Source: Microbacterium sp. ET2
GTDB taxonomy: Bacteria; Actinomycetota; Actinomycetes; Actinomycetales; Microbacteriaceae
Assembly: GCF_030347395.1 (NCBI RefSeq)
Contig: NZ_CP128170.1
Location: 3,100,001-3,164,000 of the forward strand
Direction of reading: 5' to 3'
DNA: 64,000 nucleotides
How positions within the stretch are numbered: the stretch's first letter is position 1; every line of letters starts with the position of its first letter. Below, piece after piece: positions 1 through 64,000 of this stretch. The translations under genes and the position numbers were made by a program. The notes under the pieces were generated by a model, which saw only the letters and a list, made by a program, of their open reading frames with translations, was not told the origin of the DNA and did not search any database.

Positions 1-338
1 TCGAAGCCGGCGTCCTGCAGCGCGACCGGTGCGCTCGGCAGCTCGGCGAGCGCTTCCGCCCGCGAGATCACGGTGCGACCGGTGACGATGAGGCAACGCA
101 ACGGGGCCCCGTCGTCGTGGCACGCGAAGCCGCGTTCGCGGACCTGTCGGAAGGGCACGAGGGCGAGAACCTCGCGCGGCGTACCCGAGGTATCGGTCAG
201 CGGGATATCGGCGAGGAGGTCGACGTCCACGACGTCGCCGGTCAGCAGCTCCACGGTCTCGGCGTCGCGGGCGATGAGGGCGAAGGGCAGGGCGCCCTGG
301 GCGAGCTCGGCGAACAGGTCGTGGGGGAAGCCGGTCAT
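1..338 (-). CDS. PhzE/TrpE-type anthranilate synthase family protein (N-terminal part; 3' end outside window)
   Basis: Only the first 112 residues lie in the window; the gene continues past base 1. The start is ATG at 338. The N-terminal segment reads like the opening domain of fused TrpE-TrpG (PhzE-like) anthranilate synthases, with the stretch LVPFRQVRERGF followed by HDDGAPL, which is typical of that family. These enzymes convert chorismate and glutamine to anthranilate, the first committed step to tryptophan. The chorismate-binding and glutaminase motifs are outside the window, so the exact subfamily is inferred. The gene is preceded by a Trp-rich leader peptide and attenuator (377-447), which supports a tryptophan-supply role rather than phenazine synthesis. 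Confidence 0.75.
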   Translation of the reverse strand, partial: MTGFPHDLFAELAQGALPFALIARDAETVELLTGDVVDVDLLADIPLTDTSGTPREVLALVPFRQVRERGFACHDDGAPLRCLIVTGRTVISRAEALAELPSAPVALQDAGF

Positions 339-376
339 CTCGGTCTTTCGTCAGGGGGCGGTCACCCTACGAAGAA

Positions 377-428
377 GACCGCCCGGAGGCGGTCGGATGT
401 CGCGCGAACATCACCGCCTACGCGGTGA
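377..428 (-). promoter_or_regulatory. Tryptophan transcription attenuator
   Basis: On the minus strand four segments can pair. Segment 1 (422-428, TCACCGC) pairs with segment 2 (411-417, GCGGTGA). Segment 2 can instead pair with segment 3 (GGCGGT with ACCGCC). Segment 3 (388-394, GACCGCC) pairs with segment 4 (377-383, GGCGGTC), closing a CG-rich hairpin with a TCCG loop followed by TTCTTC, a terminator-like end. A ribosome stalled on the two Trp codons would cover segment 1 and allow 2:3 pairing, which prevents the terminator. Pairing is read directly from the sequence; the regulatory behaviour is inferred from the trp attenuation model. Confidence 0.8.
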
Positions 429-447
429 GCCACCAGTGCGCCAACAT
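418..447 (-). CDS. trp leader peptide MLAHWWLTA
   Basis: A nine-codon ORF (ATG at 447, TAG at 418-420) encodes MLAHWWLTA with two adjacent Trp codons. It begins 6 bases after a TAGGTT -10 element (454-459 on the minus strand), so its mRNA is probably leaderless. The stop codon falls inside the loop of the first of three mutually exclusive hairpins that precede the anthranilate synthase gene. Tandem Trp codons near the end of a tiny ORF upstream of an anthranilate synthase gene are the classic sign of ribosome-mediated attenuation. The call does not depend on homology. Confidence 0.85.
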   Translation of the reverse strand: MLAHWWLTA

Positions 448-453
448 GCGGCG

Positions 454-459
454 AACCTA
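454..459 (-). promoter_or_regulatory. -10 element of the trp leader transcript
   Basis: TAGGTT on the minus strand lies 6 bases before the leader-peptide ATG. This matches the spacing of leaderless promoters seen throughout the window. I see no good -35 at the usual distance. Confidence 0.55.
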
Positions 460-534
460 CCACACCGGCATCGCAACCCCGCGGGCGAGCCGGTTTTCCC
501 GCCCGGGCGCACGCGCGCGGCGTAGGCTGAAAGG

Positions 535-1686
535 GTGCCTGCTGTGAACATCGGTATGCCTCGCGTGCCCGAGGTCCTCGCCCCCCGCCGCAAGACCCGG
601 CAGATCCGCGTCGGAAAGGTCCTGGTCGGCGGTGATGCCCCCGTGAGCGTCCAGTCCATGACCACCACGCCGACGACCAACATCAATGCCACCCTCCAGC
701 AGATCGCCGAACTGACGGCATCCGGCTGCGAGATCGTGCGCGTGGCGGTGCCGTCCCAGGACGACGCCGATGTGCTCCACATCATCGCCAAGAAGAGTCA
801 GATCCCGGTCATCGCCGACATCCACTTCCAGCCGAAGTACGTCTTCCAGGCGATCGACGCGGGCTGCGGCGCGGTGCGGGTGAACCCCGGCAACATCCGC
901 AAGTTCGACGATCAGGTGGGCGCGATCGCCAAGGCCGCGAAGGATGCGGGCGTCTCGCTGCGCATCGGGGTGAACGCCGGCTCACTCGATCCGCGACTTC
1001 TGGAGAAGTACGGCAAGGCGACGCCCGAGGCGCTGATGGAGAGCGCCGTGTGGGAGGCGTCGCTGTTCGAGGAGCACGACTTCCACGACTTCAAGATCTC
1101 GGTCAAGCACAACGACCCGGTCGTCATGGTCAAGGCCTACCGCCTGCTCGCCGAGCGCGGCGACTGGCCGCTGCACCTCGGTGTGACCGAGGCGGGCCCC
1201 GCCTTCCAGGGCACCATCAAGAGCGCGACGGCGTTCGGCATTTTGCTGGGAGAGGGGATCGGCGACACGATCCGCGTCTCGCTCTCGGCGCCCCCGGCGG
1301 AAGAGGTCAAGGTCGGGCACCAGATCCTCCAGTCGCTGAATCTGCGCGAGCGCAAGCTCGAGATCGTCTCCTGCCCGTCGTGCGGACGCGCGCAGGTGGA
1401 CGTGTACTCCCTCGCCGACAACGTCACCGAGGGCCTGAAGGACATGACCGTCCCGCTGCGCGTCGCCGTCATGGGCTGCGTCGTGAACGGTCCCGGCGAA
1501 GCCCGCGAGGCCGACCTCGGCGTCGCATCCGGCAACGGAAAGGGGCAGATCTTCGTCAAGGGTCAGGTCATCAAGACCGTGCCCGAGTCCGAGATCGTCG
1601 CCACCCTCATCGAGGAGGCCAACCGCATCGCCGACGAGATGGGCCCCGACGCACCCCTCGGGACCGCGCAGGTCGTCACGACCTGA
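535..1686 (+). CDS. ispG: 4-hydroxy-3-methylbut-2-enyl diphosphate synthase (flavodoxin)
   Basis: IspG (GcpE) makes HMBPP from MEcPP in the penultimate step of the MEP isoprenoid pathway, using a [4Fe-4S] cluster. The 383-residue product has the expected length and family features: [10 protein letters not shown] near the N terminus, the TIM-barrel region, and the cluster cysteines in SCPSCGR and in [11 protein letters not shown]. The start is GTG at 535, 6 bases after a TAGGCT -10 element (523-528), suggesting a leaderless mRNA. It is divergent from the anthranilate synthase gene. The downstream gene is convergent, so this looks monocistronic within the window. Confidence 0.97.
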
Positions 1687-1733
1687 CGCGCGGGCGTGCT
1701 CCGAATTCCGCGAGCGGAAGCAGCCCGGCGGGC

Positions 1734-2753
1734 TCAGCTCCAGAGTGCGTGGTAGGCGTTGATCGCCGGCTGGCCGCCGAGGTGGGCGTACAGAACAGTG
1801 GATGACCTGGGGATGTCGCCGCCCTTCACGAGATCGATGAGCCCTGCGAGAGATTTCCCTTCGTAGACCGGATCGGTGATCATCGCTTCGAGCTGGGCCC
1901 CGAGAGACATGGCCTCCATGGTCGAGTCGACCGGGATGCCGTACAGGTCGCCGGCCCAGCCCTCGAGCACCTGCATCTCGTCGTCGCGGAGGTCGCGGCC
2001 GACTTCGATCAGTTCTGCGGTGCTCCGGGCGATCCGCGTCACCTGGTCGCGCGTCTTCACGATCGTCGCGGAGGCGTCGATGCCGAGGACCCGTCGGCGG
2101 ACGCCGGTCAGCTCTTCCAGAGCCGCGAACCCGGCGATCATCCCCGCGTGGGTGGACCCCGTGACCGTGCAGACGATGATCGTGTCGAAGAACACCCCGA
2201 GCGCCTTCTCCTGCTCGGCGACCTCGAAGGCCCAGTTCGCGAAACCGAGCCCGCCGAGCCGATGCTCGGACGCGCCCGCCGGGATCGGGTAGGGGGTGCC
2301 GCCGCCGGCCTCCACCTCGGCCAGCGCCTGCTTCCACGAGTCGCGGATGCCGATGTCGAACCCCGCGTCGTCCAGGCGCGAGTCGGCGCCCATCATGCGG
2401 GAGAGCAGGATGTTGCCGACCTTGTCGTTCACCGGGTCATCCCAGGGGACCCACTTCTCCTGGACCAGCCGCGCCTTCAGCCCGAGGTGCGCTGCGACCG
2501 CGGCGACCTGCCGGGTGTGGTTGGACTGGTACCCGCCGATCGAGACGAGGGTGTCGGCGCCCGAGGCAAGCACGTCGGGGACGATGTACTCGAGCTTCCG
2601 GATCTTGTTGCCCCCGAAGGCCAGGCCGCTGGAGACGTCCTCTCGTTTGGCCCAGATCTCCGCCCCGCCGAGGTGCTGCGTCAGCCGATTCAACCGCTGA
2701 AGGGGGCTCGGTCCGAAGGTGAGCGGATGCCGGGGGAAGTCGTGCAGCTTCAC
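1734..2753 (-). CDS. acdS: 1-aminocyclopropane-1-carboxylate deaminase
   Basis: This PLP enzyme breaks the plant ethylene precursor ACC into 2-oxobutyrate and ammonia. The 339-residue product matches the family's usual length of about 338. Visible landmarks are the PLP-lysine segment [42 protein letters not shown] with the Tyr-Glu pair that distinguishes ACC deaminases from D-cysteine desulfhydrases, and the C-terminal [11 protein letters not shown] at 2753 is chosen because [15 protein letters not shown] aligns with known family starts and GAAAGG lies upstream; the open frame extends further but looks non-coding. A palindrome over the probable -10 region suggests local repression. Activity is inferred from residues only; a desulfhydrase is the alternative. 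Confidence 0.88.
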
Positions 2754-2788
2754 GGTGCGCCTTTCATGCGTGCGTGGAGGAAGTCCGT

Positions 2789-2802
2789 TGTAATATATTG
2801 CA
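2789..2802. promoter_or_regulatory. Candidate operator in the acdS promoter
   Basis: TGTAATATATTGCA is an imperfect 14-bp palindrome and an AT-rich island in very GC-rich DNA. On the minus strand it contains TATATT about 40 bases before the acdS start, a good -10. A dyad over a -10 element suggests repressor binding. The regulator is not encoded nearby. Confidence 0.45.
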
Positions 2803-2913
2803 TTCTCACATGGCCGAGGTGGTGACTCCTTCCTGCGGGAACGGGTGGGAGCGCCGTGGCGGCGCCTGCAGCCCGAACCGTGAGACTGACGTCCCGCCCT
2901 AGACTTGTCGCTC

Positions 2914-4713
2914 GTGGTCACCCGTCTCTCGCACTTCTTCCTCCGCACGCTCCGCGAAGACCCCGCCGACGCCGAGGTCACCAGTCACCGTCTCCTCGTC
3001 CGCGCCGGGTACATCCGTCGCCAGGCGCCGGGAATCTTCGCCTGGCTGCCCCTGGGCCTGCGCGTGAAGGCGCGCATCGAGAACATCATCCGCGAGGAGA
3101 TGTCGGCGATCGGGGCGTACGAGGTGCACTTCCCCGCCCTGGTGCCCGCCGACCCGTACCGGGAATCCGGTCGATGGGAGGCCTACGGTGACGGCATCTT
3201 CCGGCTGAAGGACCGCAAGGACGCCGACTACCTGCTGGCGCCCACGCACGAGGAGCTGTTCACGCTTCTGGTGAAGGACCTCTACTCCTCGTACAAGGAC
3301 CTGCCGCTGTCGATCTACCAGATCCAGGACAAGTACCGCGACGAGGCCCGGCCGCGTGCGGGGCTCCTGCGCGGGCGGGAGTTCACCATGAAGGACGCCT
3401 ACTCCTTCGACTACACCGACGAGGGCCTCGACGCCTCCTACCAGGCGCAGCGCGACGCGTACGAGCGGATCTTCCAGCGGTTGGGCATGGAGTACGTCAT
3501 CGTGCAGGCCGACAACGGCCTGATGGGCGGTGCCCGCAGCGAGGAGTTCCTGCACCCCACCTCCGTCGGCGAGGACACCTTCGTCCGCTCGCAGGGCGGG
3601 TACGCCGCCAACGTCGAGGCGTTCGAGACGATCGCGCCTGCGCCGCTGCCGGCCGAGGGGCTCCCCGCCCCGGCGATCTTCGACTCGCCCGACACGCCGA
3701 CGATCCAGACCCTCGTCGACCACGCCAACGCCCATCTCGCCGCGCCCTCCGCGGGCATTGCGGGGCCGGCGACCGACGACGCCACGCAGTGGACGGCGGC
3801 GCACACGCTGAAGAACGTGGTGCTCGCCCTGGCCCACCTGGACGGCACGCGCGAACTGGTCGTCGTGGGGATTCCCGGCGACCGCGACATCGACGACAAG
3901 CGCGTCGAGGTCGCCTTCGCTCCCGCAGAGGTCGAGGCCGCCACCGACGCAGACTTCGAGAGGAACCCGCAGCTCGTCCGCGGATACATCGGTCCGTGGT
4001 CCGAGACCGGGCCGATCCTGGGCGAGGAGTCTGCCAGCGGCATCCGCTACCTGTTGGATCCCCGTGTCGTGGACGGCACCAGCTGGATCACCGGGGCCAA
4101 CATCCACGAGAAGCACGTCCACTCCCTCGTCGCGGGCCGCGATTTCGTCGGGGACGGCGTCGTGGATGTCGCCTCGGTGCACGCCGGCGACCCTGCCCCC
4201 GACGGGTCGGGCCCGGTGTCGCTGGCACGGGGAATGGAGATCGGCCACGTCTTCCAGCTCGGCCGGTTCTTCGCCGAGACGCTCGGGCTGAAAGTCCTCG
4301 ATGAGAACGGCAAGCTCGTCACGGTCACGATGGGCTCGTACGGCATCGGCGTCACGCGGATCCTTGCGATCCTCGCCGAGCTGAACAACGACGACAGGGG
4401 CCTGATCTGGCCCGCGTCGGTCTCGCCGTTCGACGTGCACGTGGTGGCGACGGGGAAGGATGCCGCGGCGTACGCTCTGGCCGAGGACATCGCCGCTCGT
4501 CTGGAGGCCACGGGTCGCGACGTGCTCTACGACGACCGGCCCAAGGTCTCTCCCGGGGTGAAATTCGCCGACGCCGAGCTCGTCGGCGTGCCCCGCATCG
4601 TCATCGCGGGGCGCGACGCCGCTTCCGGCAACGTCGAGCTGTGGGATCGTGCGACCGGCGAGCGTGAGGTCATGGACGTCGAGGCCGCGATCGCGCGGCT
4701 CACCGCCAGGTGA
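2914..4713 (+). CDS. proS: Prolyl-tRNA synthetase
   Basis: ProS charges tRNA-Pro with proline. The roughly 600-residue protein carries the class II motifs: [16 protein letters not shown] (motif 1 region), [18 protein letters not shown] (motif 2), then a bacterial-type editing insertion, and GSYGIGVTR (motif 3), ending in the anticodon-binding domain. I place the start at GTG 2914, 8 bases after TAGACT (2900-2905), giving [20 protein letters not shown] nine bases upstream would overlap that -10. Its 3' end overlaps the convergent DUF1206 gene by 14 bases. Confidence 0.97.
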
Positions 4714-5527
4714 GTCGCGCGTACCGCGCCCGGAACATGCTGAACACGCCGTAGCAGAGCAGCCCGACACCGACCGCGGTCACCAGGGACGGACCGAGGG
4801 CGAGGCGGAAGAGCGCCTGCACGGCGCCGTCGAGACCTCCTGCGACATCGGCGTCTGCGGTCACGGTCGCGACGAGCAGCAGGACCCCGACGGTCGCGAG
4901 AGCGACGCCCTTGGCGACGAACCCGACGACCCCGAGCACCCGGACGGTCGTGCCGAGCAGGCCGTCCGGCAGCGTCATCCGGTTCTCGAAGGTCCGTCGC
5001 ACGCCCATCACGACGAACGCGATGCCGCCGACTCCCACCCCGAGGCCGGTGAGTCCGAGCACCACGGGCCCGCCCCAGATGCCAAGGAGCACGGAGCTGA
5101 GGTCTTCCGTGGTCCTCTCGGCGTCGGGGCGGGCGCCGAGCGCGACAGCAGCGGCGATGAGTCCCAGAGCGAGGAAGATCACAGCCTGTCCCCACGCGCC
5201 GAGGCGGCGGCCCCACACGGCCAGGGGCATCTCATCGCCCCGACGGCGCATCAGAATGCTCTGCACGAGCTGCCAGAGGCCCAGTGCGGACAGTCCCACC
5301 GTCAGCGCCCACAGCGCCGCGAAGCCCAGCGGTGCCGCGGCGACGGCCTTGAAGACCACGGTCTGGTCGCTGGCGCCATCCGAGCCCACGGCGATCGCCA
5401 GCGTGAGCACCCCCAGGATGAGGTGCACGACCCCGTTCGCGACGTAGCCCGAGCGCGCGAGAACCCGGAACCACTCGGCATCCTCGACGGCGCGCGCTGC
5501 GTTCCGGGCTTCTGTCGCCGCCCCCAT
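4700..5527 (-). CDS. DUF1206 integral membrane protein
   Basis: The roughly 275-residue protein has six predicted membrane helices in three repeated pairs, each containing a short GYVANG-, VGFVAKG- or GQAVIF-like segment. This is the threefold DUF1206 repeat architecture known from actinobacteria. The function is unknown. ATG at 5527 is preferred over the GTG at 5530 because it lies 6 bases after TACGCT (5534-5539), the leaderless spacing used by its neighbours. Its stop lies inside the end of proS, so the convergent transcripts would overlap by 14 bases. Confidence 0.85.
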
Positions 5528-5579
5528 CACGCCAGCGTAACCAGGAGGGATGCCTGGACGTGACCCGCGCCCCGTCCCG

Positions 5580-7091
5580 TCATGGTCGTTCTGCGGTGGC
5601 GTGGAGGTGGTCGCGGTGCTTGCGGCTCTGCCGCGTGCGGGTGGGGAGGTCGATGGGGCCGGTGACGGTGAGTTCGTCCTCCCACACCGAGATGCCGGTG
5701 ATCTCGGGGAGGCGGTCGCGGGTGAAGACAGGATCGCGGCCCTCTCGGCGCTGCTGGGTGTAATCCTTCAGCAGCTTGAAGGCGATGCCCGACAGCAGGC
5801 CGATGGCGACGAGGTTGGTCAGCGCCATGAGGCCCATGACGCCGTCGGCGAAGTTCCACACGAGATCCGCTCCGACGACCGATCCGACGAGGACGGCGAC
5901 GACGACGAGGGTGCGGTAGCCGGTGAGCAGCCACGGTGCCGGGTTGATGAACTCGATGTTCGATTCGCCGTAGTAGTAGTTGCCGAGGATCGACGAGAAC
6001 GCCAGGAGGAAGATGACGACGCTCAACACCACGCTCGCCCATGAGCCCAGTGTGGACTCGAGCGCGCCCTGCGTGAGATCGATGCCGCGCTGGGCGCCGG
6101 CGAGATCGGGGACGGAGACGAGGATGATGAACGCCGTGATCGTGCACACCAGGAAGGTGTCGAAGTAGACGCCGAGGGTCTGCACGAGACCCTGCTTGAC
6201 GGGATGCGTCACCGCGGCGCTCGCGCCGGCATTGGGGGCCGACCCGAGGCCTGCTTCGTTGGAGAACATGCCGCGCTTGACCCCGGTCAGCACGATGTAG
6301 CCGAAGGCGGCGCCGACGACCTCGTTGAACCCGAAGGCCTGGGTGAAGATCTGCGCGAACACCTCCGGCACCCGCTCGATGTTCACTGCCACGACGATCA
6401 GCCCGAGCAGCAGGTAGGTCAGCGCCATGACGGGCACCAGCAGCTGGGTCACCGACGCGATGCGGCGGATGCCGCCGAACACCACCAGTCCCGTCAGCAC
6501 CGCGACCGCGCCGCCGATGAGCCAGGGGAGCCACCCGGGGGAGCCCTCGCCGATCGTGGCGACGACGGTGGCGGAGATGGTGTTCGCCTGCAGTGAGCTG
6601 AAGGCGAACGGGAAGCACACGATGAGGATGACCGCGAACCACACGCCCAGCCACCGCGCCTTGAGCCCGCGCTCCATGTAGTAGGCGGGCCCGCCGCGGA
6701 ACCCGTCCTTGTCACGGATCTTGAACAGCTGCGCGAGCGAGGACTCGATGAAGCTCGAGGCGCCACCCACGAACGCCATGAGCCACATCCAGAAGACCGC
6801 GCCCGGACCGCCGACCGCGATCGCGGTGCCGACGCCGGCGATGTTGCCCACTCCCACGCGCGAGGCGGCCGAGATCGTGAACGCCTGGAACGCCGACACC
6901 GACTGCGGCTCGCCGCTCTCGGTGCGCGGCGTGCGATCGGTGAGGGTGCGGAACATCTCGGGGATGAGACGGAACTGCACGACCCCAGACCGGAGCGTGA
7001 AGTACAGCCCGAGCAGCACCACCACCGGCAGCACGACCCAGGTCCACAGGTTGTCGCCCCAGGTGAGGAGCCAGGCGTTGACGTCATCCAT
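5580..7091 (-). CDS. Alanine/glycine:cation symporter (AGCS family)
   Basis: A 503-residue membrane protein with about ten to eleven helices. It carries AGCS signatures: GVGNIAGVGTAIAVGGPGAVFWMW near residues 70-95, GGPAYYMERGL, the FSNEAGLGSAPNA motif near the middle, and NYYYGESN toward the C terminus. Family members import alanine or glycine with Na+ or H+. The start at 7091 gives MDDVNAWLLTWG and lies 6 bases after a CATACT element. The frame stays open upstream for another 340 codons, but that sequence is non-coding opposite the lipase gene. It is transcribed divergently from the lipase gene. Confidence 0.93.
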   Translation of the reverse strand: MDDVNAWLLTWGDNLWTWVVLPVVVLLGLYFTLRSGVVQFRLIPEMFRTLTDRTPRTESGEPQSVSAFQAFTISAASRVGVGNIAGVGTAIAVGGPGAVFWMWLMAFVGGASSFIESSLAQLFKIRDKDGFRGGPAYYMERGLKARWLGVWFAVILIVCFPFAFSSLQANTISATVVATIGEGSPGWLPWLIGGAVAVLTGLVVFGGIRRIASVTQLLVPVMALTYLLLGLIVVAVNIERVPEVFAQIFTQAFGFNEVVGAAFGYIVLTGVKRGMFSNEAGLGSAPNAGASAAVTHPVKQGLVQTLGVYFDTFLVCTITAFIILVSVPDLAGAQRGIDLTQGALESTLGSWASVVLSVVIFLLAFSSILGNYYYGESNIEFINPAPWLLTGYRTLVVVAVLVGSVVGADLVWNFADGVMGLMALTNLVAIGLLSGIAFKLLKDYTQQRREGRDPVFTRDRLPEITGISVWEDELTVTGPIDLPTRTRQSRKHRDHLHATAERP

Positions 7092-7190
7092 CCGCAAAGT
7101 ATGGCGGGCGACGTCGTCCTCGCGCGAGCATTGTCGCGCCGCCGTCGCGGTCCGAGGTTCCTCCCACCGAAGGCGAATAGGCTGGCGCGG

Positions 7191-9021
7191 GTGAGCGCCC
7201 ACCCGAACCCGCGCCGCGTCCGGTGGCGAACGCTCGCGCATCTCGCCACCCACGCGCCGCCGTGGGTGTCGGTGGTGATCGGGGCGGGCGCCCTTCTGCT
7301 GGGCCTCCTCGTCGTCACGCGGCCGCTCACCTCCCTCGTGCTCCTGGCGGTCTACGTCGCCCTGAGCGCCCTGGCCACCGGGATCGCCGAGATCGTCCGC
7401 CCGAGGGAGCCGCGCGGGCTCTCGCGCGTGCTGGCGATCGTCTGGGTGGCGCTCGGTCTCGGCATCCTCCTGGGCCTGCGTGGCGCTCTGCAGATCCTTC
7501 CCGCCGCGATCGCCGTGCTGCTCTTCGTGGGTGGTCTGACCTCCCTCGCCGACGCCCTGATGCGCGGCCGTGCGAGCGAGCGCGTGCTTTCGGCGACCTG
7601 GGGTGCGAGTCAGATCGTCTTCGCCATCCTCTCCGTGACGTGGCCCGACGTCACCGTCCTCGTCGTCGCGGTGGTCTTCGGCGTCCGTACCATCGTCTTC
7701 GGGGCGACCCAGCTGGTGCGCGTCGTCCGTCAGGCGGCGCTGTCCTCCCGTGAGCGCGCGTCCGCGGACGGCGCGGCGCCGGAGTCCCCACGGCTGCGCG
7801 GGTGGCAGGCGGTGGGACGGTACGCCCTCTCGCTGCTCCTGGTGGCGGTCAGCGCCGGCGGCTGGTCGGTGAACGAGTGGTTGCAGGACGGCGCCCCGGT
7901 CGTGGATGCGTTCTACACCCCACCCGAGGTGGTGCCCTATGAGCACGGGCGGCTGATCCGCGCCGACGACTACTCCGGTCGTCTCCCGGCGGGAGGGGAG
8001 GTCACGCGGATCCTGTACACCACGAGGGATGCCGCGGGGCAGCCGGCCGTCGCGAGCGGTCTGGTCATCTCGCCGGTGGATCCGCCGCGGGGTGCGCGGC
8101 CGGTCGTGATGTGGCATCACGGCACGACGGGTGTCGCCCGCGGGTGCGCGCCGAGCCTCCGCGACGACGCCGCCACGCGGTGGGCGATCCCGGCACTGGA
8201 GGACGCCCTGGAGAAGGGGTGGGTGGTCGTCTCGACCGACTACTCGGGGCAGGGTGCCCCCGGTGTCTTCCCGTACCTCATCGGCACCGGCGAGGCGAGG
8301 TCGTCCTTGGACGCGGTTCTTGCCGCGCGCGAGGCTCGACGGGCTGATCCTGTCGAAGCGGACGATGGCCTGGGGGCATTCCCAGGGCGGGCATGCGGCC
8401 CTCTGGGCCGCTCAGATCGCGGACGACTACGCTCCCGACGTGGACGTCCTGGGAGTGGCGGCTCTCGCCCCGGCGGCGGAGCCGGCCGAACTGGCCGAAG
8501 AGCTCATCTCCGGCGAACCGAACGCGCTCCTGGCGATCCTCATCTCCTGGGTCCTCGTGCCGTACTCCGACACCTACGATGACGTCGAGCTCTCCCGGTA
8601 TCTCGCCCCGGGCGCCGCCCCCATCGTCCGCGAGATGACGCAGCGCTGCCCGAGCGAACCGGGGGTGGTCGTCTCGGTCGCGACCGCGCTTGGCGTCTCC
8701 GCCGACAATCCGCTGTACGCCAGCGACCTCACGACGGGTCCCCTCGGGGAGCGTCTGGAGGCCAACGCCGCTTCCGGCCCGTGGGAGGTGCCGGTCCTCT
8801 TGGCGTGGGGGAGCGCCGACGAAGTGATCCCTCCCTCCCTCCAGGAGGACTTCCTCGCACGTTCCTGCGCTGCCGACAACCGCATGCGGACGCTGGTGTA
8901 CGACGATTACGAGCACCTCCAGATCCTGCTGCCCGGATCGCGGTTCCTGCCCGTCCTCGTGCGCTGGAGCGATGAGCGGTTCCAGCTGCGCGAACTCGAT
9001 CGCGACGATTGCGCGCGGTGA
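7191..9021 (+). pseudogene. DUF308 membrane domain-secretory lipase fusion, frameshifted at 8331-8337
   Basis: The start is GTG at 7191, 7 bases after TAGGCT (7178-7183). The N-terminal half holds about seven hydrophobic segments with a DUF308/HdeD-like arrangement. The C-terminal half is an alpha/beta hydrolase of the secretory-lipase (LIP) type with WHHGTTG, TDYSGQG and the nucleophile elbow GHSQGG. The frame breaks at 8331-8337: GAG GCT C replaces an expected GAG CTC, and removing one G restores AARELDGL and reads through to the stop at 9021. The domain order suggests a membrane-anchored lipase or esterase, but the substrate is unknown. The lesion matches four others in the window, so the gene may be intact in the real genome. 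Confidence 0.8.
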
Positions 9022-9114
9022 CCGACCGACACCCGCGGGTGCCCCATCGGGTACCGTAGGAAGGATTCCGGAGCGGCTGGATGCCGGAGAGAGCTGAATA
9101 GAGGAGAGGGCATC

Positions 9115-10104
9115 GTGGATATCGATCTCGGATTGCTGCGCACCATCGAGCGGGAGAAGGAGATCCCCTTCGACGAGCTGCTGCGCATCATCGAGCAGGC
9201 GATCCTGACCGCCTATGCCAAGCACTCCTCGGCCACCGGTGAACTGCCTCAGGGCGCCCGCGCGCAGATCGACCGCAAGACCGGTCACGTGGCGATCTAC
9301 CTGCCTCTCACCGACGAAGAGGGCGCGATCATCGGCGAGGAGGAGACCACTCCCGACGACTTCGGCCGCATCGCCGCCTTCGCCGCGAAGCAGGTCATCA
9401 GTCAGCGCCTGCGCGACATCGCCGACGACGCGGTGCTGGGGGAGTTCCGCGGCAAAGAGGGCGACATCGTCGCGGGCATCGTGCAGCAGGGGCCGAATCC
9501 CCGCATGGTGCACGTCGACCTCGGCACCGTCGAGGCGATCCTTCCTCCCGAGGAGCAGGTTCCCGGTGAGGACTACGCCCACGGGGCGCGCCTGCGCGTC
9601 TACGTCACCTCGGTGTCGAAGGGCACCAAGGGCCCCTCGATCACGGTGTCGCGCACGCACCCGGGTCTGGTCCGCAAGCTGTTCGCCCTCGAGGTGCCCG
9701 AGATCGCCGAGGGGCTGGTCGAGATCGTCTCGCTCGCGCGCGAGGCGGGCCACCGCACGAAGATCGCGGTCAAGGCCATCGATCCGACGGTCAATGCCAA
9801 GGGCGCCTGCATCGGCGAACTCGGTCGACGTGTGCGGGCGGTCACCGAAGAGCTCGGCGGGGAGAAGATCGACATCGTCGATTGGGACGGCGAGCTTGCG
9901 AAGTTCGTCGCGAACGCCCTCTCTCCCGCGAAGGTGACCTCCAGCTTCATCCTCGATTCGAACAGCAAGGCCGTCCGCGCGCTCGTCCCCGACTACCAGC
10001 TGTCGCTGGCCATCGGCAAGGAAGGGCAGAACGCACGTCTCGCGGCGAAGCTGACGGGCGCGAAGATCGACATCCAGCCCGACTCGATCCTGGAAGAGGG
10101 CTGA
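9115..10104 (+). CDS. nusA: Transcription termination/antitermination factor NusA
   Basis: NusA binds RNA polymerase and nascent RNA to modulate pausing, termination and antitermination. The 329-residue protein has the short actinobacterial layout: N-terminal polymerase-binding domain (about 1-130), S1 domain, then two KH domains, the second ending near LAIGKEGQNARLAAKLTG. It lacks the C-terminal acidic repeats of the E. coli protein. GTG at 9115 follows a GAGGAGAGGG ribosome binding site. It heads the nusA-ylxR-infB group. The usual upstream neighbour rimP is absent from this position. Confidence 0.96.
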   Translation: MDIDLGLLRTIEREKEIPFDELLRIIEQAILTAYAKHSSATGELPQGARAQIDRKTGHVAIYLPLTDEEGAIIGEEETTPDDFGRIAAFAAKQVISQRLRDIADDAVLGEFRGKEGDIVAGIVQQGPNPRMVHVDLGTVEAILPPEEQVPGEDYAHGARLRVYVTSVSKGTKGPSITVSRTHPGLVRKLFALEVPEIAEGLVEIVSLAREAGHRTKIAVKAIDPTVNAKGACIGELGRRVRAVTEELGGEKIDIVDWDGELAKFVANALSPAKVTSSFILDSNSKAVRALVPDYQLSLAIGKEGQNARLAAKLTGAKIDIQPDSILEEG

Positions 10105-10138
10105 TCCCGCACCGGGCCGGGGCCCGGCGAGGTGTACC

Positions 10139-10411
10139 ATGGAACCCGTACGAATGTGCGTCGGATGCCGCGCGCGTGCTCCCCGGGCCACTCTTCTGAG
10201 GGTGGTGGCGGTCGATTCGGTTCTCATCCTCGATGAGCGCGCGTCGATGCCGGGGCGGGGCGCGTGGGTACACGACACACAGGAGTGCGTGGAGGCCGCG
10301 GTGCGGCGCCGCGCATTCATTCGCGCATTGCGGGTGTCAGGTGCGCTTGACACGAAAGCCCTCGAGAAACGGCTGAACGGCTATGGAAAAAAAGTGAACG
10401 GCTCGAAATGA
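10139..10411 (+). CDS. ylxR: YlxR/RnpM family RNA-binding protein (DUF448)
   Basis: A 90-residue basic protein with the family hallmarks MCVGCR at the N terminus and GRGAWVH in the middle. In other bacteria YlxR sits between nusA and infB, as here, and has been reported to bind RNase P RNA or influence transcription. Its exact role in this organism is inferred. The start is ATG at 10139, 34 bases after nusA. Confidence 0.9.
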   Translation: MEPVRMCVGCRARAPRATLLRVVAVDSVLILDERASMPGRGAWVHDTQECVEAAVRRRAFIRALRVSGALDTKALEKRLNGYGKKVNGSK

Positions 10412-10436
10412 GACCCGTCCGCGACTAACGGCCTGC

Positions 10437-10460
10437 CCTGTCTGGGTGGGCCCAGACAGG
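10437..10460 (+). promoter_or_regulatory. Hairpin overlapping the infB ribosome binding site
   Basis: CCTGTCTGGG (10437-10446) and CCCAGACAGG (10451-10460) form a perfect 10-bp stem with a TGGG loop. The AGG ending the stem is the first part of the AGGAG Shine-Dalgarno sequence (10458-10462), 5 bases before the infB GTG. In mRNA the stem would partly hide the ribosome binding site. The lack of a U-run argues against a terminator. Confidence 0.65.
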
Positions 10461-10467
10461 AGAATTT

Positions 10468-13254
10468 GTGGCTGCCAAACCACGCGTGCACGAGATCGCT
10501 TCCGAACTCGGCGTCGACAGCAAGGTCGCTCTGGCCAAGCTGAAGGAACTCGGCGAGTTCGTCAAGAGCCCCTCGTCGACCATCGAGCCCCCCGTGGCTC
10601 GCAAGCTCCGCGCTGCTCTGCAGGCGGACGGTGCCCCGACCCCCGCGGCGGGCGACACCAAGACCGCACCCGCCCGCCCCGCGGGTCGACCCGGTCCCTC
10701 ACGTCCCGCGCCCTCGGCCAAGCCGTCGGCACCCGCGCCCGCTGCTCCGGCGGCGACGGCGGCCCCGGCTGCTCCGCAGTCGTCGCCGCGCCCTGCGGCG
10801 CCCGGCGCGCCGGCCCCTGCGGCCGAGCGTCCTGCCGCCGCGGCACCGGAGGCCCCGGCCTCCTCCGCACCCGCGCCTTCCCCGGCGGCACCGACCCCGC
10901 CCGCACCCCGGCCGGGTGGCGGCGCTCCGCGTCCGGGTGCACCGCGTCCGGGCAACAATCCCTTCTCCTCGCAGCAGGGGATGGGGCAGCGCCCCGCCGG
11001 CCCGCGTCCGGGCAACAATCCCTTCTCCTCGCAGCAGGGGATGGGGCAGCGCCCGACCCCCGGTAACATCCCGCGGCCGCAGGCTCCGCGTCCAGGTGCG
11101 CCGCGCCCCGGCGCGCCGCGTCCCGGTGGCGGCGGTCGTCCGGGTGGCGGCGGTCGTCCCGGCGCGCCCTTCCAGCAGCGTCCCGGTGGCGCCGGTCGTC
11201 CCGGCGGTGCCGGTGGCGGCGGGTTCCGCCCCGGTGCTCCCGCCGGCGGCGGCTTCGCCGGTCGCCCAGGTGGCGGCGGTGGCCGCGGTCGCGGCCCCGG
11301 TGGCGGTACCGCCGGTGCCTTCGGCAAGGGCGGCGGAAAGTCCAAGCAGCGCAAGTCGCGTCGGGCGAAGCGGCAGGAATTCGAGATGCGGTCGGCGCCG
11401 GTCGTCGGCGGCATCAACGTCCAGAAGGGCAACGGCGAGATCATCCGCCTGCGCCGCGGCGCGTCGATCTCGGACTTCGCGGACAAGCTCGAGGCGCTGC
11501 GCGGCTACACCGTCCAGCCCGGAACGCTCGTGACCATCCTGTTCAACCTCGGTGAGATGGCGACGGCGACCGAGTCTCTCGACGAAGCCACCTTCGAGGT
11601 GCTCGGCGAGGAGCTGGGCTACAAGATCCAGATGGTCTCGCCCGAGGACGAGGACAAGGAGCTCCTCGAGGGCTTCGGTCTCGACCTCGATGCAGAACTC
11701 GAGGCCGAGAGCGAAGAGGACCTGGAGATCCGTCCCCCGGTCGTGACCGTCATGGGTCACGTCGACCACGGTAAGACGCGACTGCTCGACGCCATCCGTC
11801 AGACCAACGTGGTCGCCGGTGAGGCCGGTGGCATCACCCAGCACATCGGCGCCTACCAGGTGTGGACCGAGCACGACAGCATCGAGCGCGCGATCACCTT
11901 CATCGACACGCCGGGTCACGAGGCCTTCACCGCTATGCGTGCCCGTGGTGCGCAGGTGACCGACCTTGCGATCCTCGTGGTCGCCGCCGACGACGGCATC
12001 ATGCCGCAGACGGTGGAGGCGCTGAACCACGCCCAGGCGGCGAACGTGCCGATCGTGGTCGCGGTGAACAAGATCGACAAGCCCGAGGCGAACCCGGCCA
12101 AGGTCCGCCAGCAGCTGACCGAGTACGGTCTGGTGGCCGAGGAGTACGGCGGCGACGTGATGTTCGTCGACGTGTCGGCGCGCAACAACATCGGCATTCA
12201 GGACCTCCTGGATGCGGTGCTGCTGACCGCCGATGCGGGACTGGACCTCACCGCCAACCCGAACAAGGCCGCCCGCGGTGTCGCCATCGAAGCCAAGCTC
12301 GACAAGGGCCGCGGTTCGGTCGCGACGGTGCTCATCCAGTCCGGAACCCTCCGGGTGGGCGACGCGATCGTGGCGGGCACCGCCTACGGCCGCGTCCGCG
12401 CGATGATCGACGAGAACGGCGAGCCGGTCGAGGAGGCCTACCCCTCGCGACCCGTTCAGGTTCAGGGGCTCAACTCCGTCCCCCGTGCCGGCGACGTCTT
12501 CATCGTCACCGAGGAAGACCGCACGGCCCGGCAGATCGCTGAGAAGCGTGAAGCCGCAGAGCGAAACGCCGCCCTGGCGAAGGCGCGCAAGCGCATCTCG
12601 CTCGAGGACTTCACCCGTGCGCTGGAAGAGGGCAAGGTCGAGTCGCTCAACCTCATCATCAAGGGTGACGTCTCCGGTGCCGTCGAGGCGCTGGAGGAGT
12701 CGCTGCTGAAGATCGAGGTCGACGACAGCGTCCAGTTGCGCATCATCCACCGCGGCGTCGGCGCAATCACCGAGTCGGACATCAACCTGGCCACGATCGA
12801 CAACGCGATCGTGATCGGCTTCAACGTCCGTCCCGACACCAAGGCGCGCGAGCGCGCCGCGCGCGAGGGTGTGGACGTGCGGTTCTACTCGGTCATCTAC
12901 AACGCGATCGACGACGTCGAGCAGTCGCTGACGGGCATGCTCAAGCCGGAGTTCGAAGAGGTCCAGTCGGGTGTGGCCGAGATCCGCGAGGTGTTCCGCT
13001 CCTCGAAGTTCGGCAACATCGCCGGTGTGATCGTCCGCTCCGGCACGATCACGCGCAACGCCAAGGCGCGGGTCATCCGCGACGGCGTCGTGATCGCCGA
13101 TGGGCTCGCCATCGAGTCGCTGCGCCGGTTCAAGGATGACGTCACCGAGGTCCGCACGGACTTCGAGGCCGGTATCGGACTGGGCAAGTACAACGACATC
13201 CAGATCGGCGACGAGATCGAGACAACCGAGATGGTGGAGAAGCCGCGCGGCTGA
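10468..13254 (+). CDS. infB: Translation initiation factor IF-2
   Basis: IF-2 is the GTPase that brings initiator tRNA to the ribosome. The 928-residue protein begins with the IF2_N segment [23 protein letters not shown], continues through a long Pro/Ala/Gly/Arg-rich linker (about 55-290), then a basic stretch and the GTPase domain with GHVDHGKT (G1), DTPGHEA (G3) and NKID (G4), followed by domains II-IV. The start is GTG at 10468 after AGGAG. The linker contains a 20-residue exact tandem duplication. The low-complexity linker is usual for actinobacterial IF-2. Confidence 0.98.
10942..11054 (+). repeat. 60-bp tandem repeat inside infB
   Basis: About 53 identical bases occur at 10942-10994 and again at 11002-11054, with a period of exactly 60 bp, so the reading frame is kept. 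The duplicated peptide contains [17 protein letters not shown]. Perfect identity including wobble positions indicates a recent duplication in the disordered linker. Confidence 0.9.
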
Positions 13255-13267
13255 TCCGCCACGCTGC

Positions 13268-13334
13268 GGCGAGGGATGCCTCATCGACAACGGGAACCCG
13301 CAAGACCCCGACCGTCGACGAGGCATCCCTCGCC
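13268..13334 (+). repeat. Long inverted repeat between infB and rbfA
   Basis: The 21-base arms 13268-13288 and 13314-13334 are complementary at 20 of 21 positions, with a 25-base loop. The stem would be very stable in RNA. No U-tract follows the second arm, so a processing site or mRNA-stability element is as likely as a terminator. Confidence 0.75.
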
Positions 13335-13385
13335 TCCGCTCCCACCGATCATCACCGGGGGAGTGGGGAGAGAAAGAGGAATGAA

Positions 13386-13814
13386 ATGGCTGGGGAACGA
13401 CAGGCTCGACTGGCGGACCGCATCAAGGTGCTGATCGCCGAGCGACTCGAGAAGGGTCTGCGCGACCCCCGGTTGGGGTTCGTCACGATCACCGATGTAA
13501 AGGTGACCGGCGACCTGCAGCACGCCTCGGTGTTCTACACCGTGCTCGGCGACGAGGAAGCTCGCCTGGCCTCCGGTGAGGCCCTGCGCCGGGCCACGGG
13601 CATGCTCCGCAGCGAAGTCGGCCGGGGCCTGGGCGTCCGGCTCACCCCGACCCTGGAGTTCATCCCCGACGCGCTCCCCGAGAACGCGGGCCACATCGAA
13701 GACCTCCTCCGTCAGGCGCGCGAGCGCGACCAGGCGGTGGCGGGACTTGCGTCCTCCGCGAGCTACGCCGGCGAAGCCGACCCCTACGTCAAGCCGCGCG
13801 ACGACGAGGACTGA
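13386..13814 (+). CDS. rbfA: 30S ribosome-binding factor A
   Basis: RbfA binds the 30S precursor and assists maturation of 16S rRNA. The 142-residue protein shows the single-KH-like RbfA fold: RLADRIKVLIAERLEKGLRDPRLGFVTITDVKVTGDLQHASVF-like order, then a C-terminal helix with TPTLEFIPD. ATG at 13386 follows an AGAGGA site. It lies downstream of infB, as in most bacteria, but a long inverted repeat sits between them. The last 31 bases overlap the convergent mutY gene. Confidence 0.94.
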   Translation: MAGERQARLADRIKVLIAERLEKGLRDPRLGFVTITDVKVTGDLQHASVFYTVLGDEEARLASGEALRRATGMLRSEVGRGLGVRLTPTLEFIPDALPENAGHIEDLLRQARERDQAVAGLASSASYAGEADPYVKPRDDED

Positions 13815-14680
13815 CCCCGCACGGGAAGACGCAGCATCCCCGCGGATGCCTCCACGAGGCCATCCGACACGAGCGAGTCGATCGCGCGGTCGCGCTGCAG
13901 GGCGTCCGGCCAGTCCGCGAGCACCGATTCCTGGGGCACGTCGTGCGCGGCGTCCCTCAGCGTCTTCAGCACCGCTCCGCGCGCCTGCCGGTCGCTGCCC
14001 TCGTAACGCGCCTGGCGCCGGCGCACGTCTCCGGTGTCGGGGTGCCCCGCCGTCCGCCACGCGCACATCGCCGACAGCGGACAGTCCGCGCACCGTGGTG
14101 CCCGTGCGGTGCAGACCATCGCACCGAGCTCCATCGCGGCCGCGTTGACGGTCGCGGCCGCGTCGTCATCGGGCGGCAGGATCGCCTCCATCGCCGACAG
14201 GTCACGACGCGCAGGGGGCCCCGGCTGCGAACGACCCGCCACGGCGCGGGCGAGCACCCGACGTGTGTTGGTGTCCACCACGGGGTGACGCCTGCCGTAC
14301 GCGAAGACCGCCACAGCCCGCGCGGTGTAGTCGCCGATCCCGGTCAGCGAAAGGAGCGCATCGACATCCTGCGGCACGACTCCGCCGTGTCGGTCGCGGA
14401 TCTCGGTGGCGGCGCGGTGCAGCCAGAGCGCACGCCGCGGGTACCCGAGGTTCGCCCACTGCCGCACCGCCTCTGCCGGAGGATCGGCGGCGAGGTCTGC
14501 CGGGGCGGGCCAGCGCGCGAGCCACGCCTCCAGATGGGGGATGACGCGGGTCACCGGCGTCTGCTGCAGCATGAACTCCGACACCAGCGTGCCCCAGGCG
14601 GGAAAGCCGGGGCGCCGCCACGGCAGGTCGCGCGCGTTGTCGCGGTACCACGCGATGAGCGGCGTGGCGAGGTCGGGCAT
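13784..14680 (-). CDS. mutY: A/G-specific adenine glycosylase
   Basis: MutY removes adenine mispaired with 8-oxoguanine or G. The 298-residue protein has the LPWR start, FMLQQTPV, the helix-hairpin-helix LTGIGDYTARAVAVFAYG, catalytic Asp in VVDTNTRRVLAR, and the [4Fe-4S] ligands in CTARAPRCADCPLSAMC (C-x6-C-x2-C-x5-C). It lacks a long NUDIX-like C-terminal domain, as in several actinobacterial MutYs. ATG at 14680 lies 7 bases after TAGGCT (14688-14693), a leaderless arrangement. The 3' end overlaps rbfA. Confidence 0.93.
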   Translation of the reverse strand: MPDLATPLIAWYRDNARDLPWRRPGFPAWGTLVSEFMLQQTPVTRVIPHLEAWLARWPAPADLAADPPAEAVRQWANLGYPRRALWLHRAATEIRDRHGGVVPQDVDALLSLTGIGDYTARAVAVFAYGRRHPVVDTNTRRVLARAVAGRSQPGPPARRDLSAMEAILPPDDDAAATVNAAAMELGAMVCTARAPRCADCPLSAMCAWRTAGHPDTGDVRRRQARYEGSDRQARGAVLKTLRDAAHDVPQESVLADWPDALQRDRAIDSLVSDGLVEASAGMLRLPVRGQSSSSRGLT

Positions 14681-14740
14681 GGCGATCAGCCTAGACAGAC
14701 CCGCGCGGTGCGCGGGTCGCGCGGTCGTAGGCTGAGTGCC

Positions 14741-15427
14741 ATGCAGTTGCCCGTCACACCGGCCACCACACTGTGGCGGTCGCTTCGCGATGAGGTGCGC
14801 CAGCACTACCGCGCGGGGCGCATCATCCTCGCCGTCGACGGCATAGACGGTGCCGGCAAGACCACGTTCGCCGACCACCTCGCCACCGTCTTCGCCGAGG
14901 ACGGCTCCGCCGTCTTCCGTGCATCGATCGACGGCTTCCACCGTCCTCGCACCGAGCGCTACGCCCGGGGGCGCACGTCGCCCGAAGGCTTCTATCGTGA
15001 CTCCTTCGACTACGCCACCTTCCGGCGGGTGCTCATCGAGCCGTTCCGCGACGGCGCGCAGACCAGCGGCGCCACGGGCTTCCAACTCGCGGCGTTCGAC
15101 CACCGTCGCGACGCCCCGGTCGAGGCCGAGTGGGTCACGGCGCCGCGCGACGCCGTGCTCATCGTCGACGGGGTGTTCCTCCTGCGCCCCGAGCTCCGAG
15201 GCATCTGGCACTGGTCGGTCTGGCTCGACGTGCCGATCGACGTCGCCGCCGCACGCGTTGCCGCCCGCGACGGCAGCGATCCGGATCCGTGGTCGCCCTG
15301 GAACGCCCGCTACCGCGAGGGGCAGGAGCTCTACCTGCAGGACGCCGATCCGCGCGCCGAGGCCTCGGCGATCGTCGACAACACCGATCCCGAGCGTCTC
15401 CGCCGCGCCTGGGCGGACTCCTGCTGA
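14741..15427 (+). CDS. Uridine kinase-like P-loop nucleoside kinase
   Basis: A 228-residue protein with a Walker A motif GIDGAGKTT near residue 35, a substrate-region segment IDGFHRPR, and LIVDGVFLLRPEL resembling the Walker B region of uridine kinases. Known relatives phosphorylate uridine or other small hydroxylated substrates; the substrate here is not shown. ATG at 14741 lies 7 bases after TAGGCT. Its stop overlaps the truB start (TGATG), so the two are translationally coupled. Confidence 0.78.
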   Translation: MQLPVTPATTLWRSLRDEVRQHYRAGRIILAVDGIDGAGKTTFADHLATVFAEDGSAVFRASIDGFHRPRTERYARGRTSPEGFYRDSFDYATFRRVLIEPFRDGAQTSGATGFQLAAFDHRRDAPVEAEWVTAPRDAVLIVDGVFLLRPELRGIWHWSVWLDVPIDVAAARVAARDGSDPDPWSPWNARYREGQELYLQDADPRAEASAIVDNTDPERLRRAWADSC

Positions 15428-16308
15428 TGGCGGGCATCCTCCTCGTGGACAAGCCCCCCGGCATCACCAGCCACGACGTCGTCGCCCGCGCTCGACGCGC
15501 ACGGGGGACGCGCAAGATCGGCCATGCCGGGACCCTCGACCCGATGGCCACGGGGCTCCTGGTGCTGGGGGTGGATGCCGCCACGCGCCTGCTCACCTTC
15601 GTCGTCGGGCTCGACAAGACCTACGAGGCCACCATCCGCCTCGGCGAGACGACCACCACAGACGACGCCGACGGGGAGACCACGGCGGTGACGGATTCCT
15701 CGGGGGTGAGCGCCGACGAGATCGAGACGCACCTGTCGCCACTCCGCGGCACCATCTCGCAGGTTCCGAGCACCTACTCCGCCATCAAGGTCGACGGGCG
15801 GCGGGCCTACGACCTGGCGCGCTCCGGGCAGGAGGTCCAGCTGGCGGCACGCGAGGTGACGGTGACCCGTCTCGAGGTCACCGACGAGCGCCGCACCGGC
15901 ACCGTGGTCGATCTCGACGTGACAGTGGACTGCTCAAGCGGAACGTACATCCGCTCCCTTGCGCGCGACCTCGGCGTCGCCCTCGGCGTGGGCGGCCATC
16001 TCACAGCCCTGCGTCGCACACGCATCGGTCCCTTCCACATCGGCGACGCGGTCGGCGTCGAGGACCTGGTCGAGGCATCACCCTGGCCCCCGGCAGAGGC
16101 CGCCGCAGCGGTGCTCGGCGCTCTCGGCGTCACCGCCGCGCAAGCCCGAGACCTTCGCCACGGCAAACGGCTGGCCGGGATCGCCTCGGCTCTCCCCGGT
16201 CCCCGTGCCGCGGCGATCGACCCCGACGGGGCGTTGGTTGGAATCGTCGAACGCCGAGGAGACGACATCAAGAGCGTCGTCAACATGCCCGAGGAGGTCG
16301 CGGGATGA
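15427..16308 (+). CDS. truB: tRNA pseudouridine(55) synthase
   Basis: TruB makes pseudouridine 55 in the T-loop of tRNAs. The 293-residue protein has LLVDKPPGITSHDVV at the N terminus, the catalytic Asp in GHAGTLDPMATGLL, the YSAIKVDGRRAY segment and CSSGTYIRSLARDLG. The start overlaps the kinase stop, and its stop overlaps the next membrane gene (ATGA). The truB-ribF neighbourhood is common in bacteria. Confidence 0.96.
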   Translation: MAGILLVDKPPGITSHDVVARARRARGTRKIGHAGTLDPMATGLLVLGVDAATRLLTFVVGLDKTYEATIRLGETTTTDDADGETTAVTDSSGVSADEIETHLSPLRGTISQVPSTYSAIKVDGRRAYDLARSGQEVQLAAREVTVTRLEVTDERRTGTVVDLDVTVDCSSGTYIRSLARDLGVALGVGGHLTALRRTRIGPFHIGDAVGVEDLVEASPWPPAEAAAAVLGALGVTAAQARDLRHGKRLAGIASALPGPRAAAIDPDGALVGIVERRGDDIKSVVNMPEEVAG

Positions 16309-16673
16309 TCCTGTGGTTCACCCTGATCCAGGTCGCGGTCGCCGTCGCGGCGGGGCTGCTCGGCGTCATCCTCGGTCTTGCCGGACGCCGACCGAGCGAC
16401 GTCACCGTCGGGGCGATGGCGCTGGTCGAAGTGCTGCTGATCGTGCAGATCGTCGTCGCGATCATCGCGCCCTTCGCCGGCAACCAACCCAGCGGCAGCC
16501 TGCTGGAGTTCTGGGTCTACCTCGTCTCGGCGGCCCTCCTTCCGCCCGCGGGTGTCGCCTGGGCCCTCGTGGAACGCAGCCGGTGGAGCACGGTGATCAT
16601 GGGCGTCGCAGCACTCGCCGTGGCGGTCATGGTCTGGCGGATGCAGGTGATCTGGACCATCCAGCTCGCCTGA
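16305..16673 (+). CDS. Small four-helix membrane protein of unknown function
   Basis: A 122-residue protein with four predicted membrane helices and short loops. The ATG at 16305 overlaps the truB stop (ATGA), so it is probably translated from the truB transcript. I recognise no domain. Its helices resemble those of the next gene only in hydrophobicity. Translational coupling, not homology, is the argument that it is real. Confidence 0.72.
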   Translation: MILWFTLIQVAVAVAAGLLGVILGLAGRRPSDVTVGAMALVEVLLIVQIVVAIIAPFAGNQPSGSLLEFWVYLVSAALLPPAGVAWALVERSRWSTVIMGVAALAVAVMVWRMQVIWTIQLA

Positions 16674-16710
16674 GCGTCCGGGGGACGACGAACGTAGGAT
16701 GGAGGACGCC

Positions 16711-17157
16711 ATGATCTCGACCCCCCGCACCCGCATGACCGGCGTCGGCCGCGTCCTCGTCATCGTCTACGGCATCATGGCGCTCGCCGCCACCGGGCGG
16801 TCCTTCGTCCAGATCGTCCGCGAGTTCGACGAGGCGCCGCTGGCCTACTCCCTCTCGGCGCTCGCGGCGGTGGTCTACATCCTCGCCACGCTGGCACTGA
16901 TCTTCTCCGGGTCGCGCACCTGGTACCGCGTCGCCTGGGTCGCGATCTGCTTCGAGCTCGCGGGGGTGCTCATCATCGGCACGCTCAGCTTCGTCCTCCC
17001 CGCCCTGTTCGCCCACCCCACCGTCTGGTCGTGGTTCGGAGCGGGGTATCTGCTGATCCCCCTGGTGCTGCCCTTCCTCGGACTCTGGTGGCTGATCCTG
17101 CACCGGCCCGCCGTTCGCCCGGCTGCGGCGGCCCGCGCCGACGCGGTGGCGCGATGA
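16711..17157 (+). CDS. Four-helix membrane protein of unknown function
   Basis: A 148-residue protein with four hydrophobic helices and a short polar C-terminal tail. ATG at 16711 is preferred because GGAGG lies just upstream; an ATG at 16699 overlaps a TAGGAT -10-like element. Its stop overlaps the ribF ATG (17154), so it is coupled to ribF. It may contribute to flavin-related transport, but nothing in the sequence shows this. Confidence 0.72.
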   Translation: MISTPRTRMTGVGRVLVIVYGIMALAATGRSFVQIVREFDEAPLAYSLSALAAVVYILATLALIFSGSRTWYRVAWVAICFELAGVLIIGTLSFVLPALFAHPTVWSWFGAGYLLIPLVLPFLGLWWLILHRPAVRPAAAARADAVAR

Positions 17158-18132
17158 TCGTCTTCCGCAGCCCGGAGGACATCCCCACCGGCTACGGGCC
17201 CTCCGTCGTCGCCATCGGCAAGTTCGACGGCGTGCACGCCGGTCACCGCGCACTCATCGAGCGGGCCAGGGTCAACGCCGCCACCATGGGCACGCCGGTC
17301 GTCGCGGTGACCTTCGATCGCAATCCGCTCGCGCTCCTGCGTCCCGACCTGTGCCCGGTGAGCCTCGTCGGACCCGACCAGAAGCTCAGGCTGCTGGCGG
17401 AGGCGGGGGTCGATGCCACGCTGATGTTGACGTTCGACCGCGAGCTCGCCGACCTCGAGCCGCGCCGGTTCGTCCAGACGCTCCTGGTCGACGCCCTCGG
17501 GGTTGCGATGCTGCTGGTCGGTCGTGACTTCCGGTTCGGCCGGGGCGGTGCGGGAGACGTGACGCTCCTGGAGGAGGCTCGCGGCCGAGCACGGCTTCTC
17601 CCTCCAGGTCGTCGACGACGTCCGCGCCATCGAGGGTGAGCGTCGTGTGTCGTCGACGTGGATCCGCGAACTCCTCGAAGTCGGCGACGTCGAGACGGCG
17701 GCGAAGCTCCTCGGGCGAGCCCCGTCGGTGCGGGGGGAGGTCGTGCACGGACTCAAGCGGGGGAGGGAGCTCGGCTACCCCACCGCCAACCTGTCCGCGG
17801 ATCGCGAAGGATACGTCCCCGCCGACGGGGTCTACGCCGGCTGGCTCGTGGATGAGGGGGCGATCGCGGCGGGTGCTCCCGAAGGTCCACGCAGCAGCAT
17901 CCGCTATCCCGCCGCCATCAGCATCGGAACCAACCCCACCTTCGACGACGTCACCGGTCGGCAGGTGGAGGCGTACGTCCTCGACGAGACCGATCTCGAC
18001 CTTTACGGTCACCGGGTCGAGGTGCAGTTCAGTCATCGGATCCGGGCCATGGGCGCCTTCGAGGGAATCCCGCAGCTCATCGCGCAGATGGCCGACGACG
18101 TCGACCGTGTGCGTGCGGCGCTGACGGTCTAG
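17154..18132 (+). pseudogene. ribF: Bifunctional riboflavin kinase/FAD synthetase, frameshifted at 17574-17580
   Basis: RibF converts riboflavin to FMN and FMN to FAD. The adenylyltransferase half shows VAIGKFDGVHAGHRALI, VTFDRNPL and GRDFRFGRGGAGD. The kinase half shows SSTWIRELL, GRELGYPTANL and GTNPTF. The frame breaks at 17574-17580 where GAGGCTC replaces GAGCTC. Deleting one G gives LLEELAAEHGFSLQVVDD and a continuous 325-residue protein. RibF is normally essential and I see no second copy here, so real loss is unlikely and an artefact is the first explanation. ATG at 17154 overlaps the preceding stop. Confidence 0.9.
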
Positions 18133-18138
18133 GCTTGA

Positions 18139-18162
18139 GGTTTGCCCGACCGCAGGCAAACC
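18139..18162. promoter_or_regulatory. Inverted repeat at the deoC transcription start
   Basis: GGTTTGC (18139-18145) and GCAAACC (18156-18162) are perfect inverted arms immediately after the TAGGCT -10 element at 18130-18135. Their position over the expected transcription start suggests an operator for a nucleoside- or sugar-responsive repressor. A short 5' UTR hairpin is the alternative. Confidence 0.4.
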
Positions 18163-18178
18163 GGGAAAGGGAAAGGCC

Positions 18179-19186
18179 ATGAGCCGCACCGAACTTCAGA
18201 CGCTCGCCGAGCGCGCCGTCGATCTCCTCGGCGGAGAACCGGACGACACCACCCTCCGGCGCTACCTCCACGGGCTCCCCGGCGTCGACGCCGTCGGGCT
18301 CGAGCAGCGCGCTGCGGCCCTCGCGACGCGCTCGATCAAGACGACCTCCAAGGCCTGGGCGCTGGACCGCATCATCGAACTGATCGACCTCACGACCCTC
18401 GAGGGTGCCGACACTCCGGGCAAGGTCCGCTCCCTCGTCGCCAAGGCGCTCACCCCGGATCCGACCGACCCCACCTGTCCTCGTGTGGCAGCCGTCTGCG
18501 TCTACGGCGACATGGTTCAAGGCGCCGTCGCCGCCCTCGGCGCCGCGCACGGCGACCCCGACGACGGCCTGATCAGCGTCGCGGCCGTGGCCACCGCGTT
18601 CCCGAGCGGCCGCTCGTCGCTGGCCATCAAGCTCGCCGACACCGCCGAGGCGGTGTCGGCAGGCGCAGACGAGATCGACATGGTGATCGACCGCGGTGCG
18701 TTCCTCTCCGGCCGTTACGGTCTGGTCTTCGACCAGATCGTGCAGGTCAAGCAGGCGTGCCGTCGCGCTGACGGCAGCTCCGCATCGCTGAAGGTCATCC
18801 TCGAGACCGGGGAGTTGAACACCTACGACAACATCAAGCGCGCCTCGTGGCTGGCGGTCCTCGCCGGAGCGGACTTCATCAAGACCTCCACCGGCAAGGT
18901 GCAGCCCGCCGCCACGCGCCCGACGACCCTCCTCATGCTCGAGGTGGTGCGCGACTGGTATCGCGCCACCGGGCAGCGGGTGGGGGTCAAACCCGCCGGC
19001 GGCATCCGCACCGCCAAGGACGCCATCGCCTATCTGGTGCTCGTCGCCGAGACGGTGGGGGAGGAGTGGCTTCAGCCGCACCTGTTCCGCTACGGAGCGT
19101 CGTCGCTGCTGAACGATGTCCTCCGCCAGCGGCAGAAGCTGCGCACCGGGCACTACACCGGCGCCGACTACGTCACGATCGACTGA
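18179..19186 (+). CDS. deoC: Deoxyribose-phosphate aldolase
   Basis: DeoC splits 2-deoxyribose 5-phosphate to acetaldehyde and glyceraldehyde 3-phosphate in nucleoside catabolism. The 335-residue protein has VCVYGDMV, the Schiff-base lysine in DFIKTSTGK, and the second active-site lysine in GVKPAGGIRT, in the expected order. ATG at 18179 follows GGGAAAGG. It is followed after 10 bases by two aldehyde dehydrogenase genes, which could oxidise the acetaldehyde it releases. Confidence 0.96.
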   Translation: MSRTELQTLAERAVDLLGGEPDDTTLRRYLHGLPGVDAVGLEQRAAALATRSIKTTSKAWALDRIIELIDLTTLEGADTPGKVRSLVAKALTPDPTDPTCPRVAAVCVYGDMVQGAVAALGAAHGDPDDGLISVAAVATAFPSGRSSLAIKLADTAEAVSAGADEIDMVIDRGAFLSGRYGLVFDQIVQVKQACRRADGSSASLKVILETGELNTYDNIKRASWLAVLAGADFIKTSTGKVQPAATRPTTLLMLEVVRDWYRATGQRVGVKPAGGIRTAKDAIAYLVLVAETVGEEWLQPHLFRYGASSLLNDVLRQRQKLRTGHYTGADYVTID

Positions 19187-19196
19187 GGAGACACGG

Positions 19197-20677
19197 ATGA
19201 CCCGCGAGGCTCGACACCACGAAAGAATCCACGTCCTTCCTCGACTACGCCCCGGCGCCCGAGTCCCGGTCGATCCTCACCCTGCAGGACGAGTACGGGC
19301 TCTTCGTCGACGGCGAGTTCCGCCCAGGATCAGGGCCGGCGTTCGACACCGTGTCACCGGCCGACGAGAAGCGCATCGCCACGGTGGCACACGCGGACGA
19401 CGCCGACGTCGACGCCGCCGTCACCGCCGCGCGCCGCGCCTTCGACAAGACCTGGTCGGCCATGTCGGGGCGCGACCGCGGGAAGTATCTCTTCCGCATC
19501 GCCCGCCTCATCCAGGAGCGCGCCCGCGAGCTCGCTGTCGCCGAGAGCCTCGACAACGGCAAGCCCATCAAGGAGAGCCGTGACGTCGACATCCCGCAGG
19601 TCGCCGCGTGGTTCTTCTACTACGCGGGATGGGCGGACAAGCTCGACTACGCCGGCGCCGGCGCGAACCCCCGCCCGCTCGGGGTCGCCGCCCAGGTGAT
19701 CCCGTGGAACTTCCCGCTGCTCATGCTCGCGTGGAAGGTCGCCCCGGCCCTGGCCGCCGGAAACACCGTCGTGCTCAAGCCCGCCGAGACCACCCCGCTG
19801 TCGGCGCTGCTCTTCGCGGAGATCCTGCAGCAGGCCGACCTTCCGCCGGGCGTGGTCAACATCATCACCGGCGCGGGGGCGACGGGGGCGGCGCTCGTGC
19901 GTCATCCCGATGTCGACAAGGTGGCCTTCACCGGTTCGACCGCCGTCGGACGCGAGATCGCCCGCGCTGTGGCCGGCACCCCCAAGAAGCTCACCCTCGA
20001 GCTCGGCGGCAAGGCGGCGAACATCGTCTTCGAGGACGCGCCGATCGATCAGGCCATCGAGGGGATCGTCAACGGGATCTTCTTCAATCAGGGTCACGTC
20101 TGCTGCGCAGGCAGTCGACTGCTCGTGCAGGAGTCCATCCACGACGAGGTCGTCGACCGGCTGAAGGCGCGCCTGTCGACCCTGCGTCTCGGCGACCCGC
20201 TGGACAAGAACACCGACATCGGCGCGATCAACTCCCGGGAGCAGCTGGACCGCATCCGCGAGGCTCAGCCGCATCGGCGAGGAGGAGGGCGCCGAGCGCT
20301 GGAGCGCGGACTGCGTCATCCCCGACAACGGCTTCTGGTTCCCGCCGACGATCTTCACCGGCGTCCAGACCAGCCACCGCATCGCGCGTGACGAGATCTT
20401 CGGGCCGGTGCTGTCGGTGCTGACCTTCCGCACCCCTGCGGAGGCCATCGAGAAGGCCAACAACACCCCTTACGGTCTCTCGGCCGGCATCTGGAGCGAC
20501 AAGGGGTCGCGCATCCTCGCCGTCGCGGATCGCCTGCGCGCGGGTGTCGTGTGGACCAATACCTTCAACCGCTTCGACCCGTCGAGCCCGTTCGGCGGCT
20601 ACAAGGAATCCGGTTACGGACGCGAAGGCGGCCGCCACGGGCTGCTGGCGTATCTGAAGAGCACCGCGAACAGCTGA
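19197..20677 (+). pseudogene. NAD(P)-dependent aldehyde dehydrogenase, two frameshifts (19206-19212 and 20260-20266)
   Basis: The corrected product is a full-length aldehyde dehydrogenase of about 493 residues, with NFPLLMLAWK, FTGSTAVG, the catalytic Glu in LELGGK and catalytic Cys in GHVCCAGSRL. Two single-base lesions break it, and both change GAGCTC to GAGGCTC. At 19206 the corrected start reads MTRELDTTKESTSF; at 20260 it reads RIRELSRIGEEEGAERW. ATG at 19197 follows GAGGAGA. It lies directly after deoC and before a cysteine-less partner gene. This looks like the catalytic half of a split ALDH16-type pair that could oxidise acetaldehyde from DeoC. Confidence 0.87.
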
Positions 20678-20688
20678 GGACCGAGGAC

Positions 20689-21552
20689 ATGACACAGCGT
20701 TTGACCGTTCCCAAGACCTACAAGCTCTTCATCGGCGGTGCGTTCCCCCGCAGCGAATCCGGGCGTACCTACGAGGTCCGCTCACCCGGCGGCGCCTTCC
20801 TCGCCAATGCGGCGCAGGCCTCGCGGAAGGATGCCCGCGACGCGGTGGGTGCCGCCGTCGGTGCCGCGAAGACCTGGTCGGGCGCCACCGCGTACAACCG
20901 CGGTCAGGTGCTGTACCGCGTCGCCGAGGTGCTCGAGGGCCGTCGCGGCCAGTTCGTCGACGAGATCATCGCGCAGACCGGACTGTCGCAGTCCACGGCG
21001 GCTGCCGAGGTCGACGAAGCCATCGACCGGTGGGTCTGGTACGCCGGCTGGTGCGACAAGTTCGCCCAGGTCACGGGCAACGCCAACCCGGTGGCAGGGC
21101 CCTACTTCAACCTGTCGGTGCCCGAGCCGACGGGAGTGGTGGGTGTCATCGCGCCGCAGGACACCGCCCTGGTCGGACTCGTCTCGGCGATCGCGCCGGC
21201 CCTCGTCGCCGGCAACAGCGTGGTCGTCGTCGCCTCGGAGTCGTTCCCGCTCTCGGCCGTCAGCCTCGCCGAGGTGCTGGCCACCTCGGATGTGCCCGGC
21301 GGTGTCGTCAACGTCCTGACCGGGTCGCCTGCCGAGATCGCGCCGTGGCTGGCGGGTCACCCCGACGTGCACGCGCTCGACCTGGTCGGCGCGGGAGAGA
21401 TCGACTGGGTCGACCTGCAGGTGAAGGCGGCAGAGACGCTCACGCGCGTGCTTCCGCCCGAGCAGGGACCGGATGCCGCGGCGCCGAGCCTCGAGCGGAT
21501 CAGCGCCTTCACCGAGGTGAAGACGGTCTGGCACACCAAGAGCCTCGTCTGA
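20689..21552 (+). CDS. Half-length aldehyde dehydrogenase-like protein lacking the catalytic cysteine
   Basis: A 287-residue protein that aligns with the first half of the aldehyde dehydrogenase fold: YKLFIGGAFPRS, the substrate-helix region, VPEPTGVVGVIAPQ and ALVAGNSVVVVASE. It stops before the region that would hold the catalytic Glu and Cys. The end is not ragged: a conserved-looking C-terminal tail (SAFTEVKTVWHTKS) suggests a natural length. Together with the preceding enzyme, the order and lengths resemble the two domains of ALDH16, whose second domain is catalytically dead. A structural or oligomer-stabilising role is inferred. Confidence 0.8.
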   Translation: MTQRLTVPKTYKLFIGGAFPRSESGRTYEVRSPGGAFLANAAQASRKDARDAVGAAVGAAKTWSGATAYNRGQVLYRVAEVLEGRRGQFVDEIIAQTGLSQSTAAAEVDEAIDRWVWYAGWCDKFAQVTGNANPVAGPYFNLSVPEPTGVVGVIAPQDTALVGLVSAIAPALVAGNSVVVVASESFPLSAVSLAEVLATSDVPGGVVNVLTGSPAEIAPWLAGHPDVHALDLVGAGEIDWVDLQVKAAETLTRVLPPEQGPDAAAPSLERISAFTEVKTVWHTKSLV

Positions 21553-21564
21553 CGTCCGCCCGCC

Positions 21565-22947
21565 TCACCTGACCTCCGCCGGGCTGTCATTCGCTGCCGG
21601 ATTGCGGATCCCGAGCCACGACACCGCCCCGCCGATGGCGAGGAACACCGCGGTCACGATCGCGGCGCGGTGGAAGCCGTCGAGATCGAGCGAGCCACCC
21701 ACGATGGTGCCGAGGGCGGCGATCACCAGCAGACCCGCGACGCGGGCGACGGCGTTGTTCACCGCCGAGGCGATCCCGGAGCGTGAGCTGTCGATCGCGC
21801 CGAGGATGGCGGAGGTGAGGGGGGAGACGGTCGCGGCGAGCCCCACACCGAAGATCACGACGCTGGGAAGCACCTGCCACCAGTAGTCGAAGTCCTCCGA
21901 GACGGTCAGGAGCAGAAGGGCGCCCACGGCCATCAGCAGTGGTCCGACCGTCATGAACAGGCGCGGGCCGATCCTGCCGGCGAGCGCACCGATGCGCGAG
22001 CTCAGCACGATGAGCAGCACGGTGCTCGGGAGCATCGCCAACCCCGCAAGGGTCGCGGGGAGCCCGGCGCCCTGCTGCAGATACACCCCGACCACGAAGC
22101 CGTTCAACGACAGCGCGCCGTAGATGAAGGCGGTGGCGATGTTGCCGGTCCAGAAGTTGCGGACGCGGAAGAGCCCGAGCGGCATCATGGGACTTCGCGC
22201 CACGCGCTGTCGCACGAGGAACCCGGCGAAGGAGAGGATGCCGACGACCAGCGTCGTCCAGATGAGGGGTGAGGACCACCCGAGGTTCGGCTGCTCGATG
22301 AGGGCGAACACCACCCCGCCGAGCCCGACGGCGCACATCACCGCGCCCGCCCAGTCGACGCTGCGAGTGGGGTCGCGCTTCTCGGCCAGGCCCATCTGCG
22401 GAAGGAGGAAGAGCGTGACCGCGATGGGGAGGACGTTGATCAGGAAGGCCAGGCGCCAGGACAGCAGATCGACGAAGACACCGCCCAGGAGAGGGCCGAC
22501 GAGCATCGCCGCCGTCGTCGCGCCTGTCCACGTTCCGATGGCACGCGCCTGCGCGGGACCGCGGAAGGTCGCAGTGATGAGGGCGAGCGAGCTGGGCACG
22601 AGCAGGGCACCGGCGACCCCCTGGAGCCCGCGCGCGACGATGAGGAACTCCGCCGTGGGAGCCGCGGCGATCGCGACGGAGGTCACTCCGAACCCGATGA
22701 GTCCCCACACCAGCACCACGACCCGGCCGAACACGTCGCTGAGGGAACCCGCGACGAGGATGAGCGCACCGAGCGTGATGAGGTACGCATCCACCACCCA
22801 CTGCTGGGTGGCGAGTCCTCCGCCGAGCTCTTCGGCGATGGCGGGAAGGGCGACCGTGACCACGGTGCTGTCGAGGAAGGCCACGAACGACGCGAGGATG
22901 GCGACGAGGAGAACGACACGCTCGCGTGTCGCCGGCTGATCGGTCAC
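21565..22947 (-). CDS. MFS transporter, DHA2-type drug exporter
   Basis: A 460-residue membrane protein with roughly twelve to fourteen helices. FLDSTVVTVALPAI near the N terminus and the motif A-like GSLSDVFGRV place it in the DHA2 (EmrB/QacA) group of proton-driven exporters. The substrate cannot be read from the sequence. GTG at 22947 lies 6 bases after TAGGGT (22954-22959), a leaderless promoter. It converges with the aldehyde dehydrogenase genes, with only 12 bases between stops. Confidence 0.9.
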   Translation of the reverse strand: MTDQPATRERVVLLVAILASFVAFLDSTVVTVALPAIAEELGGGLATQQWVVDAYLITLGALILVAGSLSDVFGRVVVLVWGLIGFGVTSVAIAAAPTAEFLIVARGLQGVAGALLVPSSLALITATFRGPAQARAIGTWTGATTAAMLVGPLLGGVFVDLLSWRLAFLINVLPIAVTLFLLPQMGLAEKRDPTRSVDWAGAVMCAVGLGGVVFALIEQPNLGWSSPLIWTTLVVGILSFAGFLVRQRVARSPMMPLGLFRVRNFWTGNIATAFIYGALSLNGFVVGVYLQQGAGLPATLAGLAMLPSTVLLIVLSSRIGALAGRIGPRLFMTVGPLLMAVGALLLLTVSEDFDYWWQVLPSVVIFGVGLAATVSPLTSAILGAIDSSRSGIASAVNNAVARVAGLLVIAALGTIVGGSLDLDGFHRAAIVTAVFLAIGGAVSWLGIRNPAANDSPAEVR

Positions 22948-23001
22948 GCGCTCACCCTACTCCCGCGGGTATCGTCGAGATCCGACGGGGAAGGGGCACC
23001 C

Positions 23002-23649
23002 ATGATGAACATCCGACGCGCAGTCGTCACCGCCGCGGGCGCGGCGATGGTGCTCGCCGCGATATCCGGGTGCGTTCCCGAGCCCGGTTCGACGCCGTCG
23101 CCGTCCGCGTCGATCTCGAGCCCGACCCCGTCGGGTGCCGCCACGCCGGTGTCGCCGGCGCCCACCCCGTCGCCGATCGAGACCATGCTGCCCGACACGC
23201 TGCAGCTGCCCGAGCGGTGCGAGGACATCTACTCGGCGGGGATGCTCGAGTCCCTCAACCAGCAGAATCCACCCTTGAACGACCCCGGCGTGACGATGTA
23301 CTCCACCGAGAACGCCGTCGGGCTGGAGATCCTCGCCGCAGGACCTGCGTCGATCCGCTGCTCATGGGGCACTCCGAGCGAGTCGGGGCTCGCGACCACC
23401 GTCACGGTGATCGACGCGACGCAGGCGGCGGCGCTGCGCACCGGCCTGCTGGAGTCGGGCTTCGGCTGCGAGGACGGGCTGGGCGGGACCGTCTGCCGGA
23501 TCGAGCAGCGCGGTGTCTCGCTCGACGACGTACCCTACCTTCGGGGCGAGACCCACGTCGTGCGCGACAACGGCTGGGTGGCCACCGCCTACATCAATTT
23601 CACCCCCGAGGGGTACAGCGAGGACATCGTCCAGACGCTCTGGGGGTGA
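23002..23649 (+). CDS. Putative lipoprotein
   Basis: A 215-residue exported protein. It has a basic start (MNIRR), a hydrophobic segment and a lipobox AISGC placing the lipidated cysteine near residue 24. A Pro/Ser/Thr-rich spacer follows, then a compact domain with four further cysteines that could form two disulfides. I recognise no family. The second ATG (23005) is an equally good start, and GGGGAAGGGG precedes both. It is divergent from the MFS gene, so a link between them is possible but unsupported. Confidence 0.75.
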   Translation: MMNIRRAVVTAAGAAMVLAAISGCVPEPGSTPSPSASISSPTPSGAATPVSPAPTPSPIETMLPDTLQLPERCEDIYSAGMLESLNQQNPPLNDPGVTMYSTENAVGLEILAAGPASIRCSWGTPSESGLATTVTVIDATQAAALRTGLLESGFGCEDGLGGTVCRIEQRGVSLDDVPYLRGETHVVRDNGWVATAYINFTPEGYSEDIVQTLWG

Positions 23650-23701
23650 CCCGACGCGCCGCACGGCGTGCCCGGAGTGGGCGCGCGGCCCGCCGGCGCG
23701 C

Positions 23702-23880
23702 TAGAATCGGTGTCGGAGATCTCACCGGCGTCGCCGCAGCTCGCTGAAGCGAGAGCCCGCAGCCGCCCGGCCGAGGACTCCGACCCGCGTCGTGACGGAT
23801 CGCCGCCCGCGGACCCCGTCGCTCTCACCGTCCCGCCGGACACCCGCCGGTCTTCACCGGCACTCACGCTCAGGAGGAGC
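23702..23880 (+). promoter_or_regulatory. Promoter and long 5' leader of the SNF2 helicase gene
   Basis: TAGAAT at 23702-23707 is a good -10 element, predicting a leader of about 165 bases, unusually long here. It contains a small hairpin, CTCGC-TGAA-GCGAG, and ends in AGGAGG before the ATG at 23881. An in-frame GTG at 23710 would give an Arg/Pro-rich extension with no recognisable domain, so I treat the stretch as leader. Confidence 0.4.
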
Positions 23881-26064
23881 ATGCCGACCACGGCACCCGC
23901 CCAGGATTCGCGCTCACGCTCGGCGTCGGGCCGCAGAAGGTCGTCGTCGCGCCGTGACGACGACGCTCCCGTCATCCCGATCCTCGCCCGTAAGGTGCGC
24001 GAGGTCGAAGCCAAAGCCCAGCGCGGCAAGCTCGGACCCACCAATCGCGTCAAGTTCCAGGTGATCGCATTCCTCGTCCGCGAGGAGCGGGCCCGGGTCA
24101 AGGCCGACACCGAGATCACCGACGCCACCCGCTCGGAGCTGCTGAAGCGACTCGACGGTGTCGCGACGATCCTCGCCAAGACGGCCGCACGCGACACCTC
24201 GCTGATCCAGCTGCTCGAAGTCGATCAGGCCACCTCTCCGGTCGCCCGCCGCATGCGTCGCGACTGGCTGCTGGAGTCCGGTGCCGAGCTGCCGCCGGAC
24301 GAGCTGATCATCACCGACAGCGCTCCCGCACCCGCGCAGGTCGTGCCCGCGGCGCTCGCCGAGCGCCAGGTAGTGCCTGCGACCGTCGAAGCCCGCCAGA
24401 TGGCGAACCCGTTCCTCGCGCCGGATCTGTCGCGCCTGGCACCCAAGGAGAACATCCGCCGCCGCCTCGACGGCTGGGGGCTCATGGGTCCGCTGTACAA
24501 GGCCTTCGAGACAGGGGCCGGCGGCGGAGCGGCATCCATGGATCTTCCCCCCGTCCCCGAGTTCGACCGTCTCTCGCCCAAGGGGCTGGACGTCATGCCG
24601 CACCAGTCGCGCTTCCTCGAGGCGGTGCGTCAGGGGCACCGGTCGTTCCTCCTGGCCGACGAGCCGGGCCTCGGCAAGACCGCCGAGTCGGTGCTCGCCG
24701 CCTCGGTCGCCGACGCCTATCCGCTGCTCGCGGTCGTCCCGAACGTGGTGAAGATGAACTGGGCACGCGAGGTCGCGCGCTGGACACCGCAGCGCCGAGC
24801 GACCGTCATCCACGGCGACGGCGAGGCGATGGACGCCTTCGCCGATGTGTTCATCGTCAACTACGAGATCCTCGACCGGCACCTGTCGTGGCTCAGCTCG
24901 ATCGGGCTGAAAGGCATGGTCGTCGACGAGGCCCACTTCATCAAGAACCTCACCTCGCTCCGCTCGCAGAACGTCCTCGCGCTGGCGGGCCGCATCCGCG
25001 AGCAGGTGCGCGATCCCCTCATGCTGGCCCTCACCGGAACGCCGCTGATCAACGACGTCGAGGACTTCGACGCCATCTGGCGCTTCCTCGGCTGGACCAA
25101 CGGCGAGAAGCCGGGGCCGGAGCTGATGGAGAAGCTCGACGAGTCGGGGCTCACACCGGCCGACAAGGCGTTCTACCCCGCCGCCCGCGAAGCGGTCATC
25201 TCGATGGGGATCGTCCGGCGCCTGAAGACGGATGTCGCGGCCGACCTCCCCGACAAGCTCATCGCCGACCTTCCCGTCGAGCTCGATGACGAATTCGGTC
25301 GATCGATCCGCCAGGCCGAGCGCGAGCTCGGCGAGCGCCTCGCCGCGCGCTATCGCCGGATCATCGAGGCCCGCGGCACCGCCCGCCAGGGTCAGGCGAA
25401 CCTGCACCTGCCCGGAGAGCTCGACGACGACATCGTGCGCCTGGTCGCCCAGAACGAGCTCGATGAGTCCAAGGCGCAGGGGACCGGGGCCGAGAACGTC
25501 TTCACCATGGTGCGTCGCATCGGTCAGGCAAAGGCCCATCTCGCCGCCGATTATGCGGTGCAGCTGCAACGGTCGGTGGGCAAGGTGGTGTTCTTCGCCA
25601 AGCACATCGACGTCATGGACGCCGCCGAGGCGCACTTCCGTGCGTCGGGGCTGCGGTCGGTGTCGCTGCGCGGAGACCAGACCTCCACCGCACGCCAGGA
25701 GGCCATCGACGCGTTCAACAACGACCCGGAGGTCGGGGTCGCGGTGTGTTCGCTGACGGCCGCAGGAGTCGGTGTCAACATGCAGGCGGCCTCCAACGTC
25801 GTGCTGGCGGAGCTGTCGTGGACGGCCGCCGAGCAGACGCAGGCCATCGACCGGGTGCACCGCATCGGTCAGGCGGAGCCCGTGACCGCGTGGCGCATCA
25901 TCGCCGCCCACACGATCGACACCAAGATCGCCGAGCTGATCGACTCCAAGCAGGGGCTCGCCCAGCGTGCCCTCGACGGCATCGCGGTGGACCCCGAGTC
26001 CAGCGACTCGGTGCAGCTGTCCGCGCTCATGCACCTCACCCGGCGAGCGCTGGGCGAGGTCTGA
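23881..26064 (+). CDS. SNF2-family DEAD/DEAH-box helicase (SMARCAL1-like)
   Basis: A 727-residue ATPase. A basic N terminus is followed by about 230 residues of unassigned sequence, then the helicase core: LADEPGLGKTAES (motif I), VVDEAHFIKN (motif II, DEAH), LTGTPLIND (motif III). The second RecA domain includes SLTAAGVGVNMQAA (motif V) and QAIDRVHRIGQ (motif VI). Such proteins translocate on double-stranded DNA to remodel protein-DNA or annealed structures. A genome-maintenance role is inferred. ATG at 23881 has the only strong Shine-Dalgarno. No restriction or defence genes lie beside it. Confidence 0.9.
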   Translation: MPTTAPAQDSRSRSASGRRRSSSRRDDDAPVIPILARKVREVEAKAQRGKLGPTNRVKFQVIAFLVREERARVKADTEITDATRSELLKRLDGVATILAKTAARDTSLIQLLEVDQATSPVARRMRRDWLLESGAELPPDELIITDSAPAPAQVVPAALAERQVVPATVEARQMANPFLAPDLSRLAPKENIRRRLDGWGLMGPLYKAFETGAGGGAASMDLPPVPEFDRLSPKGLDVMPHQSRFLEAVRQGHRSFLLADEPGLGKTAESVLAASVADAYPLLAVVPNVVKMNWAREVARWTPQRRATVIHGDGEAMDAFADVFIVNYEILDRHLSWLSSIGLKGMVVDEAHFIKNLTSLRSQNVLALAGRIREQVRDPLMLALTGTPLINDVEDFDAIWRFLGWTNGEKPGPELMEKLDESGLTPADKAFYPAAREAVISMGIVRRLKTDVAADLPDKLIADLPVELDDEFGRSIRQAERELGERLAARYRRIIEARGTARQGQANLHLPGELDDDIVRLVAQNELDESKAQGTGAENVFTMVRRIGQAKAHLAADYAVQLQRSVGKVVFFAKHIDVMDAAEAHFRASGLRSVSLRGDQTSTARQEAIDAFNNDPEVGVAVCSLTAAGVGVNMQAASNVVLAELSWTAAEQTQAIDRVHRIGQAEPVTAWRIIAAHTIDTKIAELIDSKQGLAQRALDGIAVDPESSDSVQLSALMHLTRRALGEV

Positions 26065-26109
26065 TCCGCGCGGGGCGCACCGGGTTGGTGTGCCCCCGGC
26101 ATCCGGCAG

Positions 26110-26154
26110 TACTCTCGGGGTGAGGCAGCGTCGCCGATAGCCCCACCCCGAGAG
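26110..26154. promoter_or_regulatory. pfkA promoter region with an 11-bp inverted repeat
   Basis: CTCTCGGGGTG (26112-26122) and CACCCCGAGAG (26144-26154) are perfect inverted arms. The first overlaps a TACTCT -10 candidate (26110-26115). Symmetry over the core promoter suggests an operator; an RNA hairpin is less likely because transcription would begin inside the first arm. Confidence 0.4.
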
Positions 26155-26168
26155 CACCGAGGACACAC

Positions 26169-27197
26169 ATGAAGATCGGCATCCTGACCAGCGGCGGCGA
26201 CTGCCCCGGCCTGAACGCCGTCATCCGCGGCGTCGTGCTGAAGGGCACGACGAACTACAACCTCGAGTTCGTCGGCATCCGAGACGGCTGGCGCGGCGTG
26301 GTGGATGCGGACTTCTTCCCCCTCACCCGCCACGAAGTGAAGGGCCTGTCGAAGGTCGGCGGAACGATCCTCGGCACCAGCCGCACCAACCCGTACGAGG
26401 GGTCGCGCGGGGGAGCGGACAACATCGCCAAAACCCTCTACGGTCATCGCATCGACGGGATCATCGCGATCGGCGGGGAGGGGACCCTCGCCGCCGCCGA
26501 CCGCCTGTCGAAGGACGGCATCAACGTCATCGGGGTCCCGAAGACCATCGACAACGACCTGCGCGCCACGGACTACTCGTTCGGCTTCGACACCGCCGTC
26601 AACATCGCCTCGGAGGCGATGGACCGCCTCCGCACCACGGGCGATTCCCATCAGCGCTGCATGGTCGCCGAGGTCATGGGGCGCCACGTCGGGTGGATCG
26701 CGCTGCACGCCGGGATCGCCGCAGGGGCGCACGCGATTCTCATCCCCGAGGTGCCGCTGACGATCGACGACATCTGCGAGCTGGTGACCAAGGCGCACGA
26801 CCGTGGCCGCGCGCCGCTGGTCGTCGTCTCGGAGGGCTTCAAGCTCAAGGGCATGGACGAGGCGTTCAGCGACAAGGGTCTGGACGCCTTCAACCGTCCG
26901 CGCCTGGGCGGGATCAGCGAGGTGCTCGCCCCCGAGATCGAGCGCATCACGGGGATCGAGACTCGCGCCACGGTGCTCGGGCACATCCAACGGGGCGGCT
27001 CGCCCTCGGGCTTCGACCGGGTGCTCGCCACGCGCCTGGGGCTCCACACCGCCGACGCGGTGGTGGACGCGGAGTGGGGCAAGATGGTGGCGCTTCGCGG
27101 CACCGACATCGTGCGGGTGCCGTTCGCCGAGGCGCTGGGAGAGCTCAACACCGTCCCCCGCTACCGCTACGACGAGGCCGCCGCGCTCTTCGGCTGA
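26169..27197 (+). CDS. pfkA: 6-phosphofructokinase
   Basis: PfkA phosphorylates fructose 6-phosphate at C1 in glycolysis. The 342-residue protein shows TSGGDCPGLNA, GGTILGTSR, the catalytic PKTIDND, and VAEVMGRHVGWIA. At the phosphoryl-donor site it has GGEGT (Gly at the position of E. coli Gly104) together with Lys in PKTIDND. Known actinobacterial ATP-dependent enzymes share this mixed pattern, whereas PPi enzymes have Asp plus Lys. I therefore favour ATP, not certain from sequence. ATG at 26169 follows GAGGACA. Confidence 0.94.
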   Translation: MKIGILTSGGDCPGLNAVIRGVVLKGTTNYNLEFVGIRDGWRGVVDADFFPLTRHEVKGLSKVGGTILGTSRTNPYEGSRGGADNIAKTLYGHRIDGIIAIGGEGTLAAADRLSKDGINVIGVPKTIDNDLRATDYSFGFDTAVNIASEAMDRLRTTGDSHQRCMVAEVMGRHVGWIALHAGIAAGAHAILIPEVPLTIDDICELVTKAHDRGRAPLVVVSEGFKLKGMDEAFSDKGLDAFNRPRLGGISEVLAPEIERITGIETRATVLGHIQRGGSPSGFDRVLATRLGLHTADAVVDAEWGKMVALRGTDIVRVPFAEALGELNTVPRYRYDEAAALFG

Positions 27198-27229
27198 GCA
27201 GGCCGGGACGGGCAGTCGTGCCCCCCGGG

Positions 27230-29345
27230 TCAGTCCGCGACGCCGAGCACGTCCAACAGCCACGCGAGCTCGAAGGCCCGCTCCCGCCACGCGTTGTACC
27301 GGCCCGAGACGCCGCCGTGACCGGCGACCATCTCGCACTTCAGCAACGCGTCGGCGCCGACCTCTCGCAGCCGCGCGACCCACTTCGCCGGCTCGACGTA
27401 GAGCACCCGGGTGTCGTTGAGCGAGGTCACCGCGAGAACACGGGGATAGCGCACGCCCTCCCGCACGTTCTCGTAGGGGGTGTACGACTTCATGTAGGCG
27501 TAGACGTCGGCATCGTGAAGCGGGTCTCCCCATTCGTCCCACTCGATGACGGTCAACGGCAGCGACGGATCGAGGATCGTCGTCAGCGCATCGACGAACG
27601 GCACGTCCGCGAGGATCCCGGCGAAGCTCTCGGGTGCGAGATTCGCCACCGCGCCCATGAGTAGTCCGCCGGCGCTTCCGCCCTCGGCCACGATCCGGTC
27701 GGGGGTGGTGTAGCCGTTCTCGATGAGATGGTGTGCTGCGGCGACGAAGTCGGTGAAGGTGTTGCGCTTGGCCAGGAGCTTCCCGTCCTCGTACCACTGC
27801 CGACCCATCTCCCCGCCCCCGCGCACGTGGGCGACGGCGAAGACCACGCCGCGATCGAGCTCCGACAGGCGCGGCACCGAGAATCCGGGCTCGATGGAGT
27901 GCTCGTACGAGCCGTAGCCGTAAAGGTGCACAGGGCGCGGCGCCGCGCCGGGCTCGCCGAATGACTTCTTCCACACCAGCGACACCGGCACCTCCGTGCC
28001 GTCGCCGGCGCGGGCCCAGACGCGCGCCTGCCCGTACTCGGCCGGATCGTAGCCGCCGAGGACCGGCTGGCGCTTGCGCAGGATGAGGGCGCCGGTGGCG
28101 ATCTCGTAGTCGAACACGGTGCCGGGGGTGACGAACGAGCCGTACGACAGCCGCAGCATCGGCGGAGCCCACTCGGGGTTCCCGCCGGTGCCCACCGAGT
28201 ACAGAGGCTCGTCGAATTCGATCTCCGTCACCGCCGACGTGGCGTAGTCGAGCATCCCGAGTCGTGCCAGGCCCTCCCGGCGGTAGCCGATCACACCCCA
28301 GTCGCGGAAGGTGGAAAGACCGAGCAGGCGGATGCCGGCGCGATGGGGGATGACGCTGCGGCGGGGGCCCTGCGGGTCGGCCGCGGATACGCGGACGAGC
28401 CTCGAAGTCGAGCGCGCCGTCGTTGTGGAGGATGTACAGCGTGTCTTCGCCGTCGACGACGGCGTGCGAGACGTCGTATTCCACGCCCTCGTGGCGGGGC
28501 CAGATCACCCGCGGCTCGGATCTCAGATCGGTGGCGTCGACGAGCCACTCCTCGGAGGTGATCGACGAGCCCAGGCTGATGACGAGGTAGCGGTCGCTGC
28601 GCGTGAATCCGGCGCCCACCCAATACCGCTCATCGGGCTCGTGGAAGAGCTTGGCGTCGTCGGCGACCGGTGTGCCGAGCTCGTGGAGCCATACGGTGTC
28701 GGGGCGCCAGGCGTCATCGACCGTGGTGTAGACGATGAACCGGCCGTCGGGGGAGAAGCTCGCCCCGGCGAAGGTGCCGGGGATCTCGTCCGGGAGCTGA
28801 CGGCCGGTCACGAGGTCCCGGACGCGGATCGTGTACCGCTCGTCGCCGGCGACATCGACGCCGAACAGCATGCGCGAGCCGTCGGTCGAGACGTCGAAGC
28901 TGCCGAGGGAGAAGAAATCCTGGCCGTCGGCCTCGACGTTGCTGTCGAGCAGTACCTGCTCACCGGGTACCTCGGCATCCGGCGAGAGCAGCGGCGGGGT
29001 CCAATCGTCGGGCGACGCCAGGGGAGCGCGGCACTGGATGCCGTACTGCTTCCCCGCGACGGTCCGGCCGTAGTACCACCACTCGCCGTGGCGGCTGGGG
29101 ACGGAGAGGTCGGTCTCCAGGGTGCGGGACCTGATCTCCTCGAACACCCGCTCCCGCAGGGCCACCAGGTGTGCGGTGCGCGCCGCGGTATAGGCGTTCT
29201 CGGCCTCCAGATGTGCGATGACCGCCGGATCCTCCTTGGCCCGGAGCCACTCGTAGGCGTCTTCGACGTCGTCGCCATGATGGCTCCGCACGATCGGCGT
29301 GCGTGCGGCGACGGGGGGTGTGGGGGATGCGGCGGCGGTGGTCAC
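27230..29345 (-). pseudogene. ptrB: Oligopeptidase B (S9A prolyl oligopeptidase family), frameshifted at 28397-28403
   Basis: The corrected product is about 704 residues: a beta-propeller domain, then an alpha/beta hydrolase domain with the nucleophile segment EGGSAGGLLMG, and the catalytic His in GHGGVSGRYN. It cleaves short peptides after basic residues in the cytoplasm. The frame breaks at 28397-28403, where the minus strand reads GAGGCTC. Removing one G gives DFELVRVSAADPQGP and continues into the C-terminal domain. The start is GTG at 29345, 6 bases after TAGCGT (29352-29357). The lesion is identical to four others in this window. Confidence 0.87.
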
Positions 29346-29388
29346 CGTCCCACGCTAGTCGACTCCTCGGGCCGCGCTCCGGCGCTCG

Positions 29389-31014
29389 CTACGAGCTCGC
29401 GTCCCGCGCCGTGATGCGCTTCCGCCGCGGCGGCGGGACCTCGTCCGGGATGCCGCGTGAGAGCAGGAGCGATGCCAGTGCGAGCAGGATGAGACCGAAC
29501 AGAGCCGTGCGCAGCGACGTCAGCTGCGACTGGACATAGACCGCCTGCAGCTCGGTCGCCTCCTGGTCGCTGAGGCCCGCGTCGGTCGCGATCTGCGGCA
29601 CGCTGTCGGCCGGCACGATCTGCACGCCGCCTGCCGTGCGCTCGGTGACGACCGTCTGCGTCTGGGCGGGCAGCGTGCTCTGCGCGACGCCGCTCGTGAA
29701 GGATGTGGCGAGGGTGCTGATCAGGATCGAACCGATCAACGCGGTGCCGAGAGAGGAGCCGAGGTTCTGGAAGACGCCTTGCAGGCCCCCGACCTCGCTC
29801 GTCTCCTTCTCCGTGACCGACGACATGTTCACGTTTCCCAGTTGTGAGGCAAGCAGTCCGAGGCCGGCGCCCGCACAGAACATCCCCAGCCCGAACGCGG
29901 GGCTGGACAGCTCGGGGTCGACGGCGGTGAGCAGCACGAGGCAGCTCGCCGCCAGGGTCCACTGGCCGACGCGCACGATGCGTTTCGGTGACCAGCGCGT
30001 GGACAGACGGGTGCCGAAGATCGAAAACAGGATCAGCGACACCGACAGGGGGAAGATGCGGACGCCCGTCTCGAGGGCGTCGAAACCGAGCGTCATCTGC
30101 AGGTAGACCGGGACCATGAAGAACAGCCCTGCCGTGATCGCGTACTGACCGCCCAGCACGCTCAAGCCGCTGCGCAGCCGGCGGATGGACAGCAGCTCGG
30201 CGTGCAGCAGAGGGTCGCCTCCCCGAGCGACCAGGCGGCGCTGACGGGCGAAGAAGAGCGTCAGCAGGACGCTGCCGACGACGATGAGCCATGCAGTGAG
30301 CGAGATACCCAACGGTGCGATCGCCACGCCGCCGATCTCGGGGGAGTGCAGCGGGATGATCCATCCCCAGACCTTGCTCTGCAGCATCCCGTACACGACC
30401 GCGACGAGGCCGACCGCCGACAGCAGCACGCTCAGCGCATCGAGCCCGACGCGCTGGCGCGCCGCCCTCTCACCGATGCGCCGGGCGAGGAGCACGACCA
30501 CTGCCATGATGGCGACTTCGCCCGCGAACACGTACCGCCAGCTGAGGTAGGTGGTCATGAATCCGCCGATGAGGGGGCCCGCGGCCACGGCGGCACCGGA
30601 GACGGCGCCGATGGCCGCGAAGGCCGTCACCCGATCGGACCCGTCGTAGTTGTCGGCGATCAGCGCTGCGATGGCGGGGATGACGAGCACTGCGCCGAGG
30701 CCCTCGATGACCGACCAACCGAGGAAGAGCGTCAGCATGTTCGGGCTGAGGGCCGTCAGGAGCGAGCCCGCCGCGTACACGATCGACCCGATGACCAGCG
30801 CGCGGCGCCGGCCCCAGATGTCGCCGAGCTTCGCACCGAGCAGCATCGTGGCGGCCATCGTGAGGGTGTAGAACGTGATCGCGGTCTGCATCGCTGTCAC
30901 GCTGCTGTCGAGGTCGGCCACCACGGTCGAGATCGAGACGTTCATGACGGTGCTGTCGAGCACCATCACGAACTGTGCCGCGCCCAGGATCAGCACGACG
31001 GACCACTTCTTCAT
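29389..31014 (-). CDS. MFS transporter, DHA2-type drug exporter with C-terminal extension
   Basis: A 541-residue transporter with about fourteen helices. FVMVLDSTVMNVSI and GAKLGDIWGRRRAL (motif A) place it in the DHA2 drug:H+ antiporter group. Between the last two helices there is a roughly 75-residue extracytoplasmic loop, and the protein ends in a basic tail. ATG at 31014 is preceded by CAGGTGG. It is divergent from pit. The substrate is unknown. Confidence 0.9.
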   Translation of the reverse strand: MKKWSVVLILGAAQFVMVLDSTVMNVSISTVVADLDSSVTAMQTAITFYTLTMAATMLLGAKLGDIWGRRRALVIGSIVYAAGSLLTALSPNMLTLFLGWSVIEGLGAVLVIPAIAALIADNYDGSDRVTAFAAIGAVSGAAVAAGPLIGGFMTTYLSWRYVFAGEVAIMAVVVLLARRIGERAARQRVGLDALSVLLSAVGLVAVVYGMLQSKVWGWIIPLHSPEIGGVAIAPLGISLTAWLIVVGSVLLTLFFARQRRLVARGGDPLLHAELLSIRRLRSGLSVLGGQYAITAGLFFMVPVYLQMTLGFDALETGVRIFPLSVSLILFSIFGTRLSTRWSPKRIVRVGQWTLAASCLVLLTAVDPELSSPAFGLGMFCAGAGLGLLASQLGNVNMSSVTEKETSEVGGLQGVFQNLGSSLGTALIGSILISTLATSFTSGVAQSTLPAQTQTVVTERTAGGVQIVPADSVPQIATDAGLSDQEATELQAVYVQSQLTSLRTALFGLILLALASLLLSRGIPDEVPPPRRKRITARDASS

Positions 31015-31282
31015 CCGGCCACCTGCCTTCGCCCCCAGGCCGATCCGGGGCTTGCGGCATCATCCAACACCCTCGGCCCCGACTTCGCATCACCCCATGT
31101 GGAGGACGCCGGACGCGCCGAAGGTCACCCTGGAGTCGCGGCTCCCTGAGTTGACCAGGATCAAGGCCGGTGAAAGGATTCTGTCTGGCCGGTTGCCGGT
31201 TCCTTAACTCCCGGTGAACTCTTCGTTCGCACACGCCGATCCCGTCGGCATCCTCCCTTTTGGCACTCTCGGAAAGCGAACG

Positions 31283-32545
31283 GTGGAGACCGCAGCCCTC
31301 ATCATCGTGCTCGTCATCGTGCTGGCATTGTTCTTCGACTTCACGAACGGGTTCCACGACACGGCCAACGCCATGGCGACGCCGATCGCGACCGGTGCGC
31401 TCAAGCCCAAGGTCGCCGTCCTGCTCGCGGCCGTGCTGAATCTTGTCGGAGCGTTCCTGTCCACCGAGGTCGCCAAGACGATCTCGGGAGGGATGATCCG
31501 GGAGGATGAGCTCTCCGCAGCGATCTTCCCCGCGATCATCTTCGCGGGGTTGATCGGCGCCATCTCCTGGAACATGCTCACCTGGCTGCTGGGTCTTCCC
31601 TCCAGCTCCTCGCACGCCCTGTTCGGCGGACTGATCGGCGCCACGATCGTGGGGGCAGGCTTCGCGGCGATCGACCTCGGCGTGGTGATGTCGAAGGTGA
31701 TCCTGCCCGCGTTGATCGCCCCGCTCACCGCGGGTGTGATCGCCTTCGCGACCACCAAGATCGCCTACGCCGTCACGCGGCGACACGACGGCAGACCCGA
31801 CGGCCGTGACGGGTTCCGGTGGGGACAGATCTTCACCTCTTCCCTCGTCGCACTCGCGCACGGCACGAATGACGCCCAGAAGACGATGGGCGTCATCACG
31901 CTGGCGCTCATCACGGTGGGATGGCAGTCGAGTGCGACTCCTGACCCGCAGCTCTGGGTGATCATCGCCTGCGCCGTCACCATCGCGCTCGGGACCTACA
32001 TGGGCGGATGGCGCATCATCCGCACGCTCGGCAAGGGGCTCACCGACGTCAAGCCCGCTCAGGGATTCGCCGCGGAGTCGTCCACGGCCTCCACCATCCT
32101 GGCGTCCAGCGCCCTCGGATTCGCCCTGTCCACGACCCAGGTCGCGTCGGGTTCGGTGATCGGCTCCGGTCTCGGCCGCCGGGGCTCGATCGTGCGCTGG
32201 CGGACGGTGGGCCGCATCATGGTCGGCTGGCTCCTCACCCTCCCGGCTGCCGGTGCCGTAGGCGCCCTCGCGGCGTTCGTGGTCGTTCTGCTGGGAACCT
32301 GGGGGATCTTGATCGACGCGGTCGCCGCCGGCGTGGTGGTGCTGGCGATCTATCTGCGTTCGCGTCGCAACGCGGTCAACGCGGCCAATGCGATGAGCGA
32401 GGTCGCCGATTCGGGTGCGGCGATCAAGGTCCCGCGCAACCCGCCGCCCACGCGTCGCGAGCGGACGCGTCGCTCCGAGCAGATCGACCAGGGCTCAGCG
32501 GCCGCCCCGCGTGAGCGCACCGGGACCAAGGGGGAGCGCTCATGA
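31283..32545 (+). CDS. pit: Pit-type inorganic phosphate transporter
   Basis: A 420-residue membrane protein with two inverted PHO4 repeats: FFDFTNGFHDTANAMATPIATGAL near the N terminus and ALAHGTNDAQKTMGVI in the second half. It imports metal-phosphate with protons at low affinity. I prefer GTG at 31283, which gives METAALIIVLVIV like known homologues and has GGAAAG at a suitable distance. The open frame begins at 31214 but the added residues look unlike any Pit start. The ATGA overlap couples it to the small downstream gene. Confidence 0.93.
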   Translation: METAALIIVLVIVLALFFDFTNGFHDTANAMATPIATGALKPKVAVLLAAVLNLVGAFLSTEVAKTISGGMIREDELSAAIFPAIIFAGLIGAISWNMLTWLLGLPSSSSHALFGGLIGATIVGAGFAAIDLGVVMSKVILPALIAPLTAGVIAFATTKIAYAVTRRHDGRPDGRDGFRWGQIFTSSLVALAHGTNDAQKTMGVITLALITVGWQSSATPDPQLWVIIACAVTIALGTYMGGWRIIRTLGKGLTDVKPAQGFAAESSTASTILASSALGFALSTTQVASGSVIGSGLGRRGSIVRWRTVGRIMVGWLLTLPAAGAVGALAAFVVVLLGTWGILIDAVAAGVVVLAIYLRSRRNAVNAANAMSEVADSGAAIKVPRNPPPTRRERTRRSEQIDQGSAAAPRERTGTKGERS

Positions 32546-32874
32546 TCTCGATCGACTGGTTGGCGTTCGTCGAGGTCTTCCTCGCCGCGTTGATCGCGGC
32601 GACGACGGTCGTGCTGTTCTACGCCCTCGGGCTCCGCCTCCTCGTCCGCAGCGGGCGTGCTCCTGTCGTGACGCCGGCGGAGTTCACCGACGCCATCACC
32701 GTGATCTCCGCGAAGCAAGCGCGCCGCGCGGCGAAGGCGGCAGAGAAGGCCGCGAGGAAGAGTCCTCTGACGGACCGCCAGAAGCAGGTGTCCTACATCG
32801 GCGCATACGGATGCTTCACGGTCTGCGCGCTCGCGGTGATCGGCGGCATTGTGCTCATCGTCGTCAACCACTAG
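32542..32874 (+). CDS. Small membrane protein coupled to Pit
   Basis: A 110-residue protein with an N-terminal helix, a basic amphipathic middle rich in KAAEKAARK-type repeats, and a C-terminal helix. Its ATG lies within the pit stop (ATGA), so both are made from one mRNA. The same small partner is commonly found after pit in actinobacteria. A regulatory or assembly role is only inferred from position. Confidence 0.75.
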   Translation: MISIDWLAFVEVFLAALIAATTVVLFYALGLRLLVRSGRAPVVTPAEFTDAITVISAKQARRAAKAAEKAARKSPLTDRQKQVSYIGAYGCFTVCALAVIGGIVLIVVNH

Positions 32875-32942
32875 TGCTCATCCCGCACATTCCGGGTCGG
32901 ACGCGGCGGGACCGCGGGGGTGGGGCTGGTTAGGCTCGGGGA

Positions 32943-33851
32943 ATGGACGCGGCATCCCTCCGATTCGGACAGTACCCCCCGCCCGAACGCACGCTCCTGC
33001 ACCTGAGCGACACCCATCTGCTGGCGGGCGGAGCTCTGCACGGGCCGGGGATCGACACCGAGGAGCATCTCGCGGTGACGCTCCGACTGATCGAGCGGAT
33101 GCGCCCGCGACCGGACGCCCTCGTCGTCACCGGCGACCTGACCGACCTTGGAGAGCCTGATGCGTACCGGCGTCTGCGCGAGCTGGTCGAGCCGGTGGCC
33201 GCGGCACTGGGCGCCCCCGTCGTCTGGGTGGCGGGGAACCACGACGAACGCCCGGCGATGCGCCGACACCTGCTCGACGAAGAGCCGAGCGAGGCGCCTC
33301 TCGACCGGGTGTGGGACCTCGACGGCCTCCGTATCGTCGGCATCGACACCACGGTGCCCGGCTGGCACCACGGCGATCTGGACGACGCTCAGCTGGCGTG
33401 GTTGTCCGACGTGCTGACGGCGCCGGCGCCCCTCGGCACCATCCTCGCCATGCATCACCCCCCGATCCCCTCGCCGCTCCCGCTGTTCGACATCCTCGAA
33501 TTGCGCGACCAGAGCCGCCTCGCCCGCGTGCTCGAGGGGACGGATGTCCGCGCGATCCTCGCCGGCCACCTGCACTACTCCACCAGCGCGACGTTCGCGG
33601 GAATCCCCGTCTCGGTCGCGTCGTCGACGTGCTACGGAATGAACCTCGGCCTCCCGGCGCTGGAGGTCAACGGCTTCGACGCCGGGCAGTCGTTCCACGT
33701 CGTCCGCGTGTACCCGACGACGATCACGCACGACGTCGTCCCCGTCGTGGACGCTCCGACGGGGGACTACTTCACACCGGAGTGGGCAGAGCGGATGGCG
33801 CGTCTGAGCCCGGAGGCCAGACTCGAGGCCTTCTCGCGCAAGCGGCGCTGA
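32943..33851 (+). CDS. Metallophosphoesterase, CpdA/3',5'-cyclic-nucleotide phosphodiesterase-like
   Basis: A 302-residue calcineurin-like enzyme with all metal-binding motifs in order: SDTHL, GDLTD, GNHDE, MHHPP and GHLH. The closest described group hydrolyses cyclic AMP (CpdA), but other phosphodiesters are possible. ATG at 32943 lies 6 bases after TAGGCT (32931-32936). It is separated from pit by its own promoter. No signal peptide is visible, so it should be cytoplasmic. Confidence 0.88.
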   Translation: MDAASLRFGQYPPPERTLLHLSDTHLLAGGALHGPGIDTEEHLAVTLRLIERMRPRPDALVVTGDLTDLGEPDAYRRLRELVEPVAAALGAPVVWVAGNHDERPAMRRHLLDEEPSEAPLDRVWDLDGLRIVGIDTTVPGWHHGDLDDAQLAWLSDVLTAPAPLGTILAMHHPPIPSPLPLFDILELRDQSRLARVLEGTDVRAILAGHLHYSTSATFAGIPVSVASSTCYGMNLGLPALEVNGFDAGQSFHVVRVYPTTITHDVVPVVDAPTGDYFTPEWAERMARLSPEARLEAFSRKRR

Positions 33852-33975
33852 CACCCTGGAGGGGACGCTGCGGACAGTGCTCCTGCCCCACCTGTACACC
33901 AGGGCCACCGAGGAGCCGGTGACTCGTGACTAGGCTCGGGGGATCACCGACCGCCGCGACCCAAAAGGACTATCG

Positions 33976-35448
33976 ATGGCTCCGGACGCAACGACGCGCA
34001 CCCGCACCGAATCGGATTCGCTGGGATCCCTGGAGATTCCCGCAGACGCCTACTGGGGCATCCACACCGCGCGGGCGCTGGAGAACTTCCCGGTCAGCAA
34101 GCGCCCCATCTCGGTGTACCGAGACCTGGTGCGGGCCCTCGCGATGGTCAAGCAGGCCTCGGCGCGGGCGAACCGAGACATCGGCGTCCTCGACGCGATG
34201 AAGGCCGACCTCATCGATCGCGCCGCGCAGCTGGTCATCGACGGTCAGTACCACGATCAATTCGTCGTCGGCGTGGTGCAGGGCGGTGCCGGCACCTCGA
34301 CGAACATGAACGCCAACGAGGTCATCACCAACATCGCCCTCGAACTCGCCGGAAGGCAGAAGGGCGATTACGCGTTCCTGTCGCCGATCGACGACACCAA
34401 CCGCAGCCAGTCCACGAACGACGTCTATCCCACGGCGGTCAAGGTGGGTCTGAGCCTGGATCTGAAGACGCTCCTGGACGAGCTCGACCTGCTCCGGCAC
34501 TCGTTCCTGGCGAAGGCGCGAGAATTCCACGACGTCCTCAAGGTCGGTCGCACGCAGCTGCAGGACGCCGTGCCGATGACACTGGGACAGGAGTTCCACG
34601 GCTTCGCCACCACACTCGGCGAGGACTACAACCGGCTCACCGAGAACGCCTACCTCCTCTACGAGATCAACATGGGTGCGACGGCCATCGGCACCGGCAT
34701 CACCGCCTCGCCCGGTTACAGCACCGCGGTGCTCGCTCACCTGCGGTCGATCACGGGTCTGGACCTGGAGCTGGCCACCGACCTGGTCGAGTCCACCAGC
34801 GACACCGGCGCGTTCATGTCGTTCTCCGCCTCGCTGAAGCGCAACGCGATCAAACTCTCCAAGATCTGCAACGATCTGCGCCTTCTCTCCTCCGGCCCGC
34901 AGGCAGGATTCGGTGAGATCAACCTCCCGCCCCGCCAGGCGGGCTCCAGCATCATGCCGGGGAAGGTGAACCCCGTGATCCCCGAAGTGGTCAACCAGGT
35001 GGCCTTCGCGGTGGCGGGAGCCGACCTCACCGTGACGATGGCGGTCGAGGCAGGTCAGCTGCAGCTGAACGCCTTCGAGCCGATCATCGCGCACTCGATC
35101 TTCCAGTCGATCACCTGGATGCGTCGCGGAATGCACACGCTGCGCGTGAACTGCATCGACGGCATCACCGCCAATCGAGAGCGACTGGGTGCCATGGTCG
35201 GCACCTCCGTCGGAGTCGTCACGGCCCTCACGCCCTTCATCGGCTATGCCGCCGCCGCCGCGCTGGCGAAGACCGCGCTGCTGACGGGCCACAACATCGC
35301 CGACCTCGTCGTGGAGGCGGGGCTGATGTCGCGCGAGGAGGTCGCCAAGCAGCTCTCGCCCGCACGACTGTCGGGACTGGAGGCGACCACGGCCGCGATC
35401 CCGCTCATCCTGCCGGCTGAGAACCTCGTCGCGGAGTCCGCAGATTGA
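33976..35448 (+). CDS. aspA: Aspartate ammonia-lyase
   Basis: AspA converts L-aspartate to fumarate and ammonia. The 490-residue protein belongs to the fumarase/aspartase superfamily: it has GGAGTSTNMNANEV, TNRSQSTNDVYPTA, GRTQLQDAVP and the signature loop GSSIMPGKVNP holding the catalytic Ser. The aspartase call over fumarase C rests on the RTQLQDAVPMTLGQEF segment and overall resemblance. ATG at 33976 follows AAAGGA. TAGGCT at about 33931 predicts a short untranslated leader, unlike the leaderless neighbours. Confidence 0.9.
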   Translation: MAPDATTRTRTESDSLGSLEIPADAYWGIHTARALENFPVSKRPISVYRDLVRALAMVKQASARANRDIGVLDAMKADLIDRAAQLVIDGQYHDQFVVGVVQGGAGTSTNMNANEVITNIALELAGRQKGDYAFLSPIDDTNRSQSTNDVYPTAVKVGLSLDLKTLLDELDLLRHSFLAKAREFHDVLKVGRTQLQDAVPMTLGQEFHGFATTLGEDYNRLTENAYLLYEINMGATAIGTGITASPGYSTAVLAHLRSITGLDLELATDLVESTSDTGAFMSFSASLKRNAIKLSKICNDLRLLSSGPQAGFGEINLPPRQAGSSIMPGKVNPVIPEVVNQVAFAVAGADLTVTMAVEAGQLQLNAFEPIIAHSIFQSITWMRRGMHTLRVNCIDGITANRERLGAMVGTSVGVVTALTPFIGYAAAAALAKTALLTGHNIADLVVEAGLMSREEVAKQLSPARLSGLEATTAAIPLILPAENLVAESAD

Positions 35449-35546
35449 CCCACTCGTGACGCGGCGCGTCAGGCTGGCGCTCCCGCGCACGGACCGATAG
35501 CGTTCGTTCGCAACCCTGAACCGCTTCCCTGCACCAAGGAGCCAAC

Positions 35547-35945
35547 GTGACCGATCCGCAGAATCCGAGCGCCGTTCCGCCGAGCGCTCCGCAGAACCCG
35601 CCCGCCTACAGTTCCGCGCCTCCGCCCGCGTACAACTCCCAGCCCGCGCCGGGCGCGCCCGTTCCCGGCAAGACCCTGGGCATCGTGGCGTTCGTGCTGT
35701 CGTTCTTCGCACAGCTGATCGCCCTGATCCTCGGCATCGTCGCTCTCGTGCAGAGCCGCAAGGCCGGGGTCAAGAACGGATGGGCGCTGGCGGCCATCAT
35801 CATCAGCGCGGTGCTGATGGTGATCGGCATCATCGTCGGCATCCTCGTCGTCACCGCAATCGTCGGTGGCCTCGCCGCCGCGTGTGCCGAACTCGGCCCG
35901 GGCGTCCACACCCTGGAGGGTGGCGGCACCATCACCTGCAACTGA
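35547..35945 (+). CDS. DUF4190-type small membrane protein
   Basis: A 132-residue protein. Its first 45 residues are Pro/Ala/Ser/Tyr-rich with AYSSAPPPAY-like repeats, presumably disordered. Two closely spaced helices follow (GKTLGIVAFVLSFF... and WALAAIIISAVLMV...), a DUF4190 pattern. A short C-terminal tail carries two cysteines. GTG at 35547 follows AAGGAGCC. The function is unknown. Confidence 0.8.
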   Translation: MTDPQNPSAVPPSAPQNPPAYSSAPPPAYNSQPAPGAPVPGKTLGIVAFVLSFFAQLIALILGIVALVQSRKAGVKNGWALAAIIISAVLMVIGIIVGILVVTAIVGGLAAACAELGPGVHTLEGGGTITCN

Positions 35946-35966
35946 TCCCTGTCGAGCGCTTCCTCG

Positions 35967-36833
35967 TCAGTCCAGGATGCGGCAGTGCGTGGTGAGCTCG
36001 CCGATGCCGTCGATCCCGACGGTCACCGTCGAGTGGTCGCGGAGGAAGACCTGAGGGTCTCGGGAGTACCCCGCCCCGCCCGGGCTGCCGGTGGAGATCA
36101 GGGTGCCGGGCAGGAGGGTGGCCGACTGCGACAGCGAGGTGATGAGAGTGGCGACCGACCGCACCATCTGCCCGGTCGACGCGTCCTGCAGGGTGCGACC
36201 GTCCAGCACGGTCCAGATGTGCAGGTCCTGCGGGTCGGGCACCTCATCGGCGGTCACCACGAACGGACCGGTCGGGGTGAAGCCGTCGAACGACTTGCAC
36301 CGTGACCACTGCGCTTCGGAGAACTGGATGTCGCGAGCGGTGATGTCGTTGACGACGGTGTACCCCCACACGTGATCGAGCGCGGCCTCGACGGAGACGT
36401 CCTTGGCGGGACGTCCGATGATCACTCCGAGCTCGGCCTCGTAGTCGACCGATTCGCTGAGGCGGCGGGGCCACGATGTCGTGCCTTCGTGACCGGTGAG
36501 AGAGTTCGGCCACAGTACGAACACCGTCGGCGTCGCATCCGTCTTCAGCCCGAGCTCGCCCGAGTGGGCGGCGTAGTTCAGGCCCACCGCGAGGATGGCC
36601 GGGGGACTCAGGACGGCCGAGGCGAACCCGAAGGGGGAGAGAGGGTGCCGCGGCGCGTCGTCCGCGGCCTCCGCGACGGCCTCGAGCAGTTTTTCGCCGC
36701 CCTCGACCAGCGCCTGCAGTGTGGCGGGCGCTCCGGGGAAGAGCTCATCGACGAAGACGGCCTCATCGTCGCCGGGGACGAGAACGAGGCGGGGCCGCGC
36801 ATGGTCCGACGAGGTCACGTGGGCGAAGCGCAT
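35967..36833 (-). CDS. Fumarylacetoacetate hydrolase family protein
   Basis: A 288-residue enzyme of the FAH superfamily. It shows AVGLNYAAHSGELG, then metal-binding YEAELGVIIGR and the segment YTVVNDITARDIQFSE, with GSPGGAGYSRDPQVFL near the end. Relatives hydrolyse or decarboxylate acylpyruvates and catechol meta-cleavage products. No aromatic-pathway genes are nearby, so the substrate is not defined. ATG at 36833 is chosen because the upstream frame is non-coding opposite the divergent PrsW gene. Confidence 0.87.
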   Translation of the reverse strand: MRFAHVTSSDHARPRLVLVPGDDEAVFVDELFPGAPATLQALVEGGEKLLEAVAEAADDAPRHPLSPFGFASAVLSPPAILAVGLNYAAHSGELGLKTDATPTVFVLWPNSLTGHEGTTSWPRRLSESVDYEAELGVIIGRPAKDVSVEAALDHVWGYTVVNDITARDIQFSEAQWSRCKSFDGFTPTGPFVVTADEVPDPQDLHIWTVLDGRTLQDASTGQMVRSVATLITSLSQSATLLPGTLISTGSPGGAGYSRDPQVFLRDHSTVTVGIDGIGELTTHCRILD

Positions 36834-36900
36834 CCTTCCACGGTATACGCAAACGGTCGGGCCCCCTCGGCGCGGAGCGCGCCCGCATAGGCTGTTCGCC

Positions 36901-38136
36901 ATGACGAACTCGGCCGGCCCCGGGGGCGCACGTCCCTCGCTTCTTCCCCCGGCATTTCCCACGGTCTTCGCCCAGCCGCAGGTCGCCCACGGGGCGTCGA
37001 TCCCCCAGGCGCGGGTCTCACCCGAACCGGTGCCCCTTCCCACCTCCGCTGCGGCCCTGCCCCGCGCCGGGCGCACGGCACCGCTGTGGATCGCTGCGCT
37101 GCTCGTGCTGATCCTCATCGCGCTCTTCGGCTACTTCCTCAACGCACTCGGCCCGGCGGCATCCCTCATCGGCGGGGTCGCAGCCCTGATCCCCCTCGTC
37201 GGCGTCCTCTTCGCCATCCGGCTGATCGACCGGTGGGAGCCCGAGCCCCGGGGCCTCCTGGTGCTCGCGGTCGCCTGGGGGGCGATCGCATCGGTCGGAA
37301 TCGCCCTGGGCGTCGACCTGATGCTGGGCTTCCTGTTCGGATTCGACTCCACGCCGCTCGGCGACGCGCTGTCGGCGGTCGTTCAGGCGCCCGTCGTGGA
37401 GGAGGTCGCCAAGGGTCTCGGGGTGCTGCTGATCTTCCTCACCGCCCGCCGGGCCTTCGATGGCCCGGTCGACGGCATCGTCTACGGCGCGCTCGTCGGT
37501 GCCGGCTTCGCCTTCACCGAGAACATCCAGTACTTCGGCATCGGATTCATCGAGGGGGGCGTCGCCGACGTCTCGCAGATCTTCTTCCTCCGCGGCATCC
37601 TCTCCCCGTTCGCGCACGTGATGTTCACCAGCGTCATCGGGTTCGCTCTGGGCTTGGCCGCGCGGCGGAGCGGCAGGGTGCGCGATGCCGTGGGTCCTTT
37701 CCTCATCGGGCTCGCCGGCGCGATCCTGCTCCATGCGTTCTGGAACGGCTCGGCCGTCTTCGGGGACTTCTTCGGCCTCTACCTGACCCTTCAGGTGCCG
37801 CTGTTCATCCTCTTCATCCTGGGGATCTTGGGGCTGCGCAGGGAGGAGGCGCGCCTCACCCGGGAACGACTGTCTGATTACGCCACGGCGGGATGGTTCA
37901 CCTCCCAGGAGGTCGACATGCTCGCCACCGGTTCGGGTCGCCGCGCCGCGCTGGCGTGGGCGGCGGGGCTGCGCGGCGATCGCACGGCGACGATGAAGGG
38001 CTTCATCCACGACGCCACGGCGCTCGCGGCCACCCGTCAGCGGTCGATCACCGGCCGCGACCCTCGTGCCGCCGAGGACGAGCACGTCCTCCTCGCTCGG
38101 GTCACCGCGGCCCGCGCCGCACTGTTCGCCCCCTGA
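36901..38136 (+). CDS. PrsW-family intramembrane metalloprotease
   Basis: A 411-residue protein with an approximately 60-residue Pro/Ala-rich cytoplasmic N terminus, eight or so membrane helices and a C-terminal cytoplasmic domain. PrsW motifs are present: VEEVAKG, GFAFTENIQYF, PFAHVMFTS and LLHAFWN, supplying the conserved Glu and His residues. B. subtilis PrsW cleaves an anti-sigma factor; no such gene lies nearby. ATG at 36901 lies 7 bases after TAGGCT (36888-36893). Confidence 0.88.
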   Translation: MTNSAGPGGARPSLLPPAFPTVFAQPQVAHGASIPQARVSPEPVPLPTSAAALPRAGRTAPLWIAALLVLILIALFGYFLNALGPAASLIGGVAALIPLVGVLFAIRLIDRWEPEPRGLLVLAVAWGAIASVGIALGVDLMLGFLFGFDSTPLGDALSAVVQAPVVEEVAKGLGVLLIFLTARRAFDGPVDGIVYGALVGAGFAFTENIQYFGIGFIEGGVADVSQIFFLRGILSPFAHVMFTSVIGFALGLAARRSGRVRDAVGPFLIGLAGAILLHAFWNGSAVFGDFFGLYLTLQVPLFILFILGILGLRREEARLTRERLSDYATAGWFTSQEVDMLATGSGRRAALAWAAGLRGDRTATMKGFIHDATALAATRQRSITGRDPRAAEDEHVLLARVTAARAALFAP

Positions 38137-38162
38137 TCGCGGGCGGGCGGAGGGCCGGAAAG

Positions 38163-38215
38163 AACTCAGCGCCCGGTGCCGCGGCGATGCCTGCGTGTCT
38201 ACCGGGCGCTGAGTT
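38163..38215. terminator. Strong inverted repeat after the PrsW gene
   Basis: AACTCAGCGCCCGGT (38163-38177) pairs perfectly with ACCGGGCGCTGAGTT (38201-38215) over a 23-base loop, and TTT follows at the 3' side. It lies in the gap before the FKBP gene and could terminate the PrsW transcript. Confidence 0.6.
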
Positions 38216-38316
38216 TGCCTGACCTCAGGATGCCGAGCCGTGCCTGCGGCTGTCAAGACCCCCTCCGCCACGCCGGTCGCGTTGACCGGGAGCGACGCCT
38301 CGGCTTGGATGGAGCC

Positions 38317-38685
38317 ATGACCGATGACCGCACCAAGCCCGAGATCGACGCCCCCGCCGGACCCGCCCCCAGTGAGCTGGAGATTCGCGACCTGATCGTC
38401 GGGGAGGGCGCGGAGGCTCGCCCCGGCGACCAGGTGACCGTCCACTACGTCGGTGTCGAGTTCGACTCCGGTGAGGAGTTCGACTCGTCGTGGAACCGGG
38501 GTGAGAGCATCCAGTTCCCGCTTCGCGGTCTCATCCAGGGATGGCAGGACGGCATCCCCGGCATGCGGGTCGGGGGACGTCGCGAACTCGTCATCCCTCC
38601 GCGCCTGGCCTACGGCGAGGGCGGCGGACACTTCCTGGGCGGCAAGACCCTGATCTTCGTGATCGACCTCATCGCCGTCGGCTGA
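38317..38685 (+). CDS. FKBP-type peptidyl-prolyl cis-trans isomerase
   Basis: A 122-residue single-domain FKBP. After an acidic, Pro-rich start it shows the fold's landmarks VTVHYVGVEFDSGEEFDSSW, PLRGLIQGWQDGIPGMRVGGRRELVIPP and LIFVIDLIAVG. It isomerises X-Pro bonds in folding proteins. No signal peptide is seen, so it should be cytoplasmic. ATG at 38317 is preferred over the longer frame, which crosses the upstream inverted repeat. Confidence 0.92.
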   Translation: MTDDRTKPEIDAPAGPAPSELEIRDLIVGEGAEARPGDQVTVHYVGVEFDSGEEFDSSWNRGESIQFPLRGLIQGWQDGIPGMRVGGRRELVIPPRLAYGEGGGHFLGGKTLIFVIDLIAVG

Positions 38686-38700
38686 CGCCGATCCCGCTGG

Positions 38701-39348
38701 TCACCCCGACACGGACACCGTGCGCCCGACGCTTGCGCCGGTTTCCACCAACTCGGCGTGCACGCGTGCGACCGCCGCGCGACTGACGCGGCGACCGCGC
38801 ACCGTCCCGTCCTCGGACACGTGGTGTTCGATGTCGTCGGTGTCGGTCAGGTACACCGGCTGCACGATGGTCCAGTCCAGGTCGGAGCCGCGCAGCACGC
38901 CCTCCTGGATCTCGGAGTCCACGATCTGGGGTCGGATGAGCAGCGCGAAGAGAACGCGATCCGCGAGGGTCAGCCGGTCGCGCGTTTCACCGACGCCGTA
39001 GGAGGATTGCACGACGATTCGGCGGATTCCGGCCCGGCGGGCGGCATCGACGACGGCGGCGGTTCCCCTCGACCGGATGTCGCCGAGTGTTGCACGGGGC
39101 CCTCGCAGGCGCACTCGCACGGCGGGCTCGGAGATGCCGAGGGTCACGACCACCGCGTCATGGCCGGGAAGCGCGCGATCGAGCGCGCGGACGTCGGACG
39201 CGTCGAGGTCGAGGCGACGGAGCCGCTCGTGCGCCGGCAGGTGCGACGCGTGCCGCGACACCGCCGTCACGCTGTGCCCGCGATCCAGGAGGGCCTCGCA
39301 TGCCGCTCGGCCCGAGCCGCCGGTCGCTCCGATCACGATGACGTTCAT
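38701..39348 (-). CDS. NAD(P)-binding atypical SDR-type oxidoreductase
   Basis: A 215-residue protein with an N-terminal Rossmann motif VIGATGGSGRAACEAL and the VVQSSYGVGE strand typical of NAD(P)-binding (NmrA/SDR-a) proteins. No complete Ser-Tyr-Lys triad is evident. AAAGGATCAGTC precedes the ATG at 39348. The divergent AraC gene shares its promoter region and probably controls it. The substrate is unknown. Confidence 0.83.
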   Translation of the reverse strand: MNVIVIGATGGSGRAACEALLDRGHSVTAVSRHASHLPAHERLRRLDLDASDVRALDRALPGHDAVVVTLGISEPAVRVRLRGPRATLGDIRSRGTAAVVDAARRAGIRRIVVQSSYGVGETRDRLTLADRVLFALLIRPQIVDSEIQEGVLRGSDLDWTIVQPVYLTDTDDIEHHVSEDGTVRGRRVSRAAVARVHAELVETGASVGRTVSVSG

Positions 39349-39393
39349 GACTGATCCTTTCGTAGACGTGTACCCACCCTGGAGGTCCGTGCC

Positions 39394-39439
39394 TGAATGA
39401 TCTATCGTCCGTGATACGGATTACTTGATCGCTCGTTCA
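39394..39439. promoter_or_regulatory. Divergent AraC/oxidoreductase promoter with dyads
   Basis: TCCGTGATACGGA (39408-39420) is a perfect 5-bp dyad around GAT. Outside it, TGAATGATC (39394-39402) and GCTCGTTCA (39431-39439) form a second, imperfect pair. Nested symmetry between an AraC gene and its divergent neighbour suggests regulator binding. Confidence 0.45.
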
Positions 39440-39450
39440 AGGACGCACAT

Positions 39451-40404
39451 ATGGTGACCGCCATGACGATGCCGTGGGACACGGCCGACGAGCTGACCAC
39501 CGCGCTCTTCCACGTGCGCATGCGCGGGGCGTTCTACTGCTGGACGGAGGCGGCGGGCACCGCCGCCGTCGAGATGCCGCAGATCGACCACACCCTGAGC
39601 TTCCACATCGTCGACACCGGGACCGCCTACCTGGAGGTGGACGGCGCCGAGCCCCTCCGGCTCGATCCGGGAATGCTCGCCCTTGTGCCGCGAGGGCTGG
39701 GTCACCGCATCTCGTGTCGCCCCGGCGGCGCTGTGCTCGGCCGGGCCGACGAGCTTCCGCAGACCATGATCGGCGACAGCTTCTCCGTGCTGCGCATCGG
39801 TTCACCCGACGTCGATCCCGACCTCCGCCTGCTGTGCGGCGTCGTCGCGTTCGAGTCCCCCGCCGTCGAGGGGATGCTGGAGGTGTTGCCGCCCGTTGTC
39901 ACCGCGGCTTCCGAGGAGTACCCCGTCGCCCGCGCTCTTCTTCCTCTGCTGCGCGAGGAGATGGTCTCCCCGCGCCCCGGGGGGAGTGCCATGGCGACCA
40001 GACTGGCGGACCTCCTCGTCATCGAGACCGTCCGCGCATGGATCGCCCGTGACGGATCGGCCACGGGCGGATGGCTGGCCGCCGCGCGTGATCCGCAGCT
40101 GGGCCGCGTCGTCGCGGCGGTGCAGCGCGCACCGGGTCACCCCTGGTCGTTGGGCGCCCTCGCCTCGACGGCACGGATGTCTCGAACCTCGTTCGCGGTG
40201 CGTTTCACCGAGGTCGTGGGCGTCGCGCCGATGACGTTCGTCAGCCAGTGGCGGATGAGGGTCGGACGCGGACTGCTCCTGCGCGGCGACACGGTCGGTG
40301 CGGTCGCATCCGAGCTCGGCTACGGGTCGGAGGCGGCATTCAGCCGGGCGTTCCAGCGGATCACGGGCGAGACCCCGGGGAGCATCCGCCGCTCAGGACG
40401 CTGA
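39451..40404 (+). CDS. AraC-family transcriptional regulator with cupin domain
   Basis: A 317-residue regulator. The N-terminal 190 residues have a cupin-like ligand-binding domain (FHIVDTGTAYLEVDG, PGMLALVPRGLGHRI). The C terminus carries the two helix-turn-helix motifs of AraC, with WSLGALASTARMSRTSF and the conserved EAAFSRAFQRITGETPGSIR. It probably regulates the divergent NAD(P)-binding oxidoreductase. ATG at 39451 is the first start; 39463 and 39469 are alternatives. Its last 12 bases overlap the convergent EamA gene. Confidence 0.88.
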   Translation: MVTAMTMPWDTADELTTALFHVRMRGAFYCWTEAAGTAAVEMPQIDHTLSFHIVDTGTAYLEVDGAEPLRLDPGMLALVPRGLGHRISCRPGGAVLGRADELPQTMIGDSFSVLRIGSPDVDPDLRLLCGVVAFESPAVEGMLEVLPPVVTAASEEYPVARALLPLLREEMVSPRPGGSAMATRLADLLVIETVRAWIARDGSATGGWLAAARDPQLGRVVAAVQRAPGHPWSLGALASTARMSRTSFAVRFTEVVGVAPMTFVSQWRMRVGRGLLLRGDTVGAVASELGYGSEAAFSRAFQRITGETPGSIRRSGR

Positions 40405-41352
40405 TGACCCCGTGGAACGCGACGAGCGGCCCACGCGGACGCGGTCCTGGGCGAGGAGGATGCCGGCGAACACGACGAGCGCTCCCACCGGCTCGTTCCA
40501 GCTCAGCCGCTCCCCGAGGATCAGGATGCCGAGGGCGACGCCGATGACGGGGGTGATGTAGGTCACCGTCGACGCGCGCGTCGGTCCCCATGCCCGCACG
40601 ACGTTCTGGTTCCAGATGTACGCCAGGCCCGTCCCGAGGGCGCCGAGGAGGGTCAGGCTCACGACGACCGCTGGGGTCAACTGCACCGGAGCCCACGCGA
40701 CCACCGGTGTCAGCACGATCATGATCGCCGCGGCGATCCCGATGTTGAGGAAGGAGAACGTCAGCGCCGACATCCCGGTGTGGGCGACGAATCGCCGCAT
40801 GTAGGCCAGGCTGAACCCGTAGCACGCGGTCGCTCCGAGGATCGCGAGCTGCGCCACGACGCTCTGCGAGAGGTCCAGACCCTGCCAGGGCCCGATGATG
40901 ACGACCACCCCGCTGATGCCCACCGCGATCCCGGTGATCTGGTTCCGGCTGAGCCGCTCGACGCGCAGGAGCAGGCCCGCCATGATCGCCGTCATGATGG
41001 GTGTCGTGGCGTTGTAGATGCTGGCCAGGCCCGACGTGACGTGCTGCTGCGCCCACGAGAACAGCAGGAACGGGATGACGCAGAACGTCGACGCGAGGAC
41101 GGTCATGTGTCCCCAGATGCGAAGCGAGCGAGGCAGCCGCTCGCGTCGGATGGCGACGAGAATCCCGAGCGCGAGGGCGCCGAGGACCAGACGTGCCCAC
41201 GCGACCTGACCGGGCCCGACACCCTCGAGGGCGACCTTCATGAAGAGGAAGCTCGAGCCCCAGACGACCCCGGCGAGAGTGAACTGCAGCACGATCATCC
41301 CCGGAAGCCGCGAGATCTTCGGGGATTCGGTCGCGAGCTCATCCGTGGTCAT
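40393..41352 (-). CDS. EamA/DMT-family transporter
   Basis: A 319-residue protein with ten predicted helices in two EamA repeats, with [13 protein letters not shown] in the first and [21 protein letters not shown] in the second. Family members export amino acids or metabolites. ATG at 41352 lies 6 bases after TAGGGT on the minus strand. The 3' end overlaps the AraC gene by 12 bases. Confidence 0.88.
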
Positions 41353-41463
41353 GTCGCGACCCTATGGCGCAGGCGGGCGCCGGGACAGCGCAGGCCGGCG
41401 CATCGTCCGTTTTCCGCCGGTAGCCGACCGTCCACCGACGCGTCGTCATCGCGGGGGAGGACT

Positions 41464-41469
41464 GGTAGA
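41464..41469 (+). promoter_or_regulatory. rpsO promoter -10 element
   Basis: TAGACT here is the best -10 upstream of rpsO and predicts an untranslated leader of about 90 bases. Leaders of this size on rpsO often bind S15 to control its own translation; I did not identify the specific fold. Confidence 0.45.
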
Positions 41470-41562
41470 CTCGTGCAGTTGCCGTTGGATCGGCCGCGGA
41501 TAAAGAGAGCTCGCGCATCAGGCGTCGGGCACCGCGCAATGAGGAGAAAGGGGATCCCATCT

Positions 41563-41832
41563 ATGGCACTCGAAGCAGACGTCAAGAAGGCGATCATCGA
41601 AGAGTACGCGACGCACCCCGGTGACACCGGATCCCCCGAGGTGCAGGTCGCGATGCTGACGCAGCGCATCAAGGACCTCACCGAGCACCTCAAGGAGCAC
41701 AAGCACGACCACCACTCGCGTCGTGGGCTGTTCCTGCTCGTCGGTCAGCGCCGCCGTCTGCTCGGCTACCTCCAGGACATCGACATCGCGCGCTACCGCT
41801 CGCTGATCGAGCGCCTGGGGCTGCGCCGCTAA
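41563..41832 (+). CDS. rpsO: 30S ribosomal protein S15
   Basis: An 89-residue protein with the S15 signatures [39 protein letters not shown] and [10 protein letters not shown]. It binds 16S rRNA and organises the platform of the 30S subunit. ATG at 41563 follows GAGGAGAAAGG. It has its own promoter and a strong terminator. pnp, which usually follows rpsO, lies about 8.5 kb away here. Confidence 0.98.
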
Positions 41833-41867
41833 TCGCGTCCAGCGTTCAATCGCGCAAACGTTCTTGT

Positions 41868-41904
41868 GAGAGCCGCCCGAGGTGTCGGGCGGCTCTCTCC
41901 TTTT
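41868..41904 (+). terminator. Intrinsic terminator of rpsO
   Basis: GAGAGCCGCCCGA (41868-41880) and TCGGGCGGCTCTC (41885-41897) form a perfect 13-bp stem with a GGTG loop, followed by TCCTTTT. This is the clearest intrinsic terminator in the window. Confidence 0.92.
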
Positions 41905-41917
41905 CGCGACGAGTCGG

Positions 41918-42934
41918 TCAGGACGAGGCGCGGGCTGCCAGCAGGTCGGCGTGCCACCGCTCGGCGACATCGGGATGCGCCCGCAGCCGCGACTTCAGCG
42001 CATTCTCGCCGAACAGCGAGTGGATGGGGTTCGACGGGTCCTCAGTGACGCCCCTCGCCCGCGCGGCCAGCTCTGCCGGCAGCTCGACGAGCGGCAGCGC
42101 TGCGTCGAGAGCGGGGTTGAAGAAGAAGGGCACCGAGATGCGGTCGTCGGGGAAGCGCGGCGAGATCACCCGGTGATTGGTGGCGACGAGATAGCCCTGG
42201 GTCGCGTACTCCATCATCTCGCCGATGTTCACCACGAAGGCGCCCGGCACGGCCGGGGCATCGACCCACTGGCCCTCGCGCTCGACCTGCAGGCCGCCCT
42301 TGCCGGGCTCGACCCACAGCAGCGTCAGCACGCCGGAGTCCTTATGCGCGCCCACACCCTGCTGCGGCTCCGGCTCGGTGGTGCCGGGGTAGCGCACGAT
42401 CTTTATCAGGCTCGCCGGCTCTCCGAAGTGCCGTTCGAAGTGATCGGCCTCGGCGGCCAGGGCCAGTGCCCACTGCTGGAGCAGAACGCGGGAGATCCGG
42501 GTGAGCTTGTCGTGCCACTCGGTGACGACCTCGCGCAGCTCCGGCTGCGCCGCCGGCCAGAGGTTGGGTCCGGTCAGACGGTGGAAGTCCGCCGCATCCG
42601 GATCAGTGACGGGTTCGCGCTCGGGCCCGATGTCGATCTGCTCGCGCCAGTCGACCTCGCCCTGAGTGCGCTCGCCGCCGATACGGGTGTAGCCGCGGAA
42701 GTGCGGGCTGTTGAGGTTCTCGATCGCCAGCTTGTCGGCCTCGGGGAGGTCGAAGAACGCCCGCGCCGCGGTGTGCAGGCGATTCTCGAGCTCCGGGCCG
42801 ACCCCCGTGCCGGTGAGGTAGAAGAATCCGACCCGGTGCGTGGCCTCGCGCAGCTCGTCGCGGAAAGCGGCGGCTTCAGCGGGTCCGGAGTCGAGGCGGG
42901 AGAGGTCGAGGATCGGCAGCGACAGGTCGGTCAT
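41918..42934 (-). CDS. 2-oxoglutarate/Fe(II) oxygenase of the isopenicillin N synthase family
   Basis: A 338-residue enzyme. It shows the DIOX_N start (LPILDLSRL, VGFFYLTGTGV), the Fe(II) ligands His and Asp in GAHKDSGVLTLL and the distal His in ATNHRVISP, followed by Arg-x-Ser in DRISVPFFF that binds 2-oxoglutarate. The family also includes isopenicillin N synthase and plant-like ethylene-forming enzymes. No beta-lactam genes are nearby, so the substrate is open. ATG at 42934 lies 6 bases after TAGCCT (42941-42946). Confidence 0.9.
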   Translation of the reverse strand: MTDLSLPILDLSRLDSGPAEAAAFRDELREATHRVGFFYLTGTGVGPELENRLHTAARAFFDLPEADKLAIENLNSPHFRGYTRIGGERTQGEVDWREQIDIGPEREPVTDPDAADFHRLTGPNLWPAAQPELREVVTEWHDKLTRISRVLLQQWALALAAEADHFERHFGEPASLIKIVRYPGTTEPEPQQGVGAHKDSGVLTLLWVEPGKGGLQVEREGQWVDAPAVPGAFVVNIGEMMEYATQGYLVATNHRVISPRFPDDRISVPFFFNPALDAALPLVELPAELAARARGVTEDPSNPIHSLFGENALKSRLRAHPDVAERWHADLLAARASS

Positions 42935-43022
42935 GGCCACAGGCTACGTCGGCGACACGGGTGCCTGGCGCCGTGTTACGCGGCGGCTGTCACAGTGTTA
43001 CGCCCACGCTCCGGCGGGACCG

Positions 43023-44210
43023 TCACAGGGGCCCGCGCGCCTCGTGCGGCGGGGCGGCGGGGCGCGTCCTGGGCGGCTCGGGCGGTCGGCGTGAACCGGT
43101 CGGGTCGGATCGCCGACCCTCCGACCCTGCGAGCGAGGGATCAGCGAAGAGCCAGCGCGGTCGAGGTTCGATCAGCGGGCGGAAGATGCGCCGCACCGGC
43201 TTCGTGGCAAGACCCAGCGCGATGCCGACCGACAGCAGGCACACCAGCGGCAGCCACAGCCAGGTCGGCTCGAGGCCGCGGAGCACCCCCGACTCGCGGA
43301 ACGGGTAGAGCACGAAGGAGTGGAGCAGGTAGACGTACATGGTGTACTGCCCGAAGTGGGTCCACCACTTCTGTCCGCGCGGAATGAGGATGAAGAAAGC
43401 GGTGGAGAGGACCAGGGCGATCATCATCAGAGCGATGCGCACGCCTCCCGCCCACCACTGGGTTCCGCCGAGGTCGGCGTAGGAGTCGTCGTAGAAGAAC
43501 CAGGTCGCGAGGTTCATCTGCTTCCACTCGTCGACGAAGAACCACGCGGCCCAGCCGGCCAGGACGAAGGTCGCGATGGCGGCCGGGAAGGTCCACCAGG
43601 GTCGACGGTCCAGCAGCTGCAGCCGTTCGATGACCCGGTGCTCACGGAGCCACCATCCGAGGGTGAAGAACGGCAGGAGTCCGAGCGTGCGGGACAGGGA
43701 GAAGGTCGAGTCGATGTTCGGCAGATAGCCCGCGCCGATGGAGATCACGATGGTCCACGCCAGCGGCCATTTCAGCAGTGCGAGGTAGGGGAGCACGACG
43801 CGGAAGATGCCGAGGGCGAGGAGGAACCACAGCGTCCACGACGGGCGGGTGAGGTTCGGGTCGGCCTGGCCCTCGACGATCCACTTCGTGAGCACCCACA
43901 GCCCCTCGAAGATCACGTAGGGCACGACGATATCGGTGAGCACGCGCGCCATCTGGCGCTTGCCCGGCGCATCCGACTTGGAGAAGTACCCCGAGATCAG
44001 CGCGAACGCCGGCATGTGGAAGGCGTAGATGAGCAGGTACATCGACAGGGCGATGTCGGAGTCGTAGGTGAGGCGCTGGATCGCATGGCCGAGGACGACC
44101 AGGACGATGCATCCGAATCGCGCATTGTCGAAGAACGGCGTGCGGCGCTTCGTGCGCGTCGTGCCGGTTGTGGGGGTGGCTGCCGTGGGTGGCGCGCTGT
44201 TGCCGGACAT
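43023..44210 (-). CDS. Acyltransferase 3 family membrane protein
   Basis: A 395-residue protein with about ten membrane helices. The N terminus has RTPFFDNARFGCIVLVVLGHAIQ, an acyltransferase_3 signature with the conserved His, and HMPAFALISGYF in helix 2-3. Family members O-acetylate sugars, exopolysaccharides or lipids. It ends in a Pro/Arg-rich cytoplasmic tail. ATG at 44210 has GGAGGTGA at ideal spacing. Confidence 0.87.
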   Translation of the reverse strand: MSGNSAPPTAATPTTGTTRTKRRTPFFDNARFGCIVLVVLGHAIQRLTYDSDIALSMYLLIYAFHMPAFALISGYFSKSDAPGKRQMARVLTDIVVPYVIFEGLWVLTKWIVEGQADPNLTRPSWTLWFLLALGIFRVVLPYLALLKWPLAWTIVISIGAGYLPNIDSTFSLSRTLGLLPFFTLGWWLREHRVIERLQLLDRRPWWTFPAAIATFVLAGWAAWFFVDEWKQMNLATWFFYDDSYADLGGTQWWAGGVRIALMMIALVLSTAFFILIPRGQKWWTHFGQYTMYVYLLHSFVLYPFRESGVLRGLEPTWLWLPLVCLLSVGIALGLATKPVRRIFRPLIEPRPRWLFADPSLAGSEGRRSDPTGSRRPPEPPRTRPAAPPHEARGPL

Positions 44211-44342
44211 GGTCACCTCCCCGGGTTGAGATCAGACTATCCGTCACCGCGCCCGTCGGCCCGGGAACCCGGGCACCGCCCGCGCGGCTCGGTCGCCGCC
44301 CCCGTGCCGGGAATAGCCTGGAGCGACAGGCGTTGTCTCAGA

Positions 44343-44360
44343 TACATTCATTTGCATGTA
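44343..44360. promoter_or_regulatory. Candidate operator in the luciferase-like gene promoter
   Basis: TACATTCATTTGCATGTA is an imperfect palindrome with perfect 5-bp outer arms (TACAT/ATGTA). It lies between TTGTCT (44333-44338, -35) and the -10 region near 44357, so a bound repressor would block RNA polymerase. The motif resembles MarR-type sites; no MarR gene is adjacent. Confidence 0.5.
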
Positions 44361-44408
44361 CTCGTTCGAGGCGGATGGCACCGCGCGGCGAGAGAGCGGA
44401 GAGAAGAC

Positions 44409-45623
44409 GTGAACACCCCCACCTGGCCGGGAATGCAGTTCGGCATCTTCACGGTGAGCGACATCACCGAAGACCCCACGACGGGGCGCACCCCGAGCGA
44501 ATCGGAGCGTATCCAGGCGACGATAACGATCGCGCGCCACGCCGAAGAGGTCGGGCTGGACGTGTTCGCCCTCGGCGAGCACCACAATACGCCGTTCTGG
44601 TCGTCGTCGCCGACCACGACGCTCGCCTACATCGCCGCCCAGACCGAACGGCTCATCCTCTCCACCGCGACCACGCTGATCACCACGAACGACCCGGTGA
44701 AGATCGCCGAGGACTATGCGATGCTGCAGCACCTCGCCCAGGGACGGGTCGACCTGACCCTCGGCCGGGGGAACACCGGCCCGGTCTACCCGTGGTTCGG
44801 CAAGGACATCCGTCAGGGCCTGCCCCTGGCGATCGAGAACTACGCCCTGCTGCACAAGCTCTGGCGCGAGGACGTCGTGGACTGGGAGGGGCGCTTCCGG
44901 ACGCCGCTGCAGGGTTTCACCTCGACCCCGCGGCCGCTGGACGGCGTGGCCCCCTTCGTCTGGCACGGGTCGATCCGCACCCCCGAGATCGCCGAACAGG
45001 CGGCCTACTACGGGGACGGATTCTTCGCCAACAACATCTTCTGGCCCAAGGAGCACTACCAGCGCCTCATCGCGCTGTACCGTCAGCGCTTCGCCCACTA
45101 CGGCCACGGTGCCCCCGAGCAGGCGATCGTGGGTCTGGGCGGTCAGGTGTTCATGGCCAAGAACTCCCAGGATGCGGTGAAGGAGTTCCGCCCGTACTTC
45201 GACAACGCCCCGGTGTACGGTCACGGACCGAGCCTGGAGGACTTCAGCGAGATGACGCCCCTCACCGTCGGCTCGCCGCAGCAGATCATCGACCGCTACG
45301 CGGGGATGCGCGAGCACTACGGCGACTACCAGCGTCAGCTCTTCCTCATCGACCACGCCGGGCTGCCGCTGAAGACGGTGCTCGAGCAGCTCGACATCCT
45401 CGGCGGTGAGGTGGTTCCGGCGCTCCGGCGCGAGCTGGCCGCCGGCCGTCCCGCGAACGTCCCCGACGCGCCCACTCACGCCGCCCGTGTCGCCGCTGCA
45501 TACGCCGGAGCATCCGCTCCGCAGGCGATCCCCAACGCGAACCGCGGCGACAACCTCTCCGGCGGACCGAGCCCCTATCGCCAGCCCGCCGCCACCGGCG
45601 CCTCCTTCAGGAAGGCGGAGTGA
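44409..45623 (+). CDS. Luciferase-like flavin-dependent monooxygenase (CE1758 type)
   Basis: A 404-residue bacterial-luciferase-fold protein (LLM class). It shows GMQFGIFTVSDIT at the N terminus, GLDVFALGEHHN, and the flavin-site strands ILSTATTLITTNDPVKIAEDYA and LTLGRGNTGP. The reaction is oxygenation of an unknown substrate using reduced FMN. It is followed immediately by an FMN reductase gene, matching the LLM/FMN-reductase duo family. The last 60 residues are Pro/Ala-rich. GTG at 44409 follows GGAGAAGAC. Confidence 0.9.
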   Translation: MNTPTWPGMQFGIFTVSDITEDPTTGRTPSESERIQATITIARHAEEVGLDVFALGEHHNTPFWSSSPTTTLAYIAAQTERLILSTATTLITTNDPVKIAEDYAMLQHLAQGRVDLTLGRGNTGPVYPWFGKDIRQGLPLAIENYALLHKLWREDVVDWEGRFRTPLQGFTSTPRPLDGVAPFVWHGSIRTPEIAEQAAYYGDGFFANNIFWPKEHYQRLIALYRQRFAHYGHGAPEQAIVGLGGQVFMAKNSQDAVKEFRPYFDNAPVYGHGPSLEDFSEMTPLTVGSPQQIIDRYAGMREHYGDYQRQLFLIDHAGLPLKTVLEQLDILGGEVVPALRRELAAGRPANVPDAPTHAARVAAAYAGASAPQAIPNANRGDNLSGGPSPYRQPAATGASFRKAE

Positions 45624-45624
45624 G

Positions 45625-46269
45625 ATGACCGCGCGCCGCATCGCCGTGATCTCCGCCGGCCTGTCCAGCCCCTCCTCCACACGCCTCCTGGCCGATCGCC
45701 TGGCGACGGCCGCGGTGCGCGAACTCGGCGGCCAGGGCGACGAGGCGGTCACCGACGTCTTCGAACTCCGTGACCACGCCCACGCCATCACCGACAATCT
45801 CCTCACCGGCTTCGCGCCCCCGAGTCTGGAGACGATGATCAACGCCGTCGTCTCGGCGGATGGTCTGATCGCGGTGACGCCGATCTTCTCCACCAGCTAC
45901 TCGGGCCTGTTCAAGTCGTTCATCGATGTGCTCGACCCCGACGCGCTGACCGGCATGCCGGTGCTCCTCGCGGCGAACGCCGGCACCGCGCGGCACTCGC
46001 TCGCGATCGACTACGCCATCCGGCCGCTGTTCACCTACCTCCACGCCTCACCCGTTCCGACCGGGGTCTTCGCCGCGTCGAGCGACTGGGGCGGTGCCGG
46101 CGATCAGGTCTCGCCGCTCGGGGAGCGCATCGACCGTGCCGCACGGGAATTCGCCTCCGCGGTCGCCGGCCGGCCCGCGGCATCCGCTTCTGATCCCTTC
46201 GATCCCGCGAATTTCCTCGGGGAGGGCCGCTCCTTCGGGCACCTGCTCGGCGGGCTCTCGGGAGAATGA
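45625..46269 (+). CDS. NAD(P)H-dependent FMN reductase (CE1759 type)
   Basis: A 214-residue flavodoxin-like reductase with the phosphate loop region ISAGLSSPSSTRLLADRLA and TPIFSTSYSGLFKSFIDVLD, typical of NADPH-dependent FMN reductases. It supplies reduced FMN to the monooxygenase encoded just upstream; the two are separated by a single base. The stop overlaps the next gene (ATGA). Pairing is a known family arrangement; the shared substrate is unknown. Confidence 0.9.
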   Translation: MTARRIAVISAGLSSPSSTRLLADRLATAAVRELGGQGDEAVTDVFELRDHAHAITDNLLTGFAPPSLETMINAVVSADGLIAVTPIFSTSYSGLFKSFIDVLDPDALTGMPVLLAANAGTARHSLAIDYAIRPLFTYLHASPVPTGVFAASSDWGGAGDQVSPLGERIDRAAREFASAVAGRPAASASDPFDPANFLGEGRSFGHLLGGLSGE

Positions 46270-47039
46270 GCCCGGACCGGCGGTCGACCTTCCGCAAGGA
46301 TCGCCCAGGCGCTCCGGACGGCTTCTTCGCCGCCGAGGCGGCGGGCCTGGCGTGGCTCGCCGAGGCGGGCGGCGTGCGCACCGCGACCGTCGTGAACGTG
46401 GACGCGGAGGCCATCGAACTCGAGCGCCTCGAGTCCGTGGCTCCCGATCGTGCCGTTGCGAGAGCCTTCGGCGCTGCACTCGCCGTCACACACGACGCCG
46501 GAGCCCCCGCCTTCGGCTCGCCACCGCCCGGGATCACCGCGCTCTTCATCGGAAGACGGTCGCAGCCCGCGGCCGCCGAGCCGTCGTGGGGAGCCTTCTA
46601 CGCGCGCGACCGCGTTCTCCCGTTCCTGCCGGCGGCACGGGCCGCGGGCTTTCTCACCGAGGACGAGGACGACGTCGTGCGACAGGCGTGCGCGGCGATC
46701 GCCGCTGGAGCGTTCGACGACGGCGAGGGGCCGGCGCGGCTGCACGGCGACCTGTGGCATGGCAACGTGCTGTGGAGTCCGGGCGAGGTGGTCCTCATCG
46801 ACCCGGCCGCCCACGGCGGCCACCGCGAGACCGACCTGGCGATGCTCGCGCTCTTCGGCTGCCCGTTCCTCGACGAGATCATCGCCGGTTACGAAGAACG
46901 TCGCCGCCTCGCCCCCGGGTGGCGCGACCGCCTTCCACTCCATCAGCTGCATCCCCTGGCGGTGCACGCCGCCGGGCACGGTCGCCACTACGGCAGGGCA
47001 TTGACGGATGCCGCGCGGCAGACACTCGCGCTCGCGTGA
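46266..47039 (+). CDS. Fructosamine kinase family protein
   Basis: A 257-residue kinase-like protein with the phosphotransferase catalytic segment RLHGDLWHGNVLW and the metal-binding LIDPAAHGGHRETDLAML, both characteristic of fructosamine kinases. These phosphorylate ketoamines formed by glycation so that they fall apart. The ATG overlaps the FMN-reductase stop, so it is the third gene of the luciferase-like operon. The link with flavin chemistry is not obvious. Confidence 0.86.
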   Translation: MSPDRRSTFRKDRPGAPDGFFAAEAAGLAWLAEAGGVRTATVVNVDAEAIELERLESVAPDRAVARAFGAALAVTHDAGAPAFGSPPPGITALFIGRRSQPAAAEPSWGAFYARDRVLPFLPAARAAGFLTEDEDDVVRQACAAIAAGAFDDGEGPARLHGDLWHGNVLWSPGEVVLIDPAAHGGHRETDLAMLALFGCPFLDEIIAGYEERRRLAPGWRDRLPLHQLHPLAVHAAGHGRHYGRALTDAARQTLALA

Positions 47040-47049
47040 TGCCGCCGGC

Positions 47050-47646
47050 TCATCGATCCGTCGGTAGGGTCCGACGGGCGAAGAGCCGGTCGATGAGGAG
47101 CCCGAGCACAAGCGCGACCACCACCGACACCACCACCGCCGCCACCGGCCCACCGGGCACGACCGCTGCCACGATGGCCCCGACGAGCGACTGGTAGACG
47201 GCCCACCCGAGCGCGGCGAGCCCCGCCACCAGCAGGTAGCGGGGCGCGGGCACACGGGATGCGCCGGCGGTGAGATTGACCGCGAGGCGGGCGAACGGCA
47301 CGAAGCGGGCCGTGAACAGCACCACCGCCGTGCGCCGCTGGAGGCGATCGCCGACGGCGCGCAGTGCCGCGCGGACGCGCCGCCCGCGCATCCACCGCCA
47401 ACGATCCAGGCCGATGGTGCGCCCGATGAGATAGCAGAGCGTGTCGCCGGCGAGGGCGGCGATCGCCGCCACCGCGATGACCGCGAGAAGTGGCGGAGCG
47501 CCATGGACCACCGCCAGGGCCCCGAGGGCCGTCACGGCCACCTCGCCGGGGATGACGACGAGGAAGGCGTCGCCGAGGACGAGTGCCGCCATCACCACGA
47601 GCGACCACGGGTTCCCCGAGATGCCGGCCAGCAGATCGTCGATCAC
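47050..47646 (-). CDS. DedA-family membrane protein
   Basis: A 198-residue protein with about five helices. It shows the DedA pattern of an acidic membrane-embedded site near the N terminus (VVIPGEVA), GDTLCYLIGRTIG, and FTARFVPFARLAVNLTAGASR. Members flip undecaprenyl phosphate or phospholipids. GTG at 47646 is chosen by domain fit; the ribosome binding site is weak. It is divergent from the glycosyltransferase fusion gene. Confidence 0.87.
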   Translation of the reverse strand: MIDDLLAGISGNPWSLVVMAALVLGDAFLVVIPGEVAVTALGALAVVHGAPPLLAVIAVAAIAALAGDTLCYLIGRTIGLDRWRWMRGRRVRAALRAVGDRLQRRTAVVLFTARFVPFARLAVNLTAGASRVPAPRYLLVAGLAALGWAVYQSLVGAIVAAVVPGGPVAAVVVSVVVALVLGLLIDRLFARRTLPTDR

Positions 47647-47787
47647 ACCTTCGTGGGTACCAGCGGGCGGTGAACGGCGACCGAACGGAGGACGACCGGT
47701 GACGCACCGCCGTGCGGACGGTGAATTCTCGACGACGAGGTGCGCCGCGGCAACCTTTCGGACACCCGCCGCCGCGATGGTGGATGC

Positions 47788-49785
47788 GTGAGAGTCGCGG
47801 TCATCGCCGAGTCCTTCCTTCCCCACATGAACGGGGTCACGGGTTCCGTGCTGCAGATCCTGCGCCATCTGTCGGCGGCGGGGCACGAGATCCTCGTCAT
47901 CGCCCCGCGGGCCGGTGATTCTCCCGAGGAAGGGGTGGTCGCGGGTCTCCACGGCGCCGATGCGAGGCTGCTGCGCTCGGTGCCGCTTCCCTCCTACCCC
48001 GAGGTGCGGGTCGTCTTCGCCCGTGCCGCCCGCCTCGCCGGCATCCTTCGGGCCTTCCGCCCCGATGTGGTGCACCTCGCCTCGCCCTTCGTGCTCGGGT
48101 GGCAGGCCGTGGTCGCCGCCGACACGCTGCGCGTGCCGACCGTCGCGGTCTATCAGACCGATGTGGTCGCCTACGCCGAGAAATACGGGATGCCGCGGGC
48201 CACTGCCCTGGTGCGTTCCCACGTCGCCCGGATGCACCGGCGTGCGACGTTGACCCTCGCTCCGTCGTCGACGTCGATGGCCCAGCTCGACGCCCTCGGG
48301 GTGGATCGGGTGCGTCGGTGGGGGCGCGGAGTCGACACCGATCTGTTCCACCCGGCGCGGCGGAGCGACCACTGGCGGGCTGAGATCGCTCCGGGTCGGC
48401 GCATCGTCGGCTACGTCGGCAGGCTCGCTCCCGAGAAGCAGGTGGCCGATCTCCGCGCGCTGGACGGGTTGGAGGACACCACCCTCGTCATCGTCGGCGA
48501 CGGGCCGTCCCGCCCGGCACTGGAGGGGATGCTCCCCGGTGCGATCTTCACCGGACACCTGCGGGGGGACGCCCTCGCGAGGGCGCTGGCGAGTTTCGAC
48601 GTGTTCGTCCATCCCGGCGAGAGCGAGACATTCGGCCAGACGATCCAGGAGGCTCTCGCCAGCGGCGTCCCCGTCGTCGCCACCGGCACCGGGGGGCCCG
48701 TCGACCTCGTGCGCTCGAGTGTGGACGGCTGGCTGTACCGGCCCGGCGACCTTGCGGACCTCCGCGCCCGCGTGGCCGACCTCCTCGGTGATGAGGCCAA
48801 ACGGCACGCTTTCGCCGCCGCCGCGGCCGACGCTGTTCGTGCACGTAGCTGGGCGGCGGTGTGCGACCAGCTGCTCGAGCACTACCAGGAGGCTCGCCGG
48901 CTGCGTCCGATCGATGATGCGCAGTTCGTCCGGGGTCTCGGTCGCCCCGCCGCCGCTCCCGCGCCGGTGATCTCCGCACCGCGCTGGCGTCGGTTCATCG
49001 CCCTGGGAGACTCGTTGACCGAGGGCCTCTGCGACTCCTCGCGCATGCCGTCCGGCGAGTATCGGGGGTGGGCTGACCGCCTCGCCGAACTGCTGGCGCG
49101 TCCCCGGGGGACGGGGGAGACGCCGCCCCTGCAGTATGCGAACCTGGCCGTCCGCAGCCGCCGGGTGCGCGACGTGGTCGCGGTGCAGGTGCCTCACGCG
49201 CTGGCGATGAAGCCCGATCTGGTGTCGATCCTCATCGGGGCGAACGACCTGGTGGGCTCGCGCGCCGATCCGGTCGCTCTCGCCGACGAGGTCGCCGGCG
49301 CGGTGCGCCGCCTGCGTGACGGGGGCATAGACGTCCTCCTGGTGACCCCGTTCCTCCCGCGCCGTCGCGAAGCCCGGGTGTTCTCCCGACGGTTCGCCCG
49401 GTACGCCGATCAGCTGCGGCGCGTCGCGTCGGAGACCGGGGCGATGCTCCTCGACCTCGATGCCCATCCCGCCATTGGAGACGTCGGCTTCTGGGCAGAC
49501 GACAGAGTGCACCTGCGCTCCCGCGGACACCGCTTCCTGGCCTATCGCGCAGCCGAGACGCTCGGGGTCCCCGACGCCGAGGCCCTCGGCCGGCTCGACG
49601 CGGCGCTCCACGCCGACGACGATCCGCCCGCCGTCGGCAGCTGGCTCCGCCGCGATGCGCTGCCGTGGGTCTGGCGGCGGCTGCGGGGGAGGACCGCCGG
49701 CGACGGTCTCGACGCCAAGCACGCCGACTACGTGCCGGTGGGAGGTGGCGGAACCGCGCCGGCACGGCTCATCGAACGATCCTGA
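47788..49785 (+). CDS. GT4 glycosyltransferase fused to SGNH/GDSL hydrolase
   Basis: A 665-residue two-domain protein. Residues 1 to about 385 form a GT-B glycosyltransferase of family 4 resembling PimB-type mannosyltransferases: FLPHMNGVTGSVLQIL, YVGRLAPEKQV and GESETFGQTIQEALASG. A short linker leads to an SGNH hydrolase (about 405-610) with IALGDSLTEG (Ser), NLAVRSR, IGANDL (Asn) and WADDRVHLRSRGH (Asp/His). Each domain looks complete. The frame is uninterrupted at the join, so this is a real fusion, not a frameshift artefact. A glycolipid-modifying role is plausible. GTG at 47788 begins the GT fold exactly. Confidence 0.88.
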   Translation: MRVAVIAESFLPHMNGVTGSVLQILRHLSAAGHEILVIAPRAGDSPEEGVVAGLHGADARLLRSVPLPSYPEVRVVFARAARLAGILRAFRPDVVHLASPFVLGWQAVVAADTLRVPTVAVYQTDVVAYAEKYGMPRATALVRSHVARMHRRATLTLAPSSTSMAQLDALGVDRVRRWGRGVDTDLFHPARRSDHWRAEIAPGRRIVGYVGRLAPEKQVADLRALDGLEDTTLVIVGDGPSRPALEGMLPGAIFTGHLRGDALARALASFDVFVHPGESETFGQTIQEALASGVPVVATGTGGPVDLVRSSVDGWLYRPGDLADLRARVADLLGDEAKRHAFAAAAADAVRARSWAAVCDQLLEHYQEARRLRPIDDAQFVRGLGRPAAAPAPVISAPRWRRFIALGDSLTEGLCDSSRMPSGEYRGWADRLAELLARPRGTGETPPLQYANLAVRSRRVRDVVAVQVPHALAMKPDLVSILIGANDLVGSRADPVALADEVAGAVRRLRDGGIDVLLVTPFLPRRREARVFSRRFARYADQLRRVASETGAMLLDLDAHPAIGDVGFWADDRVHLRSRGHRFLAYRAAETLGVPDAEALGRLDAALHADDDPPAVGSWLRRDALPWVWRRLRGRTAGDGLDAKHADYVPVGGGGTAPARLIERS

Positions 49786-49804
49786 TCAGCGACGCCAACG
49801 GCAT

Positions 49805-49999
49805 TCAGGGCTCGAGGTGACCGCTTTCGATCGCGGCATCGCGCTCCTCGGCGACGAGCTCGTCGCCGTCGTCCTCGATGCGCTCGAGAGGATCGATGGT
49901 GGGCGGCGGAAGCTCGAGCTCGGCGTCGTCGTCGAGGGGTACGGGACGCTCGTCGTCGGAGCGGATCTCGCGGAAGTCGCCGATGCCGTGGGTCTCCAT
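49805..49999 (-). CDS. Small acidic protein, leaderless
   Basis: A 64-residue protein rich in Asp and Glu (for example ERIEDDGDELVAEERD), with no membrane segment and no recognised domain. ATG at 49999 lies 6 bases after TACGAT (50006-50011), which matches the promoter spacing of well-supported genes here. It is divergent from the pnp leader RNA. The function is unknown. Confidence 0.6.
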   Translation of the reverse strand: METHGIGDFREIRSDDERPVPLDDDAELELPPPTIDPLERIEDDGDELVAEERDAAIESGHLEP

Positions 50000-50059
50000 G
50001 CCCGCATCGTAGGCACGATCAGTCGGGCCGCGCCAGGGGTGTGCCCCGCCCGACGCTGA

Positions 50060-50065
50060 TAGGCT
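50060..50065 (+). promoter_or_regulatory. pnp promoter -10 element
   Basis: TAGGCT here predicts transcription from about 50072, giving a pnp leader of about 260 bases that carries the conserved RNA. The part of the gap between 50000 and 50060 holds the opposing promoter of the small acidic protein and nothing else I can identify. Confidence 0.55.
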
Positions 50066-50073
50066 GAGGAGGG

Positions 50074-50205
50074 TTGCCCCCGGGCATCCGCTCAATTCCA
50101 TACGAGCACCGTGCTGCACAGCACACCGGAGCAGGCCGGCAGGAAGCTGGTCCCCTGAGGTGGAATCCCCGTCGTGGCGATGATGATCATCGCGCCGGGT
50201 GCTCT
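50074..50205 (+). ncRNA. Actino-pnp RNA motif (pnp leader)
   Basis: The leader carries a compact set of stems: ATTCCA (50095-50100) with TGGAAT (50161-50166) as a closing helix, GTGCTG with CAGCAC inside it, and GCGATG-ATGAT-CATCGC after it. Position directly upstream of an actinobacterial pnp gene and this layout fit the known Actino-pnp motif, thought to regulate pnp. Boundaries are approximate. The remainder to 50333 holds another stem, CTCGCGC with GCGCGAG, and then an A-run before the ribosome binding site. Confidence 0.7.
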
Positions 50206-50333
50206 TCTTCTGGTGACCAGCGCTGGCGAGAACCGCGGCCGCGCCGCACGCTGAGATCTGCCTGTTCCTGCTCCTTCGCACATCCTCGCGCTCGATACGC
50301 GTGCGCGAGCATAAAAAAAGAAGGAGAGACCTC

Positions 50334-52592
<2,259 letters not shown>

Positions 52593-52606
52593 GCGACACA
52601 CCCCTG

Positions 52607-52645
52607 ACGGATGCCCGTCCCTCGCCATGAGGGGCGGGCATCCGT
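52607..52645 (+). terminator. Stem-loop after pnp
   Basis: ACGGATGCCCGTCCCTC (52607-52623) pairs with GAGGGGCGGGCATCCGT (52629-52645) around GCCAT, with 16 Watson-Crick pairs and one wobble. It lies 15 bases after the pnp stop. A U-run is lacking, but position and stability support termination. Confidence 0.75.
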
Positions 52646-52790
52646 GTCATCCGGATCTTTCGTGATGAAACCGTTACGCGAAGTTCACCGACAGGGCGCC
52701 GCAATGTCAGGCGGGGTCGGAGGCACCCCCTACCCTCGAAGTACGCGTCGGGGGGCGCGTCACGCGACAGGACGTCGTGAGGGGGTGCGT

Positions 52791-53828
52791 ATGTCGAACC
52801 GGGGCACTGAGCTCGTCTCGACACGACGACAACGCCGGAAAGAGCTGCCGACGTCCGCGCTGCACCCGTCCGCACCGATCCCGGTGCAGGGTCCCGGCGT
52901 AGGAGTCGGCGTCCGCGTCCCGCTCGGCGACGCCGGCGCACAGATCTTCCCTCTCATCCTCGGTGCGGCCGAATTCGGCTGGAACGTCGATCTCGAATCC
53001 AGTCACGCGATCCTCGACACCTACGCCGAGCTCGGCGGAAACGCCGTGCACACCGCCGACACGTACTCCAGCGGTCGCAGTGAGCACATCGTCGGCCAGT
53101 GGGTGCATTCGCGGGGGCTGCGCGACGAGGTCGCACTCATGGTGCGGGTCGGCGGACATCCTGACAATCCCGGCCTCGGACCCGTCGACCTCGTCCGCAG
53201 CGTCGAGGCGTCGCTCAGTCGACTTCGCACCGATCGGATCGACGTGCTGACGCTCGATGCCGCCGCCGACAGCGTGACTGCCCTGGAAGACACGTTGGCC
53301 ACGGCCGAGTGGCTCGTGGAGGCCGGCAAGATCCGGGCCCTCGGTGCCGTCGGCTACAGCGCGGCGCAGCTGGTCGAGGCTCGCATCCTCTCCTCCGCGG
53401 GCTACCCGCGCATCACCGTGCTCGACGTCCCCTTCAACATCCTGCGACGGCACGAGTTCGACGCCGACCTCCGACTGGTCGCCAGCGCGCAGGGGATGTC
53501 GGTCACCGCCTCGCACGCGCTGGAGCACGGCTTCCTCGCCGGGCGATACCGCAGCCGCTCCCGCGGCGGGCTGTCGGCCCGGGGCGCACAGCTCGCGGCG
53601 AGCCTCAATCGGCGCGGCACGCGGGTGCTCCGGGCACTCGACGAGGTGGGCGCAGACCTCGGCCTCCCCGATGCCGCGGTGGCGGTGGCATGGCTGCTCG
53701 CGCAGCGGCTGGTGACCGCGCCCATCGTGAATGCCTACGCGCCGGAGCACGTCGAGGAGCTGGTGCAGGGTGTCGGCGTGCATCTCAGTCGCGCGCAGCT
53801 CTCCGAGATCGCCCGCGCGGCGGAGTGA
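52791..53828 (+). CDS. Aldo/keto reductase-fold protein with an eroded active site
   Basis: A 345-residue protein with the AKR barrel pattern: LGAAEFGW, TADTYSSGRSEHIVGQW, VDLVRSVEASLSRLRTDRIDVLTLD and ALGAVGYSAAQL. The Asp and Tyr of the usual tetrad appear in TADTYS. The expected Lys strand reads LMVRVGG, with Arg but no Lys, and the expected His position reads TLDAAAD, with none. About 45 extra basic and Pro-rich residues precede the barrel. A non-catalytic or altered function is inferred. ATG at 52791 is preferred over the 60-codon longer frame. Confidence 0.78.
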   Translation: MSNRGTELVSTRRQRRKELPTSALHPSAPIPVQGPGVGVGVRVPLGDAGAQIFPLILGAAEFGWNVDLESSHAILDTYAELGGNAVHTADTYSSGRSEHIVGQWVHSRGLRDEVALMVRVGGHPDNPGLGPVDLVRSVEASLSRLRTDRIDVLTLDAAADSVTALEDTLATAEWLVEAGKIRALGAVGYSAAQLVEARILSSAGYPRITVLDVPFNILRRHEFDADLRLVASAQGMSVTASHALEHGFLAGRYRSRSRGGLSARGAQLAASLNRRGTRVLRALDEVGADLGLPDAAVAVAWLLAQRLVTAPIVNAYAPEHVEELVQGVGVHLSRAQLSEIARAAE

Positions 53829-53924
53829 TCCCGTGACGCGCGGCCGCGGTCGACCCCGGAGAGGCCCGCTGACGTAGGCTGGAAGAGCGCCGTCCGGCGC
53901 CCAGCCCCGACGAAGTGAGCGAGC

Positions 53925-54527
53925 GTGACGCACTACCTCTACCTCGTGCGCCACGGCGAGCATCTGGATGCCGAGCACGGCCTCGTCGATGGGCCGCTCT
54001 CGCCTCGCGGTCGGCGTCAGGCCGCTCACCTCGCAGACCGGCTCTCGGGTGTGCCCTTCGACGCGGTCTGGCACTCACCGCTCGAGCGTGCCGCACAGAC
54101 CGCCCGTGCAGTCTCGGAGCGGATGCCGTCGCTGTCTCCCGAACCGTCGGCGCTGCTGTTCGACTGCGTCCCCACGGGCCTCTGCGACGACACCCCGGCG
54201 GTGTACGAGCCCTTCTTCGGGGGAGTGACCGAGGCCGAGGTCGAAGCGGGACGCGCCCAGATGGCCGACGCGGTCAGTGAATACCTCGCCCGCAAGAGCG
54301 GTGAGGTGCACGAGCTCCTCATCACCCACAACGCTGTCATCGCCTGGTTCGTCCGGGAGGTGCTCCAGACGCCGGAGTGGCGATGGATGACGCTCAATCA
54401 GGCTCACTGCGGGCTCACGGTGCTCGCCCAGAAACAGGGTCGACCGTGGACCGTGCTGTCGCACAATGACATGGCCCACCTGCCCTTCGAGCTGCGCACC
54501 GGCCTTCCCGAGGTGTACCCGGTCTGA
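53925..54527 (+). CDS. Histidine phosphatase family protein
   Basis: A 200-residue protein with the catalytic LVRHGEH near the N terminus, HSPLERAAQTA, and the second catalytic His in LLITHNAVI. The family includes phosphoglycerate mutases and broad phosphatases; the absence of mutase-specific insertions favours a phosphatase. GTG at 53925 is the only good start. TAGGCT at about 53876 implies a leader of some 37 bases. The substrate is unknown. Confidence 0.87.
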   Translation: MTHYLYLVRHGEHLDAEHGLVDGPLSPRGRRQAAHLADRLSGVPFDAVWHSPLERAAQTARAVSERMPSLSPEPSALLFDCVPTGLCDDTPAVYEPFFGGVTEAEVEAGRAQMADAVSEYLARKSGEVHELLITHNAVIAWFVREVLQTPEWRWMTLNQAHCGLTVLAQKQGRPWTVLSHNDMAHLPFELRTGLPEVYPV

Positions 54528-54550
54528 GCCGGGACAGATCGCCGGGCGCC

Positions 54551-55021
54551 TCAGGCGAGTCGCTTGCCCAGCCACACCGTCGCGTTCGGATTGCCGTTGT
54601 AGGCCTCGATCGGGGTGTATCCCGCGGCGGCGTACAGACGTGCCGCCGGTTCGAGGGTGTGGTGGGTGTCGAGAACGACCTCGGCTGCGCCGAAGGCGGC
54701 CGCGCGGCGCTCGAGATCGGCCAGCAGCATCCGCCCCCACCCTCGCCCGCGGGTCTCCGGCGCGAGGTACAGGTGCTTGACCTCGAAGCGCGGGCCGAGG
54801 GGCCCGGGGTCGATCGCTCGCACGCCGCCGCAGCCCACGGGCGTGCCGCCGTCGTCCACGACGATCACGAACACGCCGCGGGGCGGCTCGAACACCTCCG
54901 GAGACGGAAACACCGTGGTGTAGGTGTTGCCGGGGAAGGTATCGGCGCGGGTGCGGAAATAGTCGGTCAGGAGGGACCGGGCGACGGGGTCGTCGACGGA
55001 TGTCGCGGTGAGCTCGACCAT
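54551..55021 (-). CDS. GNAT-family N-acetyltransferase
   Basis: A 156-residue GNAT protein. The acetyl-CoA loop is PETRGRGWGRMLLADLE, preceded by VKHLYLAP and followed by LYAAAGYTPIEAYN. It transfers acetyl groups to an unknown amine. ATG at 55021 lies 6 bases after TAGGCT (55028-55033), and a divergent leaderless promoter for dapB lies only 14 bases further on. Confidence 0.9.
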   Translation of the reverse strand: MVELTATSVDDPVARSLLTDYFRTRADTFPGNTYTTVFPSPEVFEPPRGVFVIVVDDGGTPVGCGGVRAIDPGPLGPRFEVKHLYLAPETRGRGWGRMLLADLERRAAAFGAAEVVLDTHHTLEPAARLYAAAGYTPIEAYNGNPNATVWLGKRLA

Positions 55022-55058
55022 CCTCCGAGCCTACGACCGGCGCACCTAGGCTTGAGGC

Positions 55059-55871
55059 ATGACAACGCGCGTGGCCATCGTGGGGCACACCGGCAAGCTC
55101 GGCTCCATCATCGAAGCGGTCGTCGAGGCCGAGCCCGACGTAGAGATCGTCGGCCGACTGACCTCTCGCTCCGACCTCGCCGAGCTCGATGGCGCCGACC
55201 TGGTCGTCGACGCCTCGACTCCTGCGGTGTCGATCGACGTGGTGCGTGCCGCCATCGAGCGCGGCATGAATGTGCTGGTGGGTACGTCAGGGTGGTCGGC
55301 GGAGCGCATCGCCCTCATCCGTCCGCTGGTCGATCAGGCGGGCACCGGCGCGGTGTTCATCCCCAACTTCTCGCTCGGCTCGGTCTTGGGCTCGGCCCTC
55401 GCCGCCGCGGCGGCGCCCTTCTTCCCCTCGATCGAGATCGTCGAGTCGCACCGCGAGACGAAGGTGGATTCGCCCAGCGGCACAGCCGTGCGCACGGCCG
55501 AGCTCATCGCGGCGGCACGCACGGAGGTGGGGCCGGTGGAATCGCCGCACGTCGACCAGCGGGCCCGGGGCCAGCAGGTTGCGAGCGTCCCCATCCACTC
55601 GCTGCGCCGTCCGGGCGTGATCGCGCGGCAGGAGGTGATTCTCTCCGGCCCTGGCGAGTCGGTGACGGTCAGCCATGACACCGTAGACCCGGCCGCGGCC
55701 TACGCCCCCGGCATCCGCTTGGCTCTTCAGGCCGCTCGCGACGCACGGGGCGTTCTCGTCGGGCTCGACAGCTTCGTCGACATCGGCGTCCGGGTGCCGC
55801 GACCGCACGCCGCGCGCGACGTGGAGGAACGCGGCGTGCCCGGTCAGGTCGCGCGGGTCACCGGCGCATGA
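55059..55871 (+). CDS. dapB: 4-hydroxy-tetrahydrodipicolinate reductase
   Basis: DapB reduces hydroxy-tetrahydrodipicolinate in lysine and diaminopimelate synthesis. The 270-residue protein has an N-terminal nucleotide loop VGHTGKLG, GTSGWSAERIA, IPNFSLGSVLG and the substrate motif ESHRETKVDSPSGTA. The loop differs from the common GAxGRMG form, which may affect cofactor preference. ATG at 55059 lies 6 bases after TAGGCT (55047-55052). It overlaps the next gene (ATGA); thyX and dapA lie downstream. Confidence 0.95.
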   Translation: MTTRVAIVGHTGKLGSIIEAVVEAEPDVEIVGRLTSRSDLAELDGADLVVDASTPAVSIDVVRAAIERGMNVLVGTSGWSAERIALIRPLVDQAGTGAVFIPNFSLGSVLGSALAAAAAPFFPSIEIVESHRETKVDSPSGTAVRTAELIAAARTEVGPVESPHVDQRARGQQVASVPIHSLRRPGVIARQEVILSGPGESVTVSHDTVDPAAAYAPGIRLALQAARDARGVLVGLDSFVDIGVRVPRPHAARDVEERGVPGQVARVTGA

Positions 55872-56320
55872 CGACGCGGATCGGCGTCGCCGTGATGGCG
55901 GTGCTCCTCGCGCTCTACATCGCGCTGGTCGCCCAGCGGGCCTGGTTGCTGCTGACGAGCGCCGACCCCGCAGGCATAGCGCTCGGCGTGGGCCTGATCA
56001 TCCTGCCGGTCATCGCCGCGTGGGCGCTCTGGCGGGAGCTCGCATTCGGCATCGGCGCCGAAAGACTCGGCCGGCGTCTGGAGGCCGAGGGAGGCCTGCC
56101 GTCGGAATCCGTCACGGTCAGGCCGAGCGGTCGCCCCATCCGTGAGGATGGCGAGGCGGTTTTCCCGACCTACCGCGACGCGGTAGCGGAGGATCCGACC
56201 GACTGGCAGGCGTGGTACCGCCTGGGCCTCGCCTACGACGCCGCCGGGGATCGACGCCGGGCGCGTCAGGCCGTGCGGGAGGCCATCCGGCGGGAGCGGA
56301 ACGCGCGCGCGAACGGCTGA
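55868..56320 (+). CDS. TPR-like membrane-anchored protein of unknown function
   Basis: A 150-residue protein with two N-terminal membrane helices and a cytoplasmic tail. The tail has TDWQAWYRLGLAYDAAGDRRRARQAVREAI, which reads as one TPR hairpin. The start overlaps the dapB stop, so it is coupled to dapB. TPR units mediate protein contacts, but no partner is evident. Confidence 0.8.
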   Translation: MTTRIGVAVMAVLLALYIALVAQRAWLLLTSADPAGIALGVGLIILPVIAAWALWRELAFGIGAERLGRRLEAEGGLPSESVTVRPSGRPIREDGEAVFPTYRDAVAEDPTDWQAWYRLGLAYDAAGDRRRARQAVREAIRRERNARANG

Positions 56321-56356
56321 CTCGGCGATCCTCTCGCCCGCGTCGCAGTGGACTGG

Positions 56357-57307
56357 TCAGTCCGCCGTGGCGACCGCGGCGTCGATCGCCTGCTCGACGG
56401 TGGGATGACGGAAGGTGTACCCGGCCCGCTGCAGGACCTCGGGGACGATGTCCTGGTCGTTGGTCAGGAGGGCCTCGGTGGCGTCCTTCCCGAGGAGCAG
56501 CTTCAGACCCCACTCCGGCGCCCGTAGGACGAAGGGCCGGTTGAGGCGCCGTGCGAGGGCGAATCCGATGTCGTTGGCGGTCGCTCGCGTCGGGCCGGCG
56601 AGGTTCACGGGGCCGTCGATGTCGGCGGTGAGGAGGAAGCGGATCGCCTCGATCTCGTCCTCCAACGAGATCCACGGCCACACCTGGGTGCCTCGTCCGA
56701 TCGGACCGCTCAGGCCGAGCCTGGTCAGGGGGATGAGGGGCTTCAGGAACGCCCCGCGGTCGACGATGGCGGTGGTGCGCAGCAGCACCAGCCGCGTGTC
56801 CTCGCCGGCGGAGCGCGCCGCGCCCTCCCATTCGCCGCAGATGTCCGCGAGGAAGCTCTCGCCGCGGCCGGTGGCCTCGGTGATGCGCTCGCCGGGACGG
56901 CTGCCGTAGTAGCCGGATGCCGAGGCCGAGAGGAACGCCGGTGCGTCGTCGCCGAGCTCCCGCAGGGCGCGGGCCAGCGCGCGAGTGGGCGTGACCCGAG
57001 ACCACAGCAGGGTGCTGCGATACGACGAGGTCCAGGGGAAGCGCGCGATGCTCGCTCCGTTCAGGCCCACCACCGCGTCGGCGCCCTCGAGCACGCGCGG
57101 GTCGAGGGCAGCGGGAGAGGTGAGCCACTCCACCTCGTCGGGGCCCGTCGGGGCGCGCCGGACCAGATGGGTCACCCGGACGCCCTCGGCGCGCAGACGC
57201 TCGGTGAGCGCGCGTCCGATGAGACCCGACGCGCCGGAGATGACGACGTGGCGCGGGGCGGCGGCGTTCGCACCGCCGCCCGCGCCGGCGTCACCGGTGT
57301 CAGGCAA
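56357..57307 (-). CDS. TIGR01777-family nucleoside-diphosphate-sugar epimerase-like protein
   Basis: A 316-residue extended-SDR protein with ISGASGLIGRALTERL at the N terminus, SASASGYYGS in the catalytic region and a DUF1731-like C terminus including RAPEWGLKLLLGK. Function is undefined in this family. No ATG or GTG fits the beginning of the fold, so I take TTG at 57307, with CGAGG upstream. It overlaps the end of the osmC-type gene by 8 bases and is probably coupled to it. Confidence 0.83.
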   Translation of the reverse strand: MPDTGDAGAGGGANAAAPRHVVISGASGLIGRALTERLRAEGVRVTHLVRRAPTGPDEVEWLTSPAALDPRVLEGADAVVGLNGASIARFPWTSSYRSTLLWSRVTPTRALARALRELGDDAPAFLSASASGYYGSRPGERITEATGRGESFLADICGEWEGAARSAGEDTRLVLLRTTAIVDRGAFLKPLIPLTRLGLSGPIGRGTQVWPWISLEDEIEAIRFLLTADIDGPVNLAGPTRATANDIGFALARRLNRPFVLRAPEWGLKLLLGKDATEALLTNDQDIVPEVLQRAGYTFRHPTVEQAIDAAVATAD

Positions 57308-57725
57308 GCGTGGCCTCGAGGGTGATCTCGATGCCGGCGAGTGCCTGCGAGACCGGGCAGCCGACCTTGGCCTCCTGGGCGATGCGCTCGAAGTCCTCGG
57401 CCGAGATGCCCGGCACCACCGCGTTGACGTTGAGGTGACTGCCGCTGATGCCCGTGCCGGGCTTGAAGGTGACCGACGCGGTCGTCTCGATCGACCCCGG
57501 CGGGGTGCCGTTCTCGCCCAGGGCGTGCGAGAGCGCCATGCTGAAGCACGACGAATGAGCGGCGGCGATGAGCTCCTCAGGCGTCGTGGTCGACGTGGAG
57601 CCTTCGCTGCGGGCGCGCCAGTTGACATCGAACGTGCCGGTGTTCGACGACACCAGGGTCACCGCCCCCGATCCGTCGGCGAGTCCGCCCTTCCAGGCGG
57701 TGCTGGCTTCGCTCGTGATGGTCAT
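57300..57725 (-). CDS. OsmC/Ohr-family peroxide reductase
   Basis: A 141-residue protein with the two family cysteines in AHSSCFSMALSHAL and VGCPVSQAL. OsmC and Ohr proteins reduce organic hydroperoxides through these residues. ATG at 57725 follows CGAGGAGG. On the promoter side, TATCGT is preceded by GGGACC-AGG-GGTCCC, a perfect dyad at 57749-57763. Confidence 0.9.
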   Translation of the reverse strand: MTITSEASTAWKGGLADGSGAVTLVSSNTGTFDVNWRARSEGSTSTTTPEELIAAAHSSCFSMALSHALGENGTPPGSIETTASVTFKPGTGISGSHLNVNAVVPGISAEDFERIAQEAKVGCPVSQALAGIEITLEATLA

Positions 57726-57748
57726 GGGAACCTCCTCGGTCGACGATA

Positions 57749-57763
57749 GGGACCCCTGGTCCC
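57749..57763. promoter_or_regulatory. Candidate operator of the OsmC-type gene
   Basis: GGGACCCCTGGTCCC is a perfect 6-bp inverted repeat with a 3-base centre, immediately upstream of the TATCGT -10 element on the minus strand. Its position over the promoter spacer suggests regulation, possibly by an oxidative-stress regulator. Confidence 0.4.
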
Positions 57764-57816
57764 GCGGTCAGCCTAACGGCGACGCGCAGGGTGGGCGACC
57801 GGTTGCGCGAGGTTTG

Positions 57817-58311
57817 TCAGGCGGGGCGTCGGCGCCCGATCAGGCCGCCGCGCTGAAGCAGCAGGTACAGCTGGCACCCGAGGCACAGCCCGAACACGGC
57901 ATTGAGGAATGCGGCGACGAAGGCCATCGCGACGGCGATCGGAAGGGCCCACGGTACGCCGGCCACGTGCAGCAGAAGGCCGGCGCCTGTGACGAAGAAG
58001 CCCACGCCCTGAGCGAATCGAGGCGGCCGCGGGTCTTCACGCTCCCGAACCGGAGAGATGCGCGGAGCGACCAGTCGACGGAAGACGACGCCCCACGGTG
58101 CGGTCGCGGGGGAGAGGACCCCCCACAGGAACAGCAGCGCGATGATCGCGGTGAGGAGGAACCCGGGGTCGAAGAACCGCGCAGGCGAACCCACCGCGTC
58201 GGCACCCAGGAGGGCGAGGACGAAGGCCACAGCCAGCAGCCCGGCGGTGATGCCGGCGACGAACCGCGGGGCGCGGACGTCGATCCCGCCGGGACCGCCG
58301 GCCTCAGACAT
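57817..58311 (-). CDS. DUF4395 membrane protein
   Basis: A 164-residue protein with four helices and a C-terminal FGLCLGCQLYLLL, the paired-Cys feature of DUF4395. ATG at 58311 overlaps the end of the thioredoxin-like gene by 8 bases, so the two are coupled. DUF4395 proteins often accompany thioredoxin-like proteins, and a shared redox job at the membrane is inferred. Confidence 0.84.
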   Translation of the reverse strand: MSEAGGPGGIDVRAPRFVAGITAGLLAVAFVLALLGADAVGSPARFFDPGFLLTAIIALLFLWGVLSPATAPWGVVFRRLVAPRISPVREREDPRPPRFAQGVGFFVTGAGLLLHVAGVPWALPIAVAMAFVAAFLNAVFGLCLGCQLYLLLQRGGLIGRRRPA

Positions 58312-58768
58312 CTGCCGTCTCCTCGGTGCGTGCCCGGCCACCGGCATCCTCTGCCAGGCGAGCCAGCTCGAGGTCGAGTACATCCCGGTTCGGGACTCCG
58401 CCGATGCGGGACTGGATGGCGCCGTTCCGGTCGAGGATCAGGGTGGTCGGGGTCTGCAGCACGTGGAAGTGCTGCGCGATGTCGGGACGGTGGGTCAGAT
58501 CCACGTCCAGGTGCCGGACGCCGTCGTGGCGATCGGCGACCTCGGCCAGCAGTCGGTGCACATTCGGGCACCGTGCGCACATCTCGGTGCTGAACTGCAG
58601 CAGTGTCGCCTGCTCGCCCAAGCCGTCCGCGCCCAGTCGCAGCGGGTCGACGATCTCGTGGGCGACGTGGTGCCGAGGACGACCTTCTCGCCAGCGCAGG
58701 AGGAGGCCGACGCCGATCGTCAGGGCGAGGAGAGCCGTGAGGGTGAGCACCGCGGGAAGAAGATCCAC
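58304..58768 (-). CDS. Membrane-anchored thioredoxin-like protein
   Basis: A 154-residue protein with one N-terminal helix and a thioredoxin fold containing the redox pair in STEMCARCPNV and cis-Pro in LQTPTTLILD. The CARC pair differs from the canonical CGPC, so its redox potential may differ. GTG at 58768 lies 8 bases after TAGCCT (58777-58782); a longer ATG frame begins inside the promoter. It is coupled to the DUF4395 gene. Confidence 0.85.
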   Translation of the reverse strand: MDLLPAVLTLTALLALTIGVGLLLRWREGRPRHHVAHEIVDPLRLGADGLGEQATLLQFSTEMCARCPNVHRLLAEVADRHDGVRHLDVDLTHRPDIAQHFHVLQTPTTLILDRNGAIQSRIGGVPNRDVLDLELARLAEDAGGRARTEETADV

Positions 58769-58843
58769 AGCAGTCCAGGCTAATCGACCGCGGGGCGGTG
58801 GGCGTTTCCGCGCCGACATATGACGCGGCGATAGGGTTTCCCC

Positions 58844-59587
58844 GTGACCGATGCCGAAGCCAGCCCCGAGATCGAGTTCCGAAGCGACGTGACGGTCGAG
58901 CTCGTCCGATCCAGCGCCTCCGACGCCGACGTGCTCTTCGCCGCGCGCGTGTCGACGCAGGGTGAGCAGACCCTGGAGGACGCCGCCGCCGGAACCGAAG
59001 CGACCGCGAGAGACCGGGGCCTCATCAACTACCTGATGCGCGATCGTCACGGGTCGCCCTTCGAGCACAACTCGATGACCTTCTACGTGCAGGCGCCGAT
59101 CTTCGTCTTCCGCGAATTCATGCGGCACCGGATCGCCTCCTACAACGAGGAATCGGGGCGCTACCGGGAGCTGCGGCCCGTCTTCTACGTGCCCGCGGCG
59201 GACCGCAACCTCGTGCAGGTCGGAAAGCCGGGAGCATACGAGTTCCTCCCCGGGACGCCCGAGCAGCACGGGGTCGTCGACGAGGGGGTGCGCCGGGTCG
59301 CCACCGACGCTTTCGAGACGTACCAGCGGATGCTGTCGGCCGGCGTTGCGCGAGAGGTGGCCCGTATCGTGCTGCCGCTGAACATCTACTCCTCGATGTA
59401 CGTCACGATGAACGCCCGGTCGCTGATGAACTTCCTGTCGCTGCGCACCAAGGCCGAAGGCAGCCACTTCCCTTCTTTCCCGCAGCGGGAGATCGAGATG
59501 TGCGCGGAGAAGATGGAAGCCTTCTGGGCCGAGCTGATGCCGCTCACCCACGCGGCTTTCACCGCGGGTGGCCGGGTGGCTCCCTGA
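58844..59587 (+). CDS. thyX: FAD-dependent thymidylate synthase
   Basis: ThyX makes dTMP from dUMP with methylene-tetrahydrofolate and FADH2. The 247-residue protein has the family motif RHRIASYNEESGR (RHRxxSxNExSxR) and LPLNIYSSMYVTMNARSLMNFL. GTG at 58844 lies 6 bases after TAGGGT (58832-58837). It sits between dapB and dapA, a common actinobacterial arrangement. Confidence 0.97.
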   Translation: MTDAEASPEIEFRSDVTVELVRSSASDADVLFAARVSTQGEQTLEDAAAGTEATARDRGLINYLMRDRHGSPFEHNSMTFYVQAPIFVFREFMRHRIASYNEESGRYRELRPVFYVPAADRNLVQVGKPGAYEFLPGTPEQHGVVDEGVRRVATDAFETYQRMLSAGVAREVARIVLPLNIYSSMYVTMNARSLMNFLSLRTKAEGSHFPSFPQREIEMCAEKMEAFWAELMPLTHAAFTAGGRVAP

Positions 59588-59588
59588 G

Positions 59589-60350
59589 ATGGCGCGGACC
59601 GCTCTGATCACGGGCGCGAGCTCCGGACTCGGGGCCGAGTACGCCCGGCAGCTGGCCTCCCGGGGGATGGACCTGGTCCTCGTCGCCCGAGACGCGGCGG
59701 CGCTGGAGCGGATCGCGGTCGAGGCGCGATCCTCCGGTGCGGACGTGGAGGTGGTCGCCGCAGACCTCCTCGACGCCGACGACCGGAAACGCGTCGAGGC
59801 GCGGGCGGCCGACCCGCGGCATCCCATCGACCTCCTCGTCAACAACGCCGGCTTCGGTCTGCCTCTCGCCTTCGAGCGGAACGACGCCGACGACGAGGCC
59901 CGCCATCTGACCCTGCACGTCGAGGTGGCGATGCGCCTCGTGCGCGCCGTCCTCCCCGGCATGCTCGAGCGGGGGAGCGGGCGGATCGTGAACATCGCAT
60001 CGGTGGCGGGATTCGTGCCGCGCGGCACCTACGGCGCGGCGAAGGGGTGGCTGATCAGCTTCAGCCGCTGGGCGAACGTGGCCTACCGCGGCCGCGGCGT
60101 CACCGTCACGGCGGTCTGCCCGGGCTTCGTGCACACCAACTTCCACGAGCGGATGGGGCTGCCGCCGGGCCAGGAGGGCGTACCCGGCCCGCTGTGGCTG
60201 CACGCGCCCGACGTCGTGCGGGAGTCGCTGCGCGACGTCGCGCGGGGGCGGGCGGTCTCGGTCCCGTCGCTGCGGTACAAGGCGCTCGTCGCGCTGTCGC
60301 GGGCGTTGCCCGACGGGCTCGTGGCCGCGGCCGCGTCGCGCGGCCGCTGA
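59589..60350 (+). CDS. Short-chain dehydrogenase/reductase
   Basis: A 253-residue classical SDR with the cofactor loop TGASSGLG, NNAGFG and the catalytic Tyr and Lys in GTYGAAKGW, plus Ser in NIASVAG. It probably uses NADP(H) on an unknown carbonyl substrate. ATG at 59589 starts one base after the thyX stop, so it may share its transcript. One copy of a 16-bp direct repeat covers its 3' end. Confidence 0.9.
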   Translation: MARTALITGASSGLGAEYARQLASRGMDLVLVARDAAALERIAVEARSSGADVEVVAADLLDADDRKRVEARAADPRHPIDLLVNNAGFGLPLAFERNDADDEARHLTLHVEVAMRLVRAVLPGMLERGSGRIVNIASVAGFVPRGTYGAAKGWLISFSRWANVAYRGRGVTVTAVCPGFVHTNFHERMGLPPGQEGVPGPLWLHAPDVVRESLRDVARGRAVSVPSLRYKALVALSRALPDGLVAAAASRGR

Positions 60351-60352
60351 TT
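60337..60352 (+). repeat. 16-bp direct repeat, left copy
   Basis: CGCGCGGCCGCTGATT occurs here across the end of the SDR gene and again, identical, at 61495-61510. The two copies bracket the DUF559 gene. Confidence 0.85.
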
Positions 60353-60436
60353 TCCCTCGAACTCAACCGCGCGGGCGGCCGTTGCGCGACGGATGTAGGG
60401 CGCGCCGCCGCTGCGACGTCTCAGCCTGCACACGAG

Positions 60437-60470
60437 ATGTGTTCCGGCCCACCGATCTTGCATCCGTCGC
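60437..60470 (+). repeat. Imperfect flanking repeat, left copy
   Basis: This stretch begins ATGTGT and ends TGCATCCGTCGC. A shorter, closely similar stretch lies at 61455-61483, on the other side of the DUF559 gene, with a common core CCGATC[T/A]TGCATCCGTCGC. The wider gap 60351-60567 holds no other gene that I can support. Confidence 0.6.
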
Positions 60471-60567
60471 CTCCCATCCCTCCTGCACATCAGGGGGCGC
60501 GCGAAGACTCTCCACGATTCGGGCCGTGGCGATCCCAGCCTTGGAAACGCAGCGCCACGCTGGCTGG

Positions 60568-61413
60568 ATGGACCCACACGCCATTGCAGCGGTGATCCGA
60601 TCGCACGGGGGCATCGTACGCGGGCGACAGCTCCTCTCATACGGCGCCACCCGGTCCCTGCTCGCACGGGCCGTCGACCGCGGGGTCATCGCGCGCGTGC
60701 GGTCCGGGGTCTTCGCCACGACCGAGGCTGAGCCTCTCGTGCTCGCCGCGGCCGCGCACGGCGGTGAGCTGTGCTGCGCGTCCGCGCTCCGGCATCTCGG
60801 CGTCTGGGTGCTCGATGACCGCGCCCGCCTGCACGTATGGCTGGGTTCCGGCGGTCGGCGGCATCCCCACCCGGAGTGCCGCTGCATAGATCACCGCGAC
60901 GCCGGCGGCTCGGCCTTCGGTGTCGTCTCCCTCGTTCAGGCGCTCGTGCAGGTCGCGCGGTGCCTGGGCGGCGAGGCCTTCTTCTGTGCGTTGGAGTCCG
61001 CGCTGCGTCAAGGTCTTCTCACCCGCGCCGATCGTGCCGAGGTGCGGGCGCGGGTCTCGGCTCGCTTCCGGTGGCTGGTCGACCTGGCGAGGGCCGATGC
61101 CGACAGCGGCCTCGAGTCTCTCGTCCGCCTGCGGCTGCATCGCCTCGGCATCACGGTGCGCTCGCAGGTCTTCATTTCCGCGGTGGGCGTGGTCGATTTC
61201 CTGATCGGCGACAGGTTGATCTTGGAGATCGACGGCCGTCAGAATCACGAGGGGCCCTCGCTTCGGCACAAAGACCTGGTCCGCGATGCGGAGGCCGCTG
61301 CTCTGGGGTACGAGACGCTCCGCTTCGACTACGCACTCGTGATCCACAACTGGCCGCGGGTAGAGCGGGCGATTCTCGCCCGGCTCGCACGCGGCGTGCG
61401 GACGGTCGCATGA
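60568..61413 (+). CDS. AbiEi-like winged-helix/DUF559 endonuclease-fold protein
   Basis: A 281-residue protein. The N-terminal part resembles AbiEi/type IV antitoxin-like winged-helix proteins (IRSHGGIVRGRQLL and ARAVDRGVIARVRSGVF). The C-terminal part is a DUF559/Vsr-like endonuclease-fold domain with VVDFLIGDRLILEIDGRQNHE, containing the Asp/Glu pair expected at the active site. Such genes are frequent in Microbacteriaceae, often as scattered copies, and their role is unknown. ATG at 60568 is the most probable start; the frame extends further. Direct repeats flank it, suggesting past mobility. No toxin gene is adjacent. Confidence 0.8.
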   Translation: MDPHAIAAVIRSHGGIVRGRQLLSYGATRSLLARAVDRGVIARVRSGVFATTEAEPLVLAAAAHGGELCCASALRHLGVWVLDDRARLHVWLGSGGRRHPHPECRCIDHRDAGGSAFGVVSLVQALVQVARCLGGEAFFCALESALRQGLLTRADRAEVRARVSARFRWLVDLARADADSGLESLVRLRLHRLGITVRSQVFISAVGVVDFLIGDRLILEIDGRQNHEGPSLRHKDLVRDAEAAALGYETLRFDYALVIHNWPRVERAILARLARGVRTVA

Positions 61414-61454
61414 CCGAGTGGCTGATGGTTGCATCATTGGCCACAAGAGCTGTC

Positions 61455-61483
61455 ATGTGTCCCGCCGATCATGCATCCGTCGC
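61455..61483 (+). repeat. Imperfect flanking repeat, right copy
   Basis: Partner of 60437-60470, sharing ATGTGT at one end and TGCATCCGTCGC at the other. The segment lies between the DUF559 gene and the dapA promoter. Confidence 0.6.
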
Positions 61484-61494
61484 GTGCCCTGACA

Positions 61495-61510
61495 CGCGCG
61501 GCCGCTGATT
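61495..61510 (+). repeat. 16-bp direct repeat, right copy
   Basis: Identical to 60337-60352 (CGCGCGGCCGCTGATT). It lies just upstream of the dapA promoter, outside any gene. Confidence 0.85.
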
Positions 61511-61540
61511 CCGCACAGCCGCGAGCGATAGCCTGGGGGT

Positions 61541-62518
61541 ATGACGCACACCGGCAATCCTTTCGGACAGGTGCTCGTCGCGCTGGTCACGCCGATGACC
61601 GCCGACGGCGAGGTCGACTGGCCCGCCGTGGAGAAGCACATCGACTCGTGCATCACCGCCGGAGCCGACGGCATCGTCGTCACGGGCACCACGGGCGAGA
61701 CGAGCACCCTCACCGACGCCGAGAAGATCCGGCTGGTGGAGGTGGGGAAGGATGTCGCGGCGGGCCGCGCCCGCATCATCACCGGCGGCGGTTCCAACGA
61801 GACGGCGCACGCGATCGAGCTGTACAAGGCCAGCGAGCGCGCCGGGGCGGACGGGATCATGATCGTGACGCCCTACTACAACAAGCCGACCCAGGCGGGG
61901 ATCCTGACGCACTTCCGGCTCGTCGCCGATGCCACCGACCTCCCGGTCATCCTCTACGACATCCCCGGTCGCACGGGCGTGCCGATCCGCTACGAGACCA
62001 TCCTGCGTCTGGCGAAGCACCCGAACATCCTGGCGATCAAGGATGCCAAGGGGGACTTCAGCGAAGTCAGCCGCGTGCTGAACCAGACCGACCTGATGTA
62101 CTTCTCCGGAGACGACGCCAATGTGCTCCCGCACCTGTCGATCGGCGCCACCGGGCTCATCGGGGTCACCGCGAACGTCGCCGCTCAGCCCTACCGGGTG
62201 ATCGTCGATGCGGTCAACAGCGGTGACCTGGGTGCGGCGACAGCGGCCCACAAGAAGCTCGAGCCCCTCGTCCGCGCCGTGATGACGCACGTGCCGGGCA
62301 CGGTCGCGGCGAAGTACATCCTCCACGGGCTGGGACGCATCTCCAGCCCCCGCGTCCGCCTGCCGCTCGTCGGTCCCGAAGAATGGGAGGCCGCGCGCAT
62401 CGAAGACGAACTGGCTCTGGTCTCCGAGGTTCCCGGCGCCGACTTCTCCAACTTCCGACCCGACCGCAACGCCGCCGCCGGCGGCGCGCTGCCCAAGGTG
62501 TCGGGTACCACGCGATAA
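61541..62518 (+). CDS. dapA: 4-hydroxy-tetrahydrodipicolinate synthase
   Basis: DapA condenses pyruvate with aspartate semialdehyde, the first lysine-branch step. The 325-residue protein has GTTGETSTL, the segment YNKPTQAG with the catalytic Tyr, and the Schiff-base Lys in ILAIKDAKGD. ATG at 61541 lies 6 bases after TAGCCT (61529-61534). It stands just ahead of rnj, a conserved pair in actinobacteria. Confidence 0.96.
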   Translation: MTHTGNPFGQVLVALVTPMTADGEVDWPAVEKHIDSCITAGADGIVVTGTTGETSTLTDAEKIRLVEVGKDVAAGRARIITGGGSNETAHAIELYKASERAGADGIMIVTPYYNKPTQAGILTHFRLVADATDLPVILYDIPGRTGVPIRYETILRLAKHPNILAIKDAKGDFSEVSRVLNQTDLMYFSGDDANVLPHLSIGATGLIGVTANVAAQPYRVIVDAVNSGDLGAATAAHKKLEPLVRAVMTHVPGTVAAKYILHGLGRISSPRVRLPLVGPEEWEAARIEDELALVSEVPGADFSNFRPDRNAAAGGALPKVSGTTR

Positions 62519-62578
62519 CCCCCCGCGGCTCTCGACGAGCCCGCGACCGCCGCGCACCGCGCGGCAGGAAGGCGAGAG

Positions 62579-64000
62579 ATGCCCACCACCCCCTTCGATC
62601 CCCCCGCCCTTTCCGCAGGAACCCTCCGCGTCACGCCCCTCGGCGGTCTCGGCGAGGTCGGCCGGAACATGACCGTCTTCGAGTTCGACGGCAAGCTCCT
62701 CGTCGTCGACTGCGGCGTGCTCTTCCCCGAGGAGCACCAGCCGGGCGTCGACCTGATCCTCCCCGACTTCGAGCCGATCCGTCAGCGCCTCGACGACATC
62801 GTCGGCGTCGTCCTCACCCACGGACACGAGGACCACATCGGCGCCGTTCCCTACCTGCTGCGGCTGAAGAGCGACATCCCCCTCATCGGATCGTCGCTGA
62901 CTCTCGCCCTCGTCGAGGCGAAGCTCAAGGAGCACCGCATCAAGCCCTACAGTCTCACGGTGGCCGAGGGGCGTCGGGAGAAGGTGGGTCCGTTCGACCT
63001 CGAGTTCGTCGCGGTCAACCACTCGATCCCCGACGCGCTCGCCGTGGCTATCCGCACGCCGGCCGGAACGGTGCTCGCCACCGGCGACTTCAAGATGGAC
63101 CAGCTGCCGCTGGACGGACGCCTCACCGACCTGCGCGCCTTCGCGCGCCTGGGGGAGGAGGGCGTCGACCTCTTCCTGGTCGACTCCACCAACGCGGATG
63201 TCCCGGGGTTCACGCCGCTGGAGCGCTCGATCGGTCCCGTGCTCGACCAGGTCATCGCCCGGGCGCCGCGCCGCGTGATCGTGGCGAGCTTCTCCAGCCA
63301 CGTCCACCGCGTGCAGCAGGTCCTCGACGCCGCTGCGGCCCACGGCCGGCGGGTGGCCCTGCTCGGACGCAGCATGCTGCGCAATATGACCATCGCGTCC
63401 GACCTCGGCTACCTCCACGTGCCCGAAGGTGTGCTGATCGACTACAAGAAGGCCCGCGACCTCCCCGACGACAAGATCGTCTACATGTCGACCGGGTCGC
63501 AGGGCGAGCCCATGGCGGTCCTCAGCCGCATGGCGAATCTCGACCACGAGATCGAGCCGGGGGAGGGCGACACCGTGATCCTCGCCTCCAGCCTCATCCC
63601 GGGCAATGAGAACGCCGTCTACCGTGTGATCGACGGGCTCACCAAGCTCGGTGCGAACGTGGTGCATAAGGGCAACGCCCAGGTGCACGTCTCCGGTCAC
63701 GCCGCGGCCGGCGAACTGCTGTACTGCTACAACATCCTCAAGCCCCGCAACGTCCTGCCCGTGCACGGCGAGTACCGCCACCTTATGGCGAACGCCCGGC
63801 TCGCCCAGGACACCGGCATCGCGCCCGAGCGGACGATCATCGGCGAGAACGGCACCGTCGTCGACCTCCGAGGCGGCATCGCCGACGTCGTCGGGCAGCT
63901 CGACCTCGGTTTCGTGTACGTCGACGGTTCGACCGTCGGCGAGATCACCGAGGCCGACCTCAAGGACCGCCGGATCCTCGGCGAGGAGGGGTTCATCTCG
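62579..64000 (+). CDS. rnj: Ribonuclease J (5' part; 3' end outside window)
   Basis: 474 residues are present of a protein usually about 560 long. It has the metallo-beta-lactamase motif LTHGHEDHIG, then FVAVNHSIPDALAVAI and GDFKMDQ, and the beta-CASP segment VSGHAAAGEL with LPVHGEYRHL. RNase J processes and degrades RNA by endonucleolytic and 5'-3' exonucleolytic action. ATG at 62579 follows GGAAGGCGAG. It lies 60 bases after dapA. The frame is open to the last base of the window. Confidence 0.96.
   Translation, partial: MPTTPFDPPALSAGTLRVTPLGGLGEVGRNMTVFEFDGKLLVVDCGVLFPEEHQPGVDLILPDFEPIRQRLDDIVGVVLTHGHEDHIGAVPYLLRLKSDIPLIGSSLTLALVEAKLKEHRIKPYSLTVAEGRREKVGPFDLEFVAVNHSIPDALAVAIRTPAGTVLATGDFKMDQLPLDGRLTDLRAFARLGEEGVDLFLVDSTNADVPGFTPLERSIGPVLDQVIARAPRRVIVASFSSHVHRVQQVLDAAAAHGRRVALLGRSMLRNMTIASDLGYLHVPEGVLIDYKKARDLPDDKIVYMSTGSQGEPMAVLSRMANLDHEIEPGEGDTVILASSLIPGNENAVYRVIDGLTKLGANVVHKGNAQVHVSGHAAAGELLYCYNILKPRNVLPVHGEYRHLMANARLAQDTGIAPERTIIGENGTVVDLRGGIADVVGQLDLGFVYVDGSTVGEITEADLKDRRILGEEGFIS

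Follow-up and report, generated by a model that had tools for sequence, protein, structure and literature searches.

Five reading frames in one stretch of a Microbacterium chromosome are interrupted by what appears to be a single recurrent lesion, in which the hexamer GAGCTC has gained a base and become GAGGCTC. The question raised by this locus is whether the extra base belongs to the cell or to the assembled sequence and, in the latter case, what could provoke so specific a mistake. The whole stretch of DNA analysed, hereafter the window, comprises 64,000 nucleotides and corresponds to bases 3,100,001-3,164,000 of a genome assembled as a single contig of 3,604,840 bases. Assignment to Microbacterium follows from the 80 nearest named loci of the S9 peptidase piece, 57 of the first 59 of which bear that genus name. 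The first-pass annotation had located the five heptamers and held that each of them breaks a gene; all five were found in place, and each throws a recognisable gene out of frame, as judged by a hidden Markov model (HMM) of coding sequence and by domain profiles. The three intact GAGCTC copies that it had cited are indeed intact. The features concerned are the following.

8196..9021, + strand: lipase-domain portion of the gene broken at 8331 (open reading frames and LIP profile)
8331..8337, + strand: GAGGCTC frame break in the secretory-lipase (LIP) gene (motif-blind HMM call; LIP profile switching frame)
17031..18132, + strand: ribF, FAD synthetase/riboflavin kinase, spanning two frames (open reading frames and domain profiles)
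17574..17580, + strand: GAGGCTC frame break in ribF (HMM call; relatives; FAD_syn and Flavokinase in different frames)
19197..20677, + strand: aldehyde dehydrogenase gene with two frame breaks (open reading frames and profiles; start inferred from the sequence)
19206..19212, + strand: GAGGCTC frame break in the aldehyde dehydrogenase gene, a few codons past the likely ATG start (HMM call)
20260..20266, + strand: second GAGGCTC frame break in the same gene (HMM call; relatives; Aldedh in two frames)
27230..29354, - strand: prolyl-oligopeptidase (S9) gene spanning two frames (open reading frames and profiles; outer bounds are the open-frame limits)
28397..28403, - strand: GAGGCTC, on the coding strand, frame break in the S9 gene (HMM call; relatives; Peptidase_S9_N in two frames)

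The frameshift-aware HMM, which is blind to the motif, places an insertion-type frame change inside all five heptamers. Domain profiles change frame along the same genes: Peptidase_S9_N is matched over positions 2-300 and then over 303-412 in another frame, Aldedh over 5-321 and then over 343-458 in another frame, and in ribF a FAD_syn match is followed by Flavokinase, again in a different frame. In the lipase gene, a weak match to LIP positions 19-67, under the cut-off, lies upstream of a match to positions 71-279 in a different frame. As for the expected size of the aldehyde dehydrogenase, 117 of the 120 homologues listed measure 476-557 amino acids.

Relatives could be aligned at three of the window sites (28397, 20260 and 17574); no relative was fetched for 8331, and around 19206 the N-termini of the relatives are too diverged for alignment. 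Taken together, 84 of 85 relative loci show a one-base gap inside the heptamer. Specifically, exactly one gap falls within it in 69/69 loci at 28397, in 11/12 at 20260 and in 4/4 at 17574, genome G013 being counted twice at the latter two. Summed over all gaps within 8 nt, the difference in length comes to a single base for 66-67 of the 69 loci at 28397 and for 12/12 at 20260, but for only 1/4 at ribF, where a second gap lies nearby in three of the four loci. These alignments also bear on the idea that the extra base is real and is overcome by programmed or tolerated ribosomal frameshifting at GAGGCTC, GAGCCTC or GAGCCTG. Such a mechanism would allow indispensable genes to carry the base; against it, the relatives lack the base at the aligned sites, and most occurrences of these heptamers go without a filtered frame-change call (86 of 99 for GAGGCTC, for example), so that we regard it as having next to no likelihood.

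The plus strand of the window holds 53 copies of GAGCTC, 9 of GAGGCTC and 8 of GAGCCTC, and among these 17 heptamers only the five named sites coincide with a filtered frame-change call. Seven filtered calls were made in the window, five of them at the motif and the others at 43173 and 29437; the call at 43173 is likely to be spurious, since a complete acyltransferase domain already precedes it. The five motif lesions compare with 1.6 expected (P=0.024), a figure to which no weight is given because the window was picked for those very lesions.

The frameshift scan was extended to 60 spaced stretches of 20 kb which, with the window, make up 1.264 Mb, or 35% of the genome. The HMM of codon usage, permitting frame changes, was trained on this genome, and a call was kept when the old frame stays open for more than 24 nt downstream. 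This filter retained 113 of 610 raw calls (64 insertions and 49 deletions); the 497 discarded calls, whose former frame runs into a stop codon no more than 24 nt on, include gene overlaps and also some real breaks. When insertions were simulated at coding GAGCTC sites, 210 of 300 were recovered, and false calls arose at 1 of 300 unmodified sites. A known weakness of the scan is its false calls in low-GC islands, for instance in the candidate cytosine-5 methyltransferase gene described below, which is open through 507 amino acids, and one false call was made at a natural GAGCCTC within an open gene.

In 35 of the 64 filtered insertion calls a heptamer of the motif family lies within 12 nt. Per coding-strand occurrence, insertion calls fall at 13/99 GAGGCTC, 12/161 GAGCCTC and 8/126 GAGCCTG, with single calls at CAGGCTC (1/86) and CAGCCTC (1/110); GAGGCTG (0/67) and the remaining NAG(G/C)CTN forms have none in the 35% sample. 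Only 0.1-0.2 calls would be expected per main heptamer, and the enrichment of GAGGCTC reaches P=1e-23. Barring words that overlap the motif, no other word is comparably enriched among the insertion calls, and none of comparable strength emerges from the 49 deletion calls. The word CTTGTAT heads one of the word lists only because its coding tally is zero. Within 8 bases on each side of the 25 GAGCTC lesions, none of the 16 positions reached P<0.05 as part of a longer recognition sequence, and the lesions outside the window are evenly spread (P=0.42). In other words, the genome-wide count of frameshifts by motif, proposed at first pass as the way to refute the pattern, does not refute it over 35% of the genome. 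It does modify it in two respects. The reading GAGGCTC on the coding strand holds for every site in the window and not as a rule, the sample containing 13 GAGGCTC and 12 GAGCCTC; and GAGCTC is affected as had been proposed, within a wider motif that includes GAGCTG.

Could ordinary pseudogene decay have struck the same heptamer five times by chance? Frameshift-like calls away from the motif do form a background, of about 50-60 per Mb both here and in the control genomes described below. Nevertheless, decay would have to concentrate 35 of 64 insertion calls on a single motif family, and to do so in genes that include housekeeping functions and retain coding signal on both sides of the break; chance of this kind may be set aside almost entirely.

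Five other single-contig Microbacterium genomes served as controls, G013 over 400 kb, G004, G007 and G008 over 100 kb each and G015 over 80 kb; G013 was scanned with its own model and the other four with the model of the present genome. Compared regardless of sequencing platform, these 780 kb, with 531 GAGCTC sites, contain no motif insertion, where 12.8 would be expected (P=2e-6). The controls gave 37 filtered calls in total. Calls away from the motif occur at 61.7 per Mb here and at 47.4 per Mb in the controls (P=0.21), and the clear excess over the controls is the motif. GAGCTC itself is not depleted, its density being about 0.80 per kb here versus 0.62-0.96 in the controls. The gain of one base at GAGCT(C/G) is thus motif-specific, genome-wide within the 35% sample and not seen in the five control genomes.

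The controls are informative about a simpler form of technical error, in which the k-mer GAGCT(C/G) is handled wrongly by the base-caller or polisher whatever the source of the DNA, with no modified base involved. This explanation requires no enzyme and accommodates the fact that GAGCTG is affected besides GAGCTC. It is at odds with the lack of such insertions in 780 kb of the five genomes, although these were compared regardless of platform, and with the lack of calls at heptamers derived from CAGCTG, AAGCT or GAGCTT in the scanned sample; we consider it unlikely, while still giving it appreciable weight.

Of the 35 lesions in the scanned sample, window included, nine could be compared with relatives, and in five of these the majority of relatives are net one base shorter. 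The other four comprise one unalignable locus, one diverged locus and two with further gaps. A further argument comes from the identity of the broken genes. The gene ribF is indispensable, and the broken copy gives the only FAD_syn match in the whole genome. For purF, two profile matches meet at the lesion and one partial match lies elsewhere, all three below the family cut-off; copy number was checked for these two genes. Of the 30 lesions located elsewhere than in the window, 29 supplied the 30 pieces used in a domain scan, and eight pieces had no family match. The best-matching families of the others include phosphoglycerate dehydrogenase (serA), phosphate acetyltransferase, error-prone DNA polymerase, maltose alpha-D-glucosyltransferase, NhaA, purF, the LigD polymerase domain, a FabG1-like reductase and aconitase; several score under the cut-off, as expected, because they are only pieces. 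Because the lesions strike the sole ribF and purF as well as fabG-type genes, serA and aconitase, they are very probably absent from the DNA of the cell, and the genes that seem broken are, as far as can be judged from their sequences, almost certainly intact there.

The same genes weigh on the second mechanism offered at first pass, namely that the lesions are real, the product of blunt cleavage of GAGCTC by a nuclease followed by Ku/LigD end joining with the gain of a single base. GAGCTC is a palindrome, a Ku gene is present and open, and a gene with a LigD-polymerase domain exists in this genome. Cut-and-join events, however, would not be expected to break the only ribF and purF, and indispensable genes were not spared. 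The RE_SacI endonuclease family (PF09566) is absent from this genome and present in 1 of 149 genomes of the genus. Varied junctions are lacking as well: no insertion call falls at GAGACTC, GAGTCTC, GAGACTG or GAGTCTG, which together attract one deletion call, and no comparable motif exists among the deletions. Finally, GAGCTG is hit too, and on one assembly strand only. End joining is therefore not supported and seems very improbable. The other first-pass option, a systematic base-calling error, is supported by errors that are genome-wide, confined to one motif and one kind, and found in sole copies of indispensable genes. In all likelihood, judging from the assembled bases and their comparison with relatives, all five frame breaks are errors made in the assembly consensus and not mutations of the cell.

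The strand on which the extra base appears gives some indication of how such consensus errors may arise. Read on the plus strand of the assembly, the lesions are 14 GAGCCTC, 11 GAGGCTC, 9 GAGCCTG and 1 CAGCCTC. A simple scheme would be that reads of the strand bearing GAGCT tend to gain one C, which would appear as GAGCCTC, or as GAGGCTC when it stems from the other strand. GAGCTC would then be error-prone on both of its strands, GAGCTG on only one of them. Lesion frequencies are 25 in about 1,040 GAGCTC sites versus 9 in about 1,430 GAGCTG sites, and the more frequent failure of GAGCTC would follow from both strands voting wrongly instead of one. The scan counts, combined with the simulated recovery of about 70%, lead to an estimate that about 3% of GAGCTC sites are affected, which suggests an error close to the voting threshold. 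In addition, all nine GAGCTG lesions lie on the plus strand, although GAGCTG is split 703:724 between the strands (P=0.002, or 0.004 for either strand; noticed post hoc). They span 77 kb to 2.41 Mb, over half of the chromosome. If the chromosome is circular and its origin and terminus lie about half a turn apart, an effect of the replication strand should reverse somewhere inside this interval; no reversal is seen. The dependence of the GAGCTG lesions on contig orientation suggests an origin in the consensus step.

Modification of a base within GAGCT(C/G) would produce just this pattern, in which GAGCTC is affected from either strand and GAGCTG from a single one. A modified base, which the first pass had tentatively coupled to the base-calling error, is plausible as the putative trigger. 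The methyltransferase families PF00145, PF01555, PF02384 and PF07669 were searched. A single PF00145 cytosine-5 methyltransferase is encoded, at 539873-541393 on the minus strand of the chromosome; homologues (E<=1e-40) occur in 2 of 119 genomes of the genus, this one included, and in none of the five controls. The gene and its neighbours have a GC content of 0.59-0.63, versus 0.70 in the window, and it adjoins a gene with a GmrSD_N domain (a GmrSD-type restriction gene). In genome G067 a methyltransferase-like frame lies next to the one SacI-type nuclease gene of the genus sample; the candidate is no close match to that frame, with only 28% identity over 204 aligned residues. A PF01555 methyltransferase (1177411-1178235) was rejected as a private cause: it is found in 16/16 relatives of the same genus, while the five controls show no errors. 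The PF02384 and PF07669 profiles have no match in this genome. A modified base at GAGCT(C/G) is probably the trigger, with the rare cytosine-5 methyltransferase as the best candidate for producing it; naming this enzyme as the cause is only a lead, its specificity being read from the errors themselves.

Errors of this general kind are known, as far as the accessible portions of the literature go. In Listeria, modification-mediated nanopore errors occur at a five-base motif, GCAGC in four strains with an mza methyltransferase and GCTGG in another, and whole-genome amplification removes them (PMC10687267). The two cases share a short motif and conserved genome positions, and differ in that mismatches are found there and one-base insertions here. 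The cytosine-5 methyltransferase M.BatI acts on GCWGC on both strands and on GCSGC on one (PMC8936443), and that pentamer is where nanopore errors accumulate in one lineage of Listeria (PMC10687267). Common to M.BatI and the present case is a palindromic site affected on either strand alongside a variant, one letter away, affected on a single strand, while the motif differs and the specificity is here deduced only from errors. Moreover, 5-methylcytosine has been described at GRGCYC in Propionibacterium freudenreichii (PMC11649196) and cytosine methylation at GAGCTC in marine viral genomes (PMC9516812), and GAGCTC, or a motif including it, can thus carry a methylated cytosine. The P. freudenreichii motif, however, would implicate GGGCCC and GAGCCC and exclude GAGCTG, whereas here GAGCT(C/G) stands out. 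The available parts of these two papers and of PMC6449724 describe no sequence error at GAGCTC.

In nanopore-only assemblies, errors at or near methylated bases are mostly substitutions (208 of 311 mismatches; PMC12506013). In another study miscalls were limited to particular occurrences of a methylated motif, and methylated bases mostly caused no errors (42, or 6.5%, of the differences; PMC12392509); as here, only some occurrences of the motif are wrong, but few errors there were linked to methylation. The nanopore precedents, in the portions available, mostly describe substitutions, an observation that was counted against a modification error of the insertion type. Searches for a sequence error at GAGCTC or GAGCTS, for Microbacterium frameshifts and for insertion errors in nanopore-only assemblies returned nothing relevant in the literature covered. 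The phenomenon is therefore of a known kind, and an error at this particular motif was not found in print within that literature.

If the interpretation as consensus errors is right, the genome would contain about 100-150 false frame-break sites, an estimate based on 25-35 calls in 35% of the sequence and on a sensitivity of about 70% that was measured for coding GAGCTC only. The pseudogene list, metabolic predictions and derived protein entries would then be wrong for central genes, among them ribF, purF and aconitase. It would also follow that errors tied to a motif in a finished bacterial genome can be detected from the sequence alone, by scanning for frameshifts with no prior knowledge of the motif. 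A more specific reading, which we advance tentatively and with less than even confidence, is that the rare, island-borne cytosine-5 methyltransferase modifies GAGCTS, acting on either strand of GAGCTC and on a single strand of GAGCTG, and would represent a new methylation specificity. If this is true, a published consensus alone, without signal data, would reveal both the motif and the strand pattern of a modification, and the same scan could be used to mine public assemblies for modification motifs as yet unknown.

The lesions derived from GAGCTG lie without exception (9/9) on the + strand of the ET2 assembly contig, a restriction that probably reflects a consensus step biased by contig orientation. 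The frameshift-aware coding HMM scan also returned frameshift-like calls in the window that lack the motif, that is, GAGCT(C/G) with one extra base:

window 29437, - strand, frameshift-like call
window 43173, - strand, frameshift-like call

The call at 43173 is probably false, because the acyltransferase domain is complete upstream of it.

Blunt cutting followed by end joining had been put forward in the first-pass annotation as one option. A gene with a LigD-polymerase domain, a component of the proposed end-joining kit, carries a motif-type break, located downstream of that domain, which is complete:

genome 2650306 (L167:10306), - strand, frame break in LigD-polymerase-domain gene

Across the genus, a SacI-type nuclease gene (PF09566) occurs in only one of 149 genomes, G067 (stretches L176 / L179), and upstream of it lies a 423-aa frame resembling cytosine-5 methyltransferases. 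The ET2 genome carries, on the stretch L177:

genome 539873-541393 (L177:7873-9393), - strand, rare cytosine-5 methyltransferase gene
genome 545157-547646 (L177:13157-15646), + strand, large NB-ARC-domain protein

The latter, which also matches TPR and cold-shock domains weakly, is a possible defence protein. The nearby methyltransferase gene, in a stretch of lower GC, adjoins a GmrSD_N-domain gene and is flanked on the opposite side by a frame whose sequence reads as a putative transposase. This stretch is a possible restriction-modification island.
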